The translations under genes were made by a program, and so were the position numbers. From Alteromonas sp. RKMC-009 (GTDB lineage: Bacteria > Pseudomonadota > Gammaproteobacteria > Enterobacterales > Alteromonadaceae): a stretch of 64,000 nucleotides of DNA. The notes beneath the pieces are model-generated. The model made no database searches. It was not told the origin of the DNA and saw only the letters and a list, made by a program, of their open reading frames with translations. Positions 1-64,000 of this stretch are shown one piece after another. Position 1 is the stretch's first letter; each line of letters starts with the position of its first letter. The stretch lies in assembly GCF_003584565.2 (NCBI RefSeq), contig NZ_CP031010.1:1240001-1304000 (forward strand). Direction: 5' to 3'.

Positions 1-1
1 C

Positions 2-136
2 CAGGACATGTTGACACGTTTTCATTTGAGCCTGAGCTGGTTGAATATGGGTGATGAAGCGCGGGCAATCCGCCTCAAGAAATCCATAGAGGGGAGTTGC
101 CCGGGATTTGTTGCATCACCCGATTTTACAATCTGA
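2..136 (+). CDS. C-terminal end of a probable TPR protein (partial)
   Basis: An open frame enters from the left edge and stops at TGA 134-136. The visible 44 residues contain FHLSLSWLNMGDEARAIRL, which fits the second half of a tetratricopeptide repeat (small/large residue pattern, Gly-Asp turn, Ala-rich helix). TPR proteins often accompany PEP-CTERM-type secretion or exopolysaccharide loci, which would fit the neighbour, but this is inference from a short fragment. The gene converges on the cohesin-like gene and their 3' ends overlap by about 11 bp. It could instead be an unrelated helical protein. Confidence 0.45.
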   Translation, partial: QDMLTRFHLSLSWLNMGDEARAIRLKKSIEGSCPGFVASPDFTI

Positions 137-719
137 GCAAGCGTTTTCTTAATGGCAGCAGGAGCAGGCTAAATAGCATCAAACCTGCAGCCGGTGGCGC
201 AGGAACCGGCGTGGGTGTTGGTGGCACTGGTACACTCATTACATTAATGTCCGCGATGAAGCTGTTGGCAAGGTTCAGCGTAAAACCTAAATCATCGGAT
301 AGTAGTACATCTGTGAACATCAACTGTCCGATCCCTTCACTGACAGCAGTAAATGTCAGTGAAGCAATTTGGAAAGCATCTGGTTGGCCGCTCAGATCCC
401 AGTCCAGACTGACCGCAGAGAGATTTACCTCGCCATACGTATCTGAACTACCGTAAATAAATGTTCCGGTGCTATCCAAAGTGAAATCTACACTAAACAA
501 ATCAGTAACAGGTTCATCAAAACTGAACGTAATATCCAGTCCGCCCAGATTCTCAGGGTTTAAGCCTGATATCCATACCGGTATATCGAGACTGTCACCT
601 TCATACGCGGTATACAGATAATCCTGTCCCTGTTCACCAAAAGATAATACAGGCGCTGCTGTTGCCGTCGCAGAACCGATAACTAGCAGTAACGAAGATA
701 CAATACATAAGTGTTTCAT
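126..719 (-). CDS. secreted cohesin-like protein with PEP-CTERM-like sorting tail
   Basis: The start is taken at ATG 719, because AAGGA lies about 8 nt upstream and a clean signal peptide (MKHLCIVSSLLLVIGSATA) follows; the longer frame has neither. The roughly 140-residue mature domain is rich in beta-strand patterns and resembles the cohesin fold (GGLDITFSFDE, then an AxLTF strand near the end). The C-terminus has a Pro-rich linker, the motif VPAPPAAG, a hydrophobic helix and a basic RKR tail. This is the architecture of PEP-CTERM/VPxPA sorting signals cleaved by an exosortase, although the exact PEP triplet is absent. It lies 51 bp downstream of the giant dockerin-bearing protein on the same strand, so the two may be co-transcribed and may bind each other. 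Family assignment comes from pattern only. Confidence 0.6.
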   Translation of the reverse strand: MKHLCIVSSLLLVIGSATATAAPVLSFGEQGQDYLYTAYEGDSLDIPVWISGLNPENLGGLDITFSFDEPVTDLFSVDFTLDSTGTFIYGSSDTYGEVNLSAVSLDWDLSGQPDAFQIASLTFTAVSEGIGQLMFTDVLLSDDLGFTLNLANSFIADINVMSVPVPPTPTPVPAPPAAGLMLFSLLLLPLRKRLLRL

Positions 720-737
720 AGTCAATCCTTGTCTGAT

Positions 738-765
738 ATTCGGGGGCCCCGCGGGCACCCCGTTA
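738..765 (-). repeat. GC-rich hairpin between the two secreted-protein genes
   Basis: A compact GC-rich dyad (CGGGG at 741-745 pairing with CCCCG at 758-762, with an inner CCC/GGG) sits in the 51-bp gap between the large secreted protein and the cohesin-like gene. No U-run follows it on the minus strand, so it looks more like an RNA-processing or attenuation hairpin than a strong terminator. Confidence 0.35.
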
Positions 766-770
766 AAACA

Positions 771-3700
771 TTATTGTGGTGGTTGAACAGCACAGTTCGT
801 AAAGGTGCACTGTAATACGCAGCCCCTTGCATCCAGTACGTTTATCACACCATCACCATTCAGGTCCGCAGGATCGTCAGGGCCGTTTGCCTGTGTATTC
901 CTGCGGGCAAAAATCTTCATGATGTCGGTGGTATCGACTACATTATCACCATTTATATCGCACATCAGTGGCTCTTCGGCTTCAATTGTGATTAGTATTT
1001 CATCGGTATCACTGGCTGATCCATCACTTACCGTCAGGCTAAGAACGTAATCGCCGGGCAGAAGAGCAAAGAAGCCTGCTACCGGTGCGGTTGGCGTAGT
1101 GACTTGTATATTGCTGCCCGCAGGCTGACTGACAACCTGCCACAGATACGTCAATGGAGCCGGTGAAGCATCGGGGTCATAACTTGCTGAACCATCCAGT
1201 ACGATATTGCTTTGCACATCATGAGTCTGATCCGCGCCAGCAATAGCAACCGGAGATTCATTGGCAACTACTGTTACAGTCACGTTGTCTGCCGATGAAA
1301 TTTGTCCATTTACCAGTGTAAGACGCAGTACGTAGGCTCCGCTTGTATCCGGCATAAATGACGCAGCCAGTGTTCCGGAGCTGGCAATGTCATTGTTGTT
1401 AAGCACACTGCCTGAAGGAACCGAAACAAATTGCCAGTTAACAGAGAGCTCATCACAGGCACTGGTGTAAGTTGAACCTGTACCGTCGAGCTGAACAACT
1501 TCACCCGGGCCCGCTGTAGTATCAAATCCTGCTTCTGAATTCAGAGAACAAACTGGCAGCGCACCTACTAAAGTAGTCGCAGCTATACTGTTTTCCAGTT
1601 CTCCGTCGTTGACCGTCAGCCACACAGTGAAATTACCGTCTATGTCAGGTACAAAGCTGGCTGTTGCTAAGCCCGGATTGGTTATATCTGCGTCAGTCAG
1701 TCCGCTGGCTGCGGGGATGCTACCGAAGGACCAGGCATAACTCAGCGGGGAAGGGCCATTGTCAGGATCGTAGCTGTCGTTGCCATACAACACTATGGTT
1801 TCGCCAACCAGAACTTCAAGGGGAAGGGACGAGAGTGCAACAGGCGCAACATTCTCATTAACCACGGTCAGGGTAACAGTGTCTGCCACACTATCGGTCT
1901 CACCATCGTTGACAACCAGAGCTATCACATAAGTGCCTTCAATATCTGCTGTGAAGCTGGTAATGACTGAAGCAGATGAATCGATACCCGCATAGCTGCC
2001 AGAAGGTTTGCTAATGAAGCTCCAGCTATAAGTTAGCGTGTCTCCTTCGGGGTCGTAAGAATTACTGCCGTCGAGGGTGACAACACTTCCTGTTGCAAAC
2101 TCACCGTCGGTACCAGCTTCGGCAACAGGAGCCCGGTTCATTACGGTCACTGTCACTTCTGTGGAATCAGTGAATAACCCATCGTCAACAGTGAGTGAGA
2201 ATACATACTCACCGCTTACATCAGGGACGATAGAGGCCGAGTCTCCAGTGACATTGTCGAGCATATTCAGAACGAGATCACTATCAGCAGGAATTTCAGT
2301 TATAGCCCAGTAATAAGTAAGTGGCGCAGGTGCATTATCCGGATCTGTCGATCCTGAACCATCCAGCGAGATAGTATCGAAACGATATACATTACCATTC
2401 GTGCTGATTGACGCAGAGGGTGGAACTGGCTGAGGGGCGCCCGGTTCAAGATTGAACCCGATTTGGTATGGGCCGGTGTCTGCGTAGGCGAAGTCATTGC
2501 TAACATCACCATCCAGAACCACAAGAGTATATTCCCCAGTTTCCAGGAGAGTCAGATCAACTATGTTTGCTATGCTGTAATCTACCGCCTGTGAAACTAT
2601 GGCTCCCGACGGTGAATATAGAACTGCATATGGCGCAAGTGATGCGACCTCGGTTTTAGATACTTCAATAGAAACAGTATCCCCTGAATTTGCGTAAAAT
2701 TGCCAGGCGTCCATGTCTCCCGTATCGACAAATTCTTCAACATAGCCGTTTTCAACAAGATAACCGTGTTCATTAACCGGCGGGTTTAAAAAATAGATGC
2801 GGTAATCACCAGTGTCAGCATAAGTATAGTCATTGGCGGAGTCACCATCATAAATCACAACGGTGTAGGTACCATCGGCCGGAAGAGCAAAGTTACCTAT
2901 TCGTGAAACCGTATAGTCAAACGCGGAAGTGAGCAGGGTTCCGTCGGGTCTGAAAACCTGCACCAGAGGCGCAAAAATCTCGCCCCCGACATCTACGGCG
3001 TGAAGTGAAATTATATCACCGGTGGTGCCTTCGAAATGCCAGGTATCAATGTCGCCGAGCTCGATGGTCTCCTCAACGTAGTCGCCATTTACTAATTCAC
3101 CATGCTCACTGACGGGGACGCTCATAAGATAGATACGATAGTCACCGGTGTCTGCATAAGTATAGTCGTTGGCGGAGTCACCATCCTGAATGACCACGGT
3201 ATAGGTACCATTGGCCGGAAGTGCAAAATCTCCGATCCGTGAAACGGTATAGTCAAATGCGGAAGTGAGCAGGGCACCGTCAGGTCCGAAAATCTGCACT
3301 AAAGGCGCAAAAATCTCGCCATCGACATCCACAGCGTGAAGTGAAATTATTTCACCGGTGGTGCCTTCGAAATGCCAGGTATCAATATCGCCGAGTTCAA
3401 TGGTCTCCTCAACGTAGCCACCATTTACCAGCTCACCATGCTCACTGACGGGGACGCTCATAAGATAGATGCGGTAGTCGCCGGTGTCCGCATAAGTATA
3501 GTCGTTGGCGGAGTCGCCATCCTGAATGACCACGGTGTAGGTACCGTCAGCCGGAAGAGTCAAATTTCCGATCCGTGAAACGGTATAGTCAAATGCGGAA
3601 GTGAGCAGGGCACCGTCTGGTCCGAAGATCTGCACCAGAGGCGAAAAAATCGCACCGTCGACATCCACAGCGTGAAGTGAAATGACATGCCCGGCTACGC

Positions 3701-5261
3701 CTTCGAAATGCCAGCTATCAATATCGCCGAGTTCGATGGTCTCCTCAACGTAACCGCCATTTACCAGTTCACCATGCTCACTGACGGGGACGCTCATAAG
3801 ATAGATGCGGTAGTCACCGGTGTCCGCATAAGTATAGTCGTTGGCAGAGTCGCCATCCTGAATGACCACGGTGTAGGTACCATCAGACGGAAGAGTAAAA
3901 TCTCCGATCCGTGAAACGGTATAGTCAAATGCGGAAGTGAGCAGGGCACCGTCGGGACCGAAGATCTGTACAAGAGGCGCAAAAATCGTACCGTCGACAT
4001 CCACTGCGTGAAGTGAAATTATTTCACCGGTGGTGCCTTCGAAATGCCAGGTATCAATATCACCGAGCTCGATGGTCTCCTCAATGTAGCCGCCATTTAC
4101 CAGTTCACCGTGCTCACTGACGGGGACGCTCATAAGATAGATGCGATAGTCACCGGTGTCCGCATAAGTATAGTCGTTGGCGGAGTCGCCATCCTGAACC
4201 ACAACCGTGTAGTTACCATCAGTCGGAAGAGTCAAATTTCCGATCCGTGAAACGGTATAGTCAAACGCGGAAGTGAGCAGAGCGCCGTCGGGTCCGAAAA
4301 TCTGTATAAGAGGAGCAAAAATCGCACCGTCGACGTCCACAGCGTGAAGTGAAATGACATGTCCGGCTACGCCTTCGAAATGCCAGCTATCAATGTCGCC
4401 GACTTCAATAGTTTCCTCAACATAGCCACCATTTACGAGTTCACCATGCTCACTGACGGGAACGCTCATAAGATAGATGCGGTAGTCACCGGTGTCAGCA
4501 AAAGCATAGTCGTTTGCAGAGTCGCCATCCTGAATCACAACCGTGTAGGTACCATCGACCGGAAGTGTAAAATCTCCGATCCGCGAAACGGTGTAGTCAA
4601 ATGCGGAAGTGAGCAGAGCGCCGTCGGGTCCGAAAATCTGTACAAGAGGAGCAAAAATCGCACCGTTGACGTCCACAGCGTGAAGTGAAATGACATGCCC
4701 GGCTACGCCTTCGAAATGCCAGCTATCAATGTCGCCGACTTCGATGGTCTCCTCAACATAGCCACCATTTACCAGTTCGCCATGCTCACTCACCGGGGCA
4801 TTAACTAAATAAATCCTGTAGCTGCCAGTATCATTGACGCCGTTATCATTACTAACATCTCCGTCCTGAATAGTGACGGTATATGTTCCGTTTGACGGAA
4901 GCGTTAAATTGGCGAAACGGGTTACAGTATAATCAAGCCCTTCAGCCAGCAAAGTCCCGCCAGGATTAAAAACTTTAACCCGGGGGGCCAGAGCTGAACT
5001 GTTATAATCTGAAACATTTATTGATATTACATCTCCGGCATTCCCGTCAAACGTCCAGGTATCAACTTCCTGTGCAATGGCAATTTCGCCTTCCACATAA
5101 CCACCGTTATCCAGGTCAGCACCTAACGTAGATGTTGTGAATGCTGAAAGCGCAAAAGCGGCCCAGAGCATATGTAGTGATTTGCCGGCTAAGTTAAAAC
5201 GCCGGACACATTTTTCTTTCAGAGTTGCATACAGGTATCTGTAAAAGAGAGTAGATCGCAT
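771..5261 (-). CDS. giant secreted PPC-repeat / PKD / dockerin-like protein
   Basis: The start is taken at ATG 5261, with AAAGGA about 9 nt upstream, rather than an upstream ATG. An extended signal peptide ends in ...FTTSTLGA. The mature protein has eight repeats of about 112 residues resembling bacterial pre-peptidase C-terminal (PPC) beta-sandwiches (W-x-F-x-G, then GxYTVVIQDGD, then DTGDYRIYL). Five PKD-like domains follow (xDGSxSxDPD...YxWxF...GxYxxxLxVxDG). The C-terminus has two Ca-binding loops, DINGDNVVD and DLNGDGVIN, typical of type I dockerins, and ends in a short Cys-containing tail. No catalytic domain is visible, so an adhesive or matrix role is likely. A dockerin here and a cohesin-like domain in the next gene suggest a binding pair. 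About 1,496 residues. Confidence 0.7.
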   Translation of the reverse strand: MRSTLFYRYLYATLKEKCVRRFNLAGKSLHMLWAAFALSAFTTSTLGADLDNGGYVEGEIAIAQEVDTWTFDGNAGDVISINVSDYNSSALAPRVKVFNPGGTLLAEGLDYTVTRFANLTLPSNGTYTVTIQDGDVSNDNGVNDTGSYRIYLVNAPVSEHGELVNGGYVEETIEVGDIDSWHFEGVAGHVISLHAVDVNGAIFAPLVQIFGPDGALLTSAFDYTVSRIGDFTLPVDGTYTVVIQDGDSANDYAFADTGDYRIYLMSVPVSEHGELVNGGYVEETIEVGDIDSWHFEGVAGHVISLHAVDVDGAIFAPLIQIFGPDGALLTSAFDYTVSRIGNLTLPTDGNYTVVVQDGDSANDYTYADTGDYRIYLMSVPVSEHGELVNGGYIEETIELGDIDTWHFEGTTGEIISLHAVDVDGTIFAPLVQIFGPDGALLTSAFDYTVSRIGDFTLPSDGTYTVVIQDGDSANDYTYADTGDYRIYLMSVPVSEHGELVNGGYVEETIELGDIDSWHFEGVAGHVISLHAVDVDGAIFSPLVQIFGPDGALLTSAFDYTVSRIGNLTLPADGTYTVVIQDGDSANDYTYADTGDYRIYLMSVPVSEHGELVNGGYVEETIELGDIDTWHFEGTTGEIISLHAVDVDGEIFAPLVQIFGPDGALLTSAFDYTVSRIGDFALPANGTYTVVIQDGDSANDYTYADTGDYRIYLMSVPVSEHGELVNGDYVEETIELGDIDTWHFEGTTGDIISLHAVDVGGEIFAPLVQVFRPDGTLLTSAFDYTVSRIGNFALPADGTYTVVIYDGDSANDYTYADTGDYRIYFLNPPVNEHGYLVENGYVEEFVDTGDMDAWQFYANSGDTVSIEVSKTEVASLAPYAVLYSPSGAIVSQAVDYSIANIVDLTLLETGEYTLVVLDGDVSNDFAYADTGPYQIGFNLEPGAPQPVPPSASISTNGNVYRFDTISLDGSGSTDPDNAPAPLTYYWAITEIPADSDLVLNMLDNVTGDSASIVPDVSGEYVFSLTVDDGLFTDSTEVTVTVMNRAPVAEAGTDGEFATGSVVTLDGSNSYDPEGDTLTYSWSFISKPSGSYAGIDSSASVITSFTADIEGTYVIALVVNDGETDSVADTVTLTVVNENVAPVALSSLPLEVLVGETIVLYGNDSYDPDNGPSPLSYAWSFGSIPAASGLTDADITNPGLATASFVPDIDGNFTVWLTVNDGELENSIAATTLVGALPVCSLNSEAGFDTTAGPGEVVQLDGTGSTYTSACDELSVNWQFVSVPSGSVLNNNDIASSGTLAASFMPDTSGAYVLRLTLVNGQISSADNVTVTVVANESPVAIAGADQTHDVQSNIVLDGSASYDPDASPAPLTYLWQVVSQPAGSNIQVTTPTAPVAGFFALLPGDYVLSLTVSDGSASDTDEILITIEAEEPLMCDINGDNVVDTTDIMKIFARRNTQANGPDDPADLNGDGVINVLDARGCVLQCTFTNCAVQPPQ
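2757..4772 (-). repeat. six tandem 336-bp coding repeats
   Basis: Six units of exactly 336 bp (112 codons) run in phase inside the giant secreted protein; landmarks such as the CTCACTGACGGGGACGCTCA segment recur at 336-bp intervals. Two degenerate units flank the array. Units differ mainly in short blocks (VAGHVISL versus TTGEIISL), which appear in mixed order, as expected from unequal crossing-over or gene conversion. Repeat number is likely to vary between strains. Confidence 0.9.
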
Positions 5262-5804
5262 TATCAACAGTCCTTTCATCAATCAGAGTTTATAGTGCGA
5301 CCGGGTCTGGGACTTCATTCTCAGACAACATTGTCTTAGGAACCTCCATCACGGTCTTCAGGCCGGAAAAGGCAGTCTGTACTATTAAAAAATAACTGCA
5401 ATTTGATAACCGGAGAAAAGTGCTAACCGGGATTTTTGGAAGTTAAATGAGACTAAGTGAGACACTTTTTCAGTTGAGTGGCGGAACAATTCAGATTGAA
5501 TTGTTGGTGTTTGGGAAGATAGCTCTCCCGTAAATCAGAACTTCGTATTGTCTATTGCAGATCAAGTCACCTGTTTATCAACCTGGCTAAATTAATAAAA
5601 AACGAGGCATTTATAGACCGCGGAGAGCGCATTGGTACAATGAAGTTTAATGCAAAATTAATTGGAGAAACTTTACTGGAATAGCAACAAAAGTTTGGGC
5701 AAGACTACTTGAGCACTACTCATCAACCTTATTTTAAAACTGTAGCACATGTGTAGTACAGAAAAATTTGGTTGGTGATTACTGACGCTGTAGGTCTCTA
5801 AAAA
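5262..5804. other. intergenic region upstream of the giant protein gene
   Basis: No supported gene. It contains a perfect 9-bp inverted repeat, AACAATTCA/TGAATTGTT (5485-5493 and 5497-5505). On the minus strand, around 5397-5412, there is a weak sigma54-like sequence with GG and GC correctly spaced (CGGTTATCAAATTGCA). Some PEP-CTERM systems are sigma54-controlled, but the match lacks the full TGGCAC element and should be treated as a guess. Confidence 0.3.
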
Positions 5805-5859
5805 TGGTGGCCCCACCTGGACTCGAACCAGGGACCTAACGATTATGAGTCGTTAGCGC
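5805..5859 (-). tRNA. 3' fragment of a CAU-anticodon tRNA (Ile2/Met), attachment-site remnant
   Basis: Read on the minus strand, this is the last ~55 nt of a tRNA. It has an anticodon stem AACGA/TCGTT with loop CTCATAA (anticodon CAT), a T-arm CCTGG-TTCGAGT-CCAGG, and a 3' acceptor strand TGGGGCC followed by ACCA. The acceptor implies a 5' GGCCCC end, as in tRNA-Ile2(CAU). The D-arm and 5' acceptor half are absent; AT-rich sequence replaces them. With an integrase gene 180 bp away, this is the duplicated 3' end left when an element integrated into the tRNA gene. The intact gene should lie at the other end of the element, outside this window. Confidence 0.85.
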
Positions 5860-6041
5860 ATGGTTTTATTTTTCTCTTAATTTTAATGTTTTTTCTATAC
5901 TAAACAGTTGTTTGTCTTGTTTTGAACATTTCGTTGCATTTCATTTCATACCGCTGAATTTCACTGAAGTGCTCTTTTAGGACTCTTCTTGGGACTCTTT
6001 ATGATATAGTAGGTTATCTCTAGACCTGCGAGTATCCCTCT

Positions 6042-7352
6042 GTGAAAATTGAAAAAGCTCAACATATTGAATCAGCAATTAAACTGATGAAGTCTGGTAG
6101 TGCCAAACACCGGCAACAAGATTTCTCTGTTGTCTGTAATGATCTGAGTAGAGGAATGGGCCGGTTAATGCTACAAGTAAGCCAGGTAGGAACTGCAACA
6201 TTTCGCTATGTTCAAAAAGTGGCAGGTAAGAGAAGTTATGTGGTTATTGGACCGTATTCAAAAGACGGGAGAGGTGGCGTTACACTGGCGGAAGCAAGGC
6301 AAATAGCGCTTGGCTATGGTGCCATCGCAAAGAAAGGTGATGATGTTAAATCATTTCTGGCCGGAGAGGTTAGAAAGGAACGTGAAAAGCTCGAGGCAGA
6401 AGAGCGTGAAAGGGCTGCAGGTACGTTCGGACAGCTTATTGATTCTTATATTCAGTCAATGAAAGCAGATGGGAAGCGCACCTGGTCCCAGGTTTTTTCT
6501 GCTATTGAGAAAAATGTATTTCCTCTCATTGACCCCGTTCAGAAAGCCCACTCTGTGACGGATGATCAAGTCATCGCAGTGTTAGCTTCAATGATTGACC
6601 GGGGGGCTGAAACTCAATCAAACCGTATCAGGTCATATTTGCATGCGGCGTTCAACACAGGGCTTCAACACGATAAAGACCCGAAAAAGCGGGTATCAGA
6701 AACTTACTTCGATTTAAAAATTAATCCTGTTTCATTTATCCCTAAGCAACGGCACGCGGAGAAAGTCGGGGAAAGATATCTGGACAAAACTGAGTTGAAG
6801 AAGTTTCTTCATCTTCTCAATCAGGCCTCAGGTATCAGCGAGTGGACAGCGAATATATTAAAACTGTGTTTGTTCACCGGAGGCCAGCGGCCCTATGAGA
6901 TTCTGACGTTAAAGCCAGGCAAAGTAGACTTTGAACAGAGAGTGTTTGAAATCAGCGAAGACTTCAGTAAGAACAAGAGAAGCCATCTTGTGCCGATGAC
7001 TGACACAGTTCAGGATTTAATGCACTGGTTCACTGATCACCAGAAACTAAAAGATGCGGACTTCCTAATATACAACCGACTAAATCTAAATAAGCATTTT
7101 CGTACTGATTCACTGGGAACGGCTTTAGACCGTTTCAGAGCGGCGAATAAATTTACGCATTTTGCGCCGAGAGACTTACGGCGGACGTGTAAAACTCATA
7201 TGGGAAGTATTGGAATCTCTAAGGAGATCCGCGACAGAATTCAGAACCATGCATTTACCGATGTTTCCAGCCGGCATTACGACAGGTGGGACTATTTGCC
7301 AGAGAAGAGTGATGCCCTTGAGCAGTGGGAAGAATGGCTGCTGAATCTCTAA
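6042..7352 (+). CDS. tyrosine recombinase / integrase
   Basis: A 436-residue phage/island-type integrase with an apparent GTG start. The N-terminal ~130 residues resemble the DUF4102-like arm-binding region of P4-family integrases. The catalytic domain shows R283 (TGGQRPYEILTL), R380 (APRDLRRT, where Pro replaces the usual His of HxxR), H403 (QNHA) and Y413 (RHYDRWDY). It lies next to the tRNA 3' fragment, the standard position for an integrase using a tRNA attachment site. It probably catalyses insertion and excision of the accessory region. All core residues except the first His are present, so it is probably active. Confidence 0.92.
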   Translation: MKIEKAQHIESAIKLMKSGSAKHRQQDFSVVCNDLSRGMGRLMLQVSQVGTATFRYVQKVAGKRSYVVIGPYSKDGRGGVTLAEARQIALGYGAIAKKGDDVKSFLAGEVRKEREKLEAEERERAAGTFGQLIDSYIQSMKADGKRTWSQVFSAIEKNVFPLIDPVQKAHSVTDDQVIAVLASMIDRGAETQSNRIRSYLHAAFNTGLQHDKDPKKRVSETYFDLKINPVSFIPKQRHAEKVGERYLDKTELKKFLHLLNQASGISEWTANILKLCLFTGGQRPYEILTLKPGKVDFEQRVFEISEDFSKNKRSHLVPMTDTVQDLMHWFTDHQKLKDADFLIYNRLNLNKHFRTDSLGTALDRFRAANKFTHFAPRDLRRTCKTHMGSIGISKEIRDRIQNHAFTDVSSRHYDRWDYLPEKSDALEQWEEWLLNL

Positions 7353-7511
7353 AGGCTATTGAAAACCTTGTTCGCAAAATTTCTTATAAATAAAGATAAA
7401 ACTCACTACCAAGCCCGAGTAACAGCATTTTCGTTTCGTAGCAACAATTCAATTTCAGAATTTTAGATATTATTAAGGTATCAGGAATGAATAGAATTAA
7501 AAGGATGTGCG

Positions 7512-7700
7512 ATGAAAAACCAATGGTCAGAAAATGTTAATACAGGTGAGTTGCTTACTTCGCTAGAACTCATGTCGATGCTGTCGATCAGTTCGACAAC
7601 GCTTTGGAGGCATGTGAAAAACGGAGAGTTACCCAAACCTGTTTATATTGGAAAAAAGCGATATTGGAAAAGAGCATCAATTATTGGGCTTTTAGGTTGA
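7512..7700 (+). CDS. AlpA-like excisionase / transcriptional regulator
   Basis: A 62-residue protein with AAGGA 6 nt before ATG. It contains a MerR-like winged HTH of the AlpA family (TSLELMSMLSISSTTLWRHV, then KNGELPKPVYIGKKRYWKR). Such proteins activate integrase genes or act as excisionases in P4-like islands. Its position about 160 bp downstream of the integrase supports a role in control of the element's excision. Confidence 0.8.
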   Translation: MKNQWSENVNTGELLTSLELMSMLSISSTTLWRHVKNGELPKPVYIGKKRYWKRASIIGLLG

Positions 7701-8162
7701 CTGCTTTCTCTGCCGTGAAGGCGATTTACAGTGAGGTCTTTCAGACCTGCAAAAGAATCTTCTGTCTCGAATTGACAACCACGTCATTGCTGGTTGCGAT
7801 TGAGTATCTAAAGAGTACATATGCACAATATGTAGAGGAACCACTTTCAAAAGCTGGCTAAAACAAAAAAACAACTCAAAGGTCGGTTTATTGTTTTCCC
7901 CTAATGGGAAGAATGGTACCAGTGGGCGGACTCGAACCGCCACACCCGAAGGCGGGGGATTTTTGAAAAGTTTGTGTCTATCTTAATTTTTTATTTTCAA
8001 TGGCTTATGTCGTGAAAAATTATCTTTGCATGACAAGCTGGGTTCTGTGATGTACCCATAAGTACCAATTTCTCTATCACGAACCTAGCCTGCCATTATA
8101 AACGTTGGTATTTACGAATCAGTCAAAATGGTCTATATTTTAAAGCTGTTAAGGATAGGCTG
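7701..8162. other. intergenic boundary region around the second tRNA fragment
   Basis: No gene is supported; the two ORFs overlapping here have no recognisable sequence and no ribosome-binding site. The stretch holds the tRNA-Leu-like fragment (7914-7966) and, at its right end, the AT-rich promoter region of the first small Cys-rich protein, with AAGGA about 9 nt before its ATG. Confidence 0.5.
7914..7966 (-). tRNA. 3' fragment of a tRNA-Leu-like gene, second attachment-site remnant
   Basis: On the minus strand the sequence runs from an anticodon loop (CAAAAA) into the 3' anticodon stem (TCCCC), a long variable arm (CGCC-TTCG-GGTG), a T-arm GGCGG-TTCGAGT-CCGCC, an acceptor CACTGGT and ACCA. 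The long variable arm and the ...GGTACCA end match class II tRNA-Leu (UAA/CAA type). The 5' half is missing. Its orientation is the same as the first fragment, so it probably marks the left junction of a second element, stacked beside the integrase unit. Confidence 0.75.
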
Positions 8163-8528
8163 ATGTATAAATTCCATTCAAAACATATTGTTATTATTGC
8201 TTTATTATTTGCCTTCGCCACAAAGGCAATGGCTTTTGGTGCAATGACTTGCAAGCTTATGGATAACGGCCATCATACATACTCGTCGATGAATCATTGC
8301 TCTGTAGACGAGTGCATCAAGATGAAGCTTAGCAATGATAAATCTGAGGAAATTAAGGATATCTCATCATGTGAGTGTCCACCTAATGGTTGCACTTCAG
8401 GTCCATTCTTGTTCTCGACAGTCAGAATGGTCGATACTGTAACTTCAGATAAAATTACTTTTATTTTCCTATTAAAACAGCCGATCTCAAAGACCTCTTC
8501 ACTTTACAGACCACCAATTTTTGCCTGA
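8163..8528 (+). CDS. small secreted Cys-rich protein ending in YRPP
   Basis: A 121-residue protein of unknown function. It has a signal peptide (hydrophobic core IIALLFAFATKAMA) and seven Cys in the mature part, including a CECPPNGC cluster. The C-terminus is SLYRPPIFA. Two other proteins in the island (17279-17716 and 27732-28118) share the plan of signal peptide, central Cys cluster and terminal Tyr-Arg/His-Pro-Pro. Its position at the head of the copper genes suggests periplasmic metal binding, but no function is proven. Confidence 0.7.
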   Translation: MYKFHSKHIVIIALLFAFATKAMAFGAMTCKLMDNGHHTYSSMNHCSVDECIKMKLSNDKSEEIKDISSCECPPNGCTSGPFLFSTVRMVDTVTSDKITFIFLLKQPISKTSSLYRPPIFA

Positions 8529-8586
8529 CACGGGATTAGTGCGTCCGCAATTTACACACTACAAATATTACTTCCTGTTTATTAAA

Positions 8587-8604
8587 TAGGTGCATTCACA
8601 CCTA
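8587..8604. repeat. inverted repeat TAGGTG-N6-CACCTA
   Basis: A small dyad between the YRPP protein gene and the DUF411 gene. It could be an operator or a weak hairpin. The ATAGGTGCAT half also occurs at about 17728, just after the second YRPP protein gene. Confidence 0.35.
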
Positions 8605-8633
8605 TATTTTCCAGCAATGTCTGGGGGCAAAAA

Positions 8634-9125
8634 ATGTTTAAAAAACGACTTCATAAAGCTGCATTGATGTTGCTGCTTTTTCCTTTGTTTGCAAGTTCTA
8701 ATGAACACGCTGAGACAAACCAAGTTTTAGAACTATTGGTTTATAAAACACCTACCTGTGGATGTTGTAAAAAATGGATATCACACATTCCGAATGAGGG
8801 CATCCGTGCATATTCAAAGGATTTTCAAATCATCAGCAACATCAAAAGAGAATACGGGATCGCTGCTAAATATCGTTCATGTCATACGGCAGTTACGAGA
8901 GAGGGGTTTGCATTTGAGGGGCACGTTCCAGCGAAATATATAAAACAGTTCATGTCAGAGGATCATCCTGACGCTATAGGATTATCTGTTCCTGCTATGC
9001 CAGTTGGTTCCCCCGGTATGGAAATAGGGGATCAATTCATGCCGTATAGCGTTCTCATCCTGTTTAAAGATGGAACAAGCAAAGCGTATGCAGAAGTAAA
9101 TTCTTTTGAGGAGCAGTTTGAATGA
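8634..9125 (+). CDS. DUF411 family periplasmic metal-binding protein
   Basis: A 163-residue protein with a signal peptide (LMLLLFPLFASS). The DUF411 signature is clear: YKTPTCGCCKKW, then a conserved SCHTA motif, then GHVPAKYI, VPAMPVGSPGME and a C-terminal VLIF-x-DG strand. DUF411 proteins are small thioredoxin-like proteins found next to copper efflux genes and are thought to bind metal through the CxCC site. It overlaps the following cusC-like gene by 4 bp (ATGA), so it is the first gene of the cus operon. Confidence 0.9.
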   Translation: MFKKRLHKAALMLLLFPLFASSNEHAETNQVLELLVYKTPTCGCCKKWISHIPNEGIRAYSKDFQIISNIKREYGIAAKYRSCHTAVTREGFAFEGHVPAKYIKQFMSEDHPDAIGLSVPAMPVGSPGMEIGDQFMPYSVLILFKDGTSKAYAEVNSFEEQFE

Positions 9126-10507
9126 AGCAAGAATTAGCCATTTTGTTGAACCTTTCAATTGCTATAGCTTGTGGCCTCTTATCCTTAAACGTAAGAGCAG
9201 AGCAAGTTATATCGCTGGAGCAGGCCATTGCTATTGCACAGCAAAATGATCCCTGGCAGCACGGCAATAAACTTAAGCAAACTGCTTTAGAGGAGCGCAG
9301 TATTGCGTCTGGATCGTTACCCGACCCTCAGATATCCCTTGGCTTAGCTAATTTACCGACAGATACATGGAACTTCAACCAAGAGGGTATGACTCAGTTC
9401 AAAGTCGGTATATCGCAGATGTTCCCCAGAGGAGACAGTCTGGAAATTAAGCAGGACAGACTAAAAACGGCATCAACTAAGTTTCCCCTTCTACGTGAAG
9501 ACAGACGCGCAAAAGTCAAACAATCAGTTTCTGAGCTTTGGTTTGATGCATATCTTGCACAGCAAACAATCAGGCTGATTGAGAAAGATCGCGTGTTATT
9601 TGAGCAAATGGCTGACGTGGTTAAGGCAAGTTACTCAAACGTCATCGGTAAGATAAGGCAACAGGATGTGATCCGTGCTCAATTAGAAATCGTTCAGCTT
9701 GATGACAGATTGACCGCAGAAAAGCAGAAATTTGAATCTGCAATTGCTCGATTAAATGAATGGCTGGTGATCTACAACAGTGACGATTTGAATCAGACCT
9801 ACGACTTTGATCGTCAGACATCGGCCTTTAGCGTTTCTGAACAGTTGCCACACGTAAAACTGACAACCCCTGCACTTGTTGAAGCTAATAATTACTCGCG
9901 CAATGCATTAGCTAATGAGTTATTAGCACACCCAGCAATACTCGCAATCGATGTGGAGCAAGAAGTAGCGGATAAAGGAATATCGCTGACTAAACAGCAG
10001 TACAAGCCCCAATGGGGAGTTAATGCGAGTTACGGTTATCGGGACAATATGCAAAGTGGTGAAGGGAGGGCCGATTTATTTTCAGTTGGTGTCACATTTG
10101 ATTTACCTCTATTTACCGGGAATAAGCAAGATAAAGAAGTAGCTGCATCAATAGCGGAGTCTGAAGCGGTTAAAACCGAAAAATTGCTACTAGTTAAAAA
10201 GATGCTAAGTGCAATTGATAAGGAGTTGCAACAGCTTAAGGGCCTTTCACAAAGGCAATCCATTTATAACGATCTGTTGCTCAAGCAAACTCATGACCAG
10301 GCAGAGGCAGCTTTAACAGCCTATACCAACGATGATGGCGATTTTGCCGAAGTAGTGAGATCCAGAATCGCAGAATTGAATGCCAAAATATCATCACTTC
10401 AAATTGAAGTGGACACACTCAAAGCGATTACCCGCATTAATTATTTCCTGACCCAATCCACCGGCAATAACCATGTTGGGCGCAACCACCAATTTGGAGA
10501 AGAGTAA
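9122..10507 (+). CDS. cusC: CusC-like outer-membrane efflux protein (TolC family)
   Basis: A 461-residue TolC-type outer membrane factor with a signal peptide (MKQELAILLNLSIAIACGLL). It shows the two-fold helical-hairpin repeats (ISLEQAIAIAQQNDP near residue 30 and a second copy after residue 240) and SVGVTFDLPLFTGNKQ in the beta-barrel. It overlaps both neighbours (ATGA upstream, 1 bp downstream), so it is translationally coupled to the membrane-fusion and RND genes. It forms the outer-membrane exit of a CusCBA-type Cu(I)/Ag(I) efflux pump. Confidence 0.9.
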   Translation: MKQELAILLNLSIAIACGLLSLNVRAEQVISLEQAIAIAQQNDPWQHGNKLKQTALEERSIASGSLPDPQISLGLANLPTDTWNFNQEGMTQFKVGISQMFPRGDSLEIKQDRLKTASTKFPLLREDRRAKVKQSVSELWFDAYLAQQTIRLIEKDRVLFEQMADVVKASYSNVIGKIRQQDVIRAQLEIVQLDDRLTAEKQKFESAIARLNEWLVIYNSDDLNQTYDFDRQTSAFSVSEQLPHVKLTTPALVEANNYSRNALANELLAHPAILAIDVEQEVADKGISLTKQQYKPQWGVNASYGYRDNMQSGEGRADLFSVGVTFDLPLFTGNKQDKEVAASIAESEAVKTEKLLLVKKMLSAIDKELQQLKGLSQRQSIYNDLLLKQTHDQAEAALTAYTNDDGDFAEVVRSRIAELNAKISSLQIEVDTLKAITRINYFLTQSTGNNHVGRNHQFGEE

Positions 10508-12237
10508 TGTTCTTAAATAAAAAACTTATTGTTGCAACGCTTATTGGCGCGGTATTAGGTGCAGGAGGGCTTAGCTTTTTCAAAAGTTATGATGACACCA
10601 ATCAGAATTCCGCGAATGATTCGGCGCAAAAGAAGCCGCTATATTGGGTCGCGCCAATGGATTCCAATTACCGTCGTGATAAACCCGGCAAATCGCCTAT
10701 GGGTATGGACTTAATCCCGGTTTATGAAGATGCAACATCCAGTGATGATGCTGGCCCCGGTGCAATAAAAATATCCCCGAATGTGGTAAACAATCTTGGT
10801 GTTCGCACTGCAAAGGTTGAGATGAAGCCAATGCAGACTGAGATATCAACAGTCGGTTATGTTCAGTACGACGAGGATAAATTAATTCACATTCATCCTC
10901 GTGTAGAAGGTTGGATAGAGAGATTGTATGTGAAAGCGGCTGGAGATCCGGTAGAAAAAAATCAACCCTTATACACGCTTTACTCACCTCAGTTAGTCAA
11001 TGCGCAGGAGGAGTTACTGATAGCACTAAAACGCAATGAAACTTCTTTGATCGCTGCGGCAAAAGAGCGCTTGAAAGCACTGCAATTATCCTCTCAATTT
11101 ATCGCCGAACTGGAGAGGTCACGAAAAGTACAACAGAACATCACCTTTAACTCCCCACAAGCTGGCGTTGTTGATGGCTTAAACATCAGGGAAGGCTTCT
11201 ATGTTAAACCGGGTACAACTTTATTGAGTATCGGAGTGCTGGATCAAGTGTGGGTTGAAGCTGAAGTTTTTGAGCGTGATGCCGGGTTAGTTCAACAAGG
11301 TCTGCCAGTATCAATGAAACTCGACTATTTGCCGGGGAAACAGTGGACAGGAGCTGTTGATTACATCTATCCAACACTCGACAGTAAAAATCGAACCTTA
11401 CGTGTTCGGCTTAAATTTGACAACGCAGATTATCAACTTAAACCAAACATGTTTGCACAAATCACAATTCATACCAGTCAGGGCGGTAATGCTCTGCTCG
11501 TGCCCAAAGAGGCGGTTATCAGAACGGGTAAACAGGATCGTGTAGTGCTGGCGTTGGGTGAAGGCCAGTTCAAGTCTATTGCAGTGACCTTAGGACGAGA
11601 AGGTGCAGATAATATCGAAATTCTGAGCGGACTCAATCAAGACGATAAGGTTGTCACCTCTGCACAATTCCTAATTGACTCAGAATCGAGTAAAAGCTCC
11701 GATTTTAAACGTATGACTCACGATGAAGTACCCAATTCTATTTGGATGCAAGGTGAAATCAATAGTGTCATGGCAGCTCACCGTATGGTCAATATCACCC
11801 ACCAAGCTGCTGAAGCTTGGGATTGGCCTGCAATGACAATGGATTTTGACGTTGCTGAAAGTGTCGATATCAAGGCACTTGAAGCCGGACAATCCTTACA
11901 TTTTGAAGTGAGTAAAAAAAATGGTAACGGGTTTGAGATAACTGGCGTTCATATTATGGATAAGCCTGAAATCCCCTCTGCTACTGTATCGGGTGTGGTT
12001 AACGCTATTGATAGAAGAAGCCGTATTTTGAATATAAGTCGCGGCCCTATTGATAAGTGGAATAGAGAGGCTGCAACGATGGATTTCCACGTTGCGGATG
12101 ATATTGACCTATCCAACATCGCAGCGAGTGATAAGGTGACCTTTACTTTTGAAGTAAGAGATGATCTGACTATCACCAATATCTCCCATGACAACGACGT
12201 TCAACAGCATAGCTCTGTTGATCATTCGTCACATTAA
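10507..12237 (+). CDS. cusB: CusB-like membrane fusion protein with two C-terminal CusF-like domains
   Basis: A 576-residue periplasmic adaptor. In order: an N-terminal anchor; a heavy-metal-binding segment (YWVAPMDSNYRRDKPGKSPM...GMDLIPVY); the lipoyl/alpha-hairpin/beta-barrel core of CusB (GWIERLYVKAAGDPVEKNQP, then GTTLLSIGVLDQVWVEAEVFE); then two CusF-like OB domains. The first (MQGEINSVMAAHRMVNITH, then WDWPAMTMDF) keeps the Trp and both Met ligands of CusF. The second (KWNREAATMDF) has lost one Met. CusF is normally a separate periplasmic copper chaperone; here it is fused, and no separate cusF is present. It is coupled to cusC and lies 16 bp before cusA. Confidence 0.93.
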   Translation: MFLNKKLIVATLIGAVLGAGGLSFFKSYDDTNQNSANDSAQKKPLYWVAPMDSNYRRDKPGKSPMGMDLIPVYEDATSSDDAGPGAIKISPNVVNNLGVRTAKVEMKPMQTEISTVGYVQYDEDKLIHIHPRVEGWIERLYVKAAGDPVEKNQPLYTLYSPQLVNAQEELLIALKRNETSLIAAAKERLKALQLSSQFIAELERSRKVQQNITFNSPQAGVVDGLNIREGFYVKPGTTLLSIGVLDQVWVEAEVFERDAGLVQQGLPVSMKLDYLPGKQWTGAVDYIYPTLDSKNRTLRVRLKFDNADYQLKPNMFAQITIHTSQGGNALLVPKEAVIRTGKQDRVVLALGEGQFKSIAVTLGREGADNIEILSGLNQDDKVVTSAQFLIDSESSKSSDFKRMTHDEVPNSIWMQGEINSVMAAHRMVNITHQAAEAWDWPAMTMDFDVAESVDIKALEAGQSLHFEVSKKNGNGFEITGVHIMDKPEIPSATVSGVVNAIDRRSRILNISRGPIDKWNREAATMDFHVADDIDLSNIAASDKVTFTFEVRDDLTITNISHDNDVQQHSSVDHSSH

Positions 12238-12253
12238 TTAATGGGAGACAACT

Positions 12254-15200
12254 ATGATCGAATCAATCATTAGATGGTCGATAGGTAATCGCTTCTTTGT
12301 CCTTCTGGCCACATTGATTTTAATTGGTTTGGGTCTGTTTTCGTTAAAGAACACCCCTGTCGATGCCATTCCCGATCTGTCTGACGTTCAGGTCATCATA
12401 AAAACCAACTATCCCGGTCAAGCACCACAGGTGGTGCAGGATCAGGTGACGTACCCTCTGACGACAGCAATGTTATCCGTACCCGGTGCCGTTACGGTCA
12501 GGGGCTATTCATTTTTTGGCGATTCTTTTGTTTATGTGATCTTTGATGAGAGCACAGATCTCTATTGGGCACGAAGCCGGGTATTGGAATACCTTAGTCA
12601 GGTTGCACCTTCTCTGCCAGAAAATGCCAGACCCCAGTTAGGTCCTGATGCGACGGGGGTGGGCTGGGTTTACCTATATTCCTTAGTGGACAGAACCGGC
12701 CAGCTCGATATAAGTCAATTACGTAGCATTCAGGATTGGTTCCTCAAATACGAATTGCAGACTGTACCCGGTGTATCTGAGGTAGCTGCGGTGGGAGGCA
12801 TGGTTAAGCAGTATCAGGTTCAGGTCGATCCTGATAAATTGCGAGCCTACGGCATACCGCTAAGTCACATCCAGATGGCATTAAAGCGCGGTAATCAGGA
12901 AACTGGTGCATCAGTAGTTGAAATGGCAGAAGCCGAATACATGGTAACCGCCTCTGGTTATATCAAGAATATTTCAGACATTGAATCCATTCCATTGGGA
13001 ATCAATTCACAAGGTACACCACTAACCATTGGTGATGTGGCGCAAATTACCCTTGGACCACAAATGCGCAGAGGCGTTGCCGAGCTAAACGGTGAGGGTG
13101 AAGTCGTTGGTGGTGTGGTGGTAATGCGTTTTGGTGAAAATGCGCAAAAGACTATTGATGGTGTCAAAGCCAAGCTCAAAGAATTGCAAAAAGGTTTGCC
13201 TGAAGGGGTTGAAGTTGTCACTGTCTATGATCGTTCAGGTTTGATTGGAGAAGCAGTAGAAAACCTCTGGCATAAATTACTGGAAGAGTTTGTGGTCGTT
13301 GCCTTGGTTTGTGTGGTGTTCCTTTTTCATGTGCGGTCTTCACTCGTGGCTATATTCAGCTTACCGGTTGGCATATTAGCGGCATTTATCATCATGCACC
13401 TACAGGGCATTAACGCCAATATTATGTCTCTGGGAGGTATTGCTATTGCCATCGGGGCCATGATCGATGGCGCAATTGTTATGATTGAAAACATGCACAA
13501 GCATATGGAGAAAACCCCTCTTACTAAAGAAAACCGTTGGCAAATTGTCGCAGAATCCGCCAGCGAAGTCGGACCTGCTTTGTTTTTCTCGCTGCTGATT
13601 ATTACGGTGTCCTTTATTCCGGTTTTCACACTGGAGGCACAAGAAGGTCGGATGTTTTCCCCCTTAGCCTTTACAAAAACCTACGCTATGGCTGCATCTG
13701 CGGCATTGGCCGTTACGCTTGTGCCAGTGTTAATGGGCTATTTCATCAGAGGTAAAGTCCTGCCCGAACATAAAAATCCTATTAATCGGCTGCTCATTGC
13801 TGCTTATGTGCCGCTATTGAACTTTGTGCTCAGATTTCCCAAATCAACCATTCTGGTTGCAATTGGGGTCACTGTGATCGGGTTTTGGCCCATAAATAAA
13901 ATTGGCAGCGAATTTATCCCGCCACTGGATGAGGGGGATCTGATGTATATGCCAACGACATATCCGGGTATTTCGATTGGCAAAGCGAGAGAGCTATTAC
14001 AGCAAACCGACAAACTGATTAAAACTGTTCCTGAAGTTGAAACTGTGTTTGGTAAAGTAGGCCGCGCTGAAACGGCCACCGATCCTGCACCACTAACTAT
14101 GATCGAGACCTTTATTCAACTTAAGCCTCGATCTGAATGGCGAGATGGCGTTACAACGGAAAGTCTTAAAAAAGAGTTTGATCAATTAGTTAAATTCCCC
14201 GGTGTCACTAATGCATGGGTGATGCCCATCAAAACGCGCATTGATATGCTGGCAACGGGAATTAAAACCCCTGTGGGCATAAAAATAGCAGGAGCTAATC
14301 TCGGTACGATTCAGGATATTGGTAAACAACTTGAAACCATACTCGCAGATGTGCCGGGGACGGCATCGGTTTACTCTGAGCGGGTTGCCGGAGGGCGCTA
14401 TTTAAAAGTCGATATTAACCGTGAAAACGCCGCCCGATACGGACTGAATATTGCTGATGTCCAGCAGGTAGTTGCCTCTGCGATAGGTGGGATGAATGTA
14501 ACTCAAACCGTCGAAGGGCAGGAACGCTATCCGGTCAACCTGAGGTATCCGCAAGACTACCGGGATTCACCCAAACAATTATCCCGATTACCCATAGTGA
14601 CACCCAATGGTATGCGCATTGCCTTAGCGGACGTCGCGTCAGTGTACGTAGAAGACGGGCCTCCGGGGATCAAAAGTGAGAATGCCCGGATTAATGGTTG
14701 GGTATTTGTCGATATTGATGGTGTCGATATCGGCAGTTATGTACAACAAGCGCAACAAGCCGTAACCGACAAATTAGTATTGCCTGCCGGATACTCATTA
14801 AACTGGTCAGGTCAGTATGAATATATGCTTCGGGCAAAAGCGAAACTAACCTACGTTGTGCCTCTGACTCTCGCCATCATTATTATCTTGCTGTATCTGA
14901 ACTTCAGAAATGTCGCCGAAGTCGCTGTCATTATGGGGACGCTTCCGTTAGCAATGGTGGGCAGCATATGGCTGATGTATCTGCAAGGATTCAATTTCTC
15001 GGTTGCTGTTGGAGTCGGTTTTATTGCACTGGCAGGTGTGGCGGTAGAGATAGGCGTCATTATGCTGGTCTATCTCAATCAGTCTATTAACGCACTCAAA
15101 GCTCGTTGCCTGGCAGAAAATCGGTCGCCTGACATTGAGGAATTGCGAAAGGCGGTTCTGGATGGGGCAGGCATGCGCGTGCGCCCGGTTATGATGACCG

Positions 15201-15394
15201 CTGCCGCCATTATTGTTGGTCTTCTACCTATTTTATATGGCACCGGCACCGGCTCTGAGGTTATGAGTCGTATTGCAGCGCCAATGGTTGGCGGAATGGC
15301 AAGTGCCGTTGTACTGACGCTGCTTGTACTGCCTGCTATTTATTTTCTAATGCGCTTGCCTTCCATCAAGGCACTTCCACAAAAAGGAGATTAA
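12254..15394 (+). CDS. cusA: CusA-like heavy-metal RND transporter
   Basis: A 1046-residue HME-type RND pump of full length. It opens with MIESIIRWSIGNRFFVLL, typical of CusA/CzcA, and has two sets of six membrane helices around two periplasmic loops. The TM4 region IAIGAMIDGAIVMIENMHK carries the proton-relay acidic residue. The periplasmic segment LDEGDLMYMPTTYPGIS is the CusA-type substrate region. It exports Cu(I)/Ag(I) from periplasm or cytoplasm through CusC; the adjacent CusF-like domains argue for copper or silver rather than Co/Zn/Cd. Confidence 0.95.
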   Translation: MIESIIRWSIGNRFFVLLATLILIGLGLFSLKNTPVDAIPDLSDVQVIIKTNYPGQAPQVVQDQVTYPLTTAMLSVPGAVTVRGYSFFGDSFVYVIFDESTDLYWARSRVLEYLSQVAPSLPENARPQLGPDATGVGWVYLYSLVDRTGQLDISQLRSIQDWFLKYELQTVPGVSEVAAVGGMVKQYQVQVDPDKLRAYGIPLSHIQMALKRGNQETGASVVEMAEAEYMVTASGYIKNISDIESIPLGINSQGTPLTIGDVAQITLGPQMRRGVAELNGEGEVVGGVVVMRFGENAQKTIDGVKAKLKELQKGLPEGVEVVTVYDRSGLIGEAVENLWHKLLEEFVVVALVCVVFLFHVRSSLVAIFSLPVGILAAFIIMHLQGINANIMSLGGIAIAIGAMIDGAIVMIENMHKHMEKTPLTKENRWQIVAESASEVGPALFFSLLIITVSFIPVFTLEAQEGRMFSPLAFTKTYAMAASAALAVTLVPVLMGYFIRGKVLPEHKNPINRLLIAAYVPLLNFVLRFPKSTILVAIGVTVIGFWPINKIGSEFIPPLDEGDLMYMPTTYPGISIGKARELLQQTDKLIKTVPEVETVFGKVGRAETATDPAPLTMIETFIQLKPRSEWRDGVTTESLKKEFDQLVKFPGVTNAWVMPIKTRIDMLATGIKTPVGIKIAGANLGTIQDIGKQLETILADVPGTASVYSERVAGGRYLKVDINRENAARYGLNIADVQQVVASAIGGMNVTQTVEGQERYPVNLRYPQDYRDSPKQLSRLPIVTPNGMRIALADVASVYVEDGPPGIKSENARINGWVFVDIDGVDIGSYVQQAQQAVTDKLVLPAGYSLNWSGQYEYMLRAKAKLTYVVPLTLAIIIILLYLNFRNVAEVAVIMGTLPLAMVGSIWLMYLQGFNFSVAVGVGFIALAGVAVEIGVIMLVYLNQSINALKARCLAENRSPDIEELRKAVLDGAGMRVRPVMMTAAAIIVGLLPILYGTGTGSEVMSRIAAPMVGGMASAVVLTLLVLPAIYFLMRLPSIKALPQKGD

Positions 15395-15469
15395 ATGGTC
15401 ATACTTTAACGTAAACAAAGCGAAACAAGATTTTTCTATACGATAGGTTCATATACAAAAGAGGTAAAA

Positions 15470-15823
15470 ATGAAAACATTAATTAAGTCGGTTGCAGTTT
15501 TGGGGTTGCTGTTCAGCAGTATCGCTATGGCTCATGAAGGTATTGAGATTGAATCCAGTGTACCTGCTGATAATGCGATGCTAATGGAAAGTCCAAGTGA
15601 GCTAGCAGTCAGTTTCAGTAAGGAAGTCAGACTGATTAAAGTGGTCTTAAAAAACCAGCAAGGGGATGAAGTAGACTTTGATTTTACACCACCAAAGGAA
15701 GCCGCTGCTCATTTTTCATGGAGCTTGCCAAAACTGAGTCCTGCTCACTACCAAGTCGAATTAATCATACTGGGTGCTGATGGGCATAAAATGAAAGAAA
15801 GCTTCAGCTTCATGGTGCATTAA
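15470..15823 (+). CDS. copC: CopC-like periplasmic copper-binding protein
   Basis: 117 residues; AGAGG lies about 8 nt upstream of ATG. The signal peptide ends ...SSIAMA, and the mature protein starts HEGIEIESSVPADN, with the N-terminal His characteristic of the CopC Cu(II) site. The DGHKM motif follows near the C-terminus. It lies directly upstream of copD, the usual pairing; together they take up or shuttle copper across the periplasm. Confidence 0.92.
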   Translation: MKTLIKSVAVLGLLFSSIAMAHEGIEIESSVPADNAMLMESPSELAVSFSKEVRLIKVVLKNQQGDEVDFDFTPPKEAAAHFSWSLPKLSPAHYQVELIILGADGHKMKESFSFMVH

Positions 15824-15842
15824 TTTAAGAGGGAAAATGATA

Positions 15843-16736
15843 ATGGAAATGTATATCTGGAATACTGTGATAGTGATATCCAAATTGATGTTTTATATGG
15901 GGTTTGCGGTAGTGGCTGGATATACATTTTTTGCGTATAGCAGTCTTACCGAGTCTAAATCAGCAGTAAATATCAATTATCGGAAATTGACGACTGCATT
16001 TGTGATACTCGCTATTGTTGCAACTTTCGTTTGGTTTTTTGCTACGACAGGTGCAATGGCAGAAGATGGAATACAAGGCGCATTTGATCCTGACATGGTC
16101 AGTATTATGTGGAGTACGGCTATAGGCGACACTACTTTAATGCGGGGACTTGGACTGCTTGCTGCCTTAGCAATCATTTCAGTATCTTCTACTTCTCAAT
16201 CAGCCAAGTATAAGCATTATATTGAGTACGCATTGATGATGGCAATTGTCTTGGTGTTGGCGTACTCCTTTATCTTATTAGGGCATGTCTCCGAGCTTAA
16301 TTTCATTAAACAGTTACTATTAATGTTTCATGTACTCGTAATGGCGTGGTGGTTTGGCGCATTGTATCCGCTAAAACTTGCCTGCAATTATTTAAGCGAC
16401 GACAAATTATTGAATGTCATGGAACGCTTTGGAAGACAAGCATCTGTGCTGGTGAGCTTGTTATTCATAGCGGGCTTGATTCTGGTGACTCAACTCGTCA
16501 ATAGTTTCGATGACTTGCTCAAGTCAAGCTATGGCCAAGTCTTGCTCTTGAAATTAAGTTTGGTCATTTGCATTTTGGCTATCGCGGCCAGACACAAATT
16601 AAAACTTGTTCCAGAACTTAAAAATAGAACCGGCAGACAGTTATTGTCAAAATCTATCACAATAGAAATGATGATTGCTTTTGCCATATTGTTGGTAACT
16701 GCTGTGCTAACCTCAGTTGTTGGTCCAGCGTCCTGA
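15843..16736 (+). CDS. copD: CopD-like inner-membrane copper protein
   Basis: About 297 residues with roughly eight hydrophobic segments, matching the CopD superfamily (HVLVMAWWFGALYPLKL, then RFGRQASVLVSLLFIAGLIL). The second ATG at 15843 is preferred because GAGGG lies 9 nt upstream, against 3 nt for the ATG at 15837. It follows copC by 19 bp and probably accepts copper from it. Confidence 0.9.
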   Translation: MEMYIWNTVIVISKLMFYMGFAVVAGYTFFAYSSLTESKSAVNINYRKLTTAFVILAIVATFVWFFATTGAMAEDGIQGAFDPDMVSIMWSTAIGDTTLMRGLGLLAALAIISVSSTSQSAKYKHYIEYALMMAIVLVLAYSFILLGHVSELNFIKQLLLMFHVLVMAWWFGALYPLKLACNYLSDDKLLNVMERFGRQASVLVSLLFIAGLILVTQLVNSFDDLLKSSYGQVLLLKLSLVICILAIAARHKLKLVPELKNRTGRQLLSKSITIEMMIAFAILLVTAVLTSVVGPAS

Positions 16737-16749
16737 AAATGAGATAAAA

Positions 16750-17214
16750 ATGAAAATTATAACGGCCTTATTTTTTTCCGTTGCTACATTTAGTTCCATT
16801 GTATTTGCGCATGGTGATAAACATCAAAATGAAGCGCTATTCAAGGGATTAGACTCTCCTGCTGCAAAAGTTGTAGTTGCCTTTCATGAGGCATTGAAAT
16901 CAGGAGATAAGCAACAAGCACAAGATTTACTTGCTGATGATGTAACAATTTTTGAAGGCGGTGGCGTAGAGAGAAGTGCGCTCGAATACGCTCAGCACCA
17001 TATGTTAGCTGATATGGCGTATTTAAACGCAGTGGATAGTCAAACGCTAGAGCATCAGGTAGAGGTTGTTGGAACAACTGCCATTTCGATTTCAAGAAGT
17101 CATACAAAAGGTGTTTATAAAGGCAAAGAACGTGACTATGAAAGTATGGAAACCATGATACTGGAATTGCAAAAAGGAAGTTGGAAAATCATTCATATTC
17201 ATTGGTCTAATTAA
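16750..17214 (+). CDS. exported NTF2/SnoaL-like (DUF4440-type) protein
   Basis: The start at ATG 16750 gives a clean signal peptide (MKIITALFFSVATFSSIVFA) followed by HGDKH; an upstream ATG overlaps copD and is unlikely. The body (VVVAFHEALKSGDKQQAQDL, ending ...GSWKIIHIHWSN) is the cone-shaped NTF2-like fold of SnoaL/DUF4440 proteins. Such proteins sit next to copC/copD in several copper islands, but their role is unknown. His residues at both ends could bind metal; that is inference. Confidence 0.75.
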   Translation: MKIITALFFSVATFSSIVFAHGDKHQNEALFKGLDSPAAKVVVAFHEALKSGDKQQAQDLLADDVTIFEGGGVERSALEYAQHHMLADMAYLNAVDSQTLEHQVEVVGTTAISISRSHTKGVYKGKERDYESMETMILELQKGSWKIIHIHWSN

Positions 17215-17230
17215 TCCGGCTGTGTAAAAC

Positions 17231-17244
17231 TTGATCCATATCAA
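17231..17244. promoter_or_regulatory. FNR/Anr-type box
   Basis: TTGATCCATATCAA is an exact match to the FNR consensus TTGAT-N4-ATCAA. It lies 17 bp after the NTF2-like gene and about 50-70 bp upstream of the second Cys-rich YRPP protein. It suggests oxygen-responsive control of that gene; Cu(I) toxicity increases without oxygen, which would make sense. Not proven. Confidence 0.45.
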
Positions 17245-17278
17245 GAAGGAGTGTTTGGGTATTTGCTAGTTTATCCTG

Positions 17279-17716
17279 ATGATAACGGGTAGATTTTTCA
17301 TGTATCGCATATTTAGGTGGTTAAAGATAGCGTTAGTTACTGTGCTGCTAACACAGCACAGTTTTGCTATTGCTATGCCTATGAGATGTGATGACCATGC
17401 AGAATCAACCTTCCATCCACAGACTGATAAATCGACAGAAGGTCCTTCTCATACATCGCACTCCGCATACAAGCAAGGCTCTGACCTGACTGCAAGACAT
17501 GGTCAAAATGAAAAGGATTGCCAGAAATGTCAATCAGGACAATGCTCTTGTTGTAAAGGTGGATTTTGTACAGCTTTCCATTTGCAGACTTTCGTGACGA
17601 CAGAAAATTATGGGCTACAAAGCAAGAACGCTAATCTGGGTTCATTTTTTGAACTGAAAATTAATCCATTGGCTGGTATCTATTCACCTCCCTATCATCC
17701 CCCCAAAATAAGCTAA
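17279..17716 (+). CDS. small secreted Cys/His-rich protein ending in YHPP
   Basis: An unknown protein of up to 145 residues; the start could also be ATG 17300, and neither has a strong ribosome-binding site. An N-terminal hydrophobic signal (LKIALVTVLLTQHSFAIA) is followed by a His-rich linker, then CQKCQSGQCSCCKGGFC, then a C-terminus ...YSPPYHPPKIS. It has the same general plan as the 8163 and 27732 proteins, so these are likely members of one island-specific family of periplasmic metal-binding proteins. Confidence 0.7.
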   Translation: MITGRFFMYRIFRWLKIALVTVLLTQHSFAIAMPMRCDDHAESTFHPQTDKSTEGPSHTSHSAYKQGSDLTARHGQNEKDCQKCQSGQCSCCKGGFCTAFHLQTFVTTENYGLQSKNANLGSFFELKINPLAGIYSPPYHPPKIS

Positions 17717-17889
17717 TCACAGGATAGGTGCATCTTTTTTACGCCAATTCCGGGTTGAAAAATACTAAAATTATTAATTAAAAGAACCGATTAGCAAACA
17801 AACAGCAAAATAGTGGTCGCTTCGCGCTAGCGGGGTATGAATACGTTGATTTCGAGATCAGAAGATTAACTGAAACTATAAAATCCTGC

Positions 17890-17920
17890 TTGACCTGTGT
17901 CTTAGACACAGGTCTATGCT
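17890..17920 (+). promoter_or_regulatory. MerR-type promoter/operator with 19-bp spacer
   Basis: -35 TTGACC (17890-17895) and -10 TATGCT (17915-17920) are separated by 19 bp. The spacer region holds a perfect dyad, ACCTGTGTC-TTA-GACACAGGT (17893-17913). An over-long spacer with a centred palindrome is the hallmark of promoters activated by DNA-distorting MerR proteins. It drives the regulator at 17964 and probably the copper ATPase operon after it. Confidence 0.88.
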
Positions 17921-17963
17921 CAAGGTGAGAGTATAAACCTAGGTGAAAGACAGCGGAGTAACC

Positions 17964-18389
17964 ATGAAGGTTAAAGAGATCGCAAAAGCATTGGCTACTA
18001 CGCCAGACACTGTGCGCTATTACACACGCTTGAAGTTGGTCAATCCGGCTAAATCTGACAATGGCTATAAGCTTTATTCAACGAAAGATGCTTCCAGATT
18101 GAAGTTCATATTAAGCGCAAGACAACTAGGTTTCTCGGTTGATGATATCAAACAAATTCTTAGTGAAGCAGATCACGGTAAGACGGCTTGTCCTCTGGTT
18201 AGAACCTTAATTATAGAAAGACTGGCAGAAACAGAAAGACAGTTTAAAGCAATGCAATTACTACGCGAAAATATGACGTTAGCAGTAAGTAAATGGGAAT
18301 TAATGGAAGATAAAGCCCCAACCCCACACATGGTATGTCATTTGATAGAAGGGTTTGAACATACAGCTTTAGAGGAGGACAGGAAATAA
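17964..18389 (+). CDS. MerR family metal-responsive regulator
   Basis: 141 residues from ATG 17964, with GGAG upstream. A GTG frame start 21 nt earlier is less likely. The N-terminal winged HTH is [20 protein letters not shown]; a dimerisation helix follows, with Cys76 ([10 protein letters not shown]) and Cys125 (PHMVCHLI). Cys76 aligns with the position that is Ser in CueR and Cys in Zn/Cd/Pb sensors such as ZntR. The CueR loop with two close Cys is absent. The neighbouring ATPase nevertheless has Cu(I) signatures, so the sensed metal is uncertain. Autoregulation through the adjacent operator is likely. Confidence 0.88.
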
Positions 18390-18478
18390 CACAGTTTAAC
18401 GCAGATGTTTTTTCTGAAAAAAGTTGTTGTTGTCAGTCTAAAAAGAAATCTTCGGAATGTGAGAAAAAGGAGAACACC
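18386..18478 (+). other. in-frame Cys-rich extension upstream of the copper ATPase start
   Basis: The frame of the ATPase stays open upstream of its ATG and encodes ...[16 protein letters not shown]..., a metal-ligand-like segment. No ATG, GTG or TTG begins it. A strong GGAGGA sequence (18374-18379) lies 6 nt before an in-frame ATA codon at 18386. Either the protein starts at a rare AUA codon, or this is a decayed N-terminus. The overlapping MerR stop is at 18387-18389. Confidence 0.4.
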
Positions 18479-20722
18479 ATGAGCGCAGCAGTAACAGAGC
18501 AACAATTAGTAATAGAAGGTGCAGGATGTGCCAGTTGCGTCGGCAAAATAGAAGCAGCCTTGAAGCAGACACCGGGGGTGCAGAGCGCAGAGATGAATTT
18601 TGCAGACAGAACAGTGCTTATATCGGGTACAGCGGATGCTCAGTCATTGGTTAAAGCCGTAGAGTCTGTTGGTTACAACGCCAAGCCACTTGAAGATAGT
18701 CCCGACACTGATGCTCTTGATGAAAAAGAAGCCGCAGATTGGGCCTATTACAAAAAGTTGATGCGGGATACTTTTATTGCGCTTTCGTTGGGTGTCCCCC
18801 TAATGATCTATAGCATTGTTGTCGGTGAAATGACGGTTGAGACCAATACAGAGAGACTGTCATGGTTTGTCGTTGGCCTGCTAACGCTAGGTGTCATGTT
18901 CTTTTCCGGCAGGCATTTTTATATTGGTGCGTGGAAGAGCTTTAAAAATCATTCTGCCAATATGGATACCCTGATTGCGCTTGGTACGGGCACCGCGTGG
19001 TTCTATTCGATGTTGGTTGTATTTGTGCCTGACACAGTGCCGCTAATGGCAAGGCACGTATATTTTGAAGCGACAGCCATGATTATTGGCTTGATTGACT
19101 TAGGTTTAGCACTTGAACTCAAAGCCAGAGGCAAAACATCGGAAGCTATCAAACGTTTGATTGGGCTACAGGCGAAAACCGCAACAGTCATTCGGGACGA
19201 TAAAGAGGTCCAGATTGCTATCGAGCAAGTGCTGCTCAATGATGTTATCAAAGTCAGACCCGGTGAGAAAATTCCCGTTGATGGTGTCGTCATTGAAGGT
19301 CATACCTCGATCGATGAGTCCATGCTCACGGGTGAACCCATGCCCGTTGAAAAAATGTTAGAAAATGAAGTTGTAGCGGGGACCCTCAACAAGTCAGGCA
19401 TGATTTTATTCAAAGCGACACGAGTGGGTCAAGACACCGCGCTGGCCCAAATCATCTCGATGGTCAAACGAGCACAGAATTCAAAACCGCCTATCGGTCG
19501 CTTAGCGGACGTGATATCTGCCTATTTTGTTCCTGTTGTCATGATTGTTTCTGTGCTCAGTGCGTTGGCATGGTTGAACTTTGGGCCAGAGCCAGCACTG
19601 GCGTTTGCTATCGTTTCAGCCACCACAGTACTGATAATTGCCTGCCCATGTGCATTAGGCCTGGCCACGCCGATGTCAGTGATGGTGGGGGTTGGCAAGG
19701 CTGCTGAAGCAGGCGTGCTTATTCGCAATGGCGAAGCGCTACAAACTGCATCAAAAATCACTGCAATGATACTGGATAAAACCGGGACGATTACGGAAGG
19801 TACACCCAAAGTCACTGACATTATTTTAGTCAATGCCAGTGATGAAAAGACAGTGCTGCAACTGGCGGCCAGTCTGGAAAGCGGTTCCGAACACCCTTTG
19901 GCTATGGCGATAGTGGAAAGTGCCTTAGAGCAAGATATCGAGCTGCTTAAAATTGAGGTATTTAACGCCATTACGGGTATGGGAGTCGAAGCCCGTTGTG
20001 ATGGAAAAGCCTTGTTGTTTGGTAACAGCAAGCTCATGGCAAAAAAACAGGTGGACTTAGGCAAGTACACCGATAAAGCACAAGCTCTGGCCAAAGAAGC
20101 CAAAACCCCGATGTATTTCGCAGTAGATGGACAACTGGCAGCCATCATTGCGGTTGCCGACCCCATAAAATCAGACTCTATTTCTGCCATCAAACGCCTG
20201 CAAGCCAATGGTATCCGAGTCATCATGTTAACAGGTGATAATAAGGAAACTGCCGCAGCGGTGGCAAATAAAGCGGGGATAAGCGAATTTTTTGCTGAAG
20301 TATTGCCGGAAGACAAAGCCAACAAAGTGCAGGAACTTCAGGATCAGATGGAAATAGTGGGCATGACGGGGGATGGGATTAATGATGCCCCGGCACTTGC
20401 GTTGGCAGACGTTGGCTTTGCCATAGGAACAGGTACAGATGTTGCGATTGAAAGTGCAGATATCACCCTTATGCGCGGCTCTCTACATGGCTTGGCTGAT
20501 GCAATCGTGGTAAGCAAAGCTACCTTACGTAATATTAAACAAAACCTGTTTGGTGCGTTTGTTTATAACGTGGCTGGTATTCCTTTCGCTGCTGGCGTGC
20601 TCTATCCATTTTTTGGTTTGCTGTTAAGCCCGGTCATTGCTGGGGCCGCTATGGCCTTTTCTTCGCTAACAGTCGTGTCGAATGCCAATCGACTTCGCCT
20701 TTTTAAGGCACAAGAGCACTAA
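18479..20722 (+). CDS. copA: Cu(I)-exporting P1B-type ATPase
   Basis: 747 residues from ATG 18479, with AAGGAG 7 nt upstream. One N-terminal HMA domain has GAGCASC (Cys17, Cys20). Membrane helix 6 carries CPC (389-391), the phosphorylation site is DKTGT (Asp433), and the hinge is [11 protein letters not shown]. In the last helices, YN and MAFSS are the Cu(I)-ATPase TM7/TM8 signatures. It pumps cytoplasmic Cu(I) into the periplasm, feeding the CusCBA and multicopper oxidase systems. It follows the MerR gene by 89 bp and is probably controlled by the same metal-activated promoter. Confidence 0.96.
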
Positions 20723-20733
20723 GGAGACACATT

Positions 20734-21087
20734 ATGATGATTATTAACCTTATGGGACTAGCAATTATCGCGCTGATTGTCTGGTGGTTTTGGCTATATA
20801 CAGCCGACAATACAATGGTAATCAACAATGATGTGACAATAGAAGTCAAGGATGGCGTATATTCGCCGTCCGCCATTCAGGTAAACGCAAACCAACCTGT
20901 TACACTTAAATTTTTGCGAAAAGATCAAACTCCCTGCTCAGAAACACTGCTTATCCCCACACTCAATATCAGTGAGCAGTTAAAACTGAATAAAGTCACG
21001 CAAATCCACCTTCCAGATATTCCACCGGGCGAACATGCTTTTCACTGCCAAATGCAGATGTATCGCGGTGTTCTCAAAGTGGTATAG
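20734..21087 (+). CDS. membrane-anchored cupredoxin-like protein
   Basis: 117 residues: an N-terminal membrane helix (LAIIALIVWWFWLY) and a beta-sandwich resembling cupredoxin_1 domains (VTIEVKDGVYSPSAIQVN...QPVTLKFLRKD, then CSETLLIP, ending HAFHCQMQMYRGVLKV). Candidate copper ligands are the Cys in PCSE, the C-terminal His and Cys (FHCQMQM) and Met residues. It follows copA by 11 bp with AAGGAG upstream, so it is in the same operon and likely handles exported copper in the periplasm. Confidence 0.85.
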   Translation: MMIINLMGLAIIALIVWWFWLYTADNTMVINNDVTIEVKDGVYSPSAIQVNANQPVTLKFLRKDQTPCSETLLIPTLNISEQLKLNKVTQIHLPDIPPGEHAFHCQMQMYRGVLKVV

Positions 21088-21095
21088 GGCTAATC

Positions 21096-21428
21096 ATGAA
21101 AAGCAAGCATCCTAAATTTTGGTCGACACCTACCGGTTGGGCGGCGTTAGCCCTTATTGCCGCCGCAACTTATTTTTTAATTTTTGAACATGGTCATCAT
21201 GTTGCCCAGTTTCTCCCCTTTCTGATATTGCTGCTGTGCCCATTTATGCACATGTTCATGCACGGTAGCCACGGAAAACACGGACACGACCACTCTCCTG
21301 ACGCTGAAAGTAAACAGGAGAGTTTTCAGGAATTGAGCGATAAAAACGCTGCCTATCGTGATGGCTACATTCAAGGATTAGAGGAAGGGCGAAAAGAAGC
21401 GCACAGAAAGGAGAAAGATCGTGACTGA
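21096..21428 (+). CDS. DUF2933 family small membrane protein
   Basis: 110 residues. Two hydrophobic helices surround HGHHVAQFLPFLILLLCPFM, followed by the His-rich motif HMFMHGSHGKHGHDH typical of DUF2933 proteins in metal islands, then a charged C-terminal tail. The function is unknown; the His/Met cluster suggests metal binding. Its end overlaps the next gene by 8 bp. Confidence 0.85.
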   Translation: MKSKHPKFWSTPTGWAALALIAAATYFLIFEHGHHVAQFLPFLILLLCPFMHMFMHGSHGKHGHDHSPDAESKQESFQELSDKNAAYRDGYIQGLEEGRKEAHRKEKDRD

Positions 21429-22086
21429 AACATCTGATTATGGACTTTGGTCTCTGGTATTGCTTAATTCGGCGATTTTCATTTTTTTTGCATTCAGTTT
21501 TGTAAAACCAAAAACAAACACTGATTGGCGCAGTCTCGGCGCATTTTCTGCGTTTATAGTCGCTCTGTTTACCGAAATGTATGGATTCCCTTTAACTATC
21601 TATTTTTTGTCTGGGTGGCTAACCGAGACGTACCCTGACGTGAACTTCTTAGCGCACGAAAATGGCCACCTGTTACACACTTTCTTCGGTGTTCAAGGTG
21701 ATGCACATTGGGATCCGTTTCATATCGCCAGTATGGTGTTTATTGTCGCGGGTTTCTTTATATTGTCGTCAGCATGGAATGTACTGCACCACGCTCAGAA
21801 GAACCATCAATTAGCTACCACAGGATGGTATGCAAGTTGTCGCCATCCTCAATATCTAGCATTTATTATGATCATGTTCGGTTTTTTGTTGCAGTGGCCA
21901 ACCCTTCCTACACTGGGCATGTTTCCAATTTTAGTTGTTGTGTATGTAAAACTGGCTAAGCGTGAAGAAGCGCTGGCCATTGCGGAATTTGGGGAGCTGT
22001 ATATGAATTATATCAAAACTACACCGAGCTGGATTCCATATCTAAACCTTAATGTTGAAGGTAAAAATCATGAAAACACCCATTAA
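21421..22086 (+). CDS. isoprenylcysteine carboxyl methyltransferase-like membrane protein
   Basis: 221 residues with a GTG start preceded by AAGGAG. Five or six membrane helices. The C-terminal region TTGWYASCRHPQYLAFIMIM, then KREEALAIAEFGELYMNY, is the SAM-binding signature of the ICMT/PEMT family. Such genes recur in bacterial copper islands beside copA and DUF2933 genes, but the substrate is not known. Translational coupling to both neighbours shows it belongs to the copA operon. Confidence 0.85.
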   Translation: MTETSDYGLWSLVLLNSAIFIFFAFSFVKPKTNTDWRSLGAFSAFIVALFTEMYGFPLTIYFLSGWLTETYPDVNFLAHENGHLLHTFFGVQGDAHWDPFHIASMVFIVAGFFILSSAWNVLHHAQKNHQLATTGWYASCRHPQYLAFIMIMFGFLLQWPTLPTLGMFPILVVVYVKLAKREEALAIAEFGELYMNYIKTTPSWIPYLNLNVEGKNHENTH

Positions 22087-22474
22087 GTCATTCTTTTTTG
22101 CAACGTCTTTATTAATGATGGCAACAGTCTCTGCTCAAAGTATGGAGGAGCATGAACACCAGCATTCAGATAAACCAGATATGAAAATGGGTATGAATAT
22201 GTCTGAAAATAGTATGCATATGATGGATGCCAAAATGATGGAAATGAAGGAAGAGGTTAACGCTATCAAAGCGGAAAAAGACCCGCAGAAGCAGCATAAG
22301 ATGATGAAAAAACAAATGCAATCCATGATGGACATGATGCAAATGATGCATAAGAAAATGAAAGGACAGTCTATGGATAGTCAGATTGATATGGCGGAAA
22401 AACATCTCAACATGATGGAAATGATGATGTCTGACATGGATGGTCACCATTCATCCATGTCAAAAAAACATTAA
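22070..22474 (+). CDS. exported Met/His-rich protein
   Basis: Start at ATG 22070, with GAAGG 8 nt upstream; it overlaps the methyltransferase-like gene by 17 bp. The signal peptide is FFFATSLLMMATVSAQS. The mature ~115 residues contain more than 30 Met in MM/MxxM patterns (MMEMKEE, QSMMDMMQMMHKKM) with His at both ends. Met-rich periplasmic proteins bind Cu(I); a copper sponge or chaperone role is inferred. No known domain recognised. Confidence 0.75.
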   Translation: MKTPIKSFFFATSLLMMATVSAQSMEEHEHQHSDKPDMKMGMNMSENSMHMMDAKMMEMKEEVNAIKAEKDPQKQHKMMKKQMQSMMDMMQMMHKKMKGQSMDSQIDMAEKHLNMMEMMMSDMDGHHSSMSKKH

Positions 22475-22497
22475 AACTAATCCATAAGGAGTAAATT

Positions 22498-22869
22498 ATG
22501 AGCGATTTAGATCATAGAGTAGGTGTTAGGGAGGCCAATTTGGTAATCCGAAATTTGCGGCTAAGTAATGTAAATGAGGCAAATAGTGACTCCCTTATTG
22601 AAGAAATCGACAGGCTCTTTGGAATTGATGAGGTGAGTTATAATATCCAACAGGGTGTCATTCACCTTGCTTATGATGCGACACATATAGACTTAGAGAG
22701 GATTGAAGCGACCATTCGGAAACACGGTGCAGCTCTTCACAATGATTGGTGGACACAAACGAAAGAAGGATACTACCAGTTCGTCGATCAGAATATAAAA
22801 GACAATGCTACGCACAAACCGTGGAGTTGCCATCAATCGCCGCAACGTTCTCACAGAAAGCGTAAATAA
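22498..22869 (+). CDS. HMA-like fold protein lacking the CxxC motif
   Basis: 123 residues; TAAGGAG 8 nt upstream. The pattern ANLVIRNLRLSNV...IDRLFGIDEVSYNIQQGVIHLAYDATHIDLERIEATIRKHG is a beta-alpha-beta-beta-alpha-beta arrangement as in heavy-metal-associated domains, but the loop has no CxxC. The C-terminal tail is basic with one Cys-His (PWSCHQS). It may be a degenerate metallochaperone. It is the last clear gene of the copA operon. Confidence 0.6.
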   Translation: MSDLDHRVGVREANLVIRNLRLSNVNEANSDSLIEEIDRLFGIDEVSYNIQQGVIHLAYDATHIDLERIEATIRKHGAALHNDWWTQTKEGYYQFVDQNIKDNATHKPWSCHQSPQRSHRKRK

Positions 22870-22888
22870 TATTTATGTGTTTTGGCTC

Positions 22889-22912
22889 TCACTCAGCATC
22901 AACCCTGAGTGA
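22889..22912. terminator. hairpin after the copA operon
   Basis: TCACTCAG and CTGAGTGA form an 8-bp stem with an 8-nt loop, 20 bp after the HMA-like gene. There is no clear U-run, so it is a candidate terminator or RNA 3'-end hairpin. Confidence 0.4.
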
Positions 22913-22973
22913 AGCCGTTATATTAAGCAGGCTAAAGGAAGTCTAAGATTAAAATTCAAAAAAATACATTTGC

Positions 22974-23192
22974 GTGCAAACCTGCAGAGGTGTTTGGTCT
23001 GGTATGAACTGTTTGTTCCTTATTTGTCATTTCGCTACTGGATACAATGCCCACGATGACAGGTATTGCGTTGCACACAGACTGGCAATGGATGGGATGG
23101 CACATGCCTGTATCGTGATAGGTGGTGTTTTGTGGGTATTGCTTACAGGCGTACTGGGTTGGCTTATTGCCATAATTTACAATAGGCAGTAG
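22974..23192 (+). pseudogene. small membrane protein ORF, possibly frameshifted
   Basis: A 72-residue frame whose last ~30 residues (IVIGGVLWVLLTGVLGWLIAIIY) look like a genuine membrane helix, while the first part looks unnatural. In another frame the DNA reads M-T-G-I-A-L-H-T-D-W-Q-W-M-G-W-H-M, a Trp/Met/His-rich start common in tiny membrane proteins of metal islands. A single frameshift near 23110 would join the two. The start and integrity are uncertain. Confidence 0.35.
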
Positions 23193-23284
23193 CAGGGGGC
23201 CGGCAAAATAAATAGCCAGCTTTTAATATCTTAACGTCGGTACACTATTTGCTAGTTTATTGTTTTAAATAAAAGTGAGGCACT

Positions 23285-23446
23285 ATGGTAACCAATTATA
23301 CAGACTCCGCATTGCAGAAAACCACGGAATTACTCAATCAAACCGGCACAGAGAAATCGGGCTGTAGCCAGTCTTCTGAGTCAAAGCAGCAGGGACAAGA
23401 GTTTGCTGAAATACTGGATACAATAAAGCAACAAAAAAGCGGCTAA
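23285..23446 (+). CDS. small hypothetical protein (53 residues)
   Basis: ATG at 23285 is preceded by GTGAGG with a 4-nt gap. The product is hydrophilic, Gln/Ser/Lys-rich, with a single Cys (EKSGCSQSSESKQQGQEF), and ends before a strong hairpin. No family recognised. Its ribosome-binding site and following terminator support it as a real gene. Confidence 0.5.
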   Translation: MVTNYTDSALQKTTELLNQTGTEKSGCSQSSESKQQGQEFAEILDTIKQQKSG

Positions 23447-23460
23447 AGGATGCCGTGAGA

Positions 23461-23494
23461 GGAAATAACCGGCACGCTAATGCCGGTTATTTCC
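23461..23494. terminator. perfect 14-bp-stem hairpin, left of the permease gene
   Basis: GGAAATAACCGGCA and TGCCGGTTATTTCC form a perfect 14-bp stem with a 6-nt loop, 14 bp after the 53-residue gene and downstream of the convergent permease gene. It is a likely bidirectional terminator. A near-identical copy lies on the other side of the permease gene (25034-25065). Confidence 0.75.
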
Positions 23495-23601
23495 CTTACT
23501 GCCCCATGACAGAAGGGCACACTGCTTCGACTACTACTCAGTCCCCGTTGACGGTTTTATTTTCCAGTGGGAGTAGTTTATTTACTAACCAGTTACTCAC
23601 A

Positions 23602-24927
23602 TCAGTTATAATTCGTGTCATCTTCTTCATACGCATGTAATTTTAGAAACCATTTTTCGGCGGCGAAGACAATAAGAAGTCCGGCGACAGAAATCCAAAC
23701 AATAAAAATATCTGACTTTGCTTTAACCCACAAAAACGCCAGAAGTACAACGAAATCGAGAATAATCGCACTTACCAGCACCCAGGTTTTGGCGTGTACG
23801 TCATCTCTTAGGCGTTTAAACACACCCCAATGGATGAAAATATCCATCACGATATAAAAAACTACGCCTATCGATGCTATCCGGCTTAAGTCAAAGAATA
23901 TGGTCAGAATTATTGCGATTACCAACGTATAAATTAACGAATGCCTTCTTAAATCTCCCGGTAATGAAAAATGACGATGGGGCACAAGTTGCATTGATGT
24001 AAGCATTGATAGCATGCGGGAAACTGCAAATATGCTGGCGATGACGCCAGAAGAGGTGGCAATAATCGCAAAGGCTATTGTAAACCATGCGCCATACTGG
24101 CCGAAGGCAGGTTGTGATGCCTCAGCTAGAGAATAGTCTTTAGCCTGTATAATTTCGTCAATTGACAGGTTTGCGCCAACTGCAAACGCTACAAAAACAT
24201 ACAGTACTACACAAATTGAAATAGAAATGATAATGGCCTTTCCAACATTTTTTTCCGGTTGTTTTAGCTCGCCGCCACTGTTTGTGATTGTCGTGAAGCC
24301 TTTGTAGCCCAAAATACCCAGTGCTACAGCTCCCAGAAATCCGGTTGCGCTGGTTTCCCGGGGTTGCGCTGATACACTTTCAAACGATAAGCCGGTTGCC
24401 CACAGTCCGCCTATTGCCAAAATCGCCAGCCCGGCGATTTTGATAAAAGCCATGATAAATGAGAGCGTCTGAATGAACCGGTTGCTTAGAATATTGACAA
24501 TAAATGCAACAATAAGAAGACTCACCCCTAGTGCGGGAATGAGCCATTCAGCGCCCTGAGAGTCGAACAATTGCAGGACATAGGTGCCAAATGTACGGGC
24601 TACGAGGCTTTCATTGATAACCATGGAAAAAAACATCAGCAATGCGCAGGCCCCGGTCATCAGGCCTCTGCCATAAGCTTTTTTTAAGAACATGGCTATA
24701 CCCCCTGCGGAAGGGTATTTCTGTGCCATTTTGACGTAACTGTATGAACTGAATCCTGCAATTATCGCTGCTACAAGAAACGCAAACGGAAACCATGTGC
24801 CAGCCAGCTCAGCTATTTGACCGGTTAAGGCAAATATACCTGCGCCAATCATCACACCAGTTCCCATTGATACCGCGCCCCAGAGACTTAACGAATCTTT
24901 ATTATTTGAATGGTCATGAGCATTCAT
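23602..24927 (-). CDS. APC-superfamily amino acid/amine permease
   Basis: Start at ATG 24927 (MNAHDHSNNKDSLSLWGAVS); a longer frame start has no support. About 441 residues and 12 hydrophobic helices. The first helix has the APC signature GVMIGAGIFALTGQIAELAG, and GILGYKGFTTITNSGGELK marks the helix 6 region. Substrate not identifiable. It is an odd passenger inside the copper island, flanked by two copies of the same hairpin, which suggests it arrived as a unit. Confidence 0.85.
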   Translation of the reverse strand: MNAHDHSNNKDSLSLWGAVSMGTGVMIGAGIFALTGQIAELAGTWFPFAFLVAAIIAGFSSYSYVKMAQKYPSAGGIAMFLKKAYGRGLMTGACALLMFFSMVINESLVARTFGTYVLQLFDSQGAEWLIPALGVSLLIVAFIVNILSNRFIQTLSFIMAFIKIAGLAILAIGGLWATGLSFESVSAQPRETSATGFLGAVALGILGYKGFTTITNSGGELKQPEKNVGKAIIISISICVVLYVFVAFAVGANLSIDEIIQAKDYSLAEASQPAFGQYGAWFTIAFAIIATSSGVIASIFAVSRMLSMLTSMQLVPHRHFSLPGDLRRHSLIYTLVIAIILTIFFDLSRIASIGVVFYIVMDIFIHWGVFKRLRDDVHAKTWVLVSAIILDFVVLLAFLWVKAKSDIFIVWISVAGLLIVFAAEKWFLKLHAYEEDDTNYN

Positions 24928-25033
24928 ATAAATTATCCCTTTTTGTCGTCTGACCAAATCAGACGCAGCAGTGGCTCGCTGTGTACATCAAAACATTGGT
25001 CAGAAAAATAGATATTCGAAGGTTTTGCTTTTT

Positions 25034-25065
25034 GAAATAACCGGCACTGTCTTGCCGGTTATTTC
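25034..25065. terminator. hairpin copy right of the permease gene
   Basis: GAAATAACCGGCA and TGCCGGTTATTTC, 13-bp stem, 6-nt loop. It is the same stem as at 23461-23494 with a different loop. On the minus strand it lies 18 bp downstream of copB, where it would terminate the copper oxidase operon before the permease gene. Confidence 0.72.
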
Positions 25066-25083
25066 TCATCTTTAGCAGAATTT

Positions 25084-25839
25084 TTAAAACCAAATCCTGG
25101 CACCTAACACGACACCGGTTTCGCTGGTTGACTCGCCCTCTGCTTTCAGAGCGTCAGCCGTATTACCAACGGCTTTGCTGTAATAAACGCCGACATAGGG
25201 CGCTACCTCCCTCACAATCTCATGACGATACCGCAAGCCGATACGAATGTTACTCAGCCCGCTGTGGCGGTTATATTTTTCCGAATCGGTGAGGTTAGCT
25301 ACTACTTCCAGGCGCGGTTGCAGATAGGAAACCTGACTTAATTGCCAGTCGTATTCTGTTTCATTGATGAACTGCATGTCACCGTCTTCGTTGATACGAA
25401 GTGAGTTTTCCATTTCAAACCAATAGGGGGCGAGTCCCTGATAACTGATCACCGCATAGTTTTCCATGTCAGCATCTGACGACATTTCGCCTTTCGTACC
25501 AAGGCCGACCTGCACAGACCAGAAAGCAGAAACGAGGTACCCGTAAAGTACCTCGGCGCGTTCAAGATCCGTGGGCATGCCGTCGTTTTGGGTATTTTCA
25601 CCTTCACTTTTAAACACTAAGCGATGATAATCACCGCCATACCAGGCCTGCATATCCCACACAGCCTGATTTTGTTGTTCATCAGTTCGCGTATACTCGA
25701 GTCGGTCAAACAGTACCTGACCAAAGTTCTCATTCGGAATAGGAGACGGCCAGTTATCTTTTGACTGCGCCATTACCATATTATTGAAGCCTAGAGCAAA
25801 GGCGATGAGCCCTGTTGACAATATCTTGTTCATCTTCAT
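25084..25839 (-). CDS. copB: CopB outer-membrane copper resistance protein
   Basis: 251 residues. A signal peptide ends ...NMVMAQS. The CopB (PF05275) barrel pattern is visible: LFDRLEYTRTDEQQ..WDMQAWYGGDYHRLVFKSEG, then YAVISYQGLAPYWFEM, and GLRYRHEIVREVAPYVGVYY near the end, with a C-terminal aromatic (RIWF). It lacks the Met-rich N-terminal repeats of some homologues. It is separated by 3 bp from the multicopper oxidase and co-transcribed with it; it sequesters copper at the outer membrane. Confidence 0.93.
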   Translation of the reverse strand: MKMNKILSTGLIAFALGFNNMVMAQSKDNWPSPIPNENFGQVLFDRLEYTRTDEQQNQAVWDMQAWYGGDYHRLVFKSEGENTQNDGMPTDLERAEVLYGYLVSAFWSVQVGLGTKGEMSSDADMENYAVISYQGLAPYWFEMENSLRINEDGDMQFINETEYDWQLSQVSYLQPRLEVVANLTDSEKYNRHSGLSNIRIGLRYRHEIVREVAPYVGVYYSKAVGNTADALKAEGESTSETGVVLGARIWF

Positions 25840-25842
25840 CTC

Positions 25843-27657
25843 CTATGCAACCTGAACAACACGAAACATGCCCGCTTCCATGTGGTAAAGCAGGTGACAA
25901 TGAAAAGCCCACTCTCCGAGTGCATCTGCGCTAATCTGCAACGATACTTTCTCACCGGGTTTGAGGCTGATGGTATGCTTCCTCGGTCTTGGATACTGGC
26001 CATTTTCCAGTTCCATCCACATACCATGTAAATGAATGGGATGGTCCATCATGGTGTCGTTAACCAGAACTAGACGAAGCCGCTCTCCAAAATTAAAACG
26101 GACATACCCATCTACTTCGCTGAACTTCTTGCCGTCGAACGACCACATGTATCTTTCCATGTTTCCTGTTAAATGAAGCTCGACTTGACGCTCTGGCTCT
26201 CGCTCATCAGGCCATCCATGTTCGCCTATTAGGTCAGCGTAAACCAATACGCGATGTGGACTGCCTTCCAACCCTATGCCCGGCTCGTCTAAACGCGGTC
26301 GTGGATTTTGTGCGATCATAGCGGCGCCTTGACCATGCCCGTCTTCACTATGAACAATGTCTATCTTTTCTACGGGCAGCACCCGTGAAGATTTCATATC
26401 CCCCTGCATCATGTTGCTATGCATCGTGTGTTCGCCATGCTGGGCCATTTTCTTCATTTCCATTTCTGAAGAAGCCTTTCCTTTTTTCATGCCTCCTGAT
26501 TTTTGCGTGTTCATACCGTCCATGCCTGACATGTCCATGCCCATTGCTGCCATGCCGCGCTCCGTGATAGTTCGTTGCGGAGGAATAGCAGCAGTCATGC
26601 CTATTGATGGAGTGAGCGTGCCGCGGGCATAGCCGCTTCTGTCAAAACTCTCAGCAAAAAAGGTATAAGCTTTTCGTTCTTTTGGTTGGACAATGACATC
26701 GTAAGTTTCAGCTACTGCAATTCGGAACTCATCTACATTGACCGGCTTAACGGGCTGACCGTCAGCAGCAACAACCGTCATCTCTAATCCCGGAATACGA
26801 AAATCAAAGTAGGTCATAGCAGAACCGTTGATGATGCGTAAACGCACTTTCTCACCCACATTAAACAGCGCCTGCCAGTCATCCTCTGGGGTGCGGCCAT
26901 TCATCAGGTAGGTGTAAGTGCTGCCTGTGACATCTGCGATGTCACGAGGACTCATGCGCATTGCGCCCCACATGGCGCGTTCCTTCCATGTTTCGCTAAG
27001 ACCTTTTTTCTCAACATCTTCCAATGTGTCGAAGATAGTTCGCTTTTGGTAATTGTAATAACCCTCAGCCACTTTCAGCTTTCTCATCACGTCGTGAGGG
27101 TCAGCAAAGGTCCAGTCACTTAGGATGATAGTGTGTTCCCGATCTGCGCCGATGTCTCCGTCGGCAGGCTCAACGATGAGTGGGCCAAGATGCCCGCGTT
27201 GCTCCTGAAGACCGGAGTGGCTGTGATACCAATATGTTCCGTTTTGCACTACATCAAACGCATAATTGAATGTCTGACCTGGCTTTATCCCAGCAAACGA
27301 AACGCCTGGTACTCCATCCATCCCAGCGGGCAAAATAATGCCGTGCCAGTGAATAGACGTATCTTGTTCAAGTCGGTTGGTAACATTCAGTTGAGCACGC
27401 TGACCTTCTTTTAGCCTTATCAGGGGCCCCGGCATCTGGCCGTTGATGGTAATAGGCAGGCCAGTTTTTGAGCCTATTGCTAAATTGGCCTCAGCAATCG
27501 TCAGATTTTTAATGTCATCAGTCAGCACCTGATCTTTAAAGTGACGACCAGCGGGCGCGGCCCAAAGCGGACTGACCTTAGTCAGAGCCGCCGCTGCGCT
27601 CGCAGTCATAGCACCAAGAACGAACCTGCGACGACCGTCGTTAAATGAATTATTCAT
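25843..27657 (-). CDS. copA: periplasmic multicopper oxidase (PcoA/CopA type)
   Basis: About 604 residues from ATG 27657, with GAAGG upstream. The Tat signal has RRRFVLGA. Copper ligands are all visible: HWHG, WYHSHSG, HPIHLHGMW and a C-terminal HCHLLYHMEAGM. A Met-rich insert (GMAAMGMDMSGMDGMN ... MEMKKM) lies before the third domain, as in PcoA/CueO types. It oxidises periplasmic Cu(I) to less toxic Cu(II). The symbol copA is shared by convention with the unrelated ATPase at 18479. Confidence 0.95.
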   Translation of the reverse strand: MNNSFNDGRRRFVLGAMTASAAAALTKVSPLWAAPAGRHFKDQVLTDDIKNLTIAEANLAIGSKTGLPITINGQMPGPLIRLKEGQRAQLNVTNRLEQDTSIHWHGIILPAGMDGVPGVSFAGIKPGQTFNYAFDVVQNGTYWYHSHSGLQEQRGHLGPLIVEPADGDIGADREHTIILSDWTFADPHDVMRKLKVAEGYYNYQKRTIFDTLEDVEKKGLSETWKERAMWGAMRMSPRDIADVTGSTYTYLMNGRTPEDDWQALFNVGEKVRLRIINGSAMTYFDFRIPGLEMTVVAADGQPVKPVNVDEFRIAVAETYDVIVQPKERKAYTFFAESFDRSGYARGTLTPSIGMTAAIPPQRTITERGMAAMGMDMSGMDGMNTQKSGGMKKGKASSEMEMKKMAQHGEHTMHSNMMQGDMKSSRVLPVEKIDIVHSEDGHGQGAAMIAQNPRPRLDEPGIGLEGSPHRVLVYADLIGEHGWPDEREPERQVELHLTGNMERYMWSFDGKKFSEVDGYVRFNFGERLRLVLVNDTMMDHPIHLHGMWMELENGQYPRPRKHTISLKPGEKVSLQISADALGEWAFHCHLLYHMEAGMFRVVQVA

Positions 27658-27683
27658 AAAGTTAGCCTTCAATAGTGATACTT

Positions 27684-27707
27684 TCAGGTTGAATAACTCC
27701 AACCTGA
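27684..27707 (-). promoter_or_regulatory. inverted repeat upstream of the multicopper oxidase
   Basis: TCAGGTTG-N8-CAACCTGA, a perfect 8-bp dyad 27 bp upstream of the oxidase start codon. It may be an operator or a 5'-UTR hairpin; the binding protein is unknown. Confidence 0.35.
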
Positions 27708-27731
27708 CTGAAATAACAATATTAATGATAT

Positions 27732-28118
27732 TCAGAGAAAGGCTATTGGTGGCCGGTATGGCGGTGCTGCAATGGTTGAAGGAACGGACAGAACAGTAAA
27801 TTTATAACGCTCTGCGAATTTTGAATTTAAATAATACGGCAGTAAGTTCGTTAGAGAAAAAATGTGATGACAGTTTGTCATCTTGCAAGAGCAACCGCCT
27901 TCACAACAATCTGGTGTGTCGCTATGAGATGCACCGTTCGTATCCATATCTTCTGATAGAAGATAATGTATAATTTCGTCAGCAGTGATGCTTATATCTG
28001 GTATAGCATACATTGCACTGGCAGTGCGCTGTTTTGATTCCTCATCGCAGGTGTTGGCCTTCCATATAAATAGTGCCAATAAAATTCCGAGGGACGAAAA
28101 AACAATGGGAAGTTTCAT
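27732..28118 (-). CDS. small secreted Cys-rich protein ending in YRPP
   Basis: 128 residues, third member of the island's family. It has an N-terminal hydrophobic segment (FSSLGILLALFIW), a central CCEGGCSCKMTNC cluster and a C-terminus APPYRPPIAFL. It lies 74 bp upstream of the multicopper oxidase gene on the same strand. The function is unknown; periplasmic copper binding is inferred from context and cysteines. Confidence 0.7.
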   Translation of the reverse strand: MKLPIVFSSLGILLALFIWKANTCDEESKQRTASAMYAIPDISITADEIIHYLLSEDMDTNGASHSDTPDCCEGGCSCKMTNCHHIFSLTNLLPYYLNSKFAERYKFTVLSVPSTIAAPPYRPPIAFL

Positions 28119-28360
28119 AACTCAGCGTTTAGATTCCTGACAAGATTTTGCTATTCTGCGGCATACTTTTGTACAAGTAAGTTTGCTTATGGTTAACGCA
28201 TCTTCAATTACCAAATATACGATGGAGTCGAGGAAAAGATCTCAGTTTGTATCGCTAAGCGGTTATGAATTCATACATGCGGCAGGTGATACTGTAGTGT
28301 CTCAGTTTTATTAGCGACCTCGAAGCCGGAACTTCGAGGTATACTGTAAAGAAATGCGGT
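28119..28360. other. intergenic region with hairpin 28317-28340
   Basis: About 240 bp without a gene. It holds the promoter region of the Cys-rich/oxidase/copB operon. The 9-bp hairpin ACCTCGAAG-CCGGAA-CTTCGAGGT (28317-28340) follows the glutaredoxin-MauE gene on the minus strand and is a likely terminator. Confidence 0.5.
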
Positions 28361-29092
28361 TTACATCAGCAACATTATTAATGCACCAGCGATCATAAAC
28401 AGATTTTCAGATAAAGACACGAATCCCAGAGGGACATTACTGTCCCCACCGACACAGGCACATTTGAGCTCGCGCTTATCAACGTAAACTGCTTTAAAAA
28501 CGGATATGGCACCTACCATACCGATGAATAACGAAAATGGTGCAACCACAAGTGCAGGCAATTGTGCAACCATACCAATTCCGGCGTAAGCCTCGATAAA
28601 TGGATAGATATAGCCATAGCGCAGCCATTTCATTGCCAGTAAGTCATAGGTAATAAATGAATTAGTAAAGCCATATAGGTCCTTTAGTTTTTGTACAGCC
28701 AGAAAGGCCATAGAAAAGGCAATGAACAACATCAGTGTTCTAATTGAGACAAACTCGCCTGATATTGCGAACTGATATGCCAGTGATAGCAGGGCTGCCA
28801 CAGAGAAAATAGCAATAACAGGGGTGTATGTTGTACCTGTCTGACCTGCCTCATCTTTACCGAAGTAGTCCCTGAGATCATCATAGCCTCCAATTCGTTT
28901 ATCATTAATAAAAGTTTGAGGTGTCGTTTTGACGCTATGCTTTTGCTTGAATTTATCGGTTTCTTCACGAGAGGTGAGATGGTGATCCTCTATTGAGAAC
29001 CCCTCACGTTCCAATAGATCTTTTGATCGTAAGCCGTAAGGACATATGTGTTCGTCAGTCACCATTCGATAAAGGATAGCTTTTTTATTCAT
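28361..29092 (-). CDS. glutaredoxin-MauE fusion membrane protein
   Basis: 243 residues. The N-terminal ~75 residues are a glutaredoxin domain with CPYG (HICPYGLRSKDLLE) and the cis-Pro TTPQTFIND. The rest is a MauE/DoxX-like four-helix membrane domain (MKWLRYGYIYPFIEAYAGIG, ending CACVGGDSNVPLGFVSLSEN). The VPLGFVSLSEN motif and paired Cys are typical of the MauE branch. This fusion recurs in metal-resistance islands and probably handles periplasmic or membrane thiol redox; the substrate is unknown. It lies 1 bp after the DUF305 gene, one operon. Confidence 0.88.
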   Translation of the reverse strand: MNKKAILYRMVTDEHICPYGLRSKDLLEREGFSIEDHHLTSREETDKFKQKHSVKTTPQTFINDKRIGGYDDLRDYFGKDEAGQTGTTYTPVIAIFSVAALLSLAYQFAISGEFVSIRTLMLFIAFSMAFLAVQKLKDLYGFTNSFITYDLLAMKWLRYGYIYPFIEAYAGIGMVAQLPALVVAPFSLFIGMVGAISVFKAVYVDKRELKCACVGGDSNVPLGFVSLSENLFMIAGALIMLLM

Positions 29093-29093
29093 T

Positions 29094-29615
29094 TTATTCT
29101 CCTTGATTCAGTCTGCCTTCGAACTCAGGAATGGGTCGCTGAGCAACATCAGATTGATTAGTTATCTTTCCGTTTACTGAAATGTCGTTAATCAGCCATT
29201 CCATCTCTTTTATCTCTTTTCGTTGCGCTCTAATAATACCATCTGCCAGTTCACGCACACGTACGTCCTCTATGCCGGCACGCTCACTGGTAAGAATGGC
29301 AATTGAATGGTGAGGAATCATTGCTTTCATGTAGTCCGTATCAGATATGGTGCTTTGTGAGCGAACAAGGTAGAGACAAGTAGCAAAAAGCACTGCTGCT
29401 AGTGAAAAAATGGCCACGTTTAGCTTTTTGTTGTTATACATGCCAAGCATAAATGCCAACATGATTATCGCCATGCCTGCACCCATATAAATTGCCATAT
29501 AGGTTCGTGTTTCACTGAACCATACATGCGAAACTGCGTAAGTGTTCAAATACATCATGACAAACATCGCCATAGTTGAAGTGACGATCATTGCGACAAA
29601 TTTGGTGTATTTCAT
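29094..29615 (-). CDS. DUF305 family membrane-anchored protein
   Basis: 173 residues. Three hydrophobic segments precede the DUF305 domain, recognised by MIPHHSIAILTSERA and ADGIIRAQRKEIKEMEWLI. DUF305 proteins are four-helix ferritin-like modules with a conserved M-x-x-HH site and occur beside copper-efflux genes. A metal-binding role is inferred. Confidence 0.88.
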   Translation of the reverse strand: MKYTKFVAMIVTSTMAMFVMMYLNTYAVSHVWFSETRTYMAIYMGAGMAIIMLAFMLGMYNNKKLNVAIFSLAAVLFATCLYLVRSQSTISDTDYMKAMIPHHSIAILTSERAGIEDVRVRELADGIIRAQRKEIKEMEWLINDISVNGKITNQSDVAQRPIPEFEGRLNQGE

Positions 29616-29723
29616 ATGTAATCCTTACTCAATAGAAATTTGATTTGTGTAATATCCTCTCGTCATGACGGGTAAGAGAAGCTCATATACGATAGTTCAA
29701 GATTTGTACCAATGGAGGGCGAA

Positions 29724-30119
29724 ATGTTTACAGCAATAATTATCAGTGCGGTGACACTTTTAGTGAGTGTTTCTATACATCTCTTTAATATTTCTGTGTT
29801 AGCTGACAGGGTAATTGCGTATCACGATAGAGTCTGGTCAAAAACGCCTGTTTTGGTCTTCATTGCCATTTCCAGTCAGCTTTTACTCGCCGTTGTTTTC
29901 GCGGTTGCGTATAAAGCCGGTCTGTTTTTGGACTTGGGCGACTTTAAGCAGCCGGCAAGCTCAGGCGATATTTTCTATTTTTCGCTAACGACCATAACTA
30001 CGCTCGGCCTTGGAAGTATTGAACCGACTGGGCATCTACGCATGCTTGCAGGAGTTGAATCGGCTACCGGATTTTTACTAATAAGTTGCTCAGCGTCGAA
30101 AGTATTTCAGACAATGTAA
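29724..30119 (+). CDS. two-helix ion-channel-like membrane protein
   Basis: Start taken at ATG 29724, preceded by GGAGG with a 6-nt gap; ATG 29712 lies before it. About 131 residues. Three hydrophobic segments and a pore-loop with filter-like TTLGLG (SLTTITTLGLGSIEPTG) resemble the Ion_trans_2 K+-channel family, in which TxGYG is usual. No cytoplasmic regulatory domain follows. Whether it is selective for K+ is uncertain. Confidence 0.7.
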   Translation: MFTAIIISAVTLLVSVSIHLFNISVLADRVIAYHDRVWSKTPVLVFIAISSQLLLAVVFAVAYKAGLFLDLGDFKQPASSGDIFYFSLTTITTLGLGSIEPTGHLRMLAGVESATGFLLISCSASKVFQTM

Positions 30120-30606
30120 ATTTATTTAAACAGAATTCACCTTCAGCTTTGACAGATGTTGAAATAAAGAGAAAAGATATGCTGTGACAGATAATCCTTA
30201 GACTTCTTGAAATGAAGTGTTGAAAGTAAAAACAACGTAATAGCTGGTTTGTGACTTTAATGCTTTATAAGGTCATGTTAATAAGCTTTTTTATAACGCA
30301 AAATATACATAGAAAACAGGTGGATAATATTATTCTTAGTCCCTATATACTCTGAGTAGACGCATCATTTTTCTTTGCAAACAGGTATCAAAGGATGTGG
30401 AAGCAGGCAGACTGGTCAAAGAAGTCTGTCTTGAATAGGGTATTTCAGATGCGACCTATTACATCTATGGAGCACCTCCGTATTGCAGTAACAATTTTAG
30501 TTTTTGATCCGATTGTCAACATCTATCCTGCATAATATGATTTTTCTGTTTGCCAAAATGGGAAGTGGACACATCCAGTGAGGAAAATCCGATTGTGATA
30601 AAAGGG
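30120..30606. other. AT-rich region with IS3-type transposase remnant
   Basis: No intact gene. AT-rich sequence with one recognisable relic (30361-30480) of an IS3-family OrfA. It ends at the left inverted repeat of the intact IS. Confidence 0.5.
30361..30480 (+). pseudogene. remnant of an IS3-family transposase OrfA
   Basis: The frame reads ...KDVEAGRLVKEVCLE, stop, GISDATYYIYGAPPY, which matches the HTH region of IS3-family OrfA proteins (EAGxxVKEVCREYGISDATYYNW...). An in-frame TAG, missing ends and drift past the motif show it is dead. It differs from the OrfA of the neighbouring intact IS, so it records an older insertion. Confidence 0.7.
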
Positions 30607-30624
30607 TGGTAAGCCCCCAGTTTT

Positions 30625-31449
30625 CTAGACATCTTCAAGCTGCTGATAATACTGCTTTTCATATCTGACTGGAGACAGTCCACCATTTGTACCATGATTG
30701 CGTCTTGGATTGTAGAATCCTTCGATGTAATCAAATATATCGGCCCTTGCCTGAGCGCGTGTCGGGTATATTTTTCGTTTCACTCGATCTTTTTTAAGCA
30801 GAGAGAAGAAGCTTTCTGCAACTGCATTATCGTGACAGTTACCTTTTCTGCTCATACTTGCTTCCAGATTGTGTTCATTCAGGAAGGAACGCCAGTCTGA
30901 GGAGGTATACTGAATTCCCTGATCTGAGTGAACCAATACCTTCTGCTTGGGCCTGCGGCGCCAAACCGCCATGAGCAATGCATCAATGACCAAGTCCGCT
31001 TTTGGACTGCTCTTCATCGTCCAGCCTACTACTCGTCGCGAGAACAGGTCGATAACTACGGTAAGATATAACCAGCCTTCGTAGGTACGGATATATGTAA
31101 AATCTGTTACCCAGTAACTATCTGGCTTATCGACGATAAATTCGCGGTTCAGAGTATTTGGGGCAGCTATGTTAACTTTGCCGCCTTTGAACCCTGGATG
31201 GCGTTTGTAACCGCGCACTGCGCGGATACTGGCTTCTCGCATTATGCGGTGGACACGATTCTTACCGCATGTCTCACCGTCGCTTTTCAAATCGATAGTG
31301 ATATTCCGGTAACCATAGGTACAACCGCTTTCAAGCCAGAACTGCTTGATTTTACCTAGTAATCGCTGATCTTCCTTGGCCCGGGCACTTAACGGCTCCT
31401 GGAGCCAAGCATAGAAGCCGCTGCGCTCGATATTGAGGATCTGGCACAT
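30625..31449 (-). CDS. IS3-family transposase OrfB (DDE)
   Basis: 274 residues from the first ATG, but the frame is open further upstream (KYTFVRERLPRYPVKV). The protein is therefore probably made as an OrfAB fusion by -1 frameshifting at the A-rich AAAGAAAAG near 31495-31503. The DDE catalytic triad is visible: Asp116 (VTDFTYI), Asp176 (HSDQGIQY) and Glu212 (NAVAESFF), with 35-residue spacing between the last two. It has the N-terminal HTH_21 region and the C-terminal YNPRRNHGTNGGLSPV end. Confidence 0.93.
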   Translation of the reverse strand: MCQILNIERSGFYAWLQEPLSARAKEDQRLLGKIKQFWLESGCTYGYRNITIDLKSDGETCGKNRVHRIMREASIRAVRGYKRHPGFKGGKVNIAAPNTLNREFIVDKPDSYWVTDFTYIRTYEGWLYLTVVIDLFSRRVVGWTMKSSPKADLVIDALLMAVWRRRPKQKVLVHSDQGIQYTSSDWRSFLNEHNLEASMSRKGNCHDNAVAESFFSLLKKDRVKRKIYPTRAQARADIFDYIEGFYNPRRNHGTNGGLSPVRYEKQYYQQLEDV

Positions 31450-31481
31450 AACTTTAACTGGATAGCGCGGGAGCCGCTCCC

Positions 31482-31775
31482 TTACGAACGTGTACTTTTC
31501 TTTGACTCCCCGGCAAAGTACACGGCGGCTTCCTTTAATATGTCTCGTTCCATCGTAACGCGTTTTAACTCAGCACGAAGACGACGGAGTTCTGCAGCCT
31601 GATCATCATCCTGCTTTCGTTGGCTAGCAGGTTTGTCGTAACGCTTCACCCAATCTGACAGGGACTTGTAACTGATACCTAGACGTTCAGCCACAGAGGA
31701 CAAAGAATGACCTTGCTTCGTGACTTGCTCAACAGCCTGGATTTTAAATTCTTCGGGGTAGCGTTTTCCGCTCAT
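31482..31775 (-). CDS. IS3-family transposase OrfA
   Basis: 97 residues from ATG 31775, with GAGG upstream. HTH of the IS3 OrfA type (YPEEFKIQAVEQVTKQGHSL..VAERLGISYKSLSDWVKRY) and a C-terminal leucine-zipper-like coiled coil (AAELRRLRAELKRVTMERDI). Binds the IS ends and forms the OrfAB fusion by frameshift. Confidence 0.92.
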   Translation of the reverse strand: MSGKRYPEEFKIQAVEQVTKQGHSLSSVAERLGISYKSLSDWVKRYDKPASQRKQDDDQAAELRRLRAELKRVTMERDILKEAAVYFAGESKKSTRS

Positions 31776-31841
31776 TAGTAACACCTCATAGTTTATGTAA
31801 TTATAAAGCTATAAAGTGTCTAGGGAGCTAGGGGCTTACCA

Positions 31842-32875
31842 CACTCTTCCCCATCCTGAATAGTGTGCAACAAGTAAAATTATTTACCCAAAACTGAAAG
31901 AGAAAAAGAGCTTTTCTGAGTGCTCATTGAGCAAGCTGGAAAAAGAGATAACAACTCTTCTGGTATCGATAGTTTTCTAGCATCGAAAACTCTTCCTTGA
32001 ATGCTATTTGTATCTTCAAATACTTGAAGGCAAATAAAATGAAAAATTGTGAGCAAATAATCTTAAGTTGGTGAGCTCGTTACTACATAGGAAACTAACT
32101 ATTTTAATTCGTCTTAAGTGATACAAAGTTTAGAAGAGAATGGCGCTAGGAGTCACGGTTATGCCGAGCAATTTAACAAAAACATTGTGAAAAAATGTCT
32201 CGGGTAAGGTGCCTTTCCGGAGCGTTACCCCTAGAAAAAAATCGAGCGTTACCCCTAGAATTTTATTCTAGGAGTAACGGGGGGAGTTGTTCAAATTTAA
32301 TAATATTCCTACTCTAGGGGTAACGCTATTTCCGTGGCCTGCAGAGGAATCGGGCCTGACTATTTGTGAAAATTCTATTTCTCAAAATTTTACGCGAATT
32401 CAGCCATAATTTGGCGCGAGTTTACTCGCACAGTTATCGTGTCAAAAATGCATGCGACAACTACACGCAGTTATTGAGACTAAAGAGCTTTTTTGCAGCT
32501 AAAGATTGCTTTTTTCTAAGGTGCAGGACAAGTGTATTTTCGCAAAGATATTTAGATAATCGTACTGTTTACGCGTAATAAACGTGGGTTCCTGCAGTCA
32601 GATTTTGTAGATGAATTTTGTGAAAAATTTCTGCATTCTGACAGTGATTTCTTCTATTATCAACTTAGTTAAAAAGCAAAGTATACGCAATCCAAAGCGC
32701 CAGAACGGCGGAGATCCTAGCCCTTCTTAACAACAATTTATTTACTCTTCCTTGCGATACAGTCGCATAAAATCTGCGTGCAATATGGGCTCAAAGAGGC
32801 TGTCCGAAACATCAATTTGGCACCCGGTTCCTTAACTAAAATTTCACTGTTTGAAACGAATAATTTAAAACGAAT
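31842..32875. other. 1-kb gene-free region between the IS and the cat/ben cluster
   Basis: No convincing coding sequence; a 70-codon frame at 32366-32578 has no ribosome-binding site and an unnatural composition. Its only strong structure is the cluster of short repeats at 32221-32327. It separates the copper island from the aromatic cluster and may be a decayed segment. Confidence 0.5.
32221..32327. repeat. cluster of four 14-16 bp repeats in direct and inverted orientation
   Basis: AGCGTTACCCCTAGAA occurs at 32221-32236 and 32245-32260. The reverse complement form occurs as TTCTAGGAGTAACG (32266-32279) and CTAGGGGTAACGCT (32314-32327). A related GCTAGGAGTCACGG lies near 32147. The second and third copies form a hairpin. 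Their role is unknown: operator array, iterons or a decayed mobile repeat. Confidence 0.65.
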
Positions 32876-33781
32876 TCAGGGATATCTGCCCTGAATCCGG
32901 TTTTGCACCAATTCGTCCAGAATCCCCATCGCAGCTTTCATAATCTCATCTTCCGGCTCAACTCTTTTACTTAAAAAAACGGGAGAGGTGACATTGTGAT
33001 CGGAAAGAGGAATAAAGCTCACATCATCCCGGTTGATGCGTTTGACCTGTTCCGGAACAAGGGTAAACCCCATCTCGGAAGCCACGAGGCTCAAAGCTGT
33101 CTGAACATCATTTACTTGTTGAGCTACTTTGATCCGTAAGCCACGGTTTGAAAAAAGTTGAAGGCATAAATTTGCAAAGTTGGGAGTATTTCCTGCGGGG
33201 TAAAGCACCATTGGTAACTTAGATAATTCTTCCAAGGAGAGCTGACTCTTTTCCATGGGGTGATTAACTGGTAGGGCTGCCACCAGTGGCTCATGGAATA
33301 ATAGGGTCTGCGATACATCAGATTCCAGATTATTCATTACAACACGACCAAATCCAATGTCTATTCTACCTGCTCTGAGGGCCTCAATCTGCTCTGCAGT
33401 TTTTAACTCATGCAGTTCTATATCTGCACCAGTCATCGGTCTTAAGCGCCTGACTAATTGCGGTAATTGTCCATAAAATATCGATGGTACAAAACCAATT
33501 CTGAAGATCTGTTTCTTCCGCGAATCTATTCGCTTTGATTCGCTAATCACAATGTCCAGTTTTTCAAAAATTAGTTTCGCCTGCCTCCAAAAGTACTCCC
33601 CTGCAGGAGTCAGAGCTATTCCACGCGCTTGTCTCTCAAATAAAGTTACGCCAATTTCTTCTTCTAATTGCTTTATCTGTCGTGTTAAAGGCGGTTGCGC
33701 CATACAGAGTTTTTCCGCAGCTCTGGTGAGATTTTTTTCTTCTGCCACGGCGCAGTAATAACGTAGATGCCTGAGTTCCAC
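32876..33781 (-). CDS. LysR-type regulator, CatM/BenM-like
   Basis: 301 residues. The N-terminal winged HTH (MELRHLRYYCAVAEEKNLTRAAEKLCMAQPPLTRQIKQLEEE) is typical of the CatR/CatM/BenM clade. An effector domain follows (FRIGFVPSIFYGQLPQLVR). In known relatives the inducer is cis,cis-muconate, with benzoate in BenM. It is divergent from catB-catA-benABCD, and an ATAC-N7-GTAT operator begins 3 bp upstream of its start codon, so autoregulation is likely. It is probably the common regulator of the four such sites in the window. Confidence 0.9.
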   Translation of the reverse strand: MELRHLRYYCAVAEEKNLTRAAEKLCMAQPPLTRQIKQLEEEIGVTLFERQARGIALTPAGEYFWRQAKLIFEKLDIVISESKRIDSRKKQIFRIGFVPSIFYGQLPQLVRRLRPMTGADIELHELKTAEQIEALRAGRIDIGFGRVVMNNLESDVSQTLLFHEPLVAALPVNHPMEKSQLSLEELSKLPMVLYPAGNTPNFANLCLQLFSNRGLRIKVAQQVNDVQTALSLVASEMGFTLVPEQVKRINRDDVSFIPLSDHNVTSPVFLSKRVEPEDEIMKAAMGILDELVQNRIQGRYP

Positions 33782-33783
33782 CG

Positions 33784-33822
33784 ATACCTCCTGAGTATTT
33801 CTTCGGACTAAATCAATATTGG
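33784..33822 (+). promoter_or_regulatory. CatM/BenM-type operator, extended form (catB-catA-ben operon)
   Basis: ATACCTCCTGAGTAT (33784-33798) is an exact ATAC-N7-GTAT match. After 15 bp comes CAATATTGG (33814-33822). The same arrangement occurs at 55396-55434 and, inverted, at 50284-50322. ATAC-N7-GTAT is the established BenM/CatM binding sequence of Acinetobacter; the second element may be the activation half-site. Confidence 0.8.
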
Positions 33823-33883
33823 TTGTAAATAATAAATATCTGTAAGTTGCATTTAGAAGGTAATTGGTAACACGAATTTAACA

Positions 33884-35002
33884 ATGGCAACTATATCACA
33901 AATTAACTCATACATAGTCGATATTCCAACAATTCGACCTCACAAACTCTCGATGACCTCAATGGCTGTGCAATCGATGGTCATTGTGAGGATACGTGAT
34001 TCAGAAGGAAGAGAGGGGATTGGCGAAGGTACCACTATAGGTGGTTTGGCTTACGGCGCTGAAAGCCCGGAGAGTATTAAAACCAATATCGACAGTTACA
34101 TTACACCTTTGCTGAAAGGCAAGGGTACAGACAATCCTCAGGTTGTTATGCAAGACATTCACCGCGCAATACGCGGAAACAGCATTGCCAAATCAGCCAT
34201 AGAAACCGCACTTCTGGATCTACTTGGCAAAACTTTGAATGTTCCTCTATCCACACTGTTAGGAGGAACTTTGCATTCCCACATTCCTTGTTTGTGGGTA
34301 CTGGCTTCCGGCGATACTCAAAGAGATATTGACGAGGCGAAAACCATGATTGCAACTGGTCGTCACAATACGTTCAAACTCAAAATTGGCAATCGCAGTG
34401 TGCAGGATGACGTTGCTCATGTTGCAGCTATTAAATCTGCTCTGGGGAACGAAATTAGTATTCGCGTGGATGTGAATCAGGCTTGGACGGAATCAGATGC
34501 GAATTTGGGTATGGCTCTGTTGCAAGAGGCCGGAGTCGATATTGTTGAGCAACCTACTTCAGCCGGTCAGCTCGACAGCCTTGTGAGATTGGCAGATAAG
34601 TACCGCATCGGCGTTATGGCCGATGAGTCCATTTCAAATATCAATGATTGTTTCGAATTAGCGAAAAGGGGCTTCTCAGGTTCTGTCGCTTTAAAGATTG
34701 CTAAAGCCGGCGGACCGGTACAGGCGCTAAAAGTGGCAACCGTTTGTCAGGCTGCGGGAATCGATCTCTACGGAGGAACCTTACTTGAAGGTTCTATCGG
34801 AACTGCTGCTGCAATTCATGCCTGGTCAACACTCCCTGAACTTCAGGCTGACTCAGAGATGTTTGGTCCTCTTTTACAACGTGATGACATAGTCACAGCA
34901 CCTCTAAATTATCACAACTTTGGCGTTGATGTGCCCCGGGGACCGGGTCTGGGACTGACGCTGGACGAAGATAAGTTGAAGGAATACGCCAGAAGTTACT
35001 GA
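33884..35002 (+). CDS. catB: muconate cycloisomerase, copy 1
   Basis: 372 residues, enolase superfamily, MLE subgroup. It converts cis,cis-muconate to (+)-muconolactone. Active-site residues are visible at Lys165 and Lys167 (FKLKIG), Asp196 and Asn198 (RVDVNQAW), Glu222 (VEQPT), Asp247 (ADES) and Lys271 (ALKIAKAGG). It opens the catB-catA-benABCD operon. A second copy (55495-56610) is about two-thirds identical by eye. No good Shine-Dalgarno is seen before the ATG. Confidence 0.95.
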   Translation: MATISQINSYIVDIPTIRPHKLSMTSMAVQSMVIVRIRDSEGREGIGEGTTIGGLAYGAESPESIKTNIDSYITPLLKGKGTDNPQVVMQDIHRAIRGNSIAKSAIETALLDLLGKTLNVPLSTLLGGTLHSHIPCLWVLASGDTQRDIDEAKTMIATGRHNTFKLKIGNRSVQDDVAHVAAIKSALGNEISIRVDVNQAWTESDANLGMALLQEAGVDIVEQPTSAGQLDSLVRLADKYRIGVMADESISNINDCFELAKRGFSGSVALKIAKAGGPVQALKVATVCQAAGIDLYGGTLLEGSIGTAAAIHAWSTLPELQADSEMFGPLLQRDDIVTAPLNYHNFGVDVPRGPGLGLTLDEDKLKEYARSY

Positions 35003-35087
35003 AAGCTTTTGAAAGGTGGAAGTAAGCCGGGTGGCAGCTTCCCAACAAACAGGCAGAAAACCCGTTACAAATTATCGGAGAAAAAAG

Positions 35088-36029
35088 ATGACAATCACCA
35101 CCAATATCATGAATACCGACCACGTTAAAGAATTGCTCCATAAAGCAGCCGGACTCGATAAAGAAACAGGCAGTGCCCGAAATAAGCAGATTATGCATCG
35201 GCTACTTACAGACATTTATACGATGATCGAAGATCTGGACATCACACCGGAAGAATTTTGGCAAGGTGTGAACTACCTCAATGAACTGGGAGCTAACGGT
35301 GAAGCTGTATTGCTTGCACCGGGGCTCGGGTTTGATCATTTCCTGGATTTACGGGAAGACGCTAAAGATGCCCTGGCCGGTGAACTCGGCGGCACACCGC
35401 GTACTATTGAAGGTCCGTTGTATGTGGAAGGCGCGCCATTGAGTGATGGAGAGGCCAGAATGGACGATGGCCAATCACCCGGACAGGAAATGTGGCTTCA
35501 CGGACAAGTGCTCGATGAAGCCGGCAACCCGCTTGCCGACGCGATTGTAGATATCTGGCACGCAGATAAGAAAGGGGGTTACTCTCACTTCGATCCTACC
35601 CAAAGTGAATTTAATCTTCGTCGCCGTATTAAGACCGATTCTGAAGGAAAGTATCGCGCGCGCAGCATTGTACCCAGCGGTTATGGTTGTCCTCCTGGAG
35701 GCTCTACGATGAAAGTGCTTGAAAGTCTTGGACGTCATGGCAACCGTCCGGCTCATATTCACTACTTTGTTTCAAAGCCTGGGTATAAACATCTCACAAC
35801 TCAAATCAATCTTGCGGGTGATGAATATACGTACGATGACTTCGCCTTTGCCACAAGGGATGAATTGGTTGTTGAAGCTGTTGAAGTCACAGACAGCAAA
35901 CGCATTACTGAAAAAGGTTTTAAAGACAACTACCTGGATGTGGAATTCAATATTTCATTGATGCAAACCAGTGACGACGAAAAGCAGAACAAACACGCTC
36001 GTGCTCGTGCGGCTGCGAGTCAGGCGTAA
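35088..36029 (+). CDS. catA: catechol 1,2-dioxygenase
   Basis: 313 residues from ATG 35088, with GGAG 9 nt upstream; an earlier in-frame start at 35016 has no support. Intradiol dioxygenase: the Fe(III) ligands are Tyr165 (KGGYSHFD), Tyr199 (SGYGCPPG), His223 and His225 (RPAHIHYF). It cleaves catechol to cis,cis-muconate. It lies 85 bp after catB and 26 bp before benA. Confidence 0.97.
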
Positions 36030-36055
36030 CCACGAAATTTGCCAGGAGAAATAAG

Positions 36056-37423
36056 ATGAAAGCAACTTTGTCACAACTTGAGCAAAGAGTTCGCGGTGCC
36101 GTCGAGGCAGATGAAAAAACCGGACATTATCGCTGTGATCGCAGTATTTTCACCGACACGGATCTGTTTGAACTCGAGCTAAAGCACATTTTTGAAGGTA
36201 ACTGGGTGTTTCTTGCTCATGAAAGTCAGATTCCTGAGGTAGGGGATTATTTCACGACTACAATTGGGCGCCAACCAGTCGTTATTACCCGCAATAAAGA
36301 TGGAGACTTGAATGCCATTCTGAATACCTGCTCGCACAGGGGGGCTACGCTTTGTCGCCGCAAACGTGGTAACAAAACTTCATTTACCTGTCCGTTTCAT
36401 GGATGGACTTTTAACAATTCAGGCAAGTTACTAAAAGCCCGCGATCAAAAGAAAGGCGGTTACCCTGAGTCTTTCAATAAAGAGGGCTCTCATGATCTTA
36501 AGCATATTGCTCGTTTTGAATCATACAGAGGGTTTTTGTTCGGTAGCTTGAACAGCGATGTGTTGCCGTTAGAACAATACCTTGGCGAAACCACCAAAGT
36601 GCTGGACAACATTGTTGATCAGGATCCTGATGGTATCGAAATCTTGCGCGGAACGTCGACCTATACCTACGAAGGTAACTGGAAGCTCACCGCAGAGAAT
36701 GGCGCTGATGGTTATCATGTAGGCACTGTGCACTGGAATTACTTGTCAACAATGGGACATCGCAATTACGAAGATGGCGGCACAGAAGCTGTCGATGCCA
36801 AGAGTTGGTCAGGCGAGGGCGGTTTTTATTCTTTCGAAAACGGCCACATGATGCTGTGGACGCGGGTAGCTAATCCGACAGCACGACCTGTTTACAGTCT
36901 GCTCGACGAACTTAAGGAAAAAGTCGGTGAGGCTCGTGCCGACACAATAGTTAATCAAACGCGTAATCTCTGCCTTTATCCAAATGTATACGTGATGGAC
37001 CAGTTCTCAACGCAAATTCGCGTACTGCGCCCGATTTCAGTGAATAAAACAGAGATCAGTATCTATTGTTTTGCGCCGAAAAATGAATCTGCTGAAAGCC
37101 GACAAAAACGTCTCCGTCAGTATGAGGATTTCTTCAATGTTTCAGGAATGGGAACGCCTGATGATTTGGAAGAATTCCGCGGCTGTCAGCAAGGCTACGA
37201 AGCCCGTGATATGCGCTGGAACGACATGAGTAGAGGTGCAGCTCACTGGATGGAAGGACCTGACGATTACGCTAAATCTGTCGGAATGGATACCATCGCA
37301 ACAGGTATCAAACCTGAGGATGAAGGGCTCTATGTACATCACCATAAACACTGGGTGGATGAAATGTTACAGGCTATTCAATTTGAGAAGGCCGCTCAAA
37401 TCCCTGTTGTGCAGAAAGGTTAA
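36056..37423 (+). CDS. benA: benzoate 1,2-dioxygenase, large subunit
   Basis: 455 residues. The Rieske [2Fe-2S] site is Cys92, His94, Cys112 and His115 ([10 protein letters not shown] ... CPFHGW). The catalytic domain has the iron-binding [13 protein letters not shown] motif. With BenB and BenC it dihydroxylates benzoate to the 1,2-cis-diol carboxylate. It sits tightly between catA and benB. Confidence 0.96.
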
Positions 37424-37435
37424 GAGGTATCAATC

Positions 37436-37918
37436 ATGACATATCAAGAGATTCAGGCATTTATTTTTCGCGAGGCCAGGTTGCTCGATGACCGGCAGTG
37501 GGACGACTGGCTGACTTGTTATCATCCTAAGTGCGAGTATTGGATGCCTGCATGGGATGATGACGACAAGCTGACAACTGATCCGACAAAAGAGATTTCG
37601 CTCATTTATTATCCGAATCGCAATGGCCTCGAAGACCGGGTTTATCGCATTAAGACAGAACGTTCAGGAGCCAGTATGCCTGAGCCGAGAACAACTCATC
37701 AGTGTGCCAATCTAGAAGTTCTCGAGCAAACCGAAGGCAAAGCTGAAATTCGCTATAACTTCAATACTCTCAGCCACAGGTATAAAGAAACTACGCGGTT
37801 CTTCGGTACTATCTTCTGCACACTGGACACGTCAGGAGAGCTGCCAGTGATCACGAGTAAGAAAATCGTACTTAACAATGACTATATCAATCAGGTCATT
37901 GATGTTTACCACCTTTAA
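37436..37918 (+). CDS. benB: benzoate 1,2-dioxygenase, small subunit
   Basis: 160 residues, NTF2-like fold of ring-hydroxylating dioxygenase beta subunits (FIFREARLLDDRQWDDWLTCYHPKCEYWMPAW, ending KIVLNNDYINQVIDVYHL). It forms the alpha3beta3 complex with BenA; 12 bp after benA. Confidence 0.96.
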   Translation: MTYQEIQAFIFREARLLDDRQWDDWLTCYHPKCEYWMPAWDDDDKLTTDPTKEISLIYYPNRNGLEDRVYRIKTERSGASMPEPRTTHQCANLEVLEQTEGKAEIRYNFNTLSHRYKETTRFFGTIFCTLDTSGELPVITSKKIVLNNDYINQVIDVYHL

Positions 37919-37933
37919 GATGGAGTAGAAGTT

Positions 37934-38956
37934 ATGTCTTTTAAAGTTGCGCTCAATTTTGAGGACGGGGTTACCCGCGTAATCGAATGCAATGATGGTG
38001 AAACAGTTCTCGATGCTGCTTATCGGGCTCATGTGAAACTGCCAATGGACTGCTCCGACGGTGTTTGCGGAACCTGTAAAGGTACGTGCAAGCAGGGAAA
38101 ATACGATTTAGGTGATGAGTACATAGATGAAGCGCTGACAGATGACGAAGCTGCTGATGGTGTGGTTCTCACTTGTCAAATGGTGCCGGAATCAAATGTA
38201 GTCGTCAGTATTCCCGCAGCTTCATCACTCTGTTCATCCGGACCACAGAGCCTTACTGCTACTGTAGAGACTGTGCAGTCTTTATCGGAGACAACAATTG
38301 AACTTAATGTGACGTTGTCCGAACCACTGCAGTTTCTTCCTGGACAGTACGTCAATCTGGGGATTCCGGGGTCAGATGACAGCAGGGCATATTCTTTCAG
38401 CTCGGCACCGGGCGCACAAAAAGCCAGCTTTCTTATCAGAAACGTTCCCAACGGTAAGATGAGCTCATATCTTCGAGATAAGGCTGCGCCTGGTGACGAG
38501 CTCCCCCTTACCGGCCCATTAGGTAGCTTCTATTTGCGTGCAGTTGAAAGACCTGTGCTAATGCTTGCCGGAGGGACTGGTCTTGCACCTATTCTGTCGA
38601 TGTTAGAGCTGATTGCAGAAGAGGGAGCTGAGAAACAGGTATTTTTACTTTACGGCGTAACAAATGTAGATGATTTGGTGAAGCTGGAAGCATTGAACGC
38701 GTTCGCAGAAAAAATGAGTAATTTCTCTTATGCAACCGTTGTGGTGAATCCGGATAGTAAGCATGAGAAATTAGGCTTTGTTACTGAACACATGAATGCG
38801 GTTCCATTTGCAATTGCAGACGCCGATACCTATTTGTGCGGACCACCTCCTATGGTCGATGCCGTAAGGCAATATTTCAAACAGGAAGCAACTGAGCCGG
38901 CAAGCTTCCATTATGAGAAATTCAATCCGAGCACCCCGAAAGAGAAAGCCGCATGA
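37934..38956 (+). CDS. benC: benzoate 1,2-dioxygenase reductase
   Basis: 340 residues. An N-terminal plant-type [2Fe-2S] ferredoxin (Cys40, Cys45, Cys48, Cys81; CSDGVCGTCKGTC), then a flavin domain (RAYSFSS) and an NAD domain (GGTGLAP, YLCGPPPMVDAV). Electron donor from NADH to BenAB. The last 4 bp overlap benD (ATGA). Confidence 0.96.
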   Translation: MSFKVALNFEDGVTRVIECNDGETVLDAAYRAHVKLPMDCSDGVCGTCKGTCKQGKYDLGDEYIDEALTDDEAADGVVLTCQMVPESNVVVSIPAASSLCSSGPQSLTATVETVQSLSETTIELNVTLSEPLQFLPGQYVNLGIPGSDDSRAYSFSSAPGAQKASFLIRNVPNGKMSSYLRDKAAPGDELPLTGPLGSFYLRAVERPVLMLAGGTGLAPILSMLELIAEEGAEKQVFLLYGVTNVDDLVKLEALNAFAEKMSNFSYATVVVNPDSKHEKLGFVTEHMNAVPFAIADADTYLCGPPPMVDAVRQYFKQEATEPASFHYEKFNPSTPKEKAA

Positions 38957-39732
38957 ACCGGCGTTTTGAGGGGCAAGTTATAGTAGTGACTGGTGCCGGG
39001 CAGGGAATTGGTCTTCGGGTAGCAGAACGTGCATCAGAAGAGGGAGCTAAAGTCGTTTTGGTGGACCGTGCCAGTCATATTCACGAAATTGCTTCTTCGC
39101 TTGTGAAACAAGGCAAAGAAGCTATTGCAGTTGAGGCTGATCTTGAGACCTGGGAAGGGGCTGTTGGCGCTGTTGAGAATGCTAAGGCCCATTTCGGCCA
39201 CATTGACAAGCTCATCAACAATGTGGGAGGTACGATCTGGGCCAAGCCTTATGAGCACTATCAACCTTCAGAGATAGAAAAAGAAGTACGCCGTTCTTTA
39301 TTCCCTACACTCTGGTGTTGCAGGGCTGTACTTCCTGCTTTACTTGAAAATGGTCATGGCGCTATTGTGAATGTGTCTTCTGTCGCGACCCGCGGGGTAA
39401 ACCGTGTGCCATATGCTGCTGCCAAAGGCGGCGTAAACGCACTAACTGTGGCGCTTGCATTTGAATATGCGGAGTATAACATCCGCGTAAATGCCACGGC
39501 ACCGGGTGGCACTGACGCGCCGGCCAGAATCATCCCAAGGAATGAACAGCAGCAATCTGACGAAGAAGCAATCTGGTATCAGCAGATTGTTGATCAGACC
39601 AAAAATACTAGTTTCATGGGCCGTTACGGCACGTTGGATGAACAGGCTTCCGCAATTTTGTTTCTTGCGTCAGACGAAGCAAGCTACATAACTGGCACCA
39701 TTTTACCGGTTGCCGGAGGAGATTGTGGCTGA
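38953..39732 (+). CDS. benD: cis-1,2-dihydroxybenzoate (benzoate diol) dehydrogenase
   Basis: 259 residues, classical short-chain dehydrogenase: TGAGQGIG nucleotide site, NNVGG, the catalytic Ser in NVSSVATR and Y-x-x-x-K in YAAAKGG. It oxidises and decarboxylates the BenABC product to catechol. The coupled start with benC supports the assignment. Confidence 0.95.
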   Translation: MNRRFEGQVIVVTGAGQGIGLRVAERASEEGAKVVLVDRASHIHEIASSLVKQGKEAIAVEADLETWEGAVGAVENAKAHFGHIDKLINNVGGTIWAKPYEHYQPSEIEKEVRRSLFPTLWCCRAVLPALLENGHGAIVNVSSVATRGVNRVPYAAAKGGVNALTVALAFEYAEYNIRVNATAPGGTDAPARIIPRNEQQQSDEEAIWYQQIVDQTKNTSFMGRYGTLDEQASAILFLASDEASYITGTILPVAGGDCG

Positions 39733-39764
39733 CATTCGTCGTATAACCCTTCAACCATTGCAAA

Positions 39765-39794
39765 CATTCCGGTGACAGTTCTGTCACTGGAATG
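39765..39794. repeat. intercistronic hairpin between benD and benE
   Basis: CATTCCGGTGACAG and CTGTCACTGGAATG form a 14-bp stem with one mismatch and a 2-nt loop. It lies 32 bp after benD; no U-run follows. It may stabilise the upstream mRNA or lower transport-gene expression. Confidence 0.6.
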
Positions 39795-39916
39795 CTTGTT
39801 ACCAGACTCAGTCTGCCACTCGCTATTACACACTATCCATTCTGCGAATTTATCGCTTCTCAAAGTAACCAGTCTTTTTGCCTTTTCTAAAATGTAACAC
39901 ATGAGGAATCTTCAAT

Positions 39917-41119
39917 ATGTCCGGACCTTCTAATTCTGTATTTTTTCCTCCATTGAAAGACTGGTCGCTGTCCGCTGCAGTTGCCGGTGTTTTGGCTTCT
40001 ACAATGGGTTATGCGGGGCCGCTTGTTATTCTTTTTAAGGTTGCAGAAGCTGCGAATCTGAGCAATGAAGTACTGACATCCTGGATATGGGGGATGTCAA
40101 TTGCCAGTGGTTTGTTGTGCGGCTGGTTCAGTTTGAGATACCGGATACCATTGCTGTTTGCCTGGAACGCGCCGGGCTCAGCATTACTGGTAACGCTTGT
40201 TCCGGGTATGGCGTGGAGTGAGGTGATTGGCGCTTACGTAATGGCTGGCGTAATTCTGTTGCTGCTTGGAATTTCCGGGGCTTTTGAAAAGTTAGTCAGA
40301 CGACTACCGCTTTCAGTTGCGGCGGCCTTACTAGCAGGCATTCTTGTGCATTTTAGTCTGGATTTATTTTCGCAGATGTCCGGCTCGCCAATGCTTGGAA
40401 TCACTATGTTCGTTGCCTATATTATTTTGAGGCAGCTTTTACCTCGTTATACCATTATGCTCACTGTGGCTATTGGTGTGTTGGTACTTCTGGCCACCTA
40501 CGATTTATCTTTTTCAGATGTGCAATGGAAAGTATCTGTGCCTCAGTGGTACTGGCCAACATTTTCAATCACGTCTCTTTTCAGTATCGCCATACCTTTG
40601 GTGCTGGTTGCTGTAAGCGGTCAGTTCATTACTGGGATCGCTATCCTGCGACAGGACAAATATGATCCGCCGGCAAATTCTATTGTTGCCGGTAGCGGAT
40701 TGTTAAGTATTTTGTTCGCTCCTACAGCCTGTCATGGCGTTAATCTTTCGGCTATCACAGCTGCAATTTGTACCGGTAAAGACGCTAACCCGGATCCGGG
40801 GAAGCGGTATTTCGGACCAGTAGTCGCAATGCTCTGGTATCTTATGTTTGGTCTGTTTAGTGCTGCTTTAGTCAGTATTATTCAATCATTTCCGGCCGCA
40901 TTCATTGCGATGGTAGCTGGTATAGCACTATTAGGCGCCCTCGAAGGCTCGCTAAATGCCGCTATGAGCCAACCCACACAGCGAGAAGCGGCATTGTGTA
41001 CATTTCTGGTAACAGCGTCTGATCTGTCATTGCTAGGGCTATCTTCTGCTTTTTGGGGGCTGATATTTGGTGGCGGGATCGTATTAGTTCAGAGTTTTTT
41101 ACTTCGCAAAAATCAATAG
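39917..41119 (+). CDS. benE: benzoate transporter, BenE family
   Basis: 400 residues with about 12 hydrophobic helices. Family features include NAPGSALL early, PLVLVAVSGQFITGIAILR in the middle, FAPTACHGVNLSAITAAICTGKD (conserved in BenE), and a final IFGGGIVLV. Probable benzoate:H+ symporter, 184 bp after benD beyond a hairpin, possibly a weaker part of the same transcript. Confidence 0.93.
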   Translation: MSGPSNSVFFPPLKDWSLSAAVAGVLASTMGYAGPLVILFKVAEAANLSNEVLTSWIWGMSIASGLLCGWFSLRYRIPLLFAWNAPGSALLVTLVPGMAWSEVIGAYVMAGVILLLLGISGAFEKLVRRLPLSVAAALLAGILVHFSLDLFSQMSGSPMLGITMFVAYIILRQLLPRYTIMLTVAIGVLVLLATYDLSFSDVQWKVSVPQWYWPTFSITSLFSIAIPLVLVAVSGQFITGIAILRQDKYDPPANSIVAGSGLLSILFAPTACHGVNLSAITAAICTGKDANPDPGKRYFGPVVAMLWYLMFGLFSAALVSIIQSFPAAFIAMVAGIALLGALEGSLNAAMSQPTQREAALCTFLVTASDLSLLGLSSAFWGLIFGGGIVLVQSFLLRKNQ

Positions 41120-41447
41120 GAAGGGTTTAATAATTAAGGTTCAAAGGCTCTTCTGACAACATACCTTCTAAGTATCACTTTTAACAAATATGGTATTTGT
41201 TAAGCAATTTTAGTTTCGTTATTTTTCAATGTGTAAACAATTGTTAAACAAAATAATAACTAACTTTTTACTTTGTGGTGTTTACGAGCGCTTGTCAGTG
41301 AACGTCTCTTTCAATTCAGATTGAAAGGCTAAGGCCAAATTCTGAAGTCTGACAGCAGTCCGGCCAGATTATGATGCAATTAAGACGTTGCTGTCTCAGT
41401 TAGCATTATTTTCAGGTCATAAAATGAAAAGTCAGTAGAGGCTTCAT
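41120..41447. other. intergenic region upstream of the tannase-family gene
   Basis: 328 bp with no gene. It contains the ATAC-N7-GTAT site (41161-41175) and a perfect dyad CTTTCAAT-TCAG-ATTGAAAG (41308-41327) about 120 bp before the start codon. The AT-rich stretch between them likely holds the promoter. Confidence 0.6.
41161..41175 (+). promoter_or_regulatory. CatM/BenM-type operator upstream of the tannase-family gene
   Basis: ATACCTTCTAAGTAT, an exact ATAC-N7-GTAT match lying 42 bp after benE and 272 bp before the tannase-family start. Its N7 (CTTCTAA) is close to that of the porin site (CCTCTAA). The CARTATTGG element found at three other sites is not clear here. Confidence 0.7.
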
Positions 41448-43298
41448 ATGATTCGTACAAAGAAAAACACACAATTCCAAAAGCTTTTATTTAATCGAAA
41501 TCTCATTTACGCAGCGTTGTTTATGCCAGTTGTTGCCCTGACGGGCTGCGGTGATGATGAACCTGATGATGGTGATATTGCCGAGCTCCCCTCAGAAACA
41601 GTTTTGAGTTGTGATGACAGTTTCATCACAAGCCTTGAAACAGACTCAGAAACCAGTGTCCTTCTGGTGCATGCATTTGCTCAGGGCGATGAGATAACTC
41701 TGGATGGATCCGAAACAAACATGACTGCAGCGGTAGACATGTGTCTTGTAAAGATACTGGTTGGGCCCGGGAATCCGGGTACTGATGGATTGCCTTCGAC
41801 TTCACAAGGTATCGGGGTAGAAATATGGTTACCTGGTCCCCAAAACTGGAATGGCAGAATCCGGAACCTTGGCGGAGGTGGGTGGGCAGGTGGCTCACAA
41901 ACATCACTTACAGAAATAGGTAACAGCCAGGCTTCTCTGGTAGCGGAACAGGGATTTGTGGTAGGAACTACTGATACTGGTCACACGGTAACAGGAACTG
42001 GCTCTTTCGCTATGGACGAAAACGGTTCTGTCAATGAGAGGTTATGGGAAGATTTTGCTGACCGCGCACTTGAAAAGCTCGCGGAAAAAACAAAAGACAT
42101 AGTTAAGCAATACTATGGTAAAGAGGAAGATTATGCATATTGGGATGGTTGCTCTACTGGAGGTCGTCAGGGTTATAAGATGGCTCAGGAGCATCCTGAA
42201 TATTACGATGGCTATTTAAATCAAGCTCCTGCAATTAATTGGACTCGTTTTATTACCAATGAGTTATATCCTCAGATAGTGATGCAACAGGAGCTGGGTG
42301 GTCCTATTGCTTCAGAAAAACTGGCGTTAGTTAGTGGAGCGGCGGTAAGTGCATGTGATGTTATCAACGACCAGCACTTAGGTTTCATCGTTGATCCTAA
42401 CTCTTGTGCTTACAATCCCCTGAAAGATGAGGAAGTTCTGTGTGCAGGAGAAGTTGGTGATGGGGTTACCGGTATTAGTGAAAGCAGCGCATGTGTATCG
42501 GAGGCCGAGGCGGTAGCAATTAATAAAATTTGGTATGGTCAAACCGTTGACGGAACCGCACCAGATCCAGACGAAGATAATGCTGGAAATGCATTCCTCA
42601 CAGCGGAACATAAACAATTGTGGTGGGGGTTAGACCGCGGTACTAATCTGGAGTATTTGTCTGGCAGTATTTTTGGCCCGTTCTCAATCTCTTCTGACCT
42701 GGTAGCGTTGGAATTGCAAGATCCAACAATTGCGACTCCGACTTTCAGGAATTCAACCGGGAATGGCGAAGATGGTTGGAAATTGCTAAGTTACGCTGAC
42801 TTAGCGTATGCATATACTGAAGGTTTAGCGTTACAAAATTGGTTTGGTAATATAAATACTGATAATCCGGACTTATCTTCGGCTAAAGAGAGTGGAGCCC
42901 GGATCATCAGTTATCACGGTCTCGCGGACCAGTTAATTACCGCAGACGGATCAATAAACTATTTTAATCGTGTCGCAGATAAAATGGGAGGAATGGAAAA
43001 TGTTCAGGATTTCAATCGTCTTTATTTAATACCTGGCTATGGACATTGTAGAGGCATAGGATCTGTAAACGGCACGGAAAGCCCGGAACTAAACGCCAAT
43101 AATGTGCCTCTTCCGGCCCCTGAGCAATTCTTTAATCTACTTATGGATTGGGTAGAAAATGGCGTTGCTCCGCCCGATGATGTGATCCTCAGCTCAGCTG
43201 ATGATAGTGTGACAATGCCCGTCTGTTCATATCCGAAAAAGGCAGTTTATAGCGGCACTGGATCTATTACAGATGCATCAAGTTACACGTGTGAATGA
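41448..43298 (+). CDS. tannase/feruloyl-esterase family lipoprotein
   Basis: 616 residues. Lipobox ALTGC (Cys34) with Gly at +2, so an outer-membrane lipoprotein. The tannase-family nucleophile elbow GCSTGG has Ser236 (YWDGCSTGGRQGYK). The catalytic Asp and His are likely in the YHGLADQLI and PGYGHC motifs. Two Cys flank the active site as in the family's CS-D-HC arrangement. Relatives hydrolyse aromatic esters (tannins, feruloyl/chlorogenic esters, MHET). The substrate is unknown; in this context it may release benzoate or related acids, an inference supported by the nearby BenM-type site. Confidence 0.88.
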   Translation: MIRTKKNTQFQKLLFNRNLIYAALFMPVVALTGCGDDEPDDGDIAELPSETVLSCDDSFITSLETDSETSVLLVHAFAQGDEITLDGSETNMTAAVDMCLVKILVGPGNPGTDGLPSTSQGIGVEIWLPGPQNWNGRIRNLGGGGWAGGSQTSLTEIGNSQASLVAEQGFVVGTTDTGHTVTGTGSFAMDENGSVNERLWEDFADRALEKLAEKTKDIVKQYYGKEEDYAYWDGCSTGGRQGYKMAQEHPEYYDGYLNQAPAINWTRFITNELYPQIVMQQELGGPIASEKLALVSGAAVSACDVINDQHLGFIVDPNSCAYNPLKDEEVLCAGEVGDGVTGISESSACVSEAEAVAINKIWYGQTVDGTAPDPDEDNAGNAFLTAEHKQLWWGLDRGTNLEYLSGSIFGPFSISSDLVALELQDPTIATPTFRNSTGNGEDGWKLLSYADLAYAYTEGLALQNWFGNINTDNPDLSSAKESGARIISYHGLADQLITADGSINYFNRVADKMGGMENVQDFNRLYLIPGYGHCRGIGSVNGTESPELNANNVPLPAPEQFFNLLMDWVENGVAPPDDVILSSADDSVTMPVCSYPKKAVYSGTGSITDASSYTCE

Positions 43299-43330
43299 AT
43301 CAAGCTGAGTCAAGAAACTTAAAGAACAGT

Positions 43331-43358
43331 CTCTGGCGGTGAGCACTCACTGCCAGAG
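43331..43358. terminator. hairpin between convergent tannase and iclR genes
   Basis: CTCTGGCGGTGAG and CTCACTGCCAGAG form a 13-bp stem (one mismatch) with a 2-nt loop. It lies between two converging genes and is a candidate shared terminator, although no U-run is seen. Confidence 0.55.
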
Positions 43359-43396
43359 AAACTCCCTTCATGCTACCCGATTCGCATCAGGCACTA

Positions 43397-44188
43397 TCAT
43401 ATACCCGCTATTTTCCGGGTTGCTGCTTCACACGCGTTAATAACTGACTGAACATAAACACAGCTTTTAGTAACGGGCGTATCACTGCTTAAGCCGAGCA
43501 AACTTACCACTGAATTCACAGAGCCATCCAGGCTAAATATCGGAGCTGCGATCACATTGATGTCCGGTAAAAAATCCTCTTTAAAACAGCACAACCCTTC
43601 TCTTTTTATTTCATTCAGAAGGCTGTAAAACTGTTCTTTGTAAACAGGTTTTCCCATGTATCTGGGTAAGGGGGCGGGGGCGTTAAAATACGCTTCTACA
43701 AGTTCTCTTCGACGCGATAGTGGGAGGTTTGATAGGAAAATTCTTCCTGCAGCGGAATTAAAAGGTGAAAGTTCAGAGCCAAGGCGGATATTCACCGGAA
43801 GGAAGCGGCTTGAGTCCAGCCATTTGATAACCAGTGGTACATCTCCATTCCAGATGGTGATAGTTATTGTTTTATCGAGCTCCTGATGCAACCGGTCTGC
43901 ATATTCGAAGGCGACCTGAACGGGGTTCAGGTTCCTTAACGCTGACATTCCTAATCGTACACTACTGAATGACAGGGTATATTTTGAATTTTCTAGCTGA
44001 GCCACATAACCTAATTTAGTGAAACTCACCAGGTACTTATGAAGTCTGCTTGGGCTCATATTAGAAAGTTCAGATAGTTTCGTTAGCGAAACCGGAGAAC
44101 TGTGTTCGGCAATGAGTCTGAGAACTTCCATTCCCAACTCCAGTGAATTTATGCCTTGTCTCGCCGAGACGCCTTGTTTTTCTGACAT
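43397..44188 (-). CDS. IclR-family regulator
   Basis: 263 residues: an N-terminal winged HTH (GMEVLRLIAEHSSPVSLTKLSELSNMSPSRLHKYL) and a C-terminal IclR effector domain (FNSAAGRIFLSN, then EDFLPDINVIAAPIF). Located just downstream of the liv-type ABC operon on the same strand, behind its terminator. It probably regulates the transporter or the esterase; the ligand is unknown. Confidence 0.88.
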   Translation of the reverse strand: MSEKQGVSARQGINSLELGMEVLRLIAEHSSPVSLTKLSELSNMSPSRLHKYLVSFTKLGYVAQLENSKYTLSFSSVRLGMSALRNLNPVQVAFEYADRLHQELDKTITITIWNGDVPLVIKWLDSSRFLPVNIRLGSELSPFNSAAGRIFLSNLPLSRRRELVEAYFNAPAPLPRYMGKPVYKEQFYSLLNEIKREGLCCFKEDFLPDINVIAAPIFSLDGSVNSVVSLLGLSSDTPVTKSCVYVQSVINACEAATRKIAGI

Positions 44189-44208
44189 GGCTCATTTCTA
44201 TTTTTGGT

Positions 44209-44241
44209 TATAAAAAACCGGTCATCTATTGTGACCGGTTT
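44209..44241 (-). terminator. rho-independent terminator of the ABC transporter operon
   Basis: AAACCGGTCA and TGACCGGTTT (44215-44224, 44232-44241) form a 10-bp stem with a 7-nt loop. On the minus strand a TTTTTTAT run follows. It lies about 50 bp downstream of the livF-like gene. Confidence 0.8.
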
Positions 44242-44294
44242 GCTGAAGGGACATACTTCTATATATGTTTCGTCAGGAAAATATCACATTTTGG

Positions 44295-45008
44295 TCATAC
44301 AGCAAGGGAGGACTCAATAAATGTCTTATTGGCAAGGAGGGCTTCAGAGTCGCCGCTAAACTTTATTTTACCCTTAACAATCAAAATGTGCTGATCGCAT
44401 AATTCTTCCAGTACTTTGATATTTTTATCAACAATAATAGTAGAAACACCCGTTGCTTTAATTTTTCGTATAACGTCCCAGATTTCCTTGCGGATAAGGG
44501 GAGCAAGTCCTTCTGTCGCCTCATCAAGAATTAACAGGTCGGGGTTAGTCAGCAGAGCACGACCGATGGCCAGCATTTGTTGCTCACCACCAGATAACTG
44601 AGTACCCTTATTCGTGAGTCTTTCAGTGAGTCGTGGGAATACATCCAGCACTTGGTCATACGTCCAGTTCTCCTCGCCGCGGGAGTTTTTTCTTGCGGCC
44701 ATCTGTAAGTGTTCTTTTACTGTGAGATTATGAAACATACCGCGGCCTTCAGGAACATAGGCAATATCGTTGCGCATGCGTTGCCATGTCGGTTGTGTAT
44801 CGATATCCTCTCCCTTATAACGTATTGTGCCACTGCGGGGACGTACAATACCAAGTATGGACTTCAACGTAGTTGATTTACCCATACCATTCCGCCCCAT
44901 GATACTTACGGTTTCACCTTTCTGAATACTGAAAGATATACCGTGCAGAATGTGGCTTTCGCCGTACAAGGTATGGATTCCATTTACTTCGAGAATATTG
45001 TTTTTCAT
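44295..45008 (-). CDS. livF: branched-chain-type ABC transporter ATPase (LivF-like)
   Basis: About 237 residues from ATG 45008, coupled to the previous gene's stop (TGA one base before ATG). Walker A is GRNGMGKST, signature LSGGEQQMLAIGRAL, Walker B LLILDEATEGLAP. LivF family. Energises import with the LivG-like subunit. Set in an operon livK-H-M-G-F. Confidence 0.94.
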   Translation of the reverse strand: MKNNILEVNGIHTLYGESHILHGISFSIQKGETVSIMGRNGMGKSTTLKSILGIVRPRSGTIRYKGEDIDTQPTWQRMRNDIAYVPEGRGMFHNLTVKEHLQMAARKNSRGEENWTYDQVLDVFPRLTERLTNKGTQLSGGEQQMLAIGRALLTNPDLLILDEATEGLAPLIRKEIWDVIRKIKATGVSTIIVDKNIKVLEELCDQHILIVKGKIKFSGDSEALLANKTFIESSLAV

Positions 45009-45009
45009 C

Positions 45010-45768
45010 TCAGAATACCTCATCGTCATTACCCAGGTACGCTTCCTGGACCAGTGGGTTTGAACGGATATTATCGACGACATCTGTGATTAAGTGTTGA
45101 CCATCCACCATCACTGTCATCAAATCTGACAGTTCAAAAACCGCGTCCATATCGTGCTCTACCAATACAATGCAATATCTTTGCTTCAGCTTTTTAAGCA
45201 GCTCAATAATAGTCTGAGACTCCTCATGACCCATGCCAGCCATTGGCTCATCCAATAACAAGACTTGCGGGGCTGTAGCGAGTACCATAGCAATCTCTAA
45301 TTGCCTTTGTTCACCGTAACTGATGGCTCCGGCACGGGTATTTGCACGACGGCTAAGACCAGCCTGCTCAAGCGCGTCCAGCGCTATTTCTCTCACTTTC
45401 TTATCAGCCTGACGTGGTTGGAACAAGTTAAAGCACTTACCTATACGCTGCTGCGCGGCGATGCTGCAATTTTCTAAGCATGTAGCTTCCCTGAAAATAT
45501 TCGTTTTCTGGAAACTACGTCCAATACCTTTGCGACAGAACTGGTAACTTTTCAGGTTGGTTATGTTCTCACCCTTATAGAGAATCACGCCTTTGGTAGC
45601 CGGGTATGTTCCGCAAAGAATATTCAGCATTGTGCTTTTCCCTGCGCCATTAGGACCGACTATGCCGTGTACTGATTTGTCATGAAACTTGATGTTAAAT
45701 TCATTCAGAGCTTTAAGTCCGCCCCAATGTTTGGAGAGATTCTCCGCTTGTAAAATGCAATCGTTCAT
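45010..45768 (-). CDS. livG: branched-chain-type ABC transporter ATPase (LivG-like)
   Basis: 252 residues. Walker A GPNGAGKST, signature ISYGEQRQLEIAMVL (S-Y-G-E-Q as in LivG), Walker B VLLLDEPMAGMG, and a switch His in LVEHDMD. Overlaps livM by 4 bp. Confidence 0.94.
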   Translation of the reverse strand: MNDCILQAENLSKHWGGLKALNEFNIKFHDKSVHGIVGPNGAGKSTMLNILCGTYPATKGVILYKGENITNLKSYQFCRKGIGRSFQKTNIFREATCLENCSIAAQQRIGKCFNLFQPRQADKKVREIALDALEQAGLSRRANTRAGAISYGEQRQLEIAMVLATAPQVLLLDEPMAGMGHEESQTIIELLKKLKQRYCIVLVEHDMDAVFELSDLMTVMVDGQHLITDVVDNIRSNPLVQEAYLGNDDEVF

Positions 45769-46733
45769 TTTCGTTTCCCCGTGACAAACTGTTCAACCAG
45801 ACCCGCGATTCCACTTTTCAGTGTTAACACCATAATGATGATCAGTGACCCCATCCAGAACATCCAGTATTGCGTCATATGTTCAATGACATAATGAAGG
45901 CTCTCATAAACGAATACGCCAAGAATGGCACCAAAAATAGTACCTAGTCCGCCAAGAATGGCCATAACCAACGCAGATGCAGAAACCTCCCAGGACATCA
46001 TCGTAGGATTTACAAACCCATATTGGAGCGAGAAAAGGTATCCGGCATAAGCAGCCAAAGACGATGACAAAACGTACGCAATCAGACGGAAATGAAAAAT
46101 GTTGTAGCCGAGCGCCAATGCTCTGTCAGGATTTTCCTTTATTGCGTCAATAACCCTTCCGAAACGTGAATTGAGACTGATTTTACAAAACAGATAGCAA
46201 TTGAACAGTGAAAGCAGGCAGAGGTAATAAAAGTGAATTTCATTATCCAGATCGAGAAAGTTCAACCCGAAAATACTGGTTTCGGGTTTCAGGTAGATAA
46301 ACAGGCCGTCGAGACCACCATATTCGGTAGAGTCTGCGAAAAAGTAGAAGGTCATTTGTGCCAGTGCCAGTGTTATCATAATCATATAAATGCCACTTGT
46401 GCGAAGTACAATTAAACCCACTACAAACGCTATAACTGCACTGGCAGTCATTACATAAAAGGTATACAGCCAGAAATTAACCACTTCATATTCCGGAAGC
46501 ATAATAGCGAACAGATAACCTCCCAGTCCGTAGAACATCGCGTGCCCTAAACTGATAAGACCGGTTCTGCCAACCAGATAATCCAGCGACATGACGAATA
46601 TTGACAGGATGAGCATGCTGGAAATTTTGTTTACATAGAACGTGTTTTCATTGAAGAACAAGGGGATCCCAAGGGCAATGAAAAAGAACGCGAGAATGAA
46701 TATTTTTTCAGCTTTGGTAGAAAATACAGACAT
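45765..46733 (-). CDS. livM: branched-chain-type ABC transporter permease (LivM-like)
   Basis: 322 residues, about nine membrane helices. LivM pattern: DYLVGRTGLISLGHAMFYGLGGY, SRFGRVIDAIKENPDRALALGYN (the ATPase-contact motif) and LGGLGTIFGAILG. The transporter family also imports aromatic acids in several bacteria. Confidence 0.93.
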   Translation of the reverse strand: MSVFSTKAEKIFILAFFFIALGIPLFFNENTFYVNKISSMLILSIFVMSLDYLVGRTGLISLGHAMFYGLGGYLFAIMLPEYEVVNFWLYTFYVMTASAVIAFVVGLIVLRTSGIYMIMITLALAQMTFYFFADSTEYGGLDGLFIYLKPETSIFGLNFLDLDNEIHFYYLCLLSLFNCYLFCKISLNSRFGRVIDAIKENPDRALALGYNIFHFRLIAYVLSSSLAAYAGYLFSLQYGFVNPTMMSWEVSASALVMAILGGLGTIFGAILGVFVYESLHYVIEHMTQYWMFWMGSLIIIMVLTLKSGIAGLVEQFVTGKRK

Positions 46734-46742
46734 CGGTATACC

Positions 46743-47606
46743 TTAACTTTTGAATAGCCCTTGTGGTTTGAAAATGAGGATAATTGCCATTAACAGATAA
46801 ACTGTCATGCTCGACATCCCCGGTAACAAAACAGACGCGAAGGTATCTACGATGCCTACAAGCAAAGCTGCGACGAAGGCGCCTTTTATGGATCCCATTC
46901 CTCCGATGACAACCACTACAAAGCAGGATATTAAAACCCTTTCACCCATACCTGGCACCAGGCTGACAATTGGCGCTGATACGATTCCCGCCAGTGCAGA
47001 TAAGGTAACGCCAACGGCAAATACAATGGTGAAAAGCTTGCCAATATTTACGCCCAGATTTTCCACCATTTCCCGGTTTGATTCTCCAGCCCGGATCATC
47101 ATTCCAAGTTTTGTGTTATTGATGATGTAGTACATCGCAACGGCGATTGCTACACACAATACTGAGACGAATAAGCGGTAAACTGGATACTCAACAATGT
47201 CAGTTATTTGTATTGAGGAAGAGAGAAGTGATGGCACCTGAACGCCAAGAGGATCATTGCCCCAGATAAAGCTCTGTGCAGCATTAAAGATAAAAATCAG
47301 ACCGACAGTTAACAGAACCTGATCCAGATGATCCCGTTTATATAAATGTACGATCAGAAAGCGCTCAATAACTATTCCGAGAATCATTGCGATAAGACAT
47401 GCAATGATAACCGCAAATAAGAAGTTATCTGTTACCGTCGCGAAGTAATACACGAGGTAAGCGCCAATCATATACATTGAACCGTGGGCAAGGTTCAGTA
47501 TTCCCATTACGCCAAAAACTAACGTAAGCCCGGATGCAATCAGAAACAGGAGAAGCCCGTATTGAACACCATTCAACAACTGCACCAGGAATAAAGACAT
47601 ATCCAT
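46743..47606 (-). CDS. livH: branched-chain-type ABC transporter permease (LivH-like)
   Basis: 287 residues from ATG 47606, with AAGGTG upstream; the longer frame has no support. Characteristic LivH sequences are LNGVQYGLLLFLIASGLTLVFGVMGILNLAHGS, then RAGESNREMVENLGVN and GGMGSIKGAFVAA. Nine bp before livM. Confidence 0.93.
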   Translation of the reverse strand: MDMSLFLVQLLNGVQYGLLLFLIASGLTLVFGVMGILNLAHGSMYMIGAYLVYYFATVTDNFLFAVIIACLIAMILGIVIERFLIVHLYKRDHLDQVLLTVGLIFIFNAAQSFIWGNDPLGVQVPSLLSSSIQITDIVEYPVYRLFVSVLCVAIAVAMYYIINNTKLGMMIRAGESNREMVENLGVNIGKLFTIVFAVGVTLSALAGIVSAPIVSLVPGMGERVLISCFVVVVIGGMGSIKGAFVAALLVGIVDTFASVLLPGMSSMTVYLLMAIILIFKPQGLFKS

Positions 47607-47658
47607 ACTATTACACCTTATAAAGGAAGCCCGCAGGCTTCCGTACAACGCTTGATGC

Positions 47659-48846
47659 TTATAATCTGCAACCGCGAGCAGGGTCACTCAGCTCGCTTGC
47701 GGCAGTTTTAACTACAACATTTTCTCCGTTTTCAACCTTTCTCAGGTAAATGTTCTGAATCGGGTTATGTGCTTTAGAAAAACGGAATGCACCACGGGGG
47801 CTGTCTATTTCCACCTTCTCCATCGCTTTGATCAGCGCATCTTTATCGCTTGTGTTACCCTTTGTAGCTTCGACAGCCTGAATTATTAATTGTCCGGCAT
47901 CGTAACCCTGAACAGCGTATAAATCGGCAGGCTTGTTGTAGAGTGACTGGTAATGTTCACGGAAGGCTTTATTTTTCGGATTATCAAGCGTATCTGCATA
48001 GTGCAGCGTGGTGAGTAAACCTTCAGCAGAGTCACCTTGTGCTTCAATTGTTCCTTCCGTCAGGAATCCTGAACCGATAAGTGGAATTTTGCCTTTGAGG
48101 CCCAGAGCATCGTAATCTTTTACAAATTTGACTGAGCCGCCGCCAGCAAAGAATACGAAAACAGCATCTGGTTTAATTGAGGCTATTTCTGTCAGGTAAG
48201 ACTGGAATTCTGTATTGGGAAACGGAACGTATATCTTTTTAACAACTTCGCCCCCTGCTTTCTCATAGGATTCTTCAAAAGCTTCTAAAGACTCCTTACC
48301 GAAACCATAATTCCAACTCATGGTTACGACCTTCTTATAGCCCATTTCAACCGCTTCGCTTCCCATAGGATATGCGGTCTGCCAGGATGAGAATGATGTC
48401 CGGAATACATTGGGCTGGCAAAAGGCGCCGGTCGCAGCATTGGCTCCCGCATTGGGAATAATCATGATGGAATCTTTATTTCGGATGGTTTTTATCATCC
48501 CCATAGCTACACCAGAGTGAACGGGTCCTACAATGAAATCGGCATCGTCTTTATCTGCCATTGCAGAGGTGAGTTCCGGCGCCCGCGCTGGTTTTGCTTC
48601 GGTATCACTGATCATGAATTCCACGGGACGACCGGCAATTTCATTACCATGTTCTTTCAACGCTTGTTTGAGGCCATTGGTTGCTGCTTCGCCCAGACCA
48701 GCATAAACGCCGCTATAAGGTAACATTACACCTATCTTAATCGGCTCCTCATCTGCATGGGCAGGAAAAGTAGCCATTAAAGTTGTGCCCATCATGCCTG
48801 TTGCCAACATGCACTGTTTAATAAATTTTTTATTCAGTTTCATCAT
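47659..48846 (-). CDS. livK: branched-chain-type ABC transporter substrate-binding protein
   Basis: 395 residues. Signal peptide ends ...ATFPAHA. Type I periplasmic binding fold (IKIGVMLPYSGVYAGLGEAA, then GYDAGQLIIQAVEA). First gene of the operon, about 52 bp before livH. The ligand is not readable from sequence; the neighbourhood suggests an aromatic or ester-derived acid. A second ATG at 48843 is also possible. Confidence 0.92.
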   Translation of the reverse strand: MMKLNKKFIKQCMLATGMMGTTLMATFPAHADEEPIKIGVMLPYSGVYAGLGEAATNGLKQALKEHGNEIAGRPVEFMISDTEAKPARAPELTSAMADKDDADFIVGPVHSGVAMGMIKTIRNKDSIMIIPNAGANAATGAFCQPNVFRTSFSSWQTAYPMGSEAVEMGYKKVVTMSWNYGFGKESLEAFEESYEKAGGEVVKKIYVPFPNTEFQSYLTEIASIKPDAVFVFFAGGGSVKFVKDYDALGLKGKIPLIGSGFLTEGTIEAQGDSAEGLLTTLHYADTLDNPKNKAFREHYQSLYNKPADLYAVQGYDAGQLIIQAVEATKGNTSDKDALIKAMEKVEIDSPRGAFRFSKAHNPIQNIYLRKVENGENVVVKTAASELSDPARGCRL

Positions 48847-48942
48847 TGTCTACTCGCATTTTTGAAAATTAAATTTCTGAACTTATGTAGTTATTTTTTA
48901 ATTTGTAGAAATCTGGCTGATAATCTTGTCAGCTGGAGTACA

Positions 48943-48963
48943 AACCTGCCGGTTGGGCAGGTT
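48943..48963 (-). terminator. hairpin after the porin gene
   Basis: AACCTGCC-CGGTTG-type loop-GGCAGGTT, an 8-bp stem located 12 bp after the porin stop on the minus strand, followed by TTTG. A probable weak terminator, separating the porin from livK. Confidence 0.5.
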
Positions 48964-48974
48964 CGGTAAAAAGC

Positions 48975-50144
48975 TTAGAAGTCGTATCTTGCTGAAACTT
49001 GTACCCGGCTCATGTCGCCGTCGAAACCGTTGACTGTTTCACGTTTGGCATAGGTATATTCAATACCAAGTGAGAGGGGAGCTGTTATGTGCTGGATGTA
49101 ATTGATTCGGGTGCTGTAAACATCGTTAGTCAATGAACCCACCATGCCTTCAATCGTGTCGACATCCAGAGATGAGAAAATTATGTTTGACCGTGAACGC
49201 TCATTCCATGTATGGCGATACGCCAACGTAACGGCGGTAGCGTCAACAGCCTCAAACTTGCCTTCGGCATTAAGAAATGCACCATTTGCGGCGTTCACAC
49301 CCACATATCTGCCAATACCAGAACCACTGGCAACCTGAATACGAATGTCATCACCATTACCAATGTTAATTCTTGAAGACAGCGAGAGCGAAACCCCAGT
49401 CTCGGTATAATCCTCTTCTGCAATTTCGTAAGCCAACTGGCGAACAAGACCACCGAATTTCACGTGGCCCCAGCCAGTTTTCATTGTGTAGGTAGCAATA
49501 AGATCCGGAACCGAGTTATCGTCTGTTGTAATCTGGGCTGTCTCGGTAGTACCGACAGTTGTTTCAGGATTTTCCAGAGCAATAGAAAATCCATTATTGG
49601 TATAGCGGATTTGAGGTTGACGGGTAAACGCAACGCCGTCGGTCGTTCCGATAAAGTCTACTGAATCGACCAGTGCACCGAGATCCATTATGGTTGACCA
49701 TGTCTGGCCTACCAGCCAGTTACCATATTGCAGATATGCATGACGTAACCTTGGTACATATGAGTTACTTACTCTCTCGTCACCGCCAGAAGTCAGCAGA
49801 AAATCAAACTCCAGGACTCCTGTAACGCTGTTTTCGCCATCAACAGGTGTATTGGTTGTAAATCTGAAACGGGATTGTTTTGCATGAGCGTCAAATCGTC
49901 CGCCTAGATCATCATCTTCAGCGCCTGTCTGGACCAGAGAGGGAACGTAGATATCTCTCATCGGGCCAATACCTTCACCGTTTGAATAATCGCTGTACAT
50001 TGCGTCGACCTTAATATAGCCATTAAATTTTACATCTGTACCAGCAATGTTGGCAGCGCTTGCCGTTTGGAGTTGAGTGAGTGCAGTAATTGTTGATACA
50101 GCGAGTAGGGTTTTGTTGAGCGTTTTTCGTTCTAAAGTGTTCAT
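48975..50144 (-). CDS. DcaP-like outer-membrane porin
   Basis: 389 residues from ATG 50144, with GGAGAG 5 nt upstream. Signal peptide ends ...QLQTASA. The mature start (DVKFNGYIKVDAMYSDYSNGEG) and RVSNSYVPRLRHAYLQYGNWLVGQTWSTIMD match DcaP-type trimeric porins for dicarboxylic and aromatic acids. The C-terminal barrel strand ends in Phe (VQVSARYDF). A CatM/BenM-type operator lies about 150 bp upstream, so it is likely the outer-membrane entry for the same substrates. Confidence 0.85.
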   Translation of the reverse strand: MNTLERKTLNKTLLAVSTITALTQLQTASAANIAGTDVKFNGYIKVDAMYSDYSNGEGIGPMRDIYVPSLVQTGAEDDDLGGRFDAHAKQSRFRFTTNTPVDGENSVTGVLEFDFLLTSGGDERVSNSYVPRLRHAYLQYGNWLVGQTWSTIMDLGALVDSVDFIGTTDGVAFTRQPQIRYTNNGFSIALENPETTVGTTETAQITTDDNSVPDLIATYTMKTGWGHVKFGGLVRQLAYEIAEEDYTETGVSLSLSSRINIGNGDDIRIQVASGSGIGRYVGVNAANGAFLNAEGKFEAVDATAVTLAYRHTWNERSRSNIIFSSLDVDTIEGMVGSLTNDVYSTRINYIQHITAPLSLGIEYTYAKRETVNGFDGDMSRVQVSARYDF

Positions 50145-50283
50145 GGTTCTCTCCGTTGGAATTTGCAAAACACACGCTTTTATCTGAAACGTCCGAACAA
50201 CACTGCTCACATCCTTGTTGTAAAATAAGTGTTATTTGATTGTTTCTTTATTTGGAGAAATTACGTTGAACTTTTTACATTAT

Positions 50284-50322
50284 CCAATACTGAATGAGTC
50301 CCGTGGGATACCCTCTAAGTAT
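50284..50322 (-). promoter_or_regulatory. CatM/BenM-type operator, extended form (porin)
   Basis: Read on the minus strand: ATAC-N7-GTAT (50322-50308), 15 bp, then CAGTATTGG (50292-50284). This is the same order, orientation relative to the gene and spacing as the operators before both catB genes. The gene start is 140 bp downstream. Confidence 0.78.
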
Positions 50323-50616
50323 CAGTGAAGGCTGATTTTAGTTTATGATGATAATGTTAAAAATGGTTTTAACTATTAAAATGCTGAAAAATATAGATTT
50401 GATTTTAGTTTGAACAGCGGCTGTTGAACTTTTACCTCCTGACAGAATGGGTGGCTTTTATTGATAATTGGTGAACCTATTTACTAAAAATAAATTTTCT
50501 GGAGGCTGCTCAGGAGAGTCAAAAAAGAGTTTTGATGCGCATCGATAAATGATCTCTACCGAAGCTGATAAAGAGATGTGCTACAGGCAGTGTTCAAAAC
50601 GCCATATATTCAGATA

Positions 50617-50650
50617 AAAAGGGCGAACAAAATCAGGAAGCCCGCCCTTT
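50617..50650 (-). terminator. rho-independent terminator of the catIJFD operon
   Basis: On the minus strand, AAAGGGCG and CGCCCTTT form the stem, followed by TTTTATC. It lies about 20 bp after the catD stop codon. Confidence 0.75.
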
Positions 50651-50668
50651 GACTTACGGCGACTGGTT

Positions 50669-51451
50669 TCAGCGACAAGCGGTCGCCAAAAATTGTTTTA
50701 CATGGTGCGTAAATTGTTCGGGTTGCTCCACTGAAGGAACGTGCCCCGTATCCGGCATTGCCAACAGTGGCGGATTCCCCAGGCTAAGCGATAATGTTGC
50801 CAGTAACGAAGGAGGGGTCGCCATGTCATCGCTTCCGGCAATCAATATTGTGGGGTGGTGTAGGGGAGTTAGTTCACCGATGAAGTTTCTTTCACCTATC
50901 CAGGCTGACAACAATCCGTAACTATGATCATCAACTTTCGAAAGTTCTTCTGTCCAGTGTACTACCTGGTCAGGCCGGGTTGCAGTAAAGACCTTACTGA
51001 ACCAGCGGGAAACAAGCGTAGGGGCCATATTGCTAAGGCCTGATGATATTACGTCAGCTTGCCTGCGAAGCCAGCCTTCCCGGGTACCGATAACAAGACC
51101 AGTGTTCGTCAGCACAGCACTCAATAACCGGTCGCGATGATTAATAATCAATTGTTGTCCCAGCATTCCGCCAATAGATGTACCTACAAAATGGAACTGC
51201 TGGATCCCAGCCGAATCACATGCATTCAAAACAGCATCTACAATGCTGGTTTCATTAAGCGTGGTGATTTCTGATGCTACCGGTTTCGATTTTCCGTGGC
51301 CCGGCAAATCAAACCTGAGAATATGGAAACTATCCTTAAGGTGCTCAACTAAGTGATCCCATACATGCAAATTCATACCCAGGGGATGAGCGAGAACCAG
51401 GGCGGGATTATTTCTATCGCCAAGGGTTTCATAATTAAGTACTGGTGTCAT
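50669..51451 (-). CDS. catD: 3-oxoadipate enol-lactonase
   Basis: 260 residues, alpha/beta-hydrolase. Oxyanion region AHPLGMN, nucleophile GTSIGG (Ser92), then the catalytic Asp in GSDDMATP and His in DTGHVPSVEQP. It hydrolyses 3-oxoadipate enol-lactone from CatC to 3-oxoadipate. Last gene of catIJFD; start codon overlaps the catF stop. Equivalent to PcaD. Confidence 0.93.
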   Translation of the reverse strand: MTPVLNYETLGDRNNPALVLAHPLGMNLHVWDHLVEHLKDSFHILRFDLPGHGKSKPVASEITTLNETSIVDAVLNACDSAGIQQFHFVGTSIGGMLGQQLIINHRDRLLSAVLTNTGLVIGTREGWLRRQADVISSGLSNMAPTLVSRWFSKVFTATRPDQVVHWTEELSKVDDHSYGLLSAWIGERNFIGELTPLHHPTILIAGSDDMATPPSLLATLSLSLGNPPLLAMPDTGHVPSVEQPEQFTHHVKQFLATACR

Positions 51452-52659
51452 TATGCCTCCGGATGTTCAATTAACATTGCAATTCCCTGGCCCACACCAA
51501 TACACATAGTGCAAAGTGCGAGGCGTTTTCCCGTTTGCTGTAGTTGTACTGCTGCGGTGTGCACTAGGCGGGCGCCTGACATGCCCAGTGGATGTCCAAG
51601 GGCTATTGCCCCTCCATTCGGGTTTACTCTCGCGTCGTCATCTTTCAGACCTAACTCTCTCATACAGGCCAGTCCTTGCGAAGCGAATGCTTCATTCAAT
51701 TCGATCACATCGACTTCTGCCAGAGAAATGCCGGTGCGTTGCAGGAGCTTTTGTACCGCTGCTACCGGGCCCATCCCCATTAGTGCAGGCTCAACACCCG
51801 CTGTTGCCATTGCTATAACGTTTGCAACAGGAAGTAGCCCGTGCTGTTTTACTGCCAGCTCACTGGCTATTAGCATGGCTGCAGCACCATCGTTTATGCC
51901 TGATGCATTGCCGGCAGTGACGGTCCCTCCTTCTCTGAAAGGTGCTCGCAACTTTGCCAGTGCTTCCAGTGTTGTCTGTGGTCTGAGATGCTCGTCAGTG
52001 TCAATTATAATGGGGTCGCCTTTGCGGGGGGTAAAGGTAACAGGTACAATTTCCTTTGCAAACCGGCCGGATTCCCTTGCTGCTAGTGCTTTTTGTTGAG
52101 AGCGCAAGGCAAATGCGTCCTGGTCCTGGCGGGAAATACCATATTTCTCAGCCACATTCTCAGCAGTTTCTGGCATCGTTTCAGTGCCATAGAGACTTTT
52201 AAGTGCGGGGTTAATAAAACGCCAGCCCATTGTCGTGTCTTCCAGTATTTGGCTACGGTCATATTCTGTTCCGGCTTTACCCATAACATACGGAGCACGT
52301 GACATCGACTCTACACCGCCAGCAAGAACAAGGTGAGATTCTCCGGCTCGTATTGCGCGGGAAGCCATTCCAATTGCATCCATTCCTGAGCCACATAAGC
52401 GGTTTATCGTTGTGGCAGACACTGATTGAGGTAAGCCTGACAGTAATACTGACATCCGCGCAACATTGCGGTTGTCTTCACCTGACTGGTTCGCGCACCC
52501 GAAAATTGCGTCATCTATAGCCGCAGGATCAAGGTCGCTTGCTTCTTTCACAGTTGCCCGGATAACCTGCGCGAGCAGATCATCGGGACGGATTGGAGCA
52601 AGGCCGCCGGCGTAGCGTCCAACCGCAGAACGTCGGGGGTGGCAAAGAGAGATTTTCAT
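51451..52659 (-). CDS. catF: 3-oxoadipyl-CoA thiolase
   Basis: 402 residues, thiolase family: active-site Cys89 (NRLCGSGMDA), His in GGAIALGHPLGMSG and second Cys in CTMCIGVGQG. It splits 3-oxoadipyl-CoA to succinyl-CoA and acetyl-CoA. Overlaps catJ by 4 bp. Also called PcaF. Confidence 0.95.
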   Translation of the reverse strand: MKISLCHPRRSAVGRYAGGLAPIRPDDLLAQVIRATVKEASDLDPAAIDDAIFGCANQSGEDNRNVARMSVLLSGLPQSVSATTINRLCGSGMDAIGMASRAIRAGESHLVLAGGVESMSRAPYVMGKAGTEYDRSQILEDTTMGWRFINPALKSLYGTETMPETAENVAEKYGISRQDQDAFALRSQQKALAARESGRFAKEIVPVTFTPRKGDPIIIDTDEHLRPQTTLEALAKLRAPFREGGTVTAGNASGINDGAAAMLIASELAVKQHGLLPVANVIAMATAGVEPALMGMGPVAAVQKLLQRTGISLAEVDVIELNEAFASQGLACMRELGLKDDDARVNPNGGAIALGHPLGMSGARLVHTAAVQLQQTGKRLALCTMCIGVGQGIAMLIEHPEA

Positions 52660-53474
52660 TGTGCATTCCCTCCAGCATGTTGTCTTGCTGTACGGGCTTT
52701 TAATTCGCGTAGCACTTTTAGCGATGCTTCATCGGGTACGGGTGTTTCATCGAGCTTTTCAGCGAATTTAATTTCCCAACCTGTGGCATCTTGTACTTGC
52801 TTTTGTGTCACTCCCGGATGAAGGCTTGTTACAACCAGTTCTTTGGTTTCTGGATCAGGTTTCAGAATACATAGATCAGTAATGACGACAGAGGGGCCCT
52901 TACCAATATTAGGATTATTTTCCCGGCCCTTACCATCGCGACCAAAACCCAGCGTTGTAACAAAGTCGACTTCTTTTACAAAAGTGCGGGTGGAGTGCTT
53001 TACAGTGATGAACACTTCTTTTGCATTTGTCGATATTTCAGGCGCACCGCCGCCTCCCGGCAAACGTACTTTAGGATGTGCATAACTATATGCACCATGT
53101 TTTCCGTCAGCCTGGTGCTCAGCTGCAATAACTGTGGTGTTAAGGTTTGCGAAACGATCGATTTGAGCGGTCCCCAGAAAACCTACGTCAATGTGGCCAC
53201 CCTGAAGCCAGTAGCGAAACATTTCCGGTACCGAAACCGTGGTTAATGCCGATTCACACAGTTCGCCATCTCCTATCGAGAGAGGTAGCACATCAGGTTT
53301 TGTTTGAATGGTCCCTGATTCGTAAATTAAAGTTATGTCCGGCGCATGGGTAAGTCTTGCGACGTTTGCAGCTTCGCTGGGTAAACCAATACCAACAAAG
53401 CAACTGGACCCATTTGACAGAGCGCGGGCAGCAGTGATTGTCATCATTTCTGAAGGCGTATAAGACTGATTCAT
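52656..53474 (-). CDS. catJ: 3-oxoadipate CoA-transferase, beta subunit
   Basis: 272 residues, class I CoA-transferase beta subunit of the CatJ/PcaJ type (ALSNGSSCFVGIGLPSEAANVARLTH, ESGTI with the putative catalytic Glu, and GGGGAPEISTNAKEVF). It is longer than the ~215-residue PcaJ type and matches the CatJ/GctB-like length. ATG with GGGAGAG upstream, 1 bp after catI. Confidence 0.93.
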   Translation of the reverse strand: MNQSYTPSEMMTITAARALSNGSSCFVGIGLPSEAANVARLTHAPDITLIYESGTIQTKPDVLPLSIGDGELCESALTTVSVPEMFRYWLQGGHIDVGFLGTAQIDRFANLNTTVIAAEHQADGKHGAYSYAHPKVRLPGGGGAPEISTNAKEVFITVKHSTRTFVKEVDFVTTLGFGRDGKGRENNPNIGKGPSVVITDLCILKPDPETKELVVTSLHPGVTQKQVQDATGWEIKFAEKLDETPVPDEASLKVLRELKARTARQHAGGNAQ

Positions 53475-53475
53475 G

Positions 53476-54291
53476 TTACTGCTCTCCCTTTTTGTAAACG
53501 ATGTTGTTTAGCCACACGGTGAACAGCTCACGGTCGCGGGCTATGTTGTCCCAATCTTTGTAATACTGATTGTCCCGCGGGTAATAGCCGTGAGCGTATG
53601 ATGGTTTCGCGCCTCCGGGTACAACCGCAATGGTGTTTATGGTCCATGACGGAAGTACGCAGGCATTAGGACTTGCTTCTAATTCATCCACAATTTCTTC
53701 CACTGTCACAATGCTGTGTTTTGCTGAGAGCACGACTTCTTTTTGTATCCCGACAATGCCTTCAACCAGCACATTGCCCTTGCGGTCTGCTCTTTGTGCG
53801 TGAACGATTCCCACATCCGGGCGAATAGAGGGAATTGCTGCCAGTTCTTCGCCAGAAAACGGGCAAGTTATTTTTGCAATCTGACTATTCACAAGGGGTA
53901 ATTCGCTACCGACATATCCACGAAACACTGCCAGCGGCAGGCCTGAAGCACCTGCTTCATAGGCGTTAGCCATTGCTGCATGACTGTGTTCTACCGTTTC
54001 CAGTGACCTGGGGAACTGGTTCTCAATAGCGTCGCGAACTCTGTGCAGAGAGCCCACACCAGGGTTGCCACCCCATGAAAATATGAGTTTTTTTACGCAC
54101 CCGGCACCAACCAATTGGTCATAAATCAAGTCCGGTGTCATGCGTATAAGTGTCAGATCTCGTTTTTCCTGACGGATAATTTCATGACCTGCAGCGAAGG
54201 GAATAAGGTGGGTGAAACCTTCCATCGCAACGCTATCACCATCTTTCACCCCATCGCGAATAGCTTCTGCAAGTGAACTGAATATAGTCAC
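53476..54291 (-). CDS. catI: 3-oxoadipate CoA-transferase, alpha subunit
   Basis: 271 residues, GTG start with GGAGAG upstream. Alpha-subunit features: VAMEGFTHLIPFAAGHEIIRQ, a Gly-rich FSWGGNPGVGSLHR and TVEEIVDELEA. With CatJ it activates 3-oxoadipate using succinyl-CoA. Divergent from an IclR-type regulator, whose operator lies just upstream. Confidence 0.93.
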   Translation of the reverse strand: MTIFSSLAEAIRDGVKDGDSVAMEGFTHLIPFAAGHEIIRQEKRDLTLIRMTPDLIYDQLVGAGCVKKLIFSWGGNPGVGSLHRVRDAIENQFPRSLETVEHSHAAMANAYEAGASGLPLAVFRGYVGSELPLVNSQIAKITCPFSGEELAAIPSIRPDVGIVHAQRADRKGNVLVEGIVGIQKEVVLSAKHSIVTVEEIVDELEASPNACVLPSWTINTIAVVPGGAKPSYAHGYYPRDNQYYKDWDNIARDRELFTVWLNNIVYKKGEQ

Positions 54292-54303
54292 AGTCTCTCC
54301 TTT

Positions 54304-54337
54304 GTTCGATATGCGAATTAAAATTTAATATGCGAAC
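54304..54337 (-). promoter_or_regulatory. IclR/PcaR-like operator in front of catIJFD
   Basis: TTCGATATGCGAA (54305-54317) is an inverted repeat, and ATATGCGAA recurs 19 bp away (54328-54336), ending GCGAAC. The outer ends GTTCG and CGAAC are also inverted. PcaR/PcaU proteins bind similar ~10-bp repeats with both palindromic and direct spacing. It lies about 13 bp upstream of the catI start codon. Confidence 0.55.
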
Positions 54338-54561
54338 AAAATAAGCCATACTGTCTGTGACCGTCAAGATAAATTGTTAAAATTTTGTGCGGTCATTTGT
54401 TGTGGCATATTCAAGCTATTGATTTGTAAGCTAAGTATTCGAATACTTAAACGCGTAAAATAATTAGCTGCATGGTTAGGACGTGTTGGATAGAATTCAT
54501 CCTGGGATGGCGAAGGGCTGCATACCGCAGAAATTTCAAACGACAAAGTTTTTAGGACAAG

Positions 54562-55341
54562 ATGGAAGACGAAAGTATTACACCAGAACATCGCGATTTC
54601 GTTGGTGCGTTAGCTTCGGGTCTCGTAGTTATCCAGGCTTTTGATGCCAGTCACCGGCAAATGACTTTATCGGAAGTTGCTGAAAGAGCAGGAATGGACA
54701 GAGCAAAAGCCAGGAGGTTTCTGCTGACGCTTCATTCGCTGGGTTTTATTCGTAGAGATGGCAGGCTGTTCATGTTAACGCCGAAAGTACTTTCGCTTGG
54801 ATATGCTTATAGCGCAGGCAATGATTATTTACCTGTCGTCGAACATTATCTTCATGAAGTGACTGCAGAACTTGGTGAGTCTTGTTCACTGGCTGTCCTG
54901 GACGGGCAAGACATAATCTATGTTGTACGTTCAAGTGCTGCTCACAGGTTAATGTCGATTAATCTTTCTGCGGGCATCAGATTGCCCGCTGCATACACGT
55001 CGATGGGACGGGTTTTGGCTGCCCAGTTAGGGGCTGATAGGAAGGAAGAGTGGTTGAACGGTGTGTCATTTAGTTCTTATACGAGTTTTAGTGTTAAAGA
55101 CAAGGCACTATTGAGCTCTGAACTGCAGAAAGTCTCAGCTCAGGGGTACTGCATTGTTGATCAGGAATTGGAACTGGGTCTGAGATCCTTAGCAGCACCG
55201 GCTTTCAATCATAAAGGGCACTTAATAGGTGCCGTCAATATAAGTACGAATGCGCTACGGGTTTCACTGGAGGACCTGAAAGAGCGCTGTCTGCCTGTAT
55301 TAATGGCAGCAATAGAAAATATCAGGGTGCATACCCGCTGA
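54562..55341 (+). CDS. IclR-family regulator, PcaR/PcaU/CatR2-like
   Basis: 259 residues. N-terminal HTH (VVIQAFDASHRQMTLSEVAERAGMDRAKARRFL), then an IclR effector domain (AYTSMGRVLAAQL, then VDQELELGLRSLAAPAF, which are typical of PcaR/PcaU). It is divergent from catIJFD. In known relatives the inducer is 3-oxoadipate or protocatechuate. It probably controls catIJFD. Confidence 0.88.
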   Translation: MEDESITPEHRDFVGALASGLVVIQAFDASHRQMTLSEVAERAGMDRAKARRFLLTLHSLGFIRRDGRLFMLTPKVLSLGYAYSAGNDYLPVVEHYLHEVTAELGESCSLAVLDGQDIIYVVRSSAAHRLMSINLSAGIRLPAAYTSMGRVLAAQLGADRKEEWLNGVSFSSYTSFSVKDKALLSSELQKVSAQGYCIVDQELELGLRSLAAPAFNHKGHLIGAVNISTNALRVSLEDLKERCLPVLMAAIENIRVHTR

Positions 55342-55395
55342 ATATAAATTCAGATAGTTCTGCGATGCGAGCCACACATATTAAACAACCGCTCC

Positions 55396-55434
55396 ATACC
55401 CTCAAGGTATAGCCTGATACCAATTCAATATTGG
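55396..55434 (+). promoter_or_regulatory. CatM/BenM-type operator, extended form (catB2-catC)
   Basis: ATACCCTCAAGGTAT (55396-55410), 15 bp, then CAATATTGG (55426-55434). Same architecture as at 33784-33822; it lies 85 bp upstream of the second catB start (61 bp from CAATATTGG). It suggests that the LysR regulator at 32876 also controls this copy. Confidence 0.8.
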
Positions 55435-55494
55435 TCGCCACTTTTAAATCACACTAAGTTTACGTCTGTTCAACTTGGAGCTTGATTAATTAGT

Positions 55495-56610
55495 ATGAGT
55501 TACATCGCTCACATCGAAACTTATATCGTCGATATTCCTACTATACGGCCACACAAATTGTCCGTGACATCAATGGCCGTTCAGTCGATGGTAATTGTTC
55601 GTGTCAGAGATAATGAAGGGCGTGAGGGGGTTGGCGAAGGTACGACCATTGGTGGTCTCGCATATGGACCTGAAAGTCCTGAAAGTATCAAACTTAATAT
55701 TGATACATATTTCGTACAACACCTGCTCAATCAGCCTCTAAATAACATTAAAAAGTTGATGTTAGCCATAGATAAGAGTTGCAGGGGCAATGCTATTGCT
55801 AAATCTGCTATTGAAACGGCACTACTCGACCTGCAGGGAAAAATCCTGGGCGTGCCGGTTTCCACATTGTTGGGGGGAGCCTGCAATTCACACCTTCCAT
55901 GCTTATGGGTACTTGCATCAGGTGATACGGAGCAAGATATTGAAGAAGCCCGGGCACTAATCGCAGAACGTAGACACAATGTTTTCAAACTAAAAATTGG
56001 TTCCCGCCACTATAAGGATGATGTTGCCCACGTTGGCAGAATAAAAGCAACTTTGGGTGATGAAATCAGTATTCGTGTAGACGTGAATCAGGCTTGGGAT
56101 GAGCCTACCGCATCATTGGCGATGGCTGCATTGCAGGAAGTTGGCGTCGACCTGGTTGAACAGCCAACCCCGGCCAGAGATTTTTCCACTTTGGCTCGTC
56201 TGGCTCAAAAGTTTCACATGCCCATCCTGGCCGATGAATCCGTTCTGGATGCAACAGACGGCGTAAATCTATCTCGTGCTGGTTTCGGCGGTGCAGTGGC
56301 TCTGAAAATAGCAAAAGCCGGCGGACTTACCGGAGCACTGAATTTAGCGTCAGTGTGCCACGGGGCTGGCTTTGGTTTGTATGGCGGAACGATGCTCGAA
56401 GGAACCATTGGTACAGTGGCCTCGTTACACGCATGGGCTGCACTACCAAAAATTCAGTGGGGTACGGAAATGTTCGGGCCTCTGTTACAAAAAGACGACA
56501 TCGTAAAAGTCCCGCTAACATACGCCAATAATGGAGTGGAAATTCCAACGCTGCCGGGACTGGGTGTAGAAATAGATGAAGACAAGTTTTCACAATATGT
56601 TCGCAAGTAA
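55495..56610 (+). CDS. catB: muconate cycloisomerase, copy 2
   Basis: 371 residues, about two-thirds identical by eye to the first copy. The KxK (FKLKIG), RVDVNQAW, VEQPT, ADES and ALKIAKAGG residues are all kept, so it should be active. It is adjacent to catC, its natural partner, while copy 1 is with catA and ben genes. The duplication may be an ancient paralogue pair or the merger of two clusters. No strong ribosome-binding site. Confidence 0.94.
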   Translation: MSYIAHIETYIVDIPTIRPHKLSVTSMAVQSMVIVRVRDNEGREGVGEGTTIGGLAYGPESPESIKLNIDTYFVQHLLNQPLNNIKKLMLAIDKSCRGNAIAKSAIETALLDLQGKILGVPVSTLLGGACNSHLPCLWVLASGDTEQDIEEARALIAERRHNVFKLKIGSRHYKDDVAHVGRIKATLGDEISIRVDVNQAWDEPTASLAMAALQEVGVDLVEQPTPARDFSTLARLAQKFHMPILADESVLDATDGVNLSRAGFGGAVALKIAKAGGLTGALNLASVCHGAGFGLYGGTMLEGTIGTVASLHAWAALPKIQWGTEMFGPLLQKDDIVKVPLTYANNGVEIPTLPGLGVEIDEDKFSQYVRK

Positions 56611-56629
56611 CTAATCAGGAGATTCAAAG

Positions 56630-56908
56630 ATGCTTTTTCAGGTAGAGATGATAGTCAACCCCCCTAAGGACATGAGCTCTGAGGAATTTGACGCTATCAA
56701 ATTGACAGAGAAAGAATACTCACAGGAGTTACAAAAGAAAGGCATTTGGGTACATCTGTGGAGAGTGGCTGGGCAGTATGCAAATGTAAGTATCTTTGAG
56801 GTTGAGGATAACGCACATCTTCACGAAGTTCTGATGGGACTTCCACTTTATCCTTATATGACTTTATCCGTAACCGCTCTTTGTAAGCATCCGTCATCAA
56901 TAAAGTAG
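56630..56908 (+). CDS. catC: muconolactone isomerase
   Basis: 92 residues, CatC family: MLFQVEMIVNPPKDMS, a central LWRVAGQYANVSIFEV, and GLPLYPYMTLSVTALCKHPS. Converts muconolactone to the 3-oxoadipate enol-lactone. AGGAG 8 nt upstream of ATG; 19 bp after catB copy 2. Only catC in the window, and it must serve both catB copies. Confidence 0.96.
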   Translation: MLFQVEMIVNPPKDMSSEEFDAIKLTEKEYSQELQKKGIWVHLWRVAGQYANVSIFEVEDNAHLHEVLMGLPLYPYMTLSVTALCKHPSSIK

Positions 56909-57017
56909 CCTGACACGATTTCGGTAATTATGACCATAAAGGCTTTGTTGCTATCTGGTTCCTGAGATCACCAACGCACTACTTCAGAAATTTCAAGAGG
57001 GTAGGAGCTAGTACAAC

Positions 57018-57040
57018 TAAGGGGGCAACACAGCCCCCTA
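57018..57040. terminator. bidirectional hairpin between catC and the aldehyde dehydrogenase
   Basis: AGGGGGC-N6-GCCCCCT, a perfect 7-bp GC-rich stem between converging transcripts. No strong U-run on either strand. Confidence 0.6.
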
Positions 57041-57058
57041 AATAATCTTCTACATTAT

Positions 57059-58513
57059 TCAGAAAGGATACTGAACCCCCTGATTCATCACACTAATCCA
57101 CTTTGTGTGTGTGAATTCATCAAGATTTACAGGTCCGCCAATACGGCCCGAATCACCTGAGTCTTTCAACCCTCCAAAAGGAATGTGGTATTCGTTATTA
57201 ACGGTCTGGTCATTAATGTGCACCATTCCGGCATTGATAAACGTCGCCAGATATTCTCCCCGCGCGCTGTCTGCCGTGTGAATTGAAGCCGACAACCCAA
57301 GGGTTGTGTCATTTGCCAACGCTATAGCCTCTTGTTCCGTTTTAAACGTTACCACGGGCGCAACCGGCCCAAAAATCTCCTGTTGAAATACTGGCATATC
57401 AGAGGACACATTTTTCAGAACTGTAGGGGACACCAGTTGGGTATCTATCGTACCGCCGGTCACGATCTCTGCCCCCATAGCGACAGATTCTTCAATGAGT
57501 GTCCTGACCTTTTCAGCCTGTTGCGCATTAATGAGCGGACCCAGATGACATTGTTCTGTAAACGGGTTACCAGTGACGAGCTGGTTGGCCCTGGCAGCCA
57601 GTGCTTCCACGTATTTATCTGCAATGCTCTCATGCACAATATGCCGGCCCGATTGCATGCAGATTTGACCCTGATGCAAAAACGAGCCCCATGCTGCGCA
57701 AGATGAGGCTGATTCTATATCGGCATCAGCCATTACGATGAACGCATTGTTTCCGCCTAATTCCAGCGATGTTTTCTTAAATGTTCCTGCACATTGCTGA
57801 GCGATAGCACGACCAACGGCCGTTGAGCCTGTAAACGCAATCATTCCTGTATCCGGGTGTTCTACAATCGTCTGGCCTGGCTCTGCGCCACCCGGAATTA
57901 GTCTGAGTACATTCTCTGGTAATCCCGCTTCAGCCATTAATTCACTTATGATGACACCGCCAGTGAAAAAACTCTGTGGATCTGGTTTCAATACCACCGT
58001 GTTTCCCAGTGCAAGGGCAGGTAGAATAGCACGTAGGGAAAGTAACAGCGGGAAGTTCCAGGGCGCAATCACCCCGACCAGACCAACCGGCACTTTCACC
58101 CGCATATTTTTCCGCCCGGGCATTGTTGACGGATACAATTCACCATTGGGGGCTTGCGCCAGGTTAGCAGCCGTATAAGCCTGCTCTATGCAAGCCTGAA
58201 GTTCCCATTCACTTTTAGGACGAATTGAACCGCACTCTCTGGCGTTCCAGGCGTGAATCATTTCGCAGTGATGCCCCAAAGCTTGTGCAAACCGACGAAG
58301 AATCGCCGCCCTGTATTCGAACGTGGTGGCAGCCCAGTCCGGCTGGGCGTGTTTACAAGAGCTAATTATCTTTTTTGTTTCCTCAATACTTGCCCCCCTT
58401 ACGGTTCCGAAAATTTTGCCAGTAGCGGGTTCGCTAATATCAAAGTATTCGCCTGAGAAACCGGAATCATAATCCAGAACAAAATCATGCTCTTTTATTT
58501 CGTTATATTTCAT
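57059..58513 (-). CDS. aldehyde dehydrogenase, benzaldehyde dehydrogenase-like
   Basis: 484 residues. ALDH superfamily: IAPWNFP, FTGSTAVG, active Glu in LELGGNNA and Cys in GQICMQSGR, C-terminal IPFGGLKDSG. It resembles the XylC/AreC/VdhA benzaldehyde- and vanillin-type branch. AAGGATTTTAAA before ATG. Third gene in an operon with the Tat small subunit and GMC oxidase; it would oxidise an aryl aldehyde to the acid (for example benzoate). Confidence 0.85.
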   Translation of the reverse strand: MKYNEIKEHDFVLDYDSGFSGEYFDISEPATGKIFGTVRGASIEETKKIISSCKHAQPDWAATTFEYRAAILRRFAQALGHHCEMIHAWNARECGSIRPKSEWELQACIEQAYTAANLAQAPNGELYPSTMPGRKNMRVKVPVGLVGVIAPWNFPLLLSLRAILPALALGNTVVLKPDPQSFFTGGVIISELMAEAGLPENVLRLIPGGAEPGQTIVEHPDTGMIAFTGSTAVGRAIAQQCAGTFKKTSLELGGNNAFIVMADADIESASSCAAWGSFLHQGQICMQSGRHIVHESIADKYVEALAARANQLVTGNPFTEQCHLGPLINAQQAEKVRTLIEESVAMGAEIVTGGTIDTQLVSPTVLKNVSSDMPVFQQEIFGPVAPVVTFKTEQEAIALANDTTLGLSASIHTADSARGEYLATFINAGMVHINDQTVNNEYHIPFGGLKDSGDSGRIGGPVNLDEFTHTKWISVMNQGVQYPF

Positions 58514-58524
58514 TTTTAAAATCC

Positions 58525-60072
58525 TTAACCCGGGTTAGCTTCGTTAATTTGGTCTGCAATATAGCTGGCGAGGGCATACACCGTTTCGGACGGGTTATAG
58601 CCTATTGAGGTTGGCAGTAAACTGGCATCTACGACATAAAGGTTTTTTATGTCGTGAGTTTCGCCATAGGGATTCACTACTGTTTTCGACTTATCGGTAC
58701 CCATGCGGCAGGTGCCCTGAGGATGGAACGAGGTGTATCTGTATCGGGCGCTCTCGTTTTCAAGCGCATCGATAACACTGTCAATTTCGTCTACAGAGTT
58801 AATTCGCTGAGTGTCATAAGTGGGTAAGTAGAGGTATTTAGCGCCGGATGCAAACAAGATCCGTGCATTCTCTTTCAGACCTTTTTTCATGGCTTCAAAA
58901 TCTTCGTCGTCTACTTGATAGCGAATTTCTTTATAGCCATTTTCCATAGTGACCTCGCCGACATTCTTATCATGGATAAGTGTGATGAGACGGGTAGAAT
59001 TTGGATAGTTCTGCATGTATCGCACATAGGGTTTTCCTGTACCCGGCTCAGCCATAAATGAAGCTTCCACGGGGTCCTGTACGGCATTAAGCTGGATCCA
59101 ACCGCCATTTTCCGGCAGGGTATGGCGATCATCAAACAGGCTATGTGTGGCACCATGGAAGTCGTTTAGTTTCTTTTCATAAATGGCCGTTACCGACAAC
59201 GACGGATGACAAGCAAAGTTCTTACCTACCTGTCCGCTGGAATTTGCCAGTCCGGATTGTTGAAGCAGAAGGGGCGAACCGGTTGGGCCTGCTGCCAGCA
59301 CGACGATAGGAGCTTTTACACTTAAGCGTGTTTTCGTTACTCCGGTTTTAGGATCTATAACTTCAGCATTGACGCCTTTGGCTGTACCGTTTTCGGCGGA
59401 AATTTTCGTTACCCGGGTGTCAGCATAAATCTCTGCACCGTGGTTGCACGCCCAGGGAAGATAGGTCACCATCATTGATTGTTTACGGTCAGTTTTGCAG
59501 CCAGCGAAGCAGAAACCTGTCATCGCACAATCGCGGATATTTCGGCGAGCCAGACCTAAAGGGATATCTAGTGCTTTCAGACCTTTTTTAATTGTTTCTG
59601 CACCAGAGCTGGTTTCGTGAGGTTTTACTTCAGTTATGCCGAGATTTTTTTCAACTTTTTCGAAATAAGGCAGCATTACTTCAGGCGTCAAATTAGTAAG
59701 CCCAAACTCCTTGCCCCATTTTTTCAGATAGTAGTCCGGAGTACGGAAGCATAAAGCTGCATTTACGACAGTCGAACCTCCCACACAGCGTCCCTGAAGT
59801 ACTGTAATATCGCCATCCGTATTGCTTTGCGCACCTTCTCCTTCATACATGGTGGCCATGGAGACGGCCATCATTTCGGTGAATTTCTCTGAAGGTACGT
59901 AGGGACCTGCTTCAAGGATAATGACTTTTTTCCCGGCTTTAGCAAGCTCGTAGGCGCTAATTCCTCCACCAGCGCCTGAGCCGATTATGACTACATCAGC
60001 TTCGATATTTAATTCAGTGGCGGTCATATCTTCTGAGGTTTTTACATTTAACTGATTTTTGTTCGACATCAT
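58525..60072 (-). CDS. GMC-family FAD-dependent alcohol oxidoreductase
   Basis: 515 residues, no signal peptide. N-terminal FAD site VVIIGSGAGGGISAYELAKAGKKVIILEAG, GMC signature GRCVGGSTVVNAALCFRTP, Cys cluster CAMTGFCFAGCKTDRKQS, C-terminal FHPQGTCRMG and GYNPSETVYALA (His/Asn catalytic positions). Closest to the glucose/gluconate dehydrogenase and long-chain alcohol oxidase type. Probably oxidises an aryl alcohol to the aldehyde for the next gene's product. It may be exported by hitch-hiking with the Tat subunit encoded upstream. Confidence 0.85.
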   Translation of the reverse strand: MMSNKNQLNVKTSEDMTATELNIEADVVIIGSGAGGGISAYELAKAGKKVIILEAGPYVPSEKFTEMMAVSMATMYEGEGAQSNTDGDITVLQGRCVGGSTVVNAALCFRTPDYYLKKWGKEFGLTNLTPEVMLPYFEKVEKNLGITEVKPHETSSGAETIKKGLKALDIPLGLARRNIRDCAMTGFCFAGCKTDRKQSMMVTYLPWACNHGAEIYADTRVTKISAENGTAKGVNAEVIDPKTGVTKTRLSVKAPIVVLAAGPTGSPLLLQQSGLANSSGQVGKNFACHPSLSVTAIYEKKLNDFHGATHSLFDDRHTLPENGGWIQLNAVQDPVEASFMAEPGTGKPYVRYMQNYPNSTRLITLIHDKNVGEVTMENGYKEIRYQVDDEDFEAMKKGLKENARILFASGAKYLYLPTYDTQRINSVDEIDSVIDALENESARYRYTSFHPQGTCRMGTDKSKTVVNPYGETHDIKNLYVVDASLLPTSIGYNPSETVYALASYIADQINEANPG

Positions 60073-60090
60073 TTTTTCTCCTGCCTGTTT

Positions 60091-60639
60091 TTATGCTTTT
60101 GGCTCTGGTGTGACACCGCGGTATTTAAGTTTCCACTTTTCTGAAACAGGCCCGACATAGCCTAGTGGCGTCCAGGTGTCAGGAATTGCCCAATATGCAA
60201 GAACTGTTAGCTTCTTTAAGCCCATTGCAAGTGCACGATGTGGAGCTTTTTCACTGCTGGTCCATTCGTCAACAAAGGCTGTAGCTTGTTCATCAGGGAG
60301 TTCATTAAATGATTTGCCGTACTTTTTCAGCGGCCCCTGATTGAAGTAATGAATGCCTTGATTCAGGCCCTGGCGGATGTGAGGCGGCATCCCTGCAAGG
60401 AGTGCACCTTCTATGGTGGGGATAACCGGCAAGCTTGCAGGGGGGATGAGAGGACTGCCTTCCGTAGGCAGGGAGGTGGTGAGCATTTTAGTAAAAACAG
60501 CATGCTCAGTGGCGTCCATCTTATTGTCTTCAGTAATTTTACCTGCGATTACCTGCATAGGAGAGAGGCTAGCAACGGCAACACTGATGGCGGTTGCCAG
60601 TTTCAAAAACTGCCTGCGTTGTTTATTTATATCTGACAT
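60091..60639 (-). CDS. Tat-exported small subunit, gluconate 2-dehydrogenase subunit 3-like
   Basis: 182 residues. Tat signal RRQFLKLATAIS, Ala cleavage site near MQVIAG. The mature helix-rich body (HAVFTKMLTTSLPTEGSP ... GIHYFNQGPLKKYGKSFNEL) resembles small subunits of membrane-bound sugar/alcohol dehydrogenases that carry a flavoprotein across the membrane. 19 bp before the GMC gene. First gene after a sigma54-type promoter. Confidence 0.8.
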   Translation of the reverse strand: MSDINKQRRQFLKLATAISVAVASLSPMQVIAGKITEDNKMDATEHAVFTKMLTTSLPTEGSPLIPPASLPVIPTIEGALLAGMPPHIRQGLNQGIHYFNQGPLKKYGKSFNELPDEQATAFVDEWTSSEKAPHRALAMGLKKLTVLAYWAIPDTWTPLGYVGPVSEKWKLKYRGVTPEPKA

Positions 60640-60692
60640 ATCTTTGCCTTTTTTCTTTGTTATCGAGATAAGAACTCACTACACATAACAAC

Positions 60693-60707
60693 GCAGAGAT
60701 TATGCCA
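60693..60707 (-). promoter_or_regulatory. sigma54 (-24/-12) promoter before the Tat-GMC-ALDH operon
   Basis: On the minus strand TGGCATAATCTCTGC has the invariant GG and GC 10 bp apart and TGGCA intact. The start codon of the Tat subunit lies 54 bp downstream. The gene immediately upstream encodes a sigma54 activator, giving strong mutual support. Confidence 0.75.
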
Positions 60708-60767
60708 AAAGTTAAATTCAAGTTAATTTGTTGTATTTGTTAGCTTTTTGAGGGGGCTGGTGGGGAA

Positions 60768-60788
60768 GGTGTTTCATAGTGAAACACC
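60768..60788 (-). terminator. hairpin after the sigma54 activator gene
   Basis: GGTGTTTCA-TAG-TGAAACACC, a perfect 9-bp stem 18 bp downstream of the activator gene and upstream of the sigma54 promoter. It separates activator transcription from the regulated operon; it could also be part of an upstream activator site. Confidence 0.5.
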
Positions 60789-60805
60789 CTGTATTTTGGT
60801 GCGTC

Positions 60806-62710
60806 TCAGTTTAAGGCAGTAGTGTCACGTTCTTTCGCTAATTTGCGATAAAGTGTCGCCCGGGATATACCAAGCTTTTTGGCGGCCTGGCTTATGTTGC
60901 CCTTACAGTCTTCGACAACCTGGTTTATCAAATCCTGACTAGCCTGGTCTAAGAGACGCCCTGATGTTGTATGTTTTGGAGCGGACTCATGTGTCTGAAC
61001 CAGAATGCCACGGCAGCTTTGATATTCTTCCGGAAGTTCGTAGGTTGCTACCTCTTTGCTTTCCTCCCCTATTGCATCAGCGTATAGAAGCACGTTACGT
61101 AATTCACGAATATTACCTGGCCAGGTGTGCCTCTCGATAAATTCAGCTACCTCCGCGCTAAGGTGCTTTTTACACTGACAGTCTTTGTTCAAGATACGGC
61201 GGGCGATGGCAAGTTTGTCGCTTCGCTCACGCAGTGGCTTAATTGGAATTTCAAATCCCTTCAGACGGAAGTAAAGATCCCGGCGAAACCTGCCTTCTTC
61301 GATTGCTACTTTAAGATCCACATTAGTTGCACAGATGAGCTGGAAGTCAACTTTATGTTCGCGGGCAGAACCTAAAGGGCTGACTTCACGGGTTTCAAGG
61401 ACCCGCAACAGCCGGCTCTGCAGGGCCAAAGGCATGTCACCAATTTCATCAAGGAAAAGAGTACCTCTATCGGCTTCGGCAATGCGGCCTTTGAACCCCT
61501 TTTTGTCAGCACCGGTAAAAGCGCCCGGTTGGTAACCAAATAGTTCACTTTCAATGAGGTTTTCAGGGATCGAAGCGCAATTGATAGAAATAAACTTTCC
61601 ACTGCATTGACTGGCATCATGCAGGTGCCTGGCAGTCACTTCCTTACCTACTCCAGACTCTCCGTAGAGCATTACCGGTAGTCGGTTAAGCACTTTAGCT
61701 CCTCGTGCAACAGAATTTTTCAACCCTTCATCGCCAAAGGTGGTATCCGGTTCTTTTTTACCAGAGGCGACAGGTTTAATTTTGCCTTTGCACCGCGCTA
61801 GACTTTTATCTTCGTGGGGTAAGCTAATTACCCTCGACGCGAGAGTCACGCCAGAATGTAATGTGAGAAAAAAGGGATCGCCGTTGATTGCTCTTCGTGA
61901 AGACAGGCTTTGAAAGTCGGAGCTGAATAAATCGCTAAAACAGGTTTCATAAAAACGACGTTGGTCGGTGATAAATGTTGAAGCAGCTTCATTACATCCC
62001 GTCATTTTTCCATCCGGGGTGATAGCCAATAGTAAGTTTGTAATATCACCAAATTGTCCGGAGGAGGGGATGATTTCTAAGACATAACTGTTATTGAGAT
62101 CTAATATAAGTGATTTTTGGATGTTTCTGGCACATGTCTCGAGCATGTAAAATACGGCCATATCATTCAGTGAGTTTTCGTTAGTAATGTCCAGAGAGCC
62201 ACATAGTCGGCCAAGATGATCAAACACAGGAGCTGCCGCGCAGTGAAATGAGTTGTGTTGTTGTTGATAATGTTCTGCACCGAAAACCCGGCTGAACTGT
62301 TTGCTGTTTAATGCACACGACATGGCAGTGGTGCCTACAGTACTTTCATTTAATATGACACCATCTCGAAAAGCAGACGCGATTCGGGTATTTCTCAGTC
62401 GACTTGCTTGCCTGACTTGTAAAGCGGTACAGTCTTTATCAGTGAGTAAAACAGACCAGCCAGCACCAGCAACAGCTTGAAATAATTGTTCAACATGCCG
62501 GTTAGAAATGTTTAGTAAACGAGAATTTTTAGATTTAAGCTCTTTAAGATTATCAGGACGAACATAGGCGTATTCAAGCTGCCCGGACATCTGAATAGTC
62601 TGGTTAGCACAACGAAGCCAAGAGTCACGAATAGCGTCAGGCAGCCTGTCGGCTACCTGAGTATCTCCCTCATCAAATCGCTGACGAATTACGCTAAGCT
62701 CGTTATTCAT
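60806..62710 (-). CDS. sigma54-dependent transcriptional activator, AcoR-like
   Basis: About 634 residues from ATG 62710 (GAGGG 8 nt upstream). N-terminal AcoR-type GAF region (sensor), a PAS-like linker, then an AAA+ domain with Walker [15 protein letters not shown] loop (sigma54 contact) and [10 protein letters not shown], and a C-terminal Fis HTH ([20 protein letters not shown]). AcoR-family proteins sense small molecules such as acetoin or alcohols. Likely activates the downstream Tat-GMC-ALDH operon and the MetA-like porin gene upstream. Confidence 0.92.
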
Positions 62711-62891
62711 GACTACTGCCCTCATTATCCAGATTGAAAACTGAAATCGGTCATTTGGCGATTAGCCTTATACCTGTTCAATGGAGCTATAACTTAGCAT
62801 AAAATGTAAATTAAATGTAATAAGTTTATTAGGCGAACTTTGGTTTTTATTGCGAACTTATGAGGTGTCTGTTATTCCGGCGGAAATGTAG

Positions 62892-63782
62892 TTAGAACAC
62901 TTTAACAAAACGTAGGTTAAGTCTGTCGTTTTCGAAAAAGCCATTTTCTACAGAGATGCTGCGGCCATATTGTATTTGAACCTGAAGGTCGGGCTTGATG
63001 AAGTGCTGCAGAGTTGCCTGCCAACGATTGCTGTTCAGTTTATCCTGTTGTCGGGAACCGTTTACCTCAGTTTCCGCACCGAAATCCTGATAATAGTTAA
63101 CCGACGCAGTAGTGGAGTCAGAAATGTGGTAGTTCAAATGTACCTGAAAACCGTACTGATCATCCTGCTTCCGGGTGACCCCTGAAGCGCCGAAATCGTC
63201 GTTGTCTCCAAAGAATGTATATTCACCAATCAAATGAAGAGAAAAGTGTTCAGTTAGCGGTGTTACAAATGCAGCTTGCGTGATTAATTTTGTTCTGTTT
63301 TCACCAAGGTTAACGGGTCCTTTTTCAATGTCGTAACTACCCCATGGGACTGAAACCAAACCAGTCAATCCGAAGGCTTGCTTTGTTGCCGCGTTATTGT
63401 ATAACCAGATCGTTGCGCCGAGTATAGGATCACCAATACCCGATGCTTCTACTGTATTGCCGCCGGCCTCCAGTTTCAGTTGGCCGAATGGTAGAATTAT
63501 TTGAGGGTCGATAATAAATCCACCGATTTCCATATAGTGGACCCAACGCAAAAGACCTATATCTGCGCCTAACGTCGGCCCATTTTCAATCTGTTTGCCA
63601 TCGACATAAAACTCATCATTGTCGAAAGACTGCAGATATAGAATCCCGAGATCTATACCTGCTGGCAATGGTGAATAGTCACCCGGATCTGTAGCAACCT
63701 GAGCCGCATGAGAGATATTATTAATTGTAGAGCAGGCAAGACCAGCAGACAGAACAGCAGCTTTTAAGAATGTGTTTTTCAT
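62892..63782 (-). CDS. outer-membrane transporter, phenol-degradation MetA family
   Basis: 296 residues. Signal peptide ends ...NISHAA. PF13557-type barrel pattern: DYSPLPAGIDLGILYLQSF, then IDPQIILPFGQL, SGIGDPILGATIWLYN and C-terminal Phe (LRFVKVF). Members occur beside aromatic, alcohol and hydrocarbon degradation genes and probably import hydrophobic substrates. Upstream of the AcoR-like gene on the same strand. Confidence 0.85.
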   Translation of the reverse strand: MKNTFLKAAVLSAGLACSTINNISHAAQVATDPGDYSPLPAGIDLGILYLQSFDNDEFYVDGKQIENGPTLGADIGLLRWVHYMEIGGFIIDPQIILPFGQLKLEAGGNTVEASGIGDPILGATIWLYNNAATKQAFGLTGLVSVPWGSYDIEKGPVNLGENRTKLITQAAFVTPLTEHFSLHLIGEYTFFGDNDDFGASGVTRKQDDQYGFQVHLNYHISDSTTASVNYYQDFGAETEVNGSRQQDKLNSNRWQATLQHFIKPDLQVQIQYGRSISVENGFFENDRLNLRFVKVF

Positions 63783-64000
63783 TTTGTTATCCTTTGTGAG
63801 TGATTACGCTGAGCAAAAGCTCTCTTAGGTCACTGGGATAAATAGCATTTAACATTCCATAAACATTTAAGTGATGTAATAACAGTTAGTTAGATATTTT
63901 TGTCCAGAAAGGTGCGCCTCATTGATGTTTTAAAAACAAACATACGCATAAGACTGCCGTCTCAAAATGAAACAGTTTTATATGAAGTCTGAGACTTTCT
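63783..64000. other. upstream region of the MetA-like gene at the window edge
   Basis: No gene. Contains the probable sigma54 promoter at 63845-63859 and AT-rich sequence. The region continues outside the window. Confidence 0.4.
63845..63859 (-). promoter_or_regulatory. sigma54-like (-24/-12) promoter of the MetA-like porin
   Basis: On the minus strand TGGAATGTTAAATGC keeps GG and GC at the right spacing, but the -24 C is A. It lies 63 bp before the start codon. Supported by the sigma54 activator encoded just downstream; weaker match than the 60693 promoter. Confidence 0.5.

Follow-up and report, generated by a model that had tools for sequence, protein, structure and literature searches.

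A single LysR-type regulator of the BenM/CatM group very probably controls four promoters in this genome, which head catB1-catA-benABCD-benE, a tannase-family esterase gene, a porin–ABC importer–IclR block and catB2-catC. The window, that is, the whole stretch of 64,000 nucleotides that was analysed, contains the following features.

32876–33781, minus strand: LysR-type regulator, BenM/CatM group (GTG start; AGGAGG ribosome-binding site inside operator 1; Pfam HTH_1 and LysR_substrate)
33784–33798, plus strand: Site 1 of the catB1-catA-benABCD-benE promoter (exact ATAC-N7-GTAT; overlaps the LysR ribosome-binding site)
33805–33819, plus strand: Site 2 of the catB1 promoter, GGACTAAATCAATAT (+21 bp)
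33819–33848, plus strand: predicted core promoter TTGGTT-18-TAAGTT (in-register columns of 11 aligned promoters)
33884–41119, plus strand: catB1-catA-benA-benB-benC-benD-benE (NCBIfam; BenE by Pfam)
41161–41175, plus strand: Site 1 of the esterase promoter (exact match; matrix score 24.3, rank 4 of 127,870)
41182–41196, plus strand: Site 2 of the esterase promoter, TAACAAATATGGTAT (+21 bp; −10 TATTTT at 41220–41225)
41448–43298, plus strand: tannase/feruloyl esterase family protein (PF07519; lipoprotein-like N terminus, LTGC-G, read by eye)
43397–44188, minus strand: IclR regulator, last in the transport block (Pfam; 86.3 bits against a PcaR/PcaU/PobR cut-off of 284.75)
44295–48846, minus strand: ABC importer, with livF-, livG-, livM- and livH-like genes and a substrate-binding protein (Pfam)
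48975–50210, minus strand: DcaP-family porin (PF19577; likelier start at an ATG near 50144)
50287–50301, minus strand: Site 2 of the porin promoter, GGACTCATTCAGTAT (+21 bp; −10 TAATTT at 50263–50258)
50308–50322, minus strand: Site 1 of the porin–ABC promoter, ATACTTAGAGGGTAT toward the porin (exact ATAC-N7-GTAT, 65-bp pattern)
55396–55410, plus strand: Site 1 of the catB2-catC promoter (exact ATAC-N7-GTAT, 65-bp pattern)
55417–55431, plus strand: Site 2 of the catB2-catC promoter, ATACCAATTCAATAT (+21 bp; −10 TAAGTT at 55455–55460)
55495–56908, plus strand: catB2-catC, muconate cycloisomerase and muconolactone isomerase (TIGR02534, 464.6 bits; PF02426, 130.2 bits)

An exact scan of the window finds ATAC-N7-GTAT at 33784, 41161, 50308 and 55396 and at no further position, as a sequence-only reading had reported by eye, and the gene positions agree with its statement that these copies precede catB1-catA-ben, the esterase, the porin and catB2-catC. 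All four operators are intergenic and upstream of the named genes, with the 50308 site serving the minus-strand porin. The window count of four is in itself weak evidence, because the loose consensus has 70 matches in the 5.01-Mb genome (29 for a backwards control); in 100 dinucleotide shuffles of the window the mean was 0.83, and four was reached once. Many random matches in the genome, which the same reading had named as counting against its proposal, do occur for the 15-bp consensus but not for the full promoter, which is present at four places. The 70 matches are what would favour chance hits to a common palindrome; given that the full promoter is confined to these four genome places, with conservation at two of them (catB/ben and the porin), we regard that explanation as having a negligible probability.

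Each Site 1, a perfect dyad, is paired with an imperfect dyad, Site 2, exactly 21 bp, or two helical turns, downstream in the orientation of the gene, and each exact tandem points toward its gene (four of four in both respects). The Site 2 pattern NNAC-N7-RTAT at +21 bp occurs without mismatch at these four genome places only; read backwards as a control, the tandem is matched exactly once in this genome and five times in the 59 genomes. In all four cases a predicted TTGG-like −35 lies over the end of Site 2 and is followed at 18 bp by a TANNTT −10, and the −35/−10 columns are in register across 11 aligned promoters. Searched with up to three mismatches, the 65-bp promoter pattern finds four places in the genome, which are the four sites, all with 0 mismatches (controls, 0). 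A scoring matrix trained on seven promoters from four other genomes, with the sites of this genome left out, ranks the four operators 1–4 of 127,870 window positions (55.7, 39.1, 31.0 and 24.3); the next window position scores −7.7 and the best of 20 shuffled 32-kb stretches 1.4. Searches of the genome for extra regulon members gave none beyond the four with the 65-bp pattern, and about chance numbers with the tandem at up to two mismatches (28 + 29 places against 26 + 20 for the control). A four-site inner consensus, ATACCYYCNRRGTAT, has four exact genome matches; we do not rely on it because it was derived from the same sites, because at the porin it can be read solely on the strand opposite the gene and because the CCTCC at 33784 is the LysR ribosome-binding site. 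The inner CCTCC common to the sites should therefore not be over-read at 33784, where the minus strand is the predicted AGGAGG of the LysR gene.

At catB/ben and the porin, the arrangement is conserved among relatives. Of 59 genus genomes, 7 have the LysR gene, and the same 7 have benA; the tandem is present in all 7 genomes with the LysR gene versus 2 of the 52 without it (hypergeometric P ~1e-7, uncorrected for kinship). The operator element precedes catB in five relatives and benA in one, and operators track the porin through rearrangements among relatives. In a wider set of LysR loci, the 600 bp upstream of LysR contain ATAC-N7-GTAT in 56 of 80 and each of five control patterns in 0 of 80; over the same 600 bp, 24 of the 80 loci have no ATAC-N7-GTAT and 57 have no exact tandem. 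The proposal of one BenM/CatM-type regulon, already made by the sequence-only reading, is strongly supported by this conservation at catB/ben and the porin, together with the promoter architecture, its uniqueness in the genome and the relatives-only matrix. The 65-bp signature could be used to seek similar regulons in other Gammaproteobacteria.

The best PDB relatives of the LysR protein are BenM (214 bits) and CatM (188 bits). Because it falls below the NCBIfam cut-offs for BenM/CatM (NF040709, 226.5 against 600 bits; NF040710, 211.4 against 580 bits), we describe it as a BenM/CatM-group regulator and not as BenM or CatM itself. At E ≤ 1e-60 it has one match in the genome, with 40 of 52 first-look candidates scored. 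S99, T128, P201 and F203 (A. soli protein numbering), which we take to line the muconate cleft, are invariant among five aligned proteins. The positions aligned with R160 and Y293 of BenM, described as serving its benzoate response (PMC6628147), are F and V here and in two relatives. Because these residues are replaced, the inducer is likely to be muconate rather than benzoate, which would create a positive loop. The regulator probably represses its own gene, because operator 1 overlaps its ribosome-binding site.

Two IclR proteins, the one at 43397 and a PcaR-like one at 54562 (IclR2), are other candidates for reading the sites. IclR2 passes the PcaR/PcaU/PobR cut-off and adjoins catB2, and both IclR genes recur across several relatives. 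We nevertheless consider control by either of them very improbable: the dyad, and a Site 2 that overlaps the −35, match the description of BenM/CatM (PMC6628147), the site adjoins the LysR gene in the 56 wider loci, and a 26-kb contig of one relative (G035) has the site and the LysR gene without IclR2. For the neighbouring GMC/ALDH block, a sigma-54 promoter search (TGGCAC-N5-TTGCW, up to one mismatch) gave 0 matches in the window, and Rfam at gathering thresholds gave no match in the window.

Under LysR control, the first arm would supply the pathway from benzoate. Its muconate cycloisomerase, catechol 1,2-dioxygenase, BenB, BenC and BenD score above their NCBIfam cut-offs, and BenA scores 741.2, below its cut-off of 780.95. 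The catB2-catC arm adds a second muconate cycloisomerase gene; a recent origin of catB2 and its operator by copying from catB1 is not supported, as the proteins are 64% identical and the promoters have 48 of 110 bases in common. In a tree, catB1 groups with the catB of relatives to the exclusion of catB2, and catB1 is flagged as a long branch.

The third arm combines a porin with an ABC importer. The porin scores 87.9 bits against PF19577 (cut-off, 27) and 68 bits against the DcaP-like 6eus. The best PDB relative of the substrate-binding protein is 4evq/4evr (359 bits), presumably RPA0668 of R. palustris. RPA0668 is described as binding benzoate (PMC3223731, PMC6079105), and by homology of the substrate-binding protein we infer that the block here encodes an aromatic-acid ABC importer. 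The operator is found at 5 of 5 close porin orthologs (at least 74% identity; the five include the porin of this genome), in one case with 1 mismatch, which upholds the earlier placing of the porin, as a route of outer-membrane entry, within the regulon. That view was too narrow in treating the porin alone: because the operator heads a porin–substrate-binding protein–livHMGF–IclR block, the regulon is wider than was said. At porin paralogs (≤58% identity) the operator was found in 0 of 25 with flanking sequence, and among 28 porin loci across the class the tandem occurs in this genome only, with unrelated 2-mismatch matches at two others. In G035 the importer lies apart from the porin and has no tandem before it, and none was found before a Marinobacter importer (L111). 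In two Litchfieldella genomes, a second tandem precedes a substrate-binding gene of the same ABC type.

The esterase scores 261.3 bits against PF07519 (cut-off, 29.8), and its PDB relatives are carboxylic ester hydrolase 8bhh/6fat (131 bits), feruloyl esterase B-2 6g21 (128 bits) and MHETase (98–99 bits). Its GCSTGG, HGLaD and GHC motifs align with 8bhh/6fat, and to them we assign, as an assumption, the Ser-Asp-His triad with paired cysteines. The enzyme may release substrate, as the earlier reading had it. Sampling of 295 genomes of the family and 369 of the class turned up no close ortholog, and a search of genome contigs gave no match. Because its promoter is complete yet no close ortholog appears in the sampled genomes, the esterase looks like an addition to the regulon in this lineage.

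Alternatively, the catB/ben and porin–ABC regulon may be real and the esterase operator a chance or relict element, such as a rearranged porin promoter, that does not drive the esterase. The lack of a close ortholog among the sampled genomes would fit this, as would a porin operator at the corresponding place after benE in a relative (G005). The esterase start follows its Site 1 by ~273 bp and the predicted −10 by ~220 bp, its promoter has the lowest matrix score of the four, and read-through from benE is possible, since a simple scan of the interval between the two genes found no terminator. However, the esterase promoter retains both sites at the +21 spacing and the −10 columns, with 0 mismatches to the 65-bp pattern; the score of 24.3 stands far from the −7.7 of the next non-operator position; and identity to the G005 porin promoter over 110 bp is 50, against 43 to 56 for several others. 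We therefore think a chance or relict element unlikely.

By analogy with BenM and CatM, a LysR tetramer would keep each promoter off without effector, a state for which operators of this type use a further element, Site 3. BenABCD and CatA would turn benzoate into muconate, which may shift the tetramer onto Sites 1 and 2 and so recruit RNA polymerase. The esterase, as an envelope lipoprotein, would act on an ester to free benzoate or a closely related compound, which would then be taken up by the porin and ABC importer and degraded by the ben and cat enzymes. We tentatively suggest, as a possibility somewhat short of the likelier outcome, that the muconate-driven positive loop extends beyond the cell: an intracellular product would induce an envelope esterase that frees benzoate from an external ester, along with porin and ABC uptake, the esterase being a new recruit, in this lineage only, that joined an old regulon by acquiring a complete BenM-type promoter. 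On the regulon model, three genes or gene sets of a marine bacterium, for a DcaP-family porin, an aromatic ABC importer and a tannase-family esterase, receive a probable inducer and function, and a conserved regulon (catB/ben and porin–ABC) becomes a candidate case of gaining a member in one lineage.

The closest known system is that of Acinetobacter baylyi ADP1, in which BenM and CatM are described as binding a Site 1 of ATAC-N7-GTAT and an imperfect Site 2 that overlaps the −35 (PMC6628147), and in which benPK gives a precedent for a porin in the BenM regulon, of a different porin family (as cited in PMC7573547 and PMC12338516). Both systems place ben, cat and porin genes under BenM/CatM-group LysR control, and the A. 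soli benA operator (L185) has the identical +21 spacing. In contrast to ADP1, there is one regulator here instead of two, with R160 and Y293 replaced, the porin is of the DcaP type rather than the Occ/OprD type, and an ABC importer, a tannase-family esterase and a second catB with catC are added. The marine Alteromonas macleodii EC673 has genes for benzoate dioxygenase, catechol ortho-cleavage, transporters and regulators, and grows on benzoate; the cluster is part of a genomic island with a flanking transposase (PMC6972757), which fits the patchy distribution here (7 of 59). That account describes genes and growth rather than operators or a regulon, and its main text contains neither ‘porin’ nor ‘esterase’. 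In Betaproteobacteria, CatM/BenM sites have been predicted comparatively at ben, cat and transport genes (PMC6449761); ‘porin’ is absent from the main text of that study, and its lone mention of an esterase is as an AphR target. The substrate-binding protein family is common to this importer and to hbaEFGHI with RPA0668 of Rhodopseudomonas palustris, but here it lies behind a porin and a BenM-type operator. With feruloyl esterase B and MHETase (PF07519), the esterase has family and catalytic motifs in common, and it differs in its lipoprotein-like N terminus and its link to a benzoate regulator. Thus, benzoate regulons are already known, and the esterase and the DcaP porin-plus-importer arm look like the new parts.

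ATAC-N7-GTAT occurs only four times in the window, at 33784, 41161, 50308 and 55396, the positions at which the sequence-only reading had placed its operators. The consensus by itself carries little weight, because a motif scan finds it 70 times in the genome (5,012,246 bases, two contigs) versus 29 for the backwards pattern; the worry over random matches voiced in that reading is thus valid for the consensus alone. Each of the four promoters also has a second, imperfect dyad (Site 2) exactly +21 bp from the first (Site 1) in gene orientation.

Second dyads (Site 2) of the four promoters
catB1 promoter: GGACTAAATCAATAT, +21 bp from Site 1
Esterase promoter: TAACAAATATGGTAT, +21 bp from Site 1
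Porin promoter, minus strand: GGACTCATTCAGTAT, +21 bp from Site 1
catB2 promoter: ATACCAATTCAATAT, +21 bp from Site 1

The tandem, ATAC-N7-GTAT-N6-NNAC-N7-RTAT, is matched exactly at four places in the genome, all of them in these promoters and each facing its gene; its backwards control has one exact match here and 5 across all 59 genomes of the genus. We aligned 14 promoters from this genome and its relatives and removed three near-duplicates (G026 and G057) before counting. Among the 11 distinct promoters, TTGG closes Site 2 in 10 (the esterase promoter has TTTG) and TANNTT occupies columns 60–65, in register, in all. The spacer between the predicted −35 (TTGGTT-like) and −10 elements is 18 bp. 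This layout is that reported for BenM and CatM, in which Site 1 is perfect, Site 2 is imperfect and overlaps the −35 element, and a tetramer occupies Sites 1 and 3 without effector and Sites 1 and 2 with it (PMC6628147). In the A. soli benA operator (locus L185), the second dyad likewise lies at +21.

A 65-bp pattern of the full promoter, with up to three mismatches allowed, finds four places in the genome, each with zero mismatches, and its controls find none. As this pattern was composed after the alignment had been inspected, we trained a separate matrix on other genomes only (seven promoters from four genomes, chosen by the tandem pattern) and scanned the window with it. The four sites took ranks 1–4 of 127,870 positions (scores of 55.7, 39.1, 31.0 and 24.3); the next-best position scored −7.7 and the top of 20 shuffled 32-kb stretches 1.4.

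Within the genus, a close relative of the LysR regulator (gene at 32876–33781, minus strand) is found in 7 of 59 genomes, this one counted, and benA is confined to the same seven. All seven carry the exact tandem, as do 2 of the other 52 (one copy each); G005 has one additional tandem, distant from its ben cluster. The LysR–tandem overlap gives P of about 1e-7 in a hypergeometric test that treats the genomes as unrelated, and promoters are near-identical in the pairs G017/G026 and G048/G057. The tandem lies upstream of catB-catC-catA-ben in five relatives and upstream of benA in G035, where the LysR gene is placed after benE. Tandem, 65-bp pattern, matrix and genus conservation therefore agree with the earlier proposal of one BenM/CatM-type regulon. 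Among 80 LysR loci from beyond the genus (the best 80 of 587 relatives; one, L127, is the G057 contig), LysR is preceded within 600 bp by ATAC-N7-GTAT in 56 and by the exact tandem in 23, and each of five control patterns occurs near LysR in none. Two Litchfieldella genomes have a second tandem about 360 bp upstream of the same type of ABC substrate-binding gene as here; no porin gene intervenes.

The best solved relatives of the regulator are BenM and CatM, and it scores below the NCBIfam cut-offs for both. It is the sole genome match at E ≤ 1e-60 among the 40 of 52 first-look candidates that were scored. Positions 160 and 293 of BenM are required for the response to benzoate (PMC6628147); the corresponding residues here are F and V, and we therefore predict muconate as the inducer. 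Operator 1 (Site 1 at 33784) spans the ribosome-binding site of the LysR gene, which suggests that the regulator represses itself. The ribosome-binding site, AGGAGG, is included in this operator (33779–33798), and in many of the wider relatives the corresponding place reads ATACCTCC. Transposase genes (integrase core domain) at 30625–31784 lie beside the regulator gene.

NCBIfam cut-offs are passed by catB1, catA, benB, benC, benD and catB2; benA scores 741.2 against a cut-off of 780.95. Pfam domains underlie the names of catC and of the thiolase, CoA-transferase, ABC and transposase genes. For pcaD, pcaF, pcaI and pcaJ, the names were given by domain together with gene order; Pfam places pcaD no more closely than as a general alpha/beta hydrolase. 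The two catB genes (33884–35002 and 55495–56610) are 64% identical and have separate operators, whereas five relatives have a single catB-catC-catA-ben unit; catC is apart from the ben operon here. A block at 57059–63782 (ALDH, GMC oxidoreductase, twin-arginine subunit, sigma-54 activator and MetA-type outer-membrane protein) has no exact BenM-type operator and may supply aromatic alcohols to the pathway; the block is also near the ben cluster in G005, G017, G026, G048 and G057.

The porin, assigned to the DcaP family by Pfam and comparison with solved relatives, forms one block with a substrate-binding protein, two permeases, two ATPases and an IclR gene, here and in G005, G048 and G057. The block is inverted between genomes, and the operator travels with it. 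The porin operator is found in G005, G035, G048 and G057; the G035 copy has one mismatch, so its Site 1 is inexact. It accompanies all five orthologues of at least 74% identity, this genome counted. Of 52 porin matches, 30 had their loci examined; neither the tandem nor ATAC-N7-GTAT is present at any of the 25 porins of at most 58% identity with flanks examined, which include paralogues in the LysR carriers G017 and G026. The other 22 matches were covered by the exact-tandem scan alone, and no tandem lies at any of them. Among solved structures, the substrate-binding protein is closest to 4evq/4evr (359 bits), which we take to be R. palustris RPA0668. RPA0668 binds benzoate with high affinity (PMC3223731) and is listed as empirically proven (PMC6079105). 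Two cases count against the simple picture: the importer of G035, which is apart from the porin, and that of a Marinobacter (L111) have no tandem preceding them.

The esterase is a PF07519 member whose best solved relative is the carboxylic ester hydrolase 8bhh/6fat (131 bits), followed by feruloyl esterase B-2 (128 bits) and MHETase (98–99 bits). It retains the GCSTGG, HGLaD and GHC motifs, and its N terminus, read by eye as LTGC then G, looks lipoprotein-like. The 120 best of its 2284 relatives in the database include a partial sequence with 78% identity across 66% of the query; the top near-full-length sequence among them is 62% identical. Any match occurs in 8 of 295 genomes of the family, this one counted, the top one elsewhere being in G051 (132 bits, 34% identity); in the class survey (n = 369), this genome alone passes 1e-100. 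What follows benE in the six relatives is never an esterase: it is the porin operator in G005, the IclR gene in G048 and G057, the aldehyde dehydrogenase gene in G017 and G026, and the LysR gene in G035. Because close matches are so scarce and never in this position, the esterase and its operator look like an addition in this lineage. The earlier suggestion of substrate release, as the freeing of benzoate or a relative, is an inference from its regulator. The gap between benE and the esterase is AT-rich (GC 0.338), and the predicted untranslated leader of about 215 nt (41226–41447) has no Rfam match. Three further tannase-family proteins elsewhere in this genome (G000 C1:274105, 1213821 and 3801549) share 28–37% local identity with the esterase.

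We found no literature report of an esterase or of a DcaP porin in a benzoate LysR regulon, in sources that cover subscription journals thinly. In a marine Sulfitobacter, a BenM gene lies next to ben genes (PMC9873259), in an account that mentions neither porin nor esterase. For Alteromonas macleodii EC673, growth on benzoate is reported, as is a benzoate cluster that includes transporters and lies on a transposase-flanked genomic island (PMC6972757); here, transposase genes lie beside the regulator gene. A porin within a BenM regulon has a precedent in benPK of ADP1, as cited in PMC7573547 and PMC12338516. Overall, the analysis gives good support to a compact regulon whose kind is known and whose composition is new.
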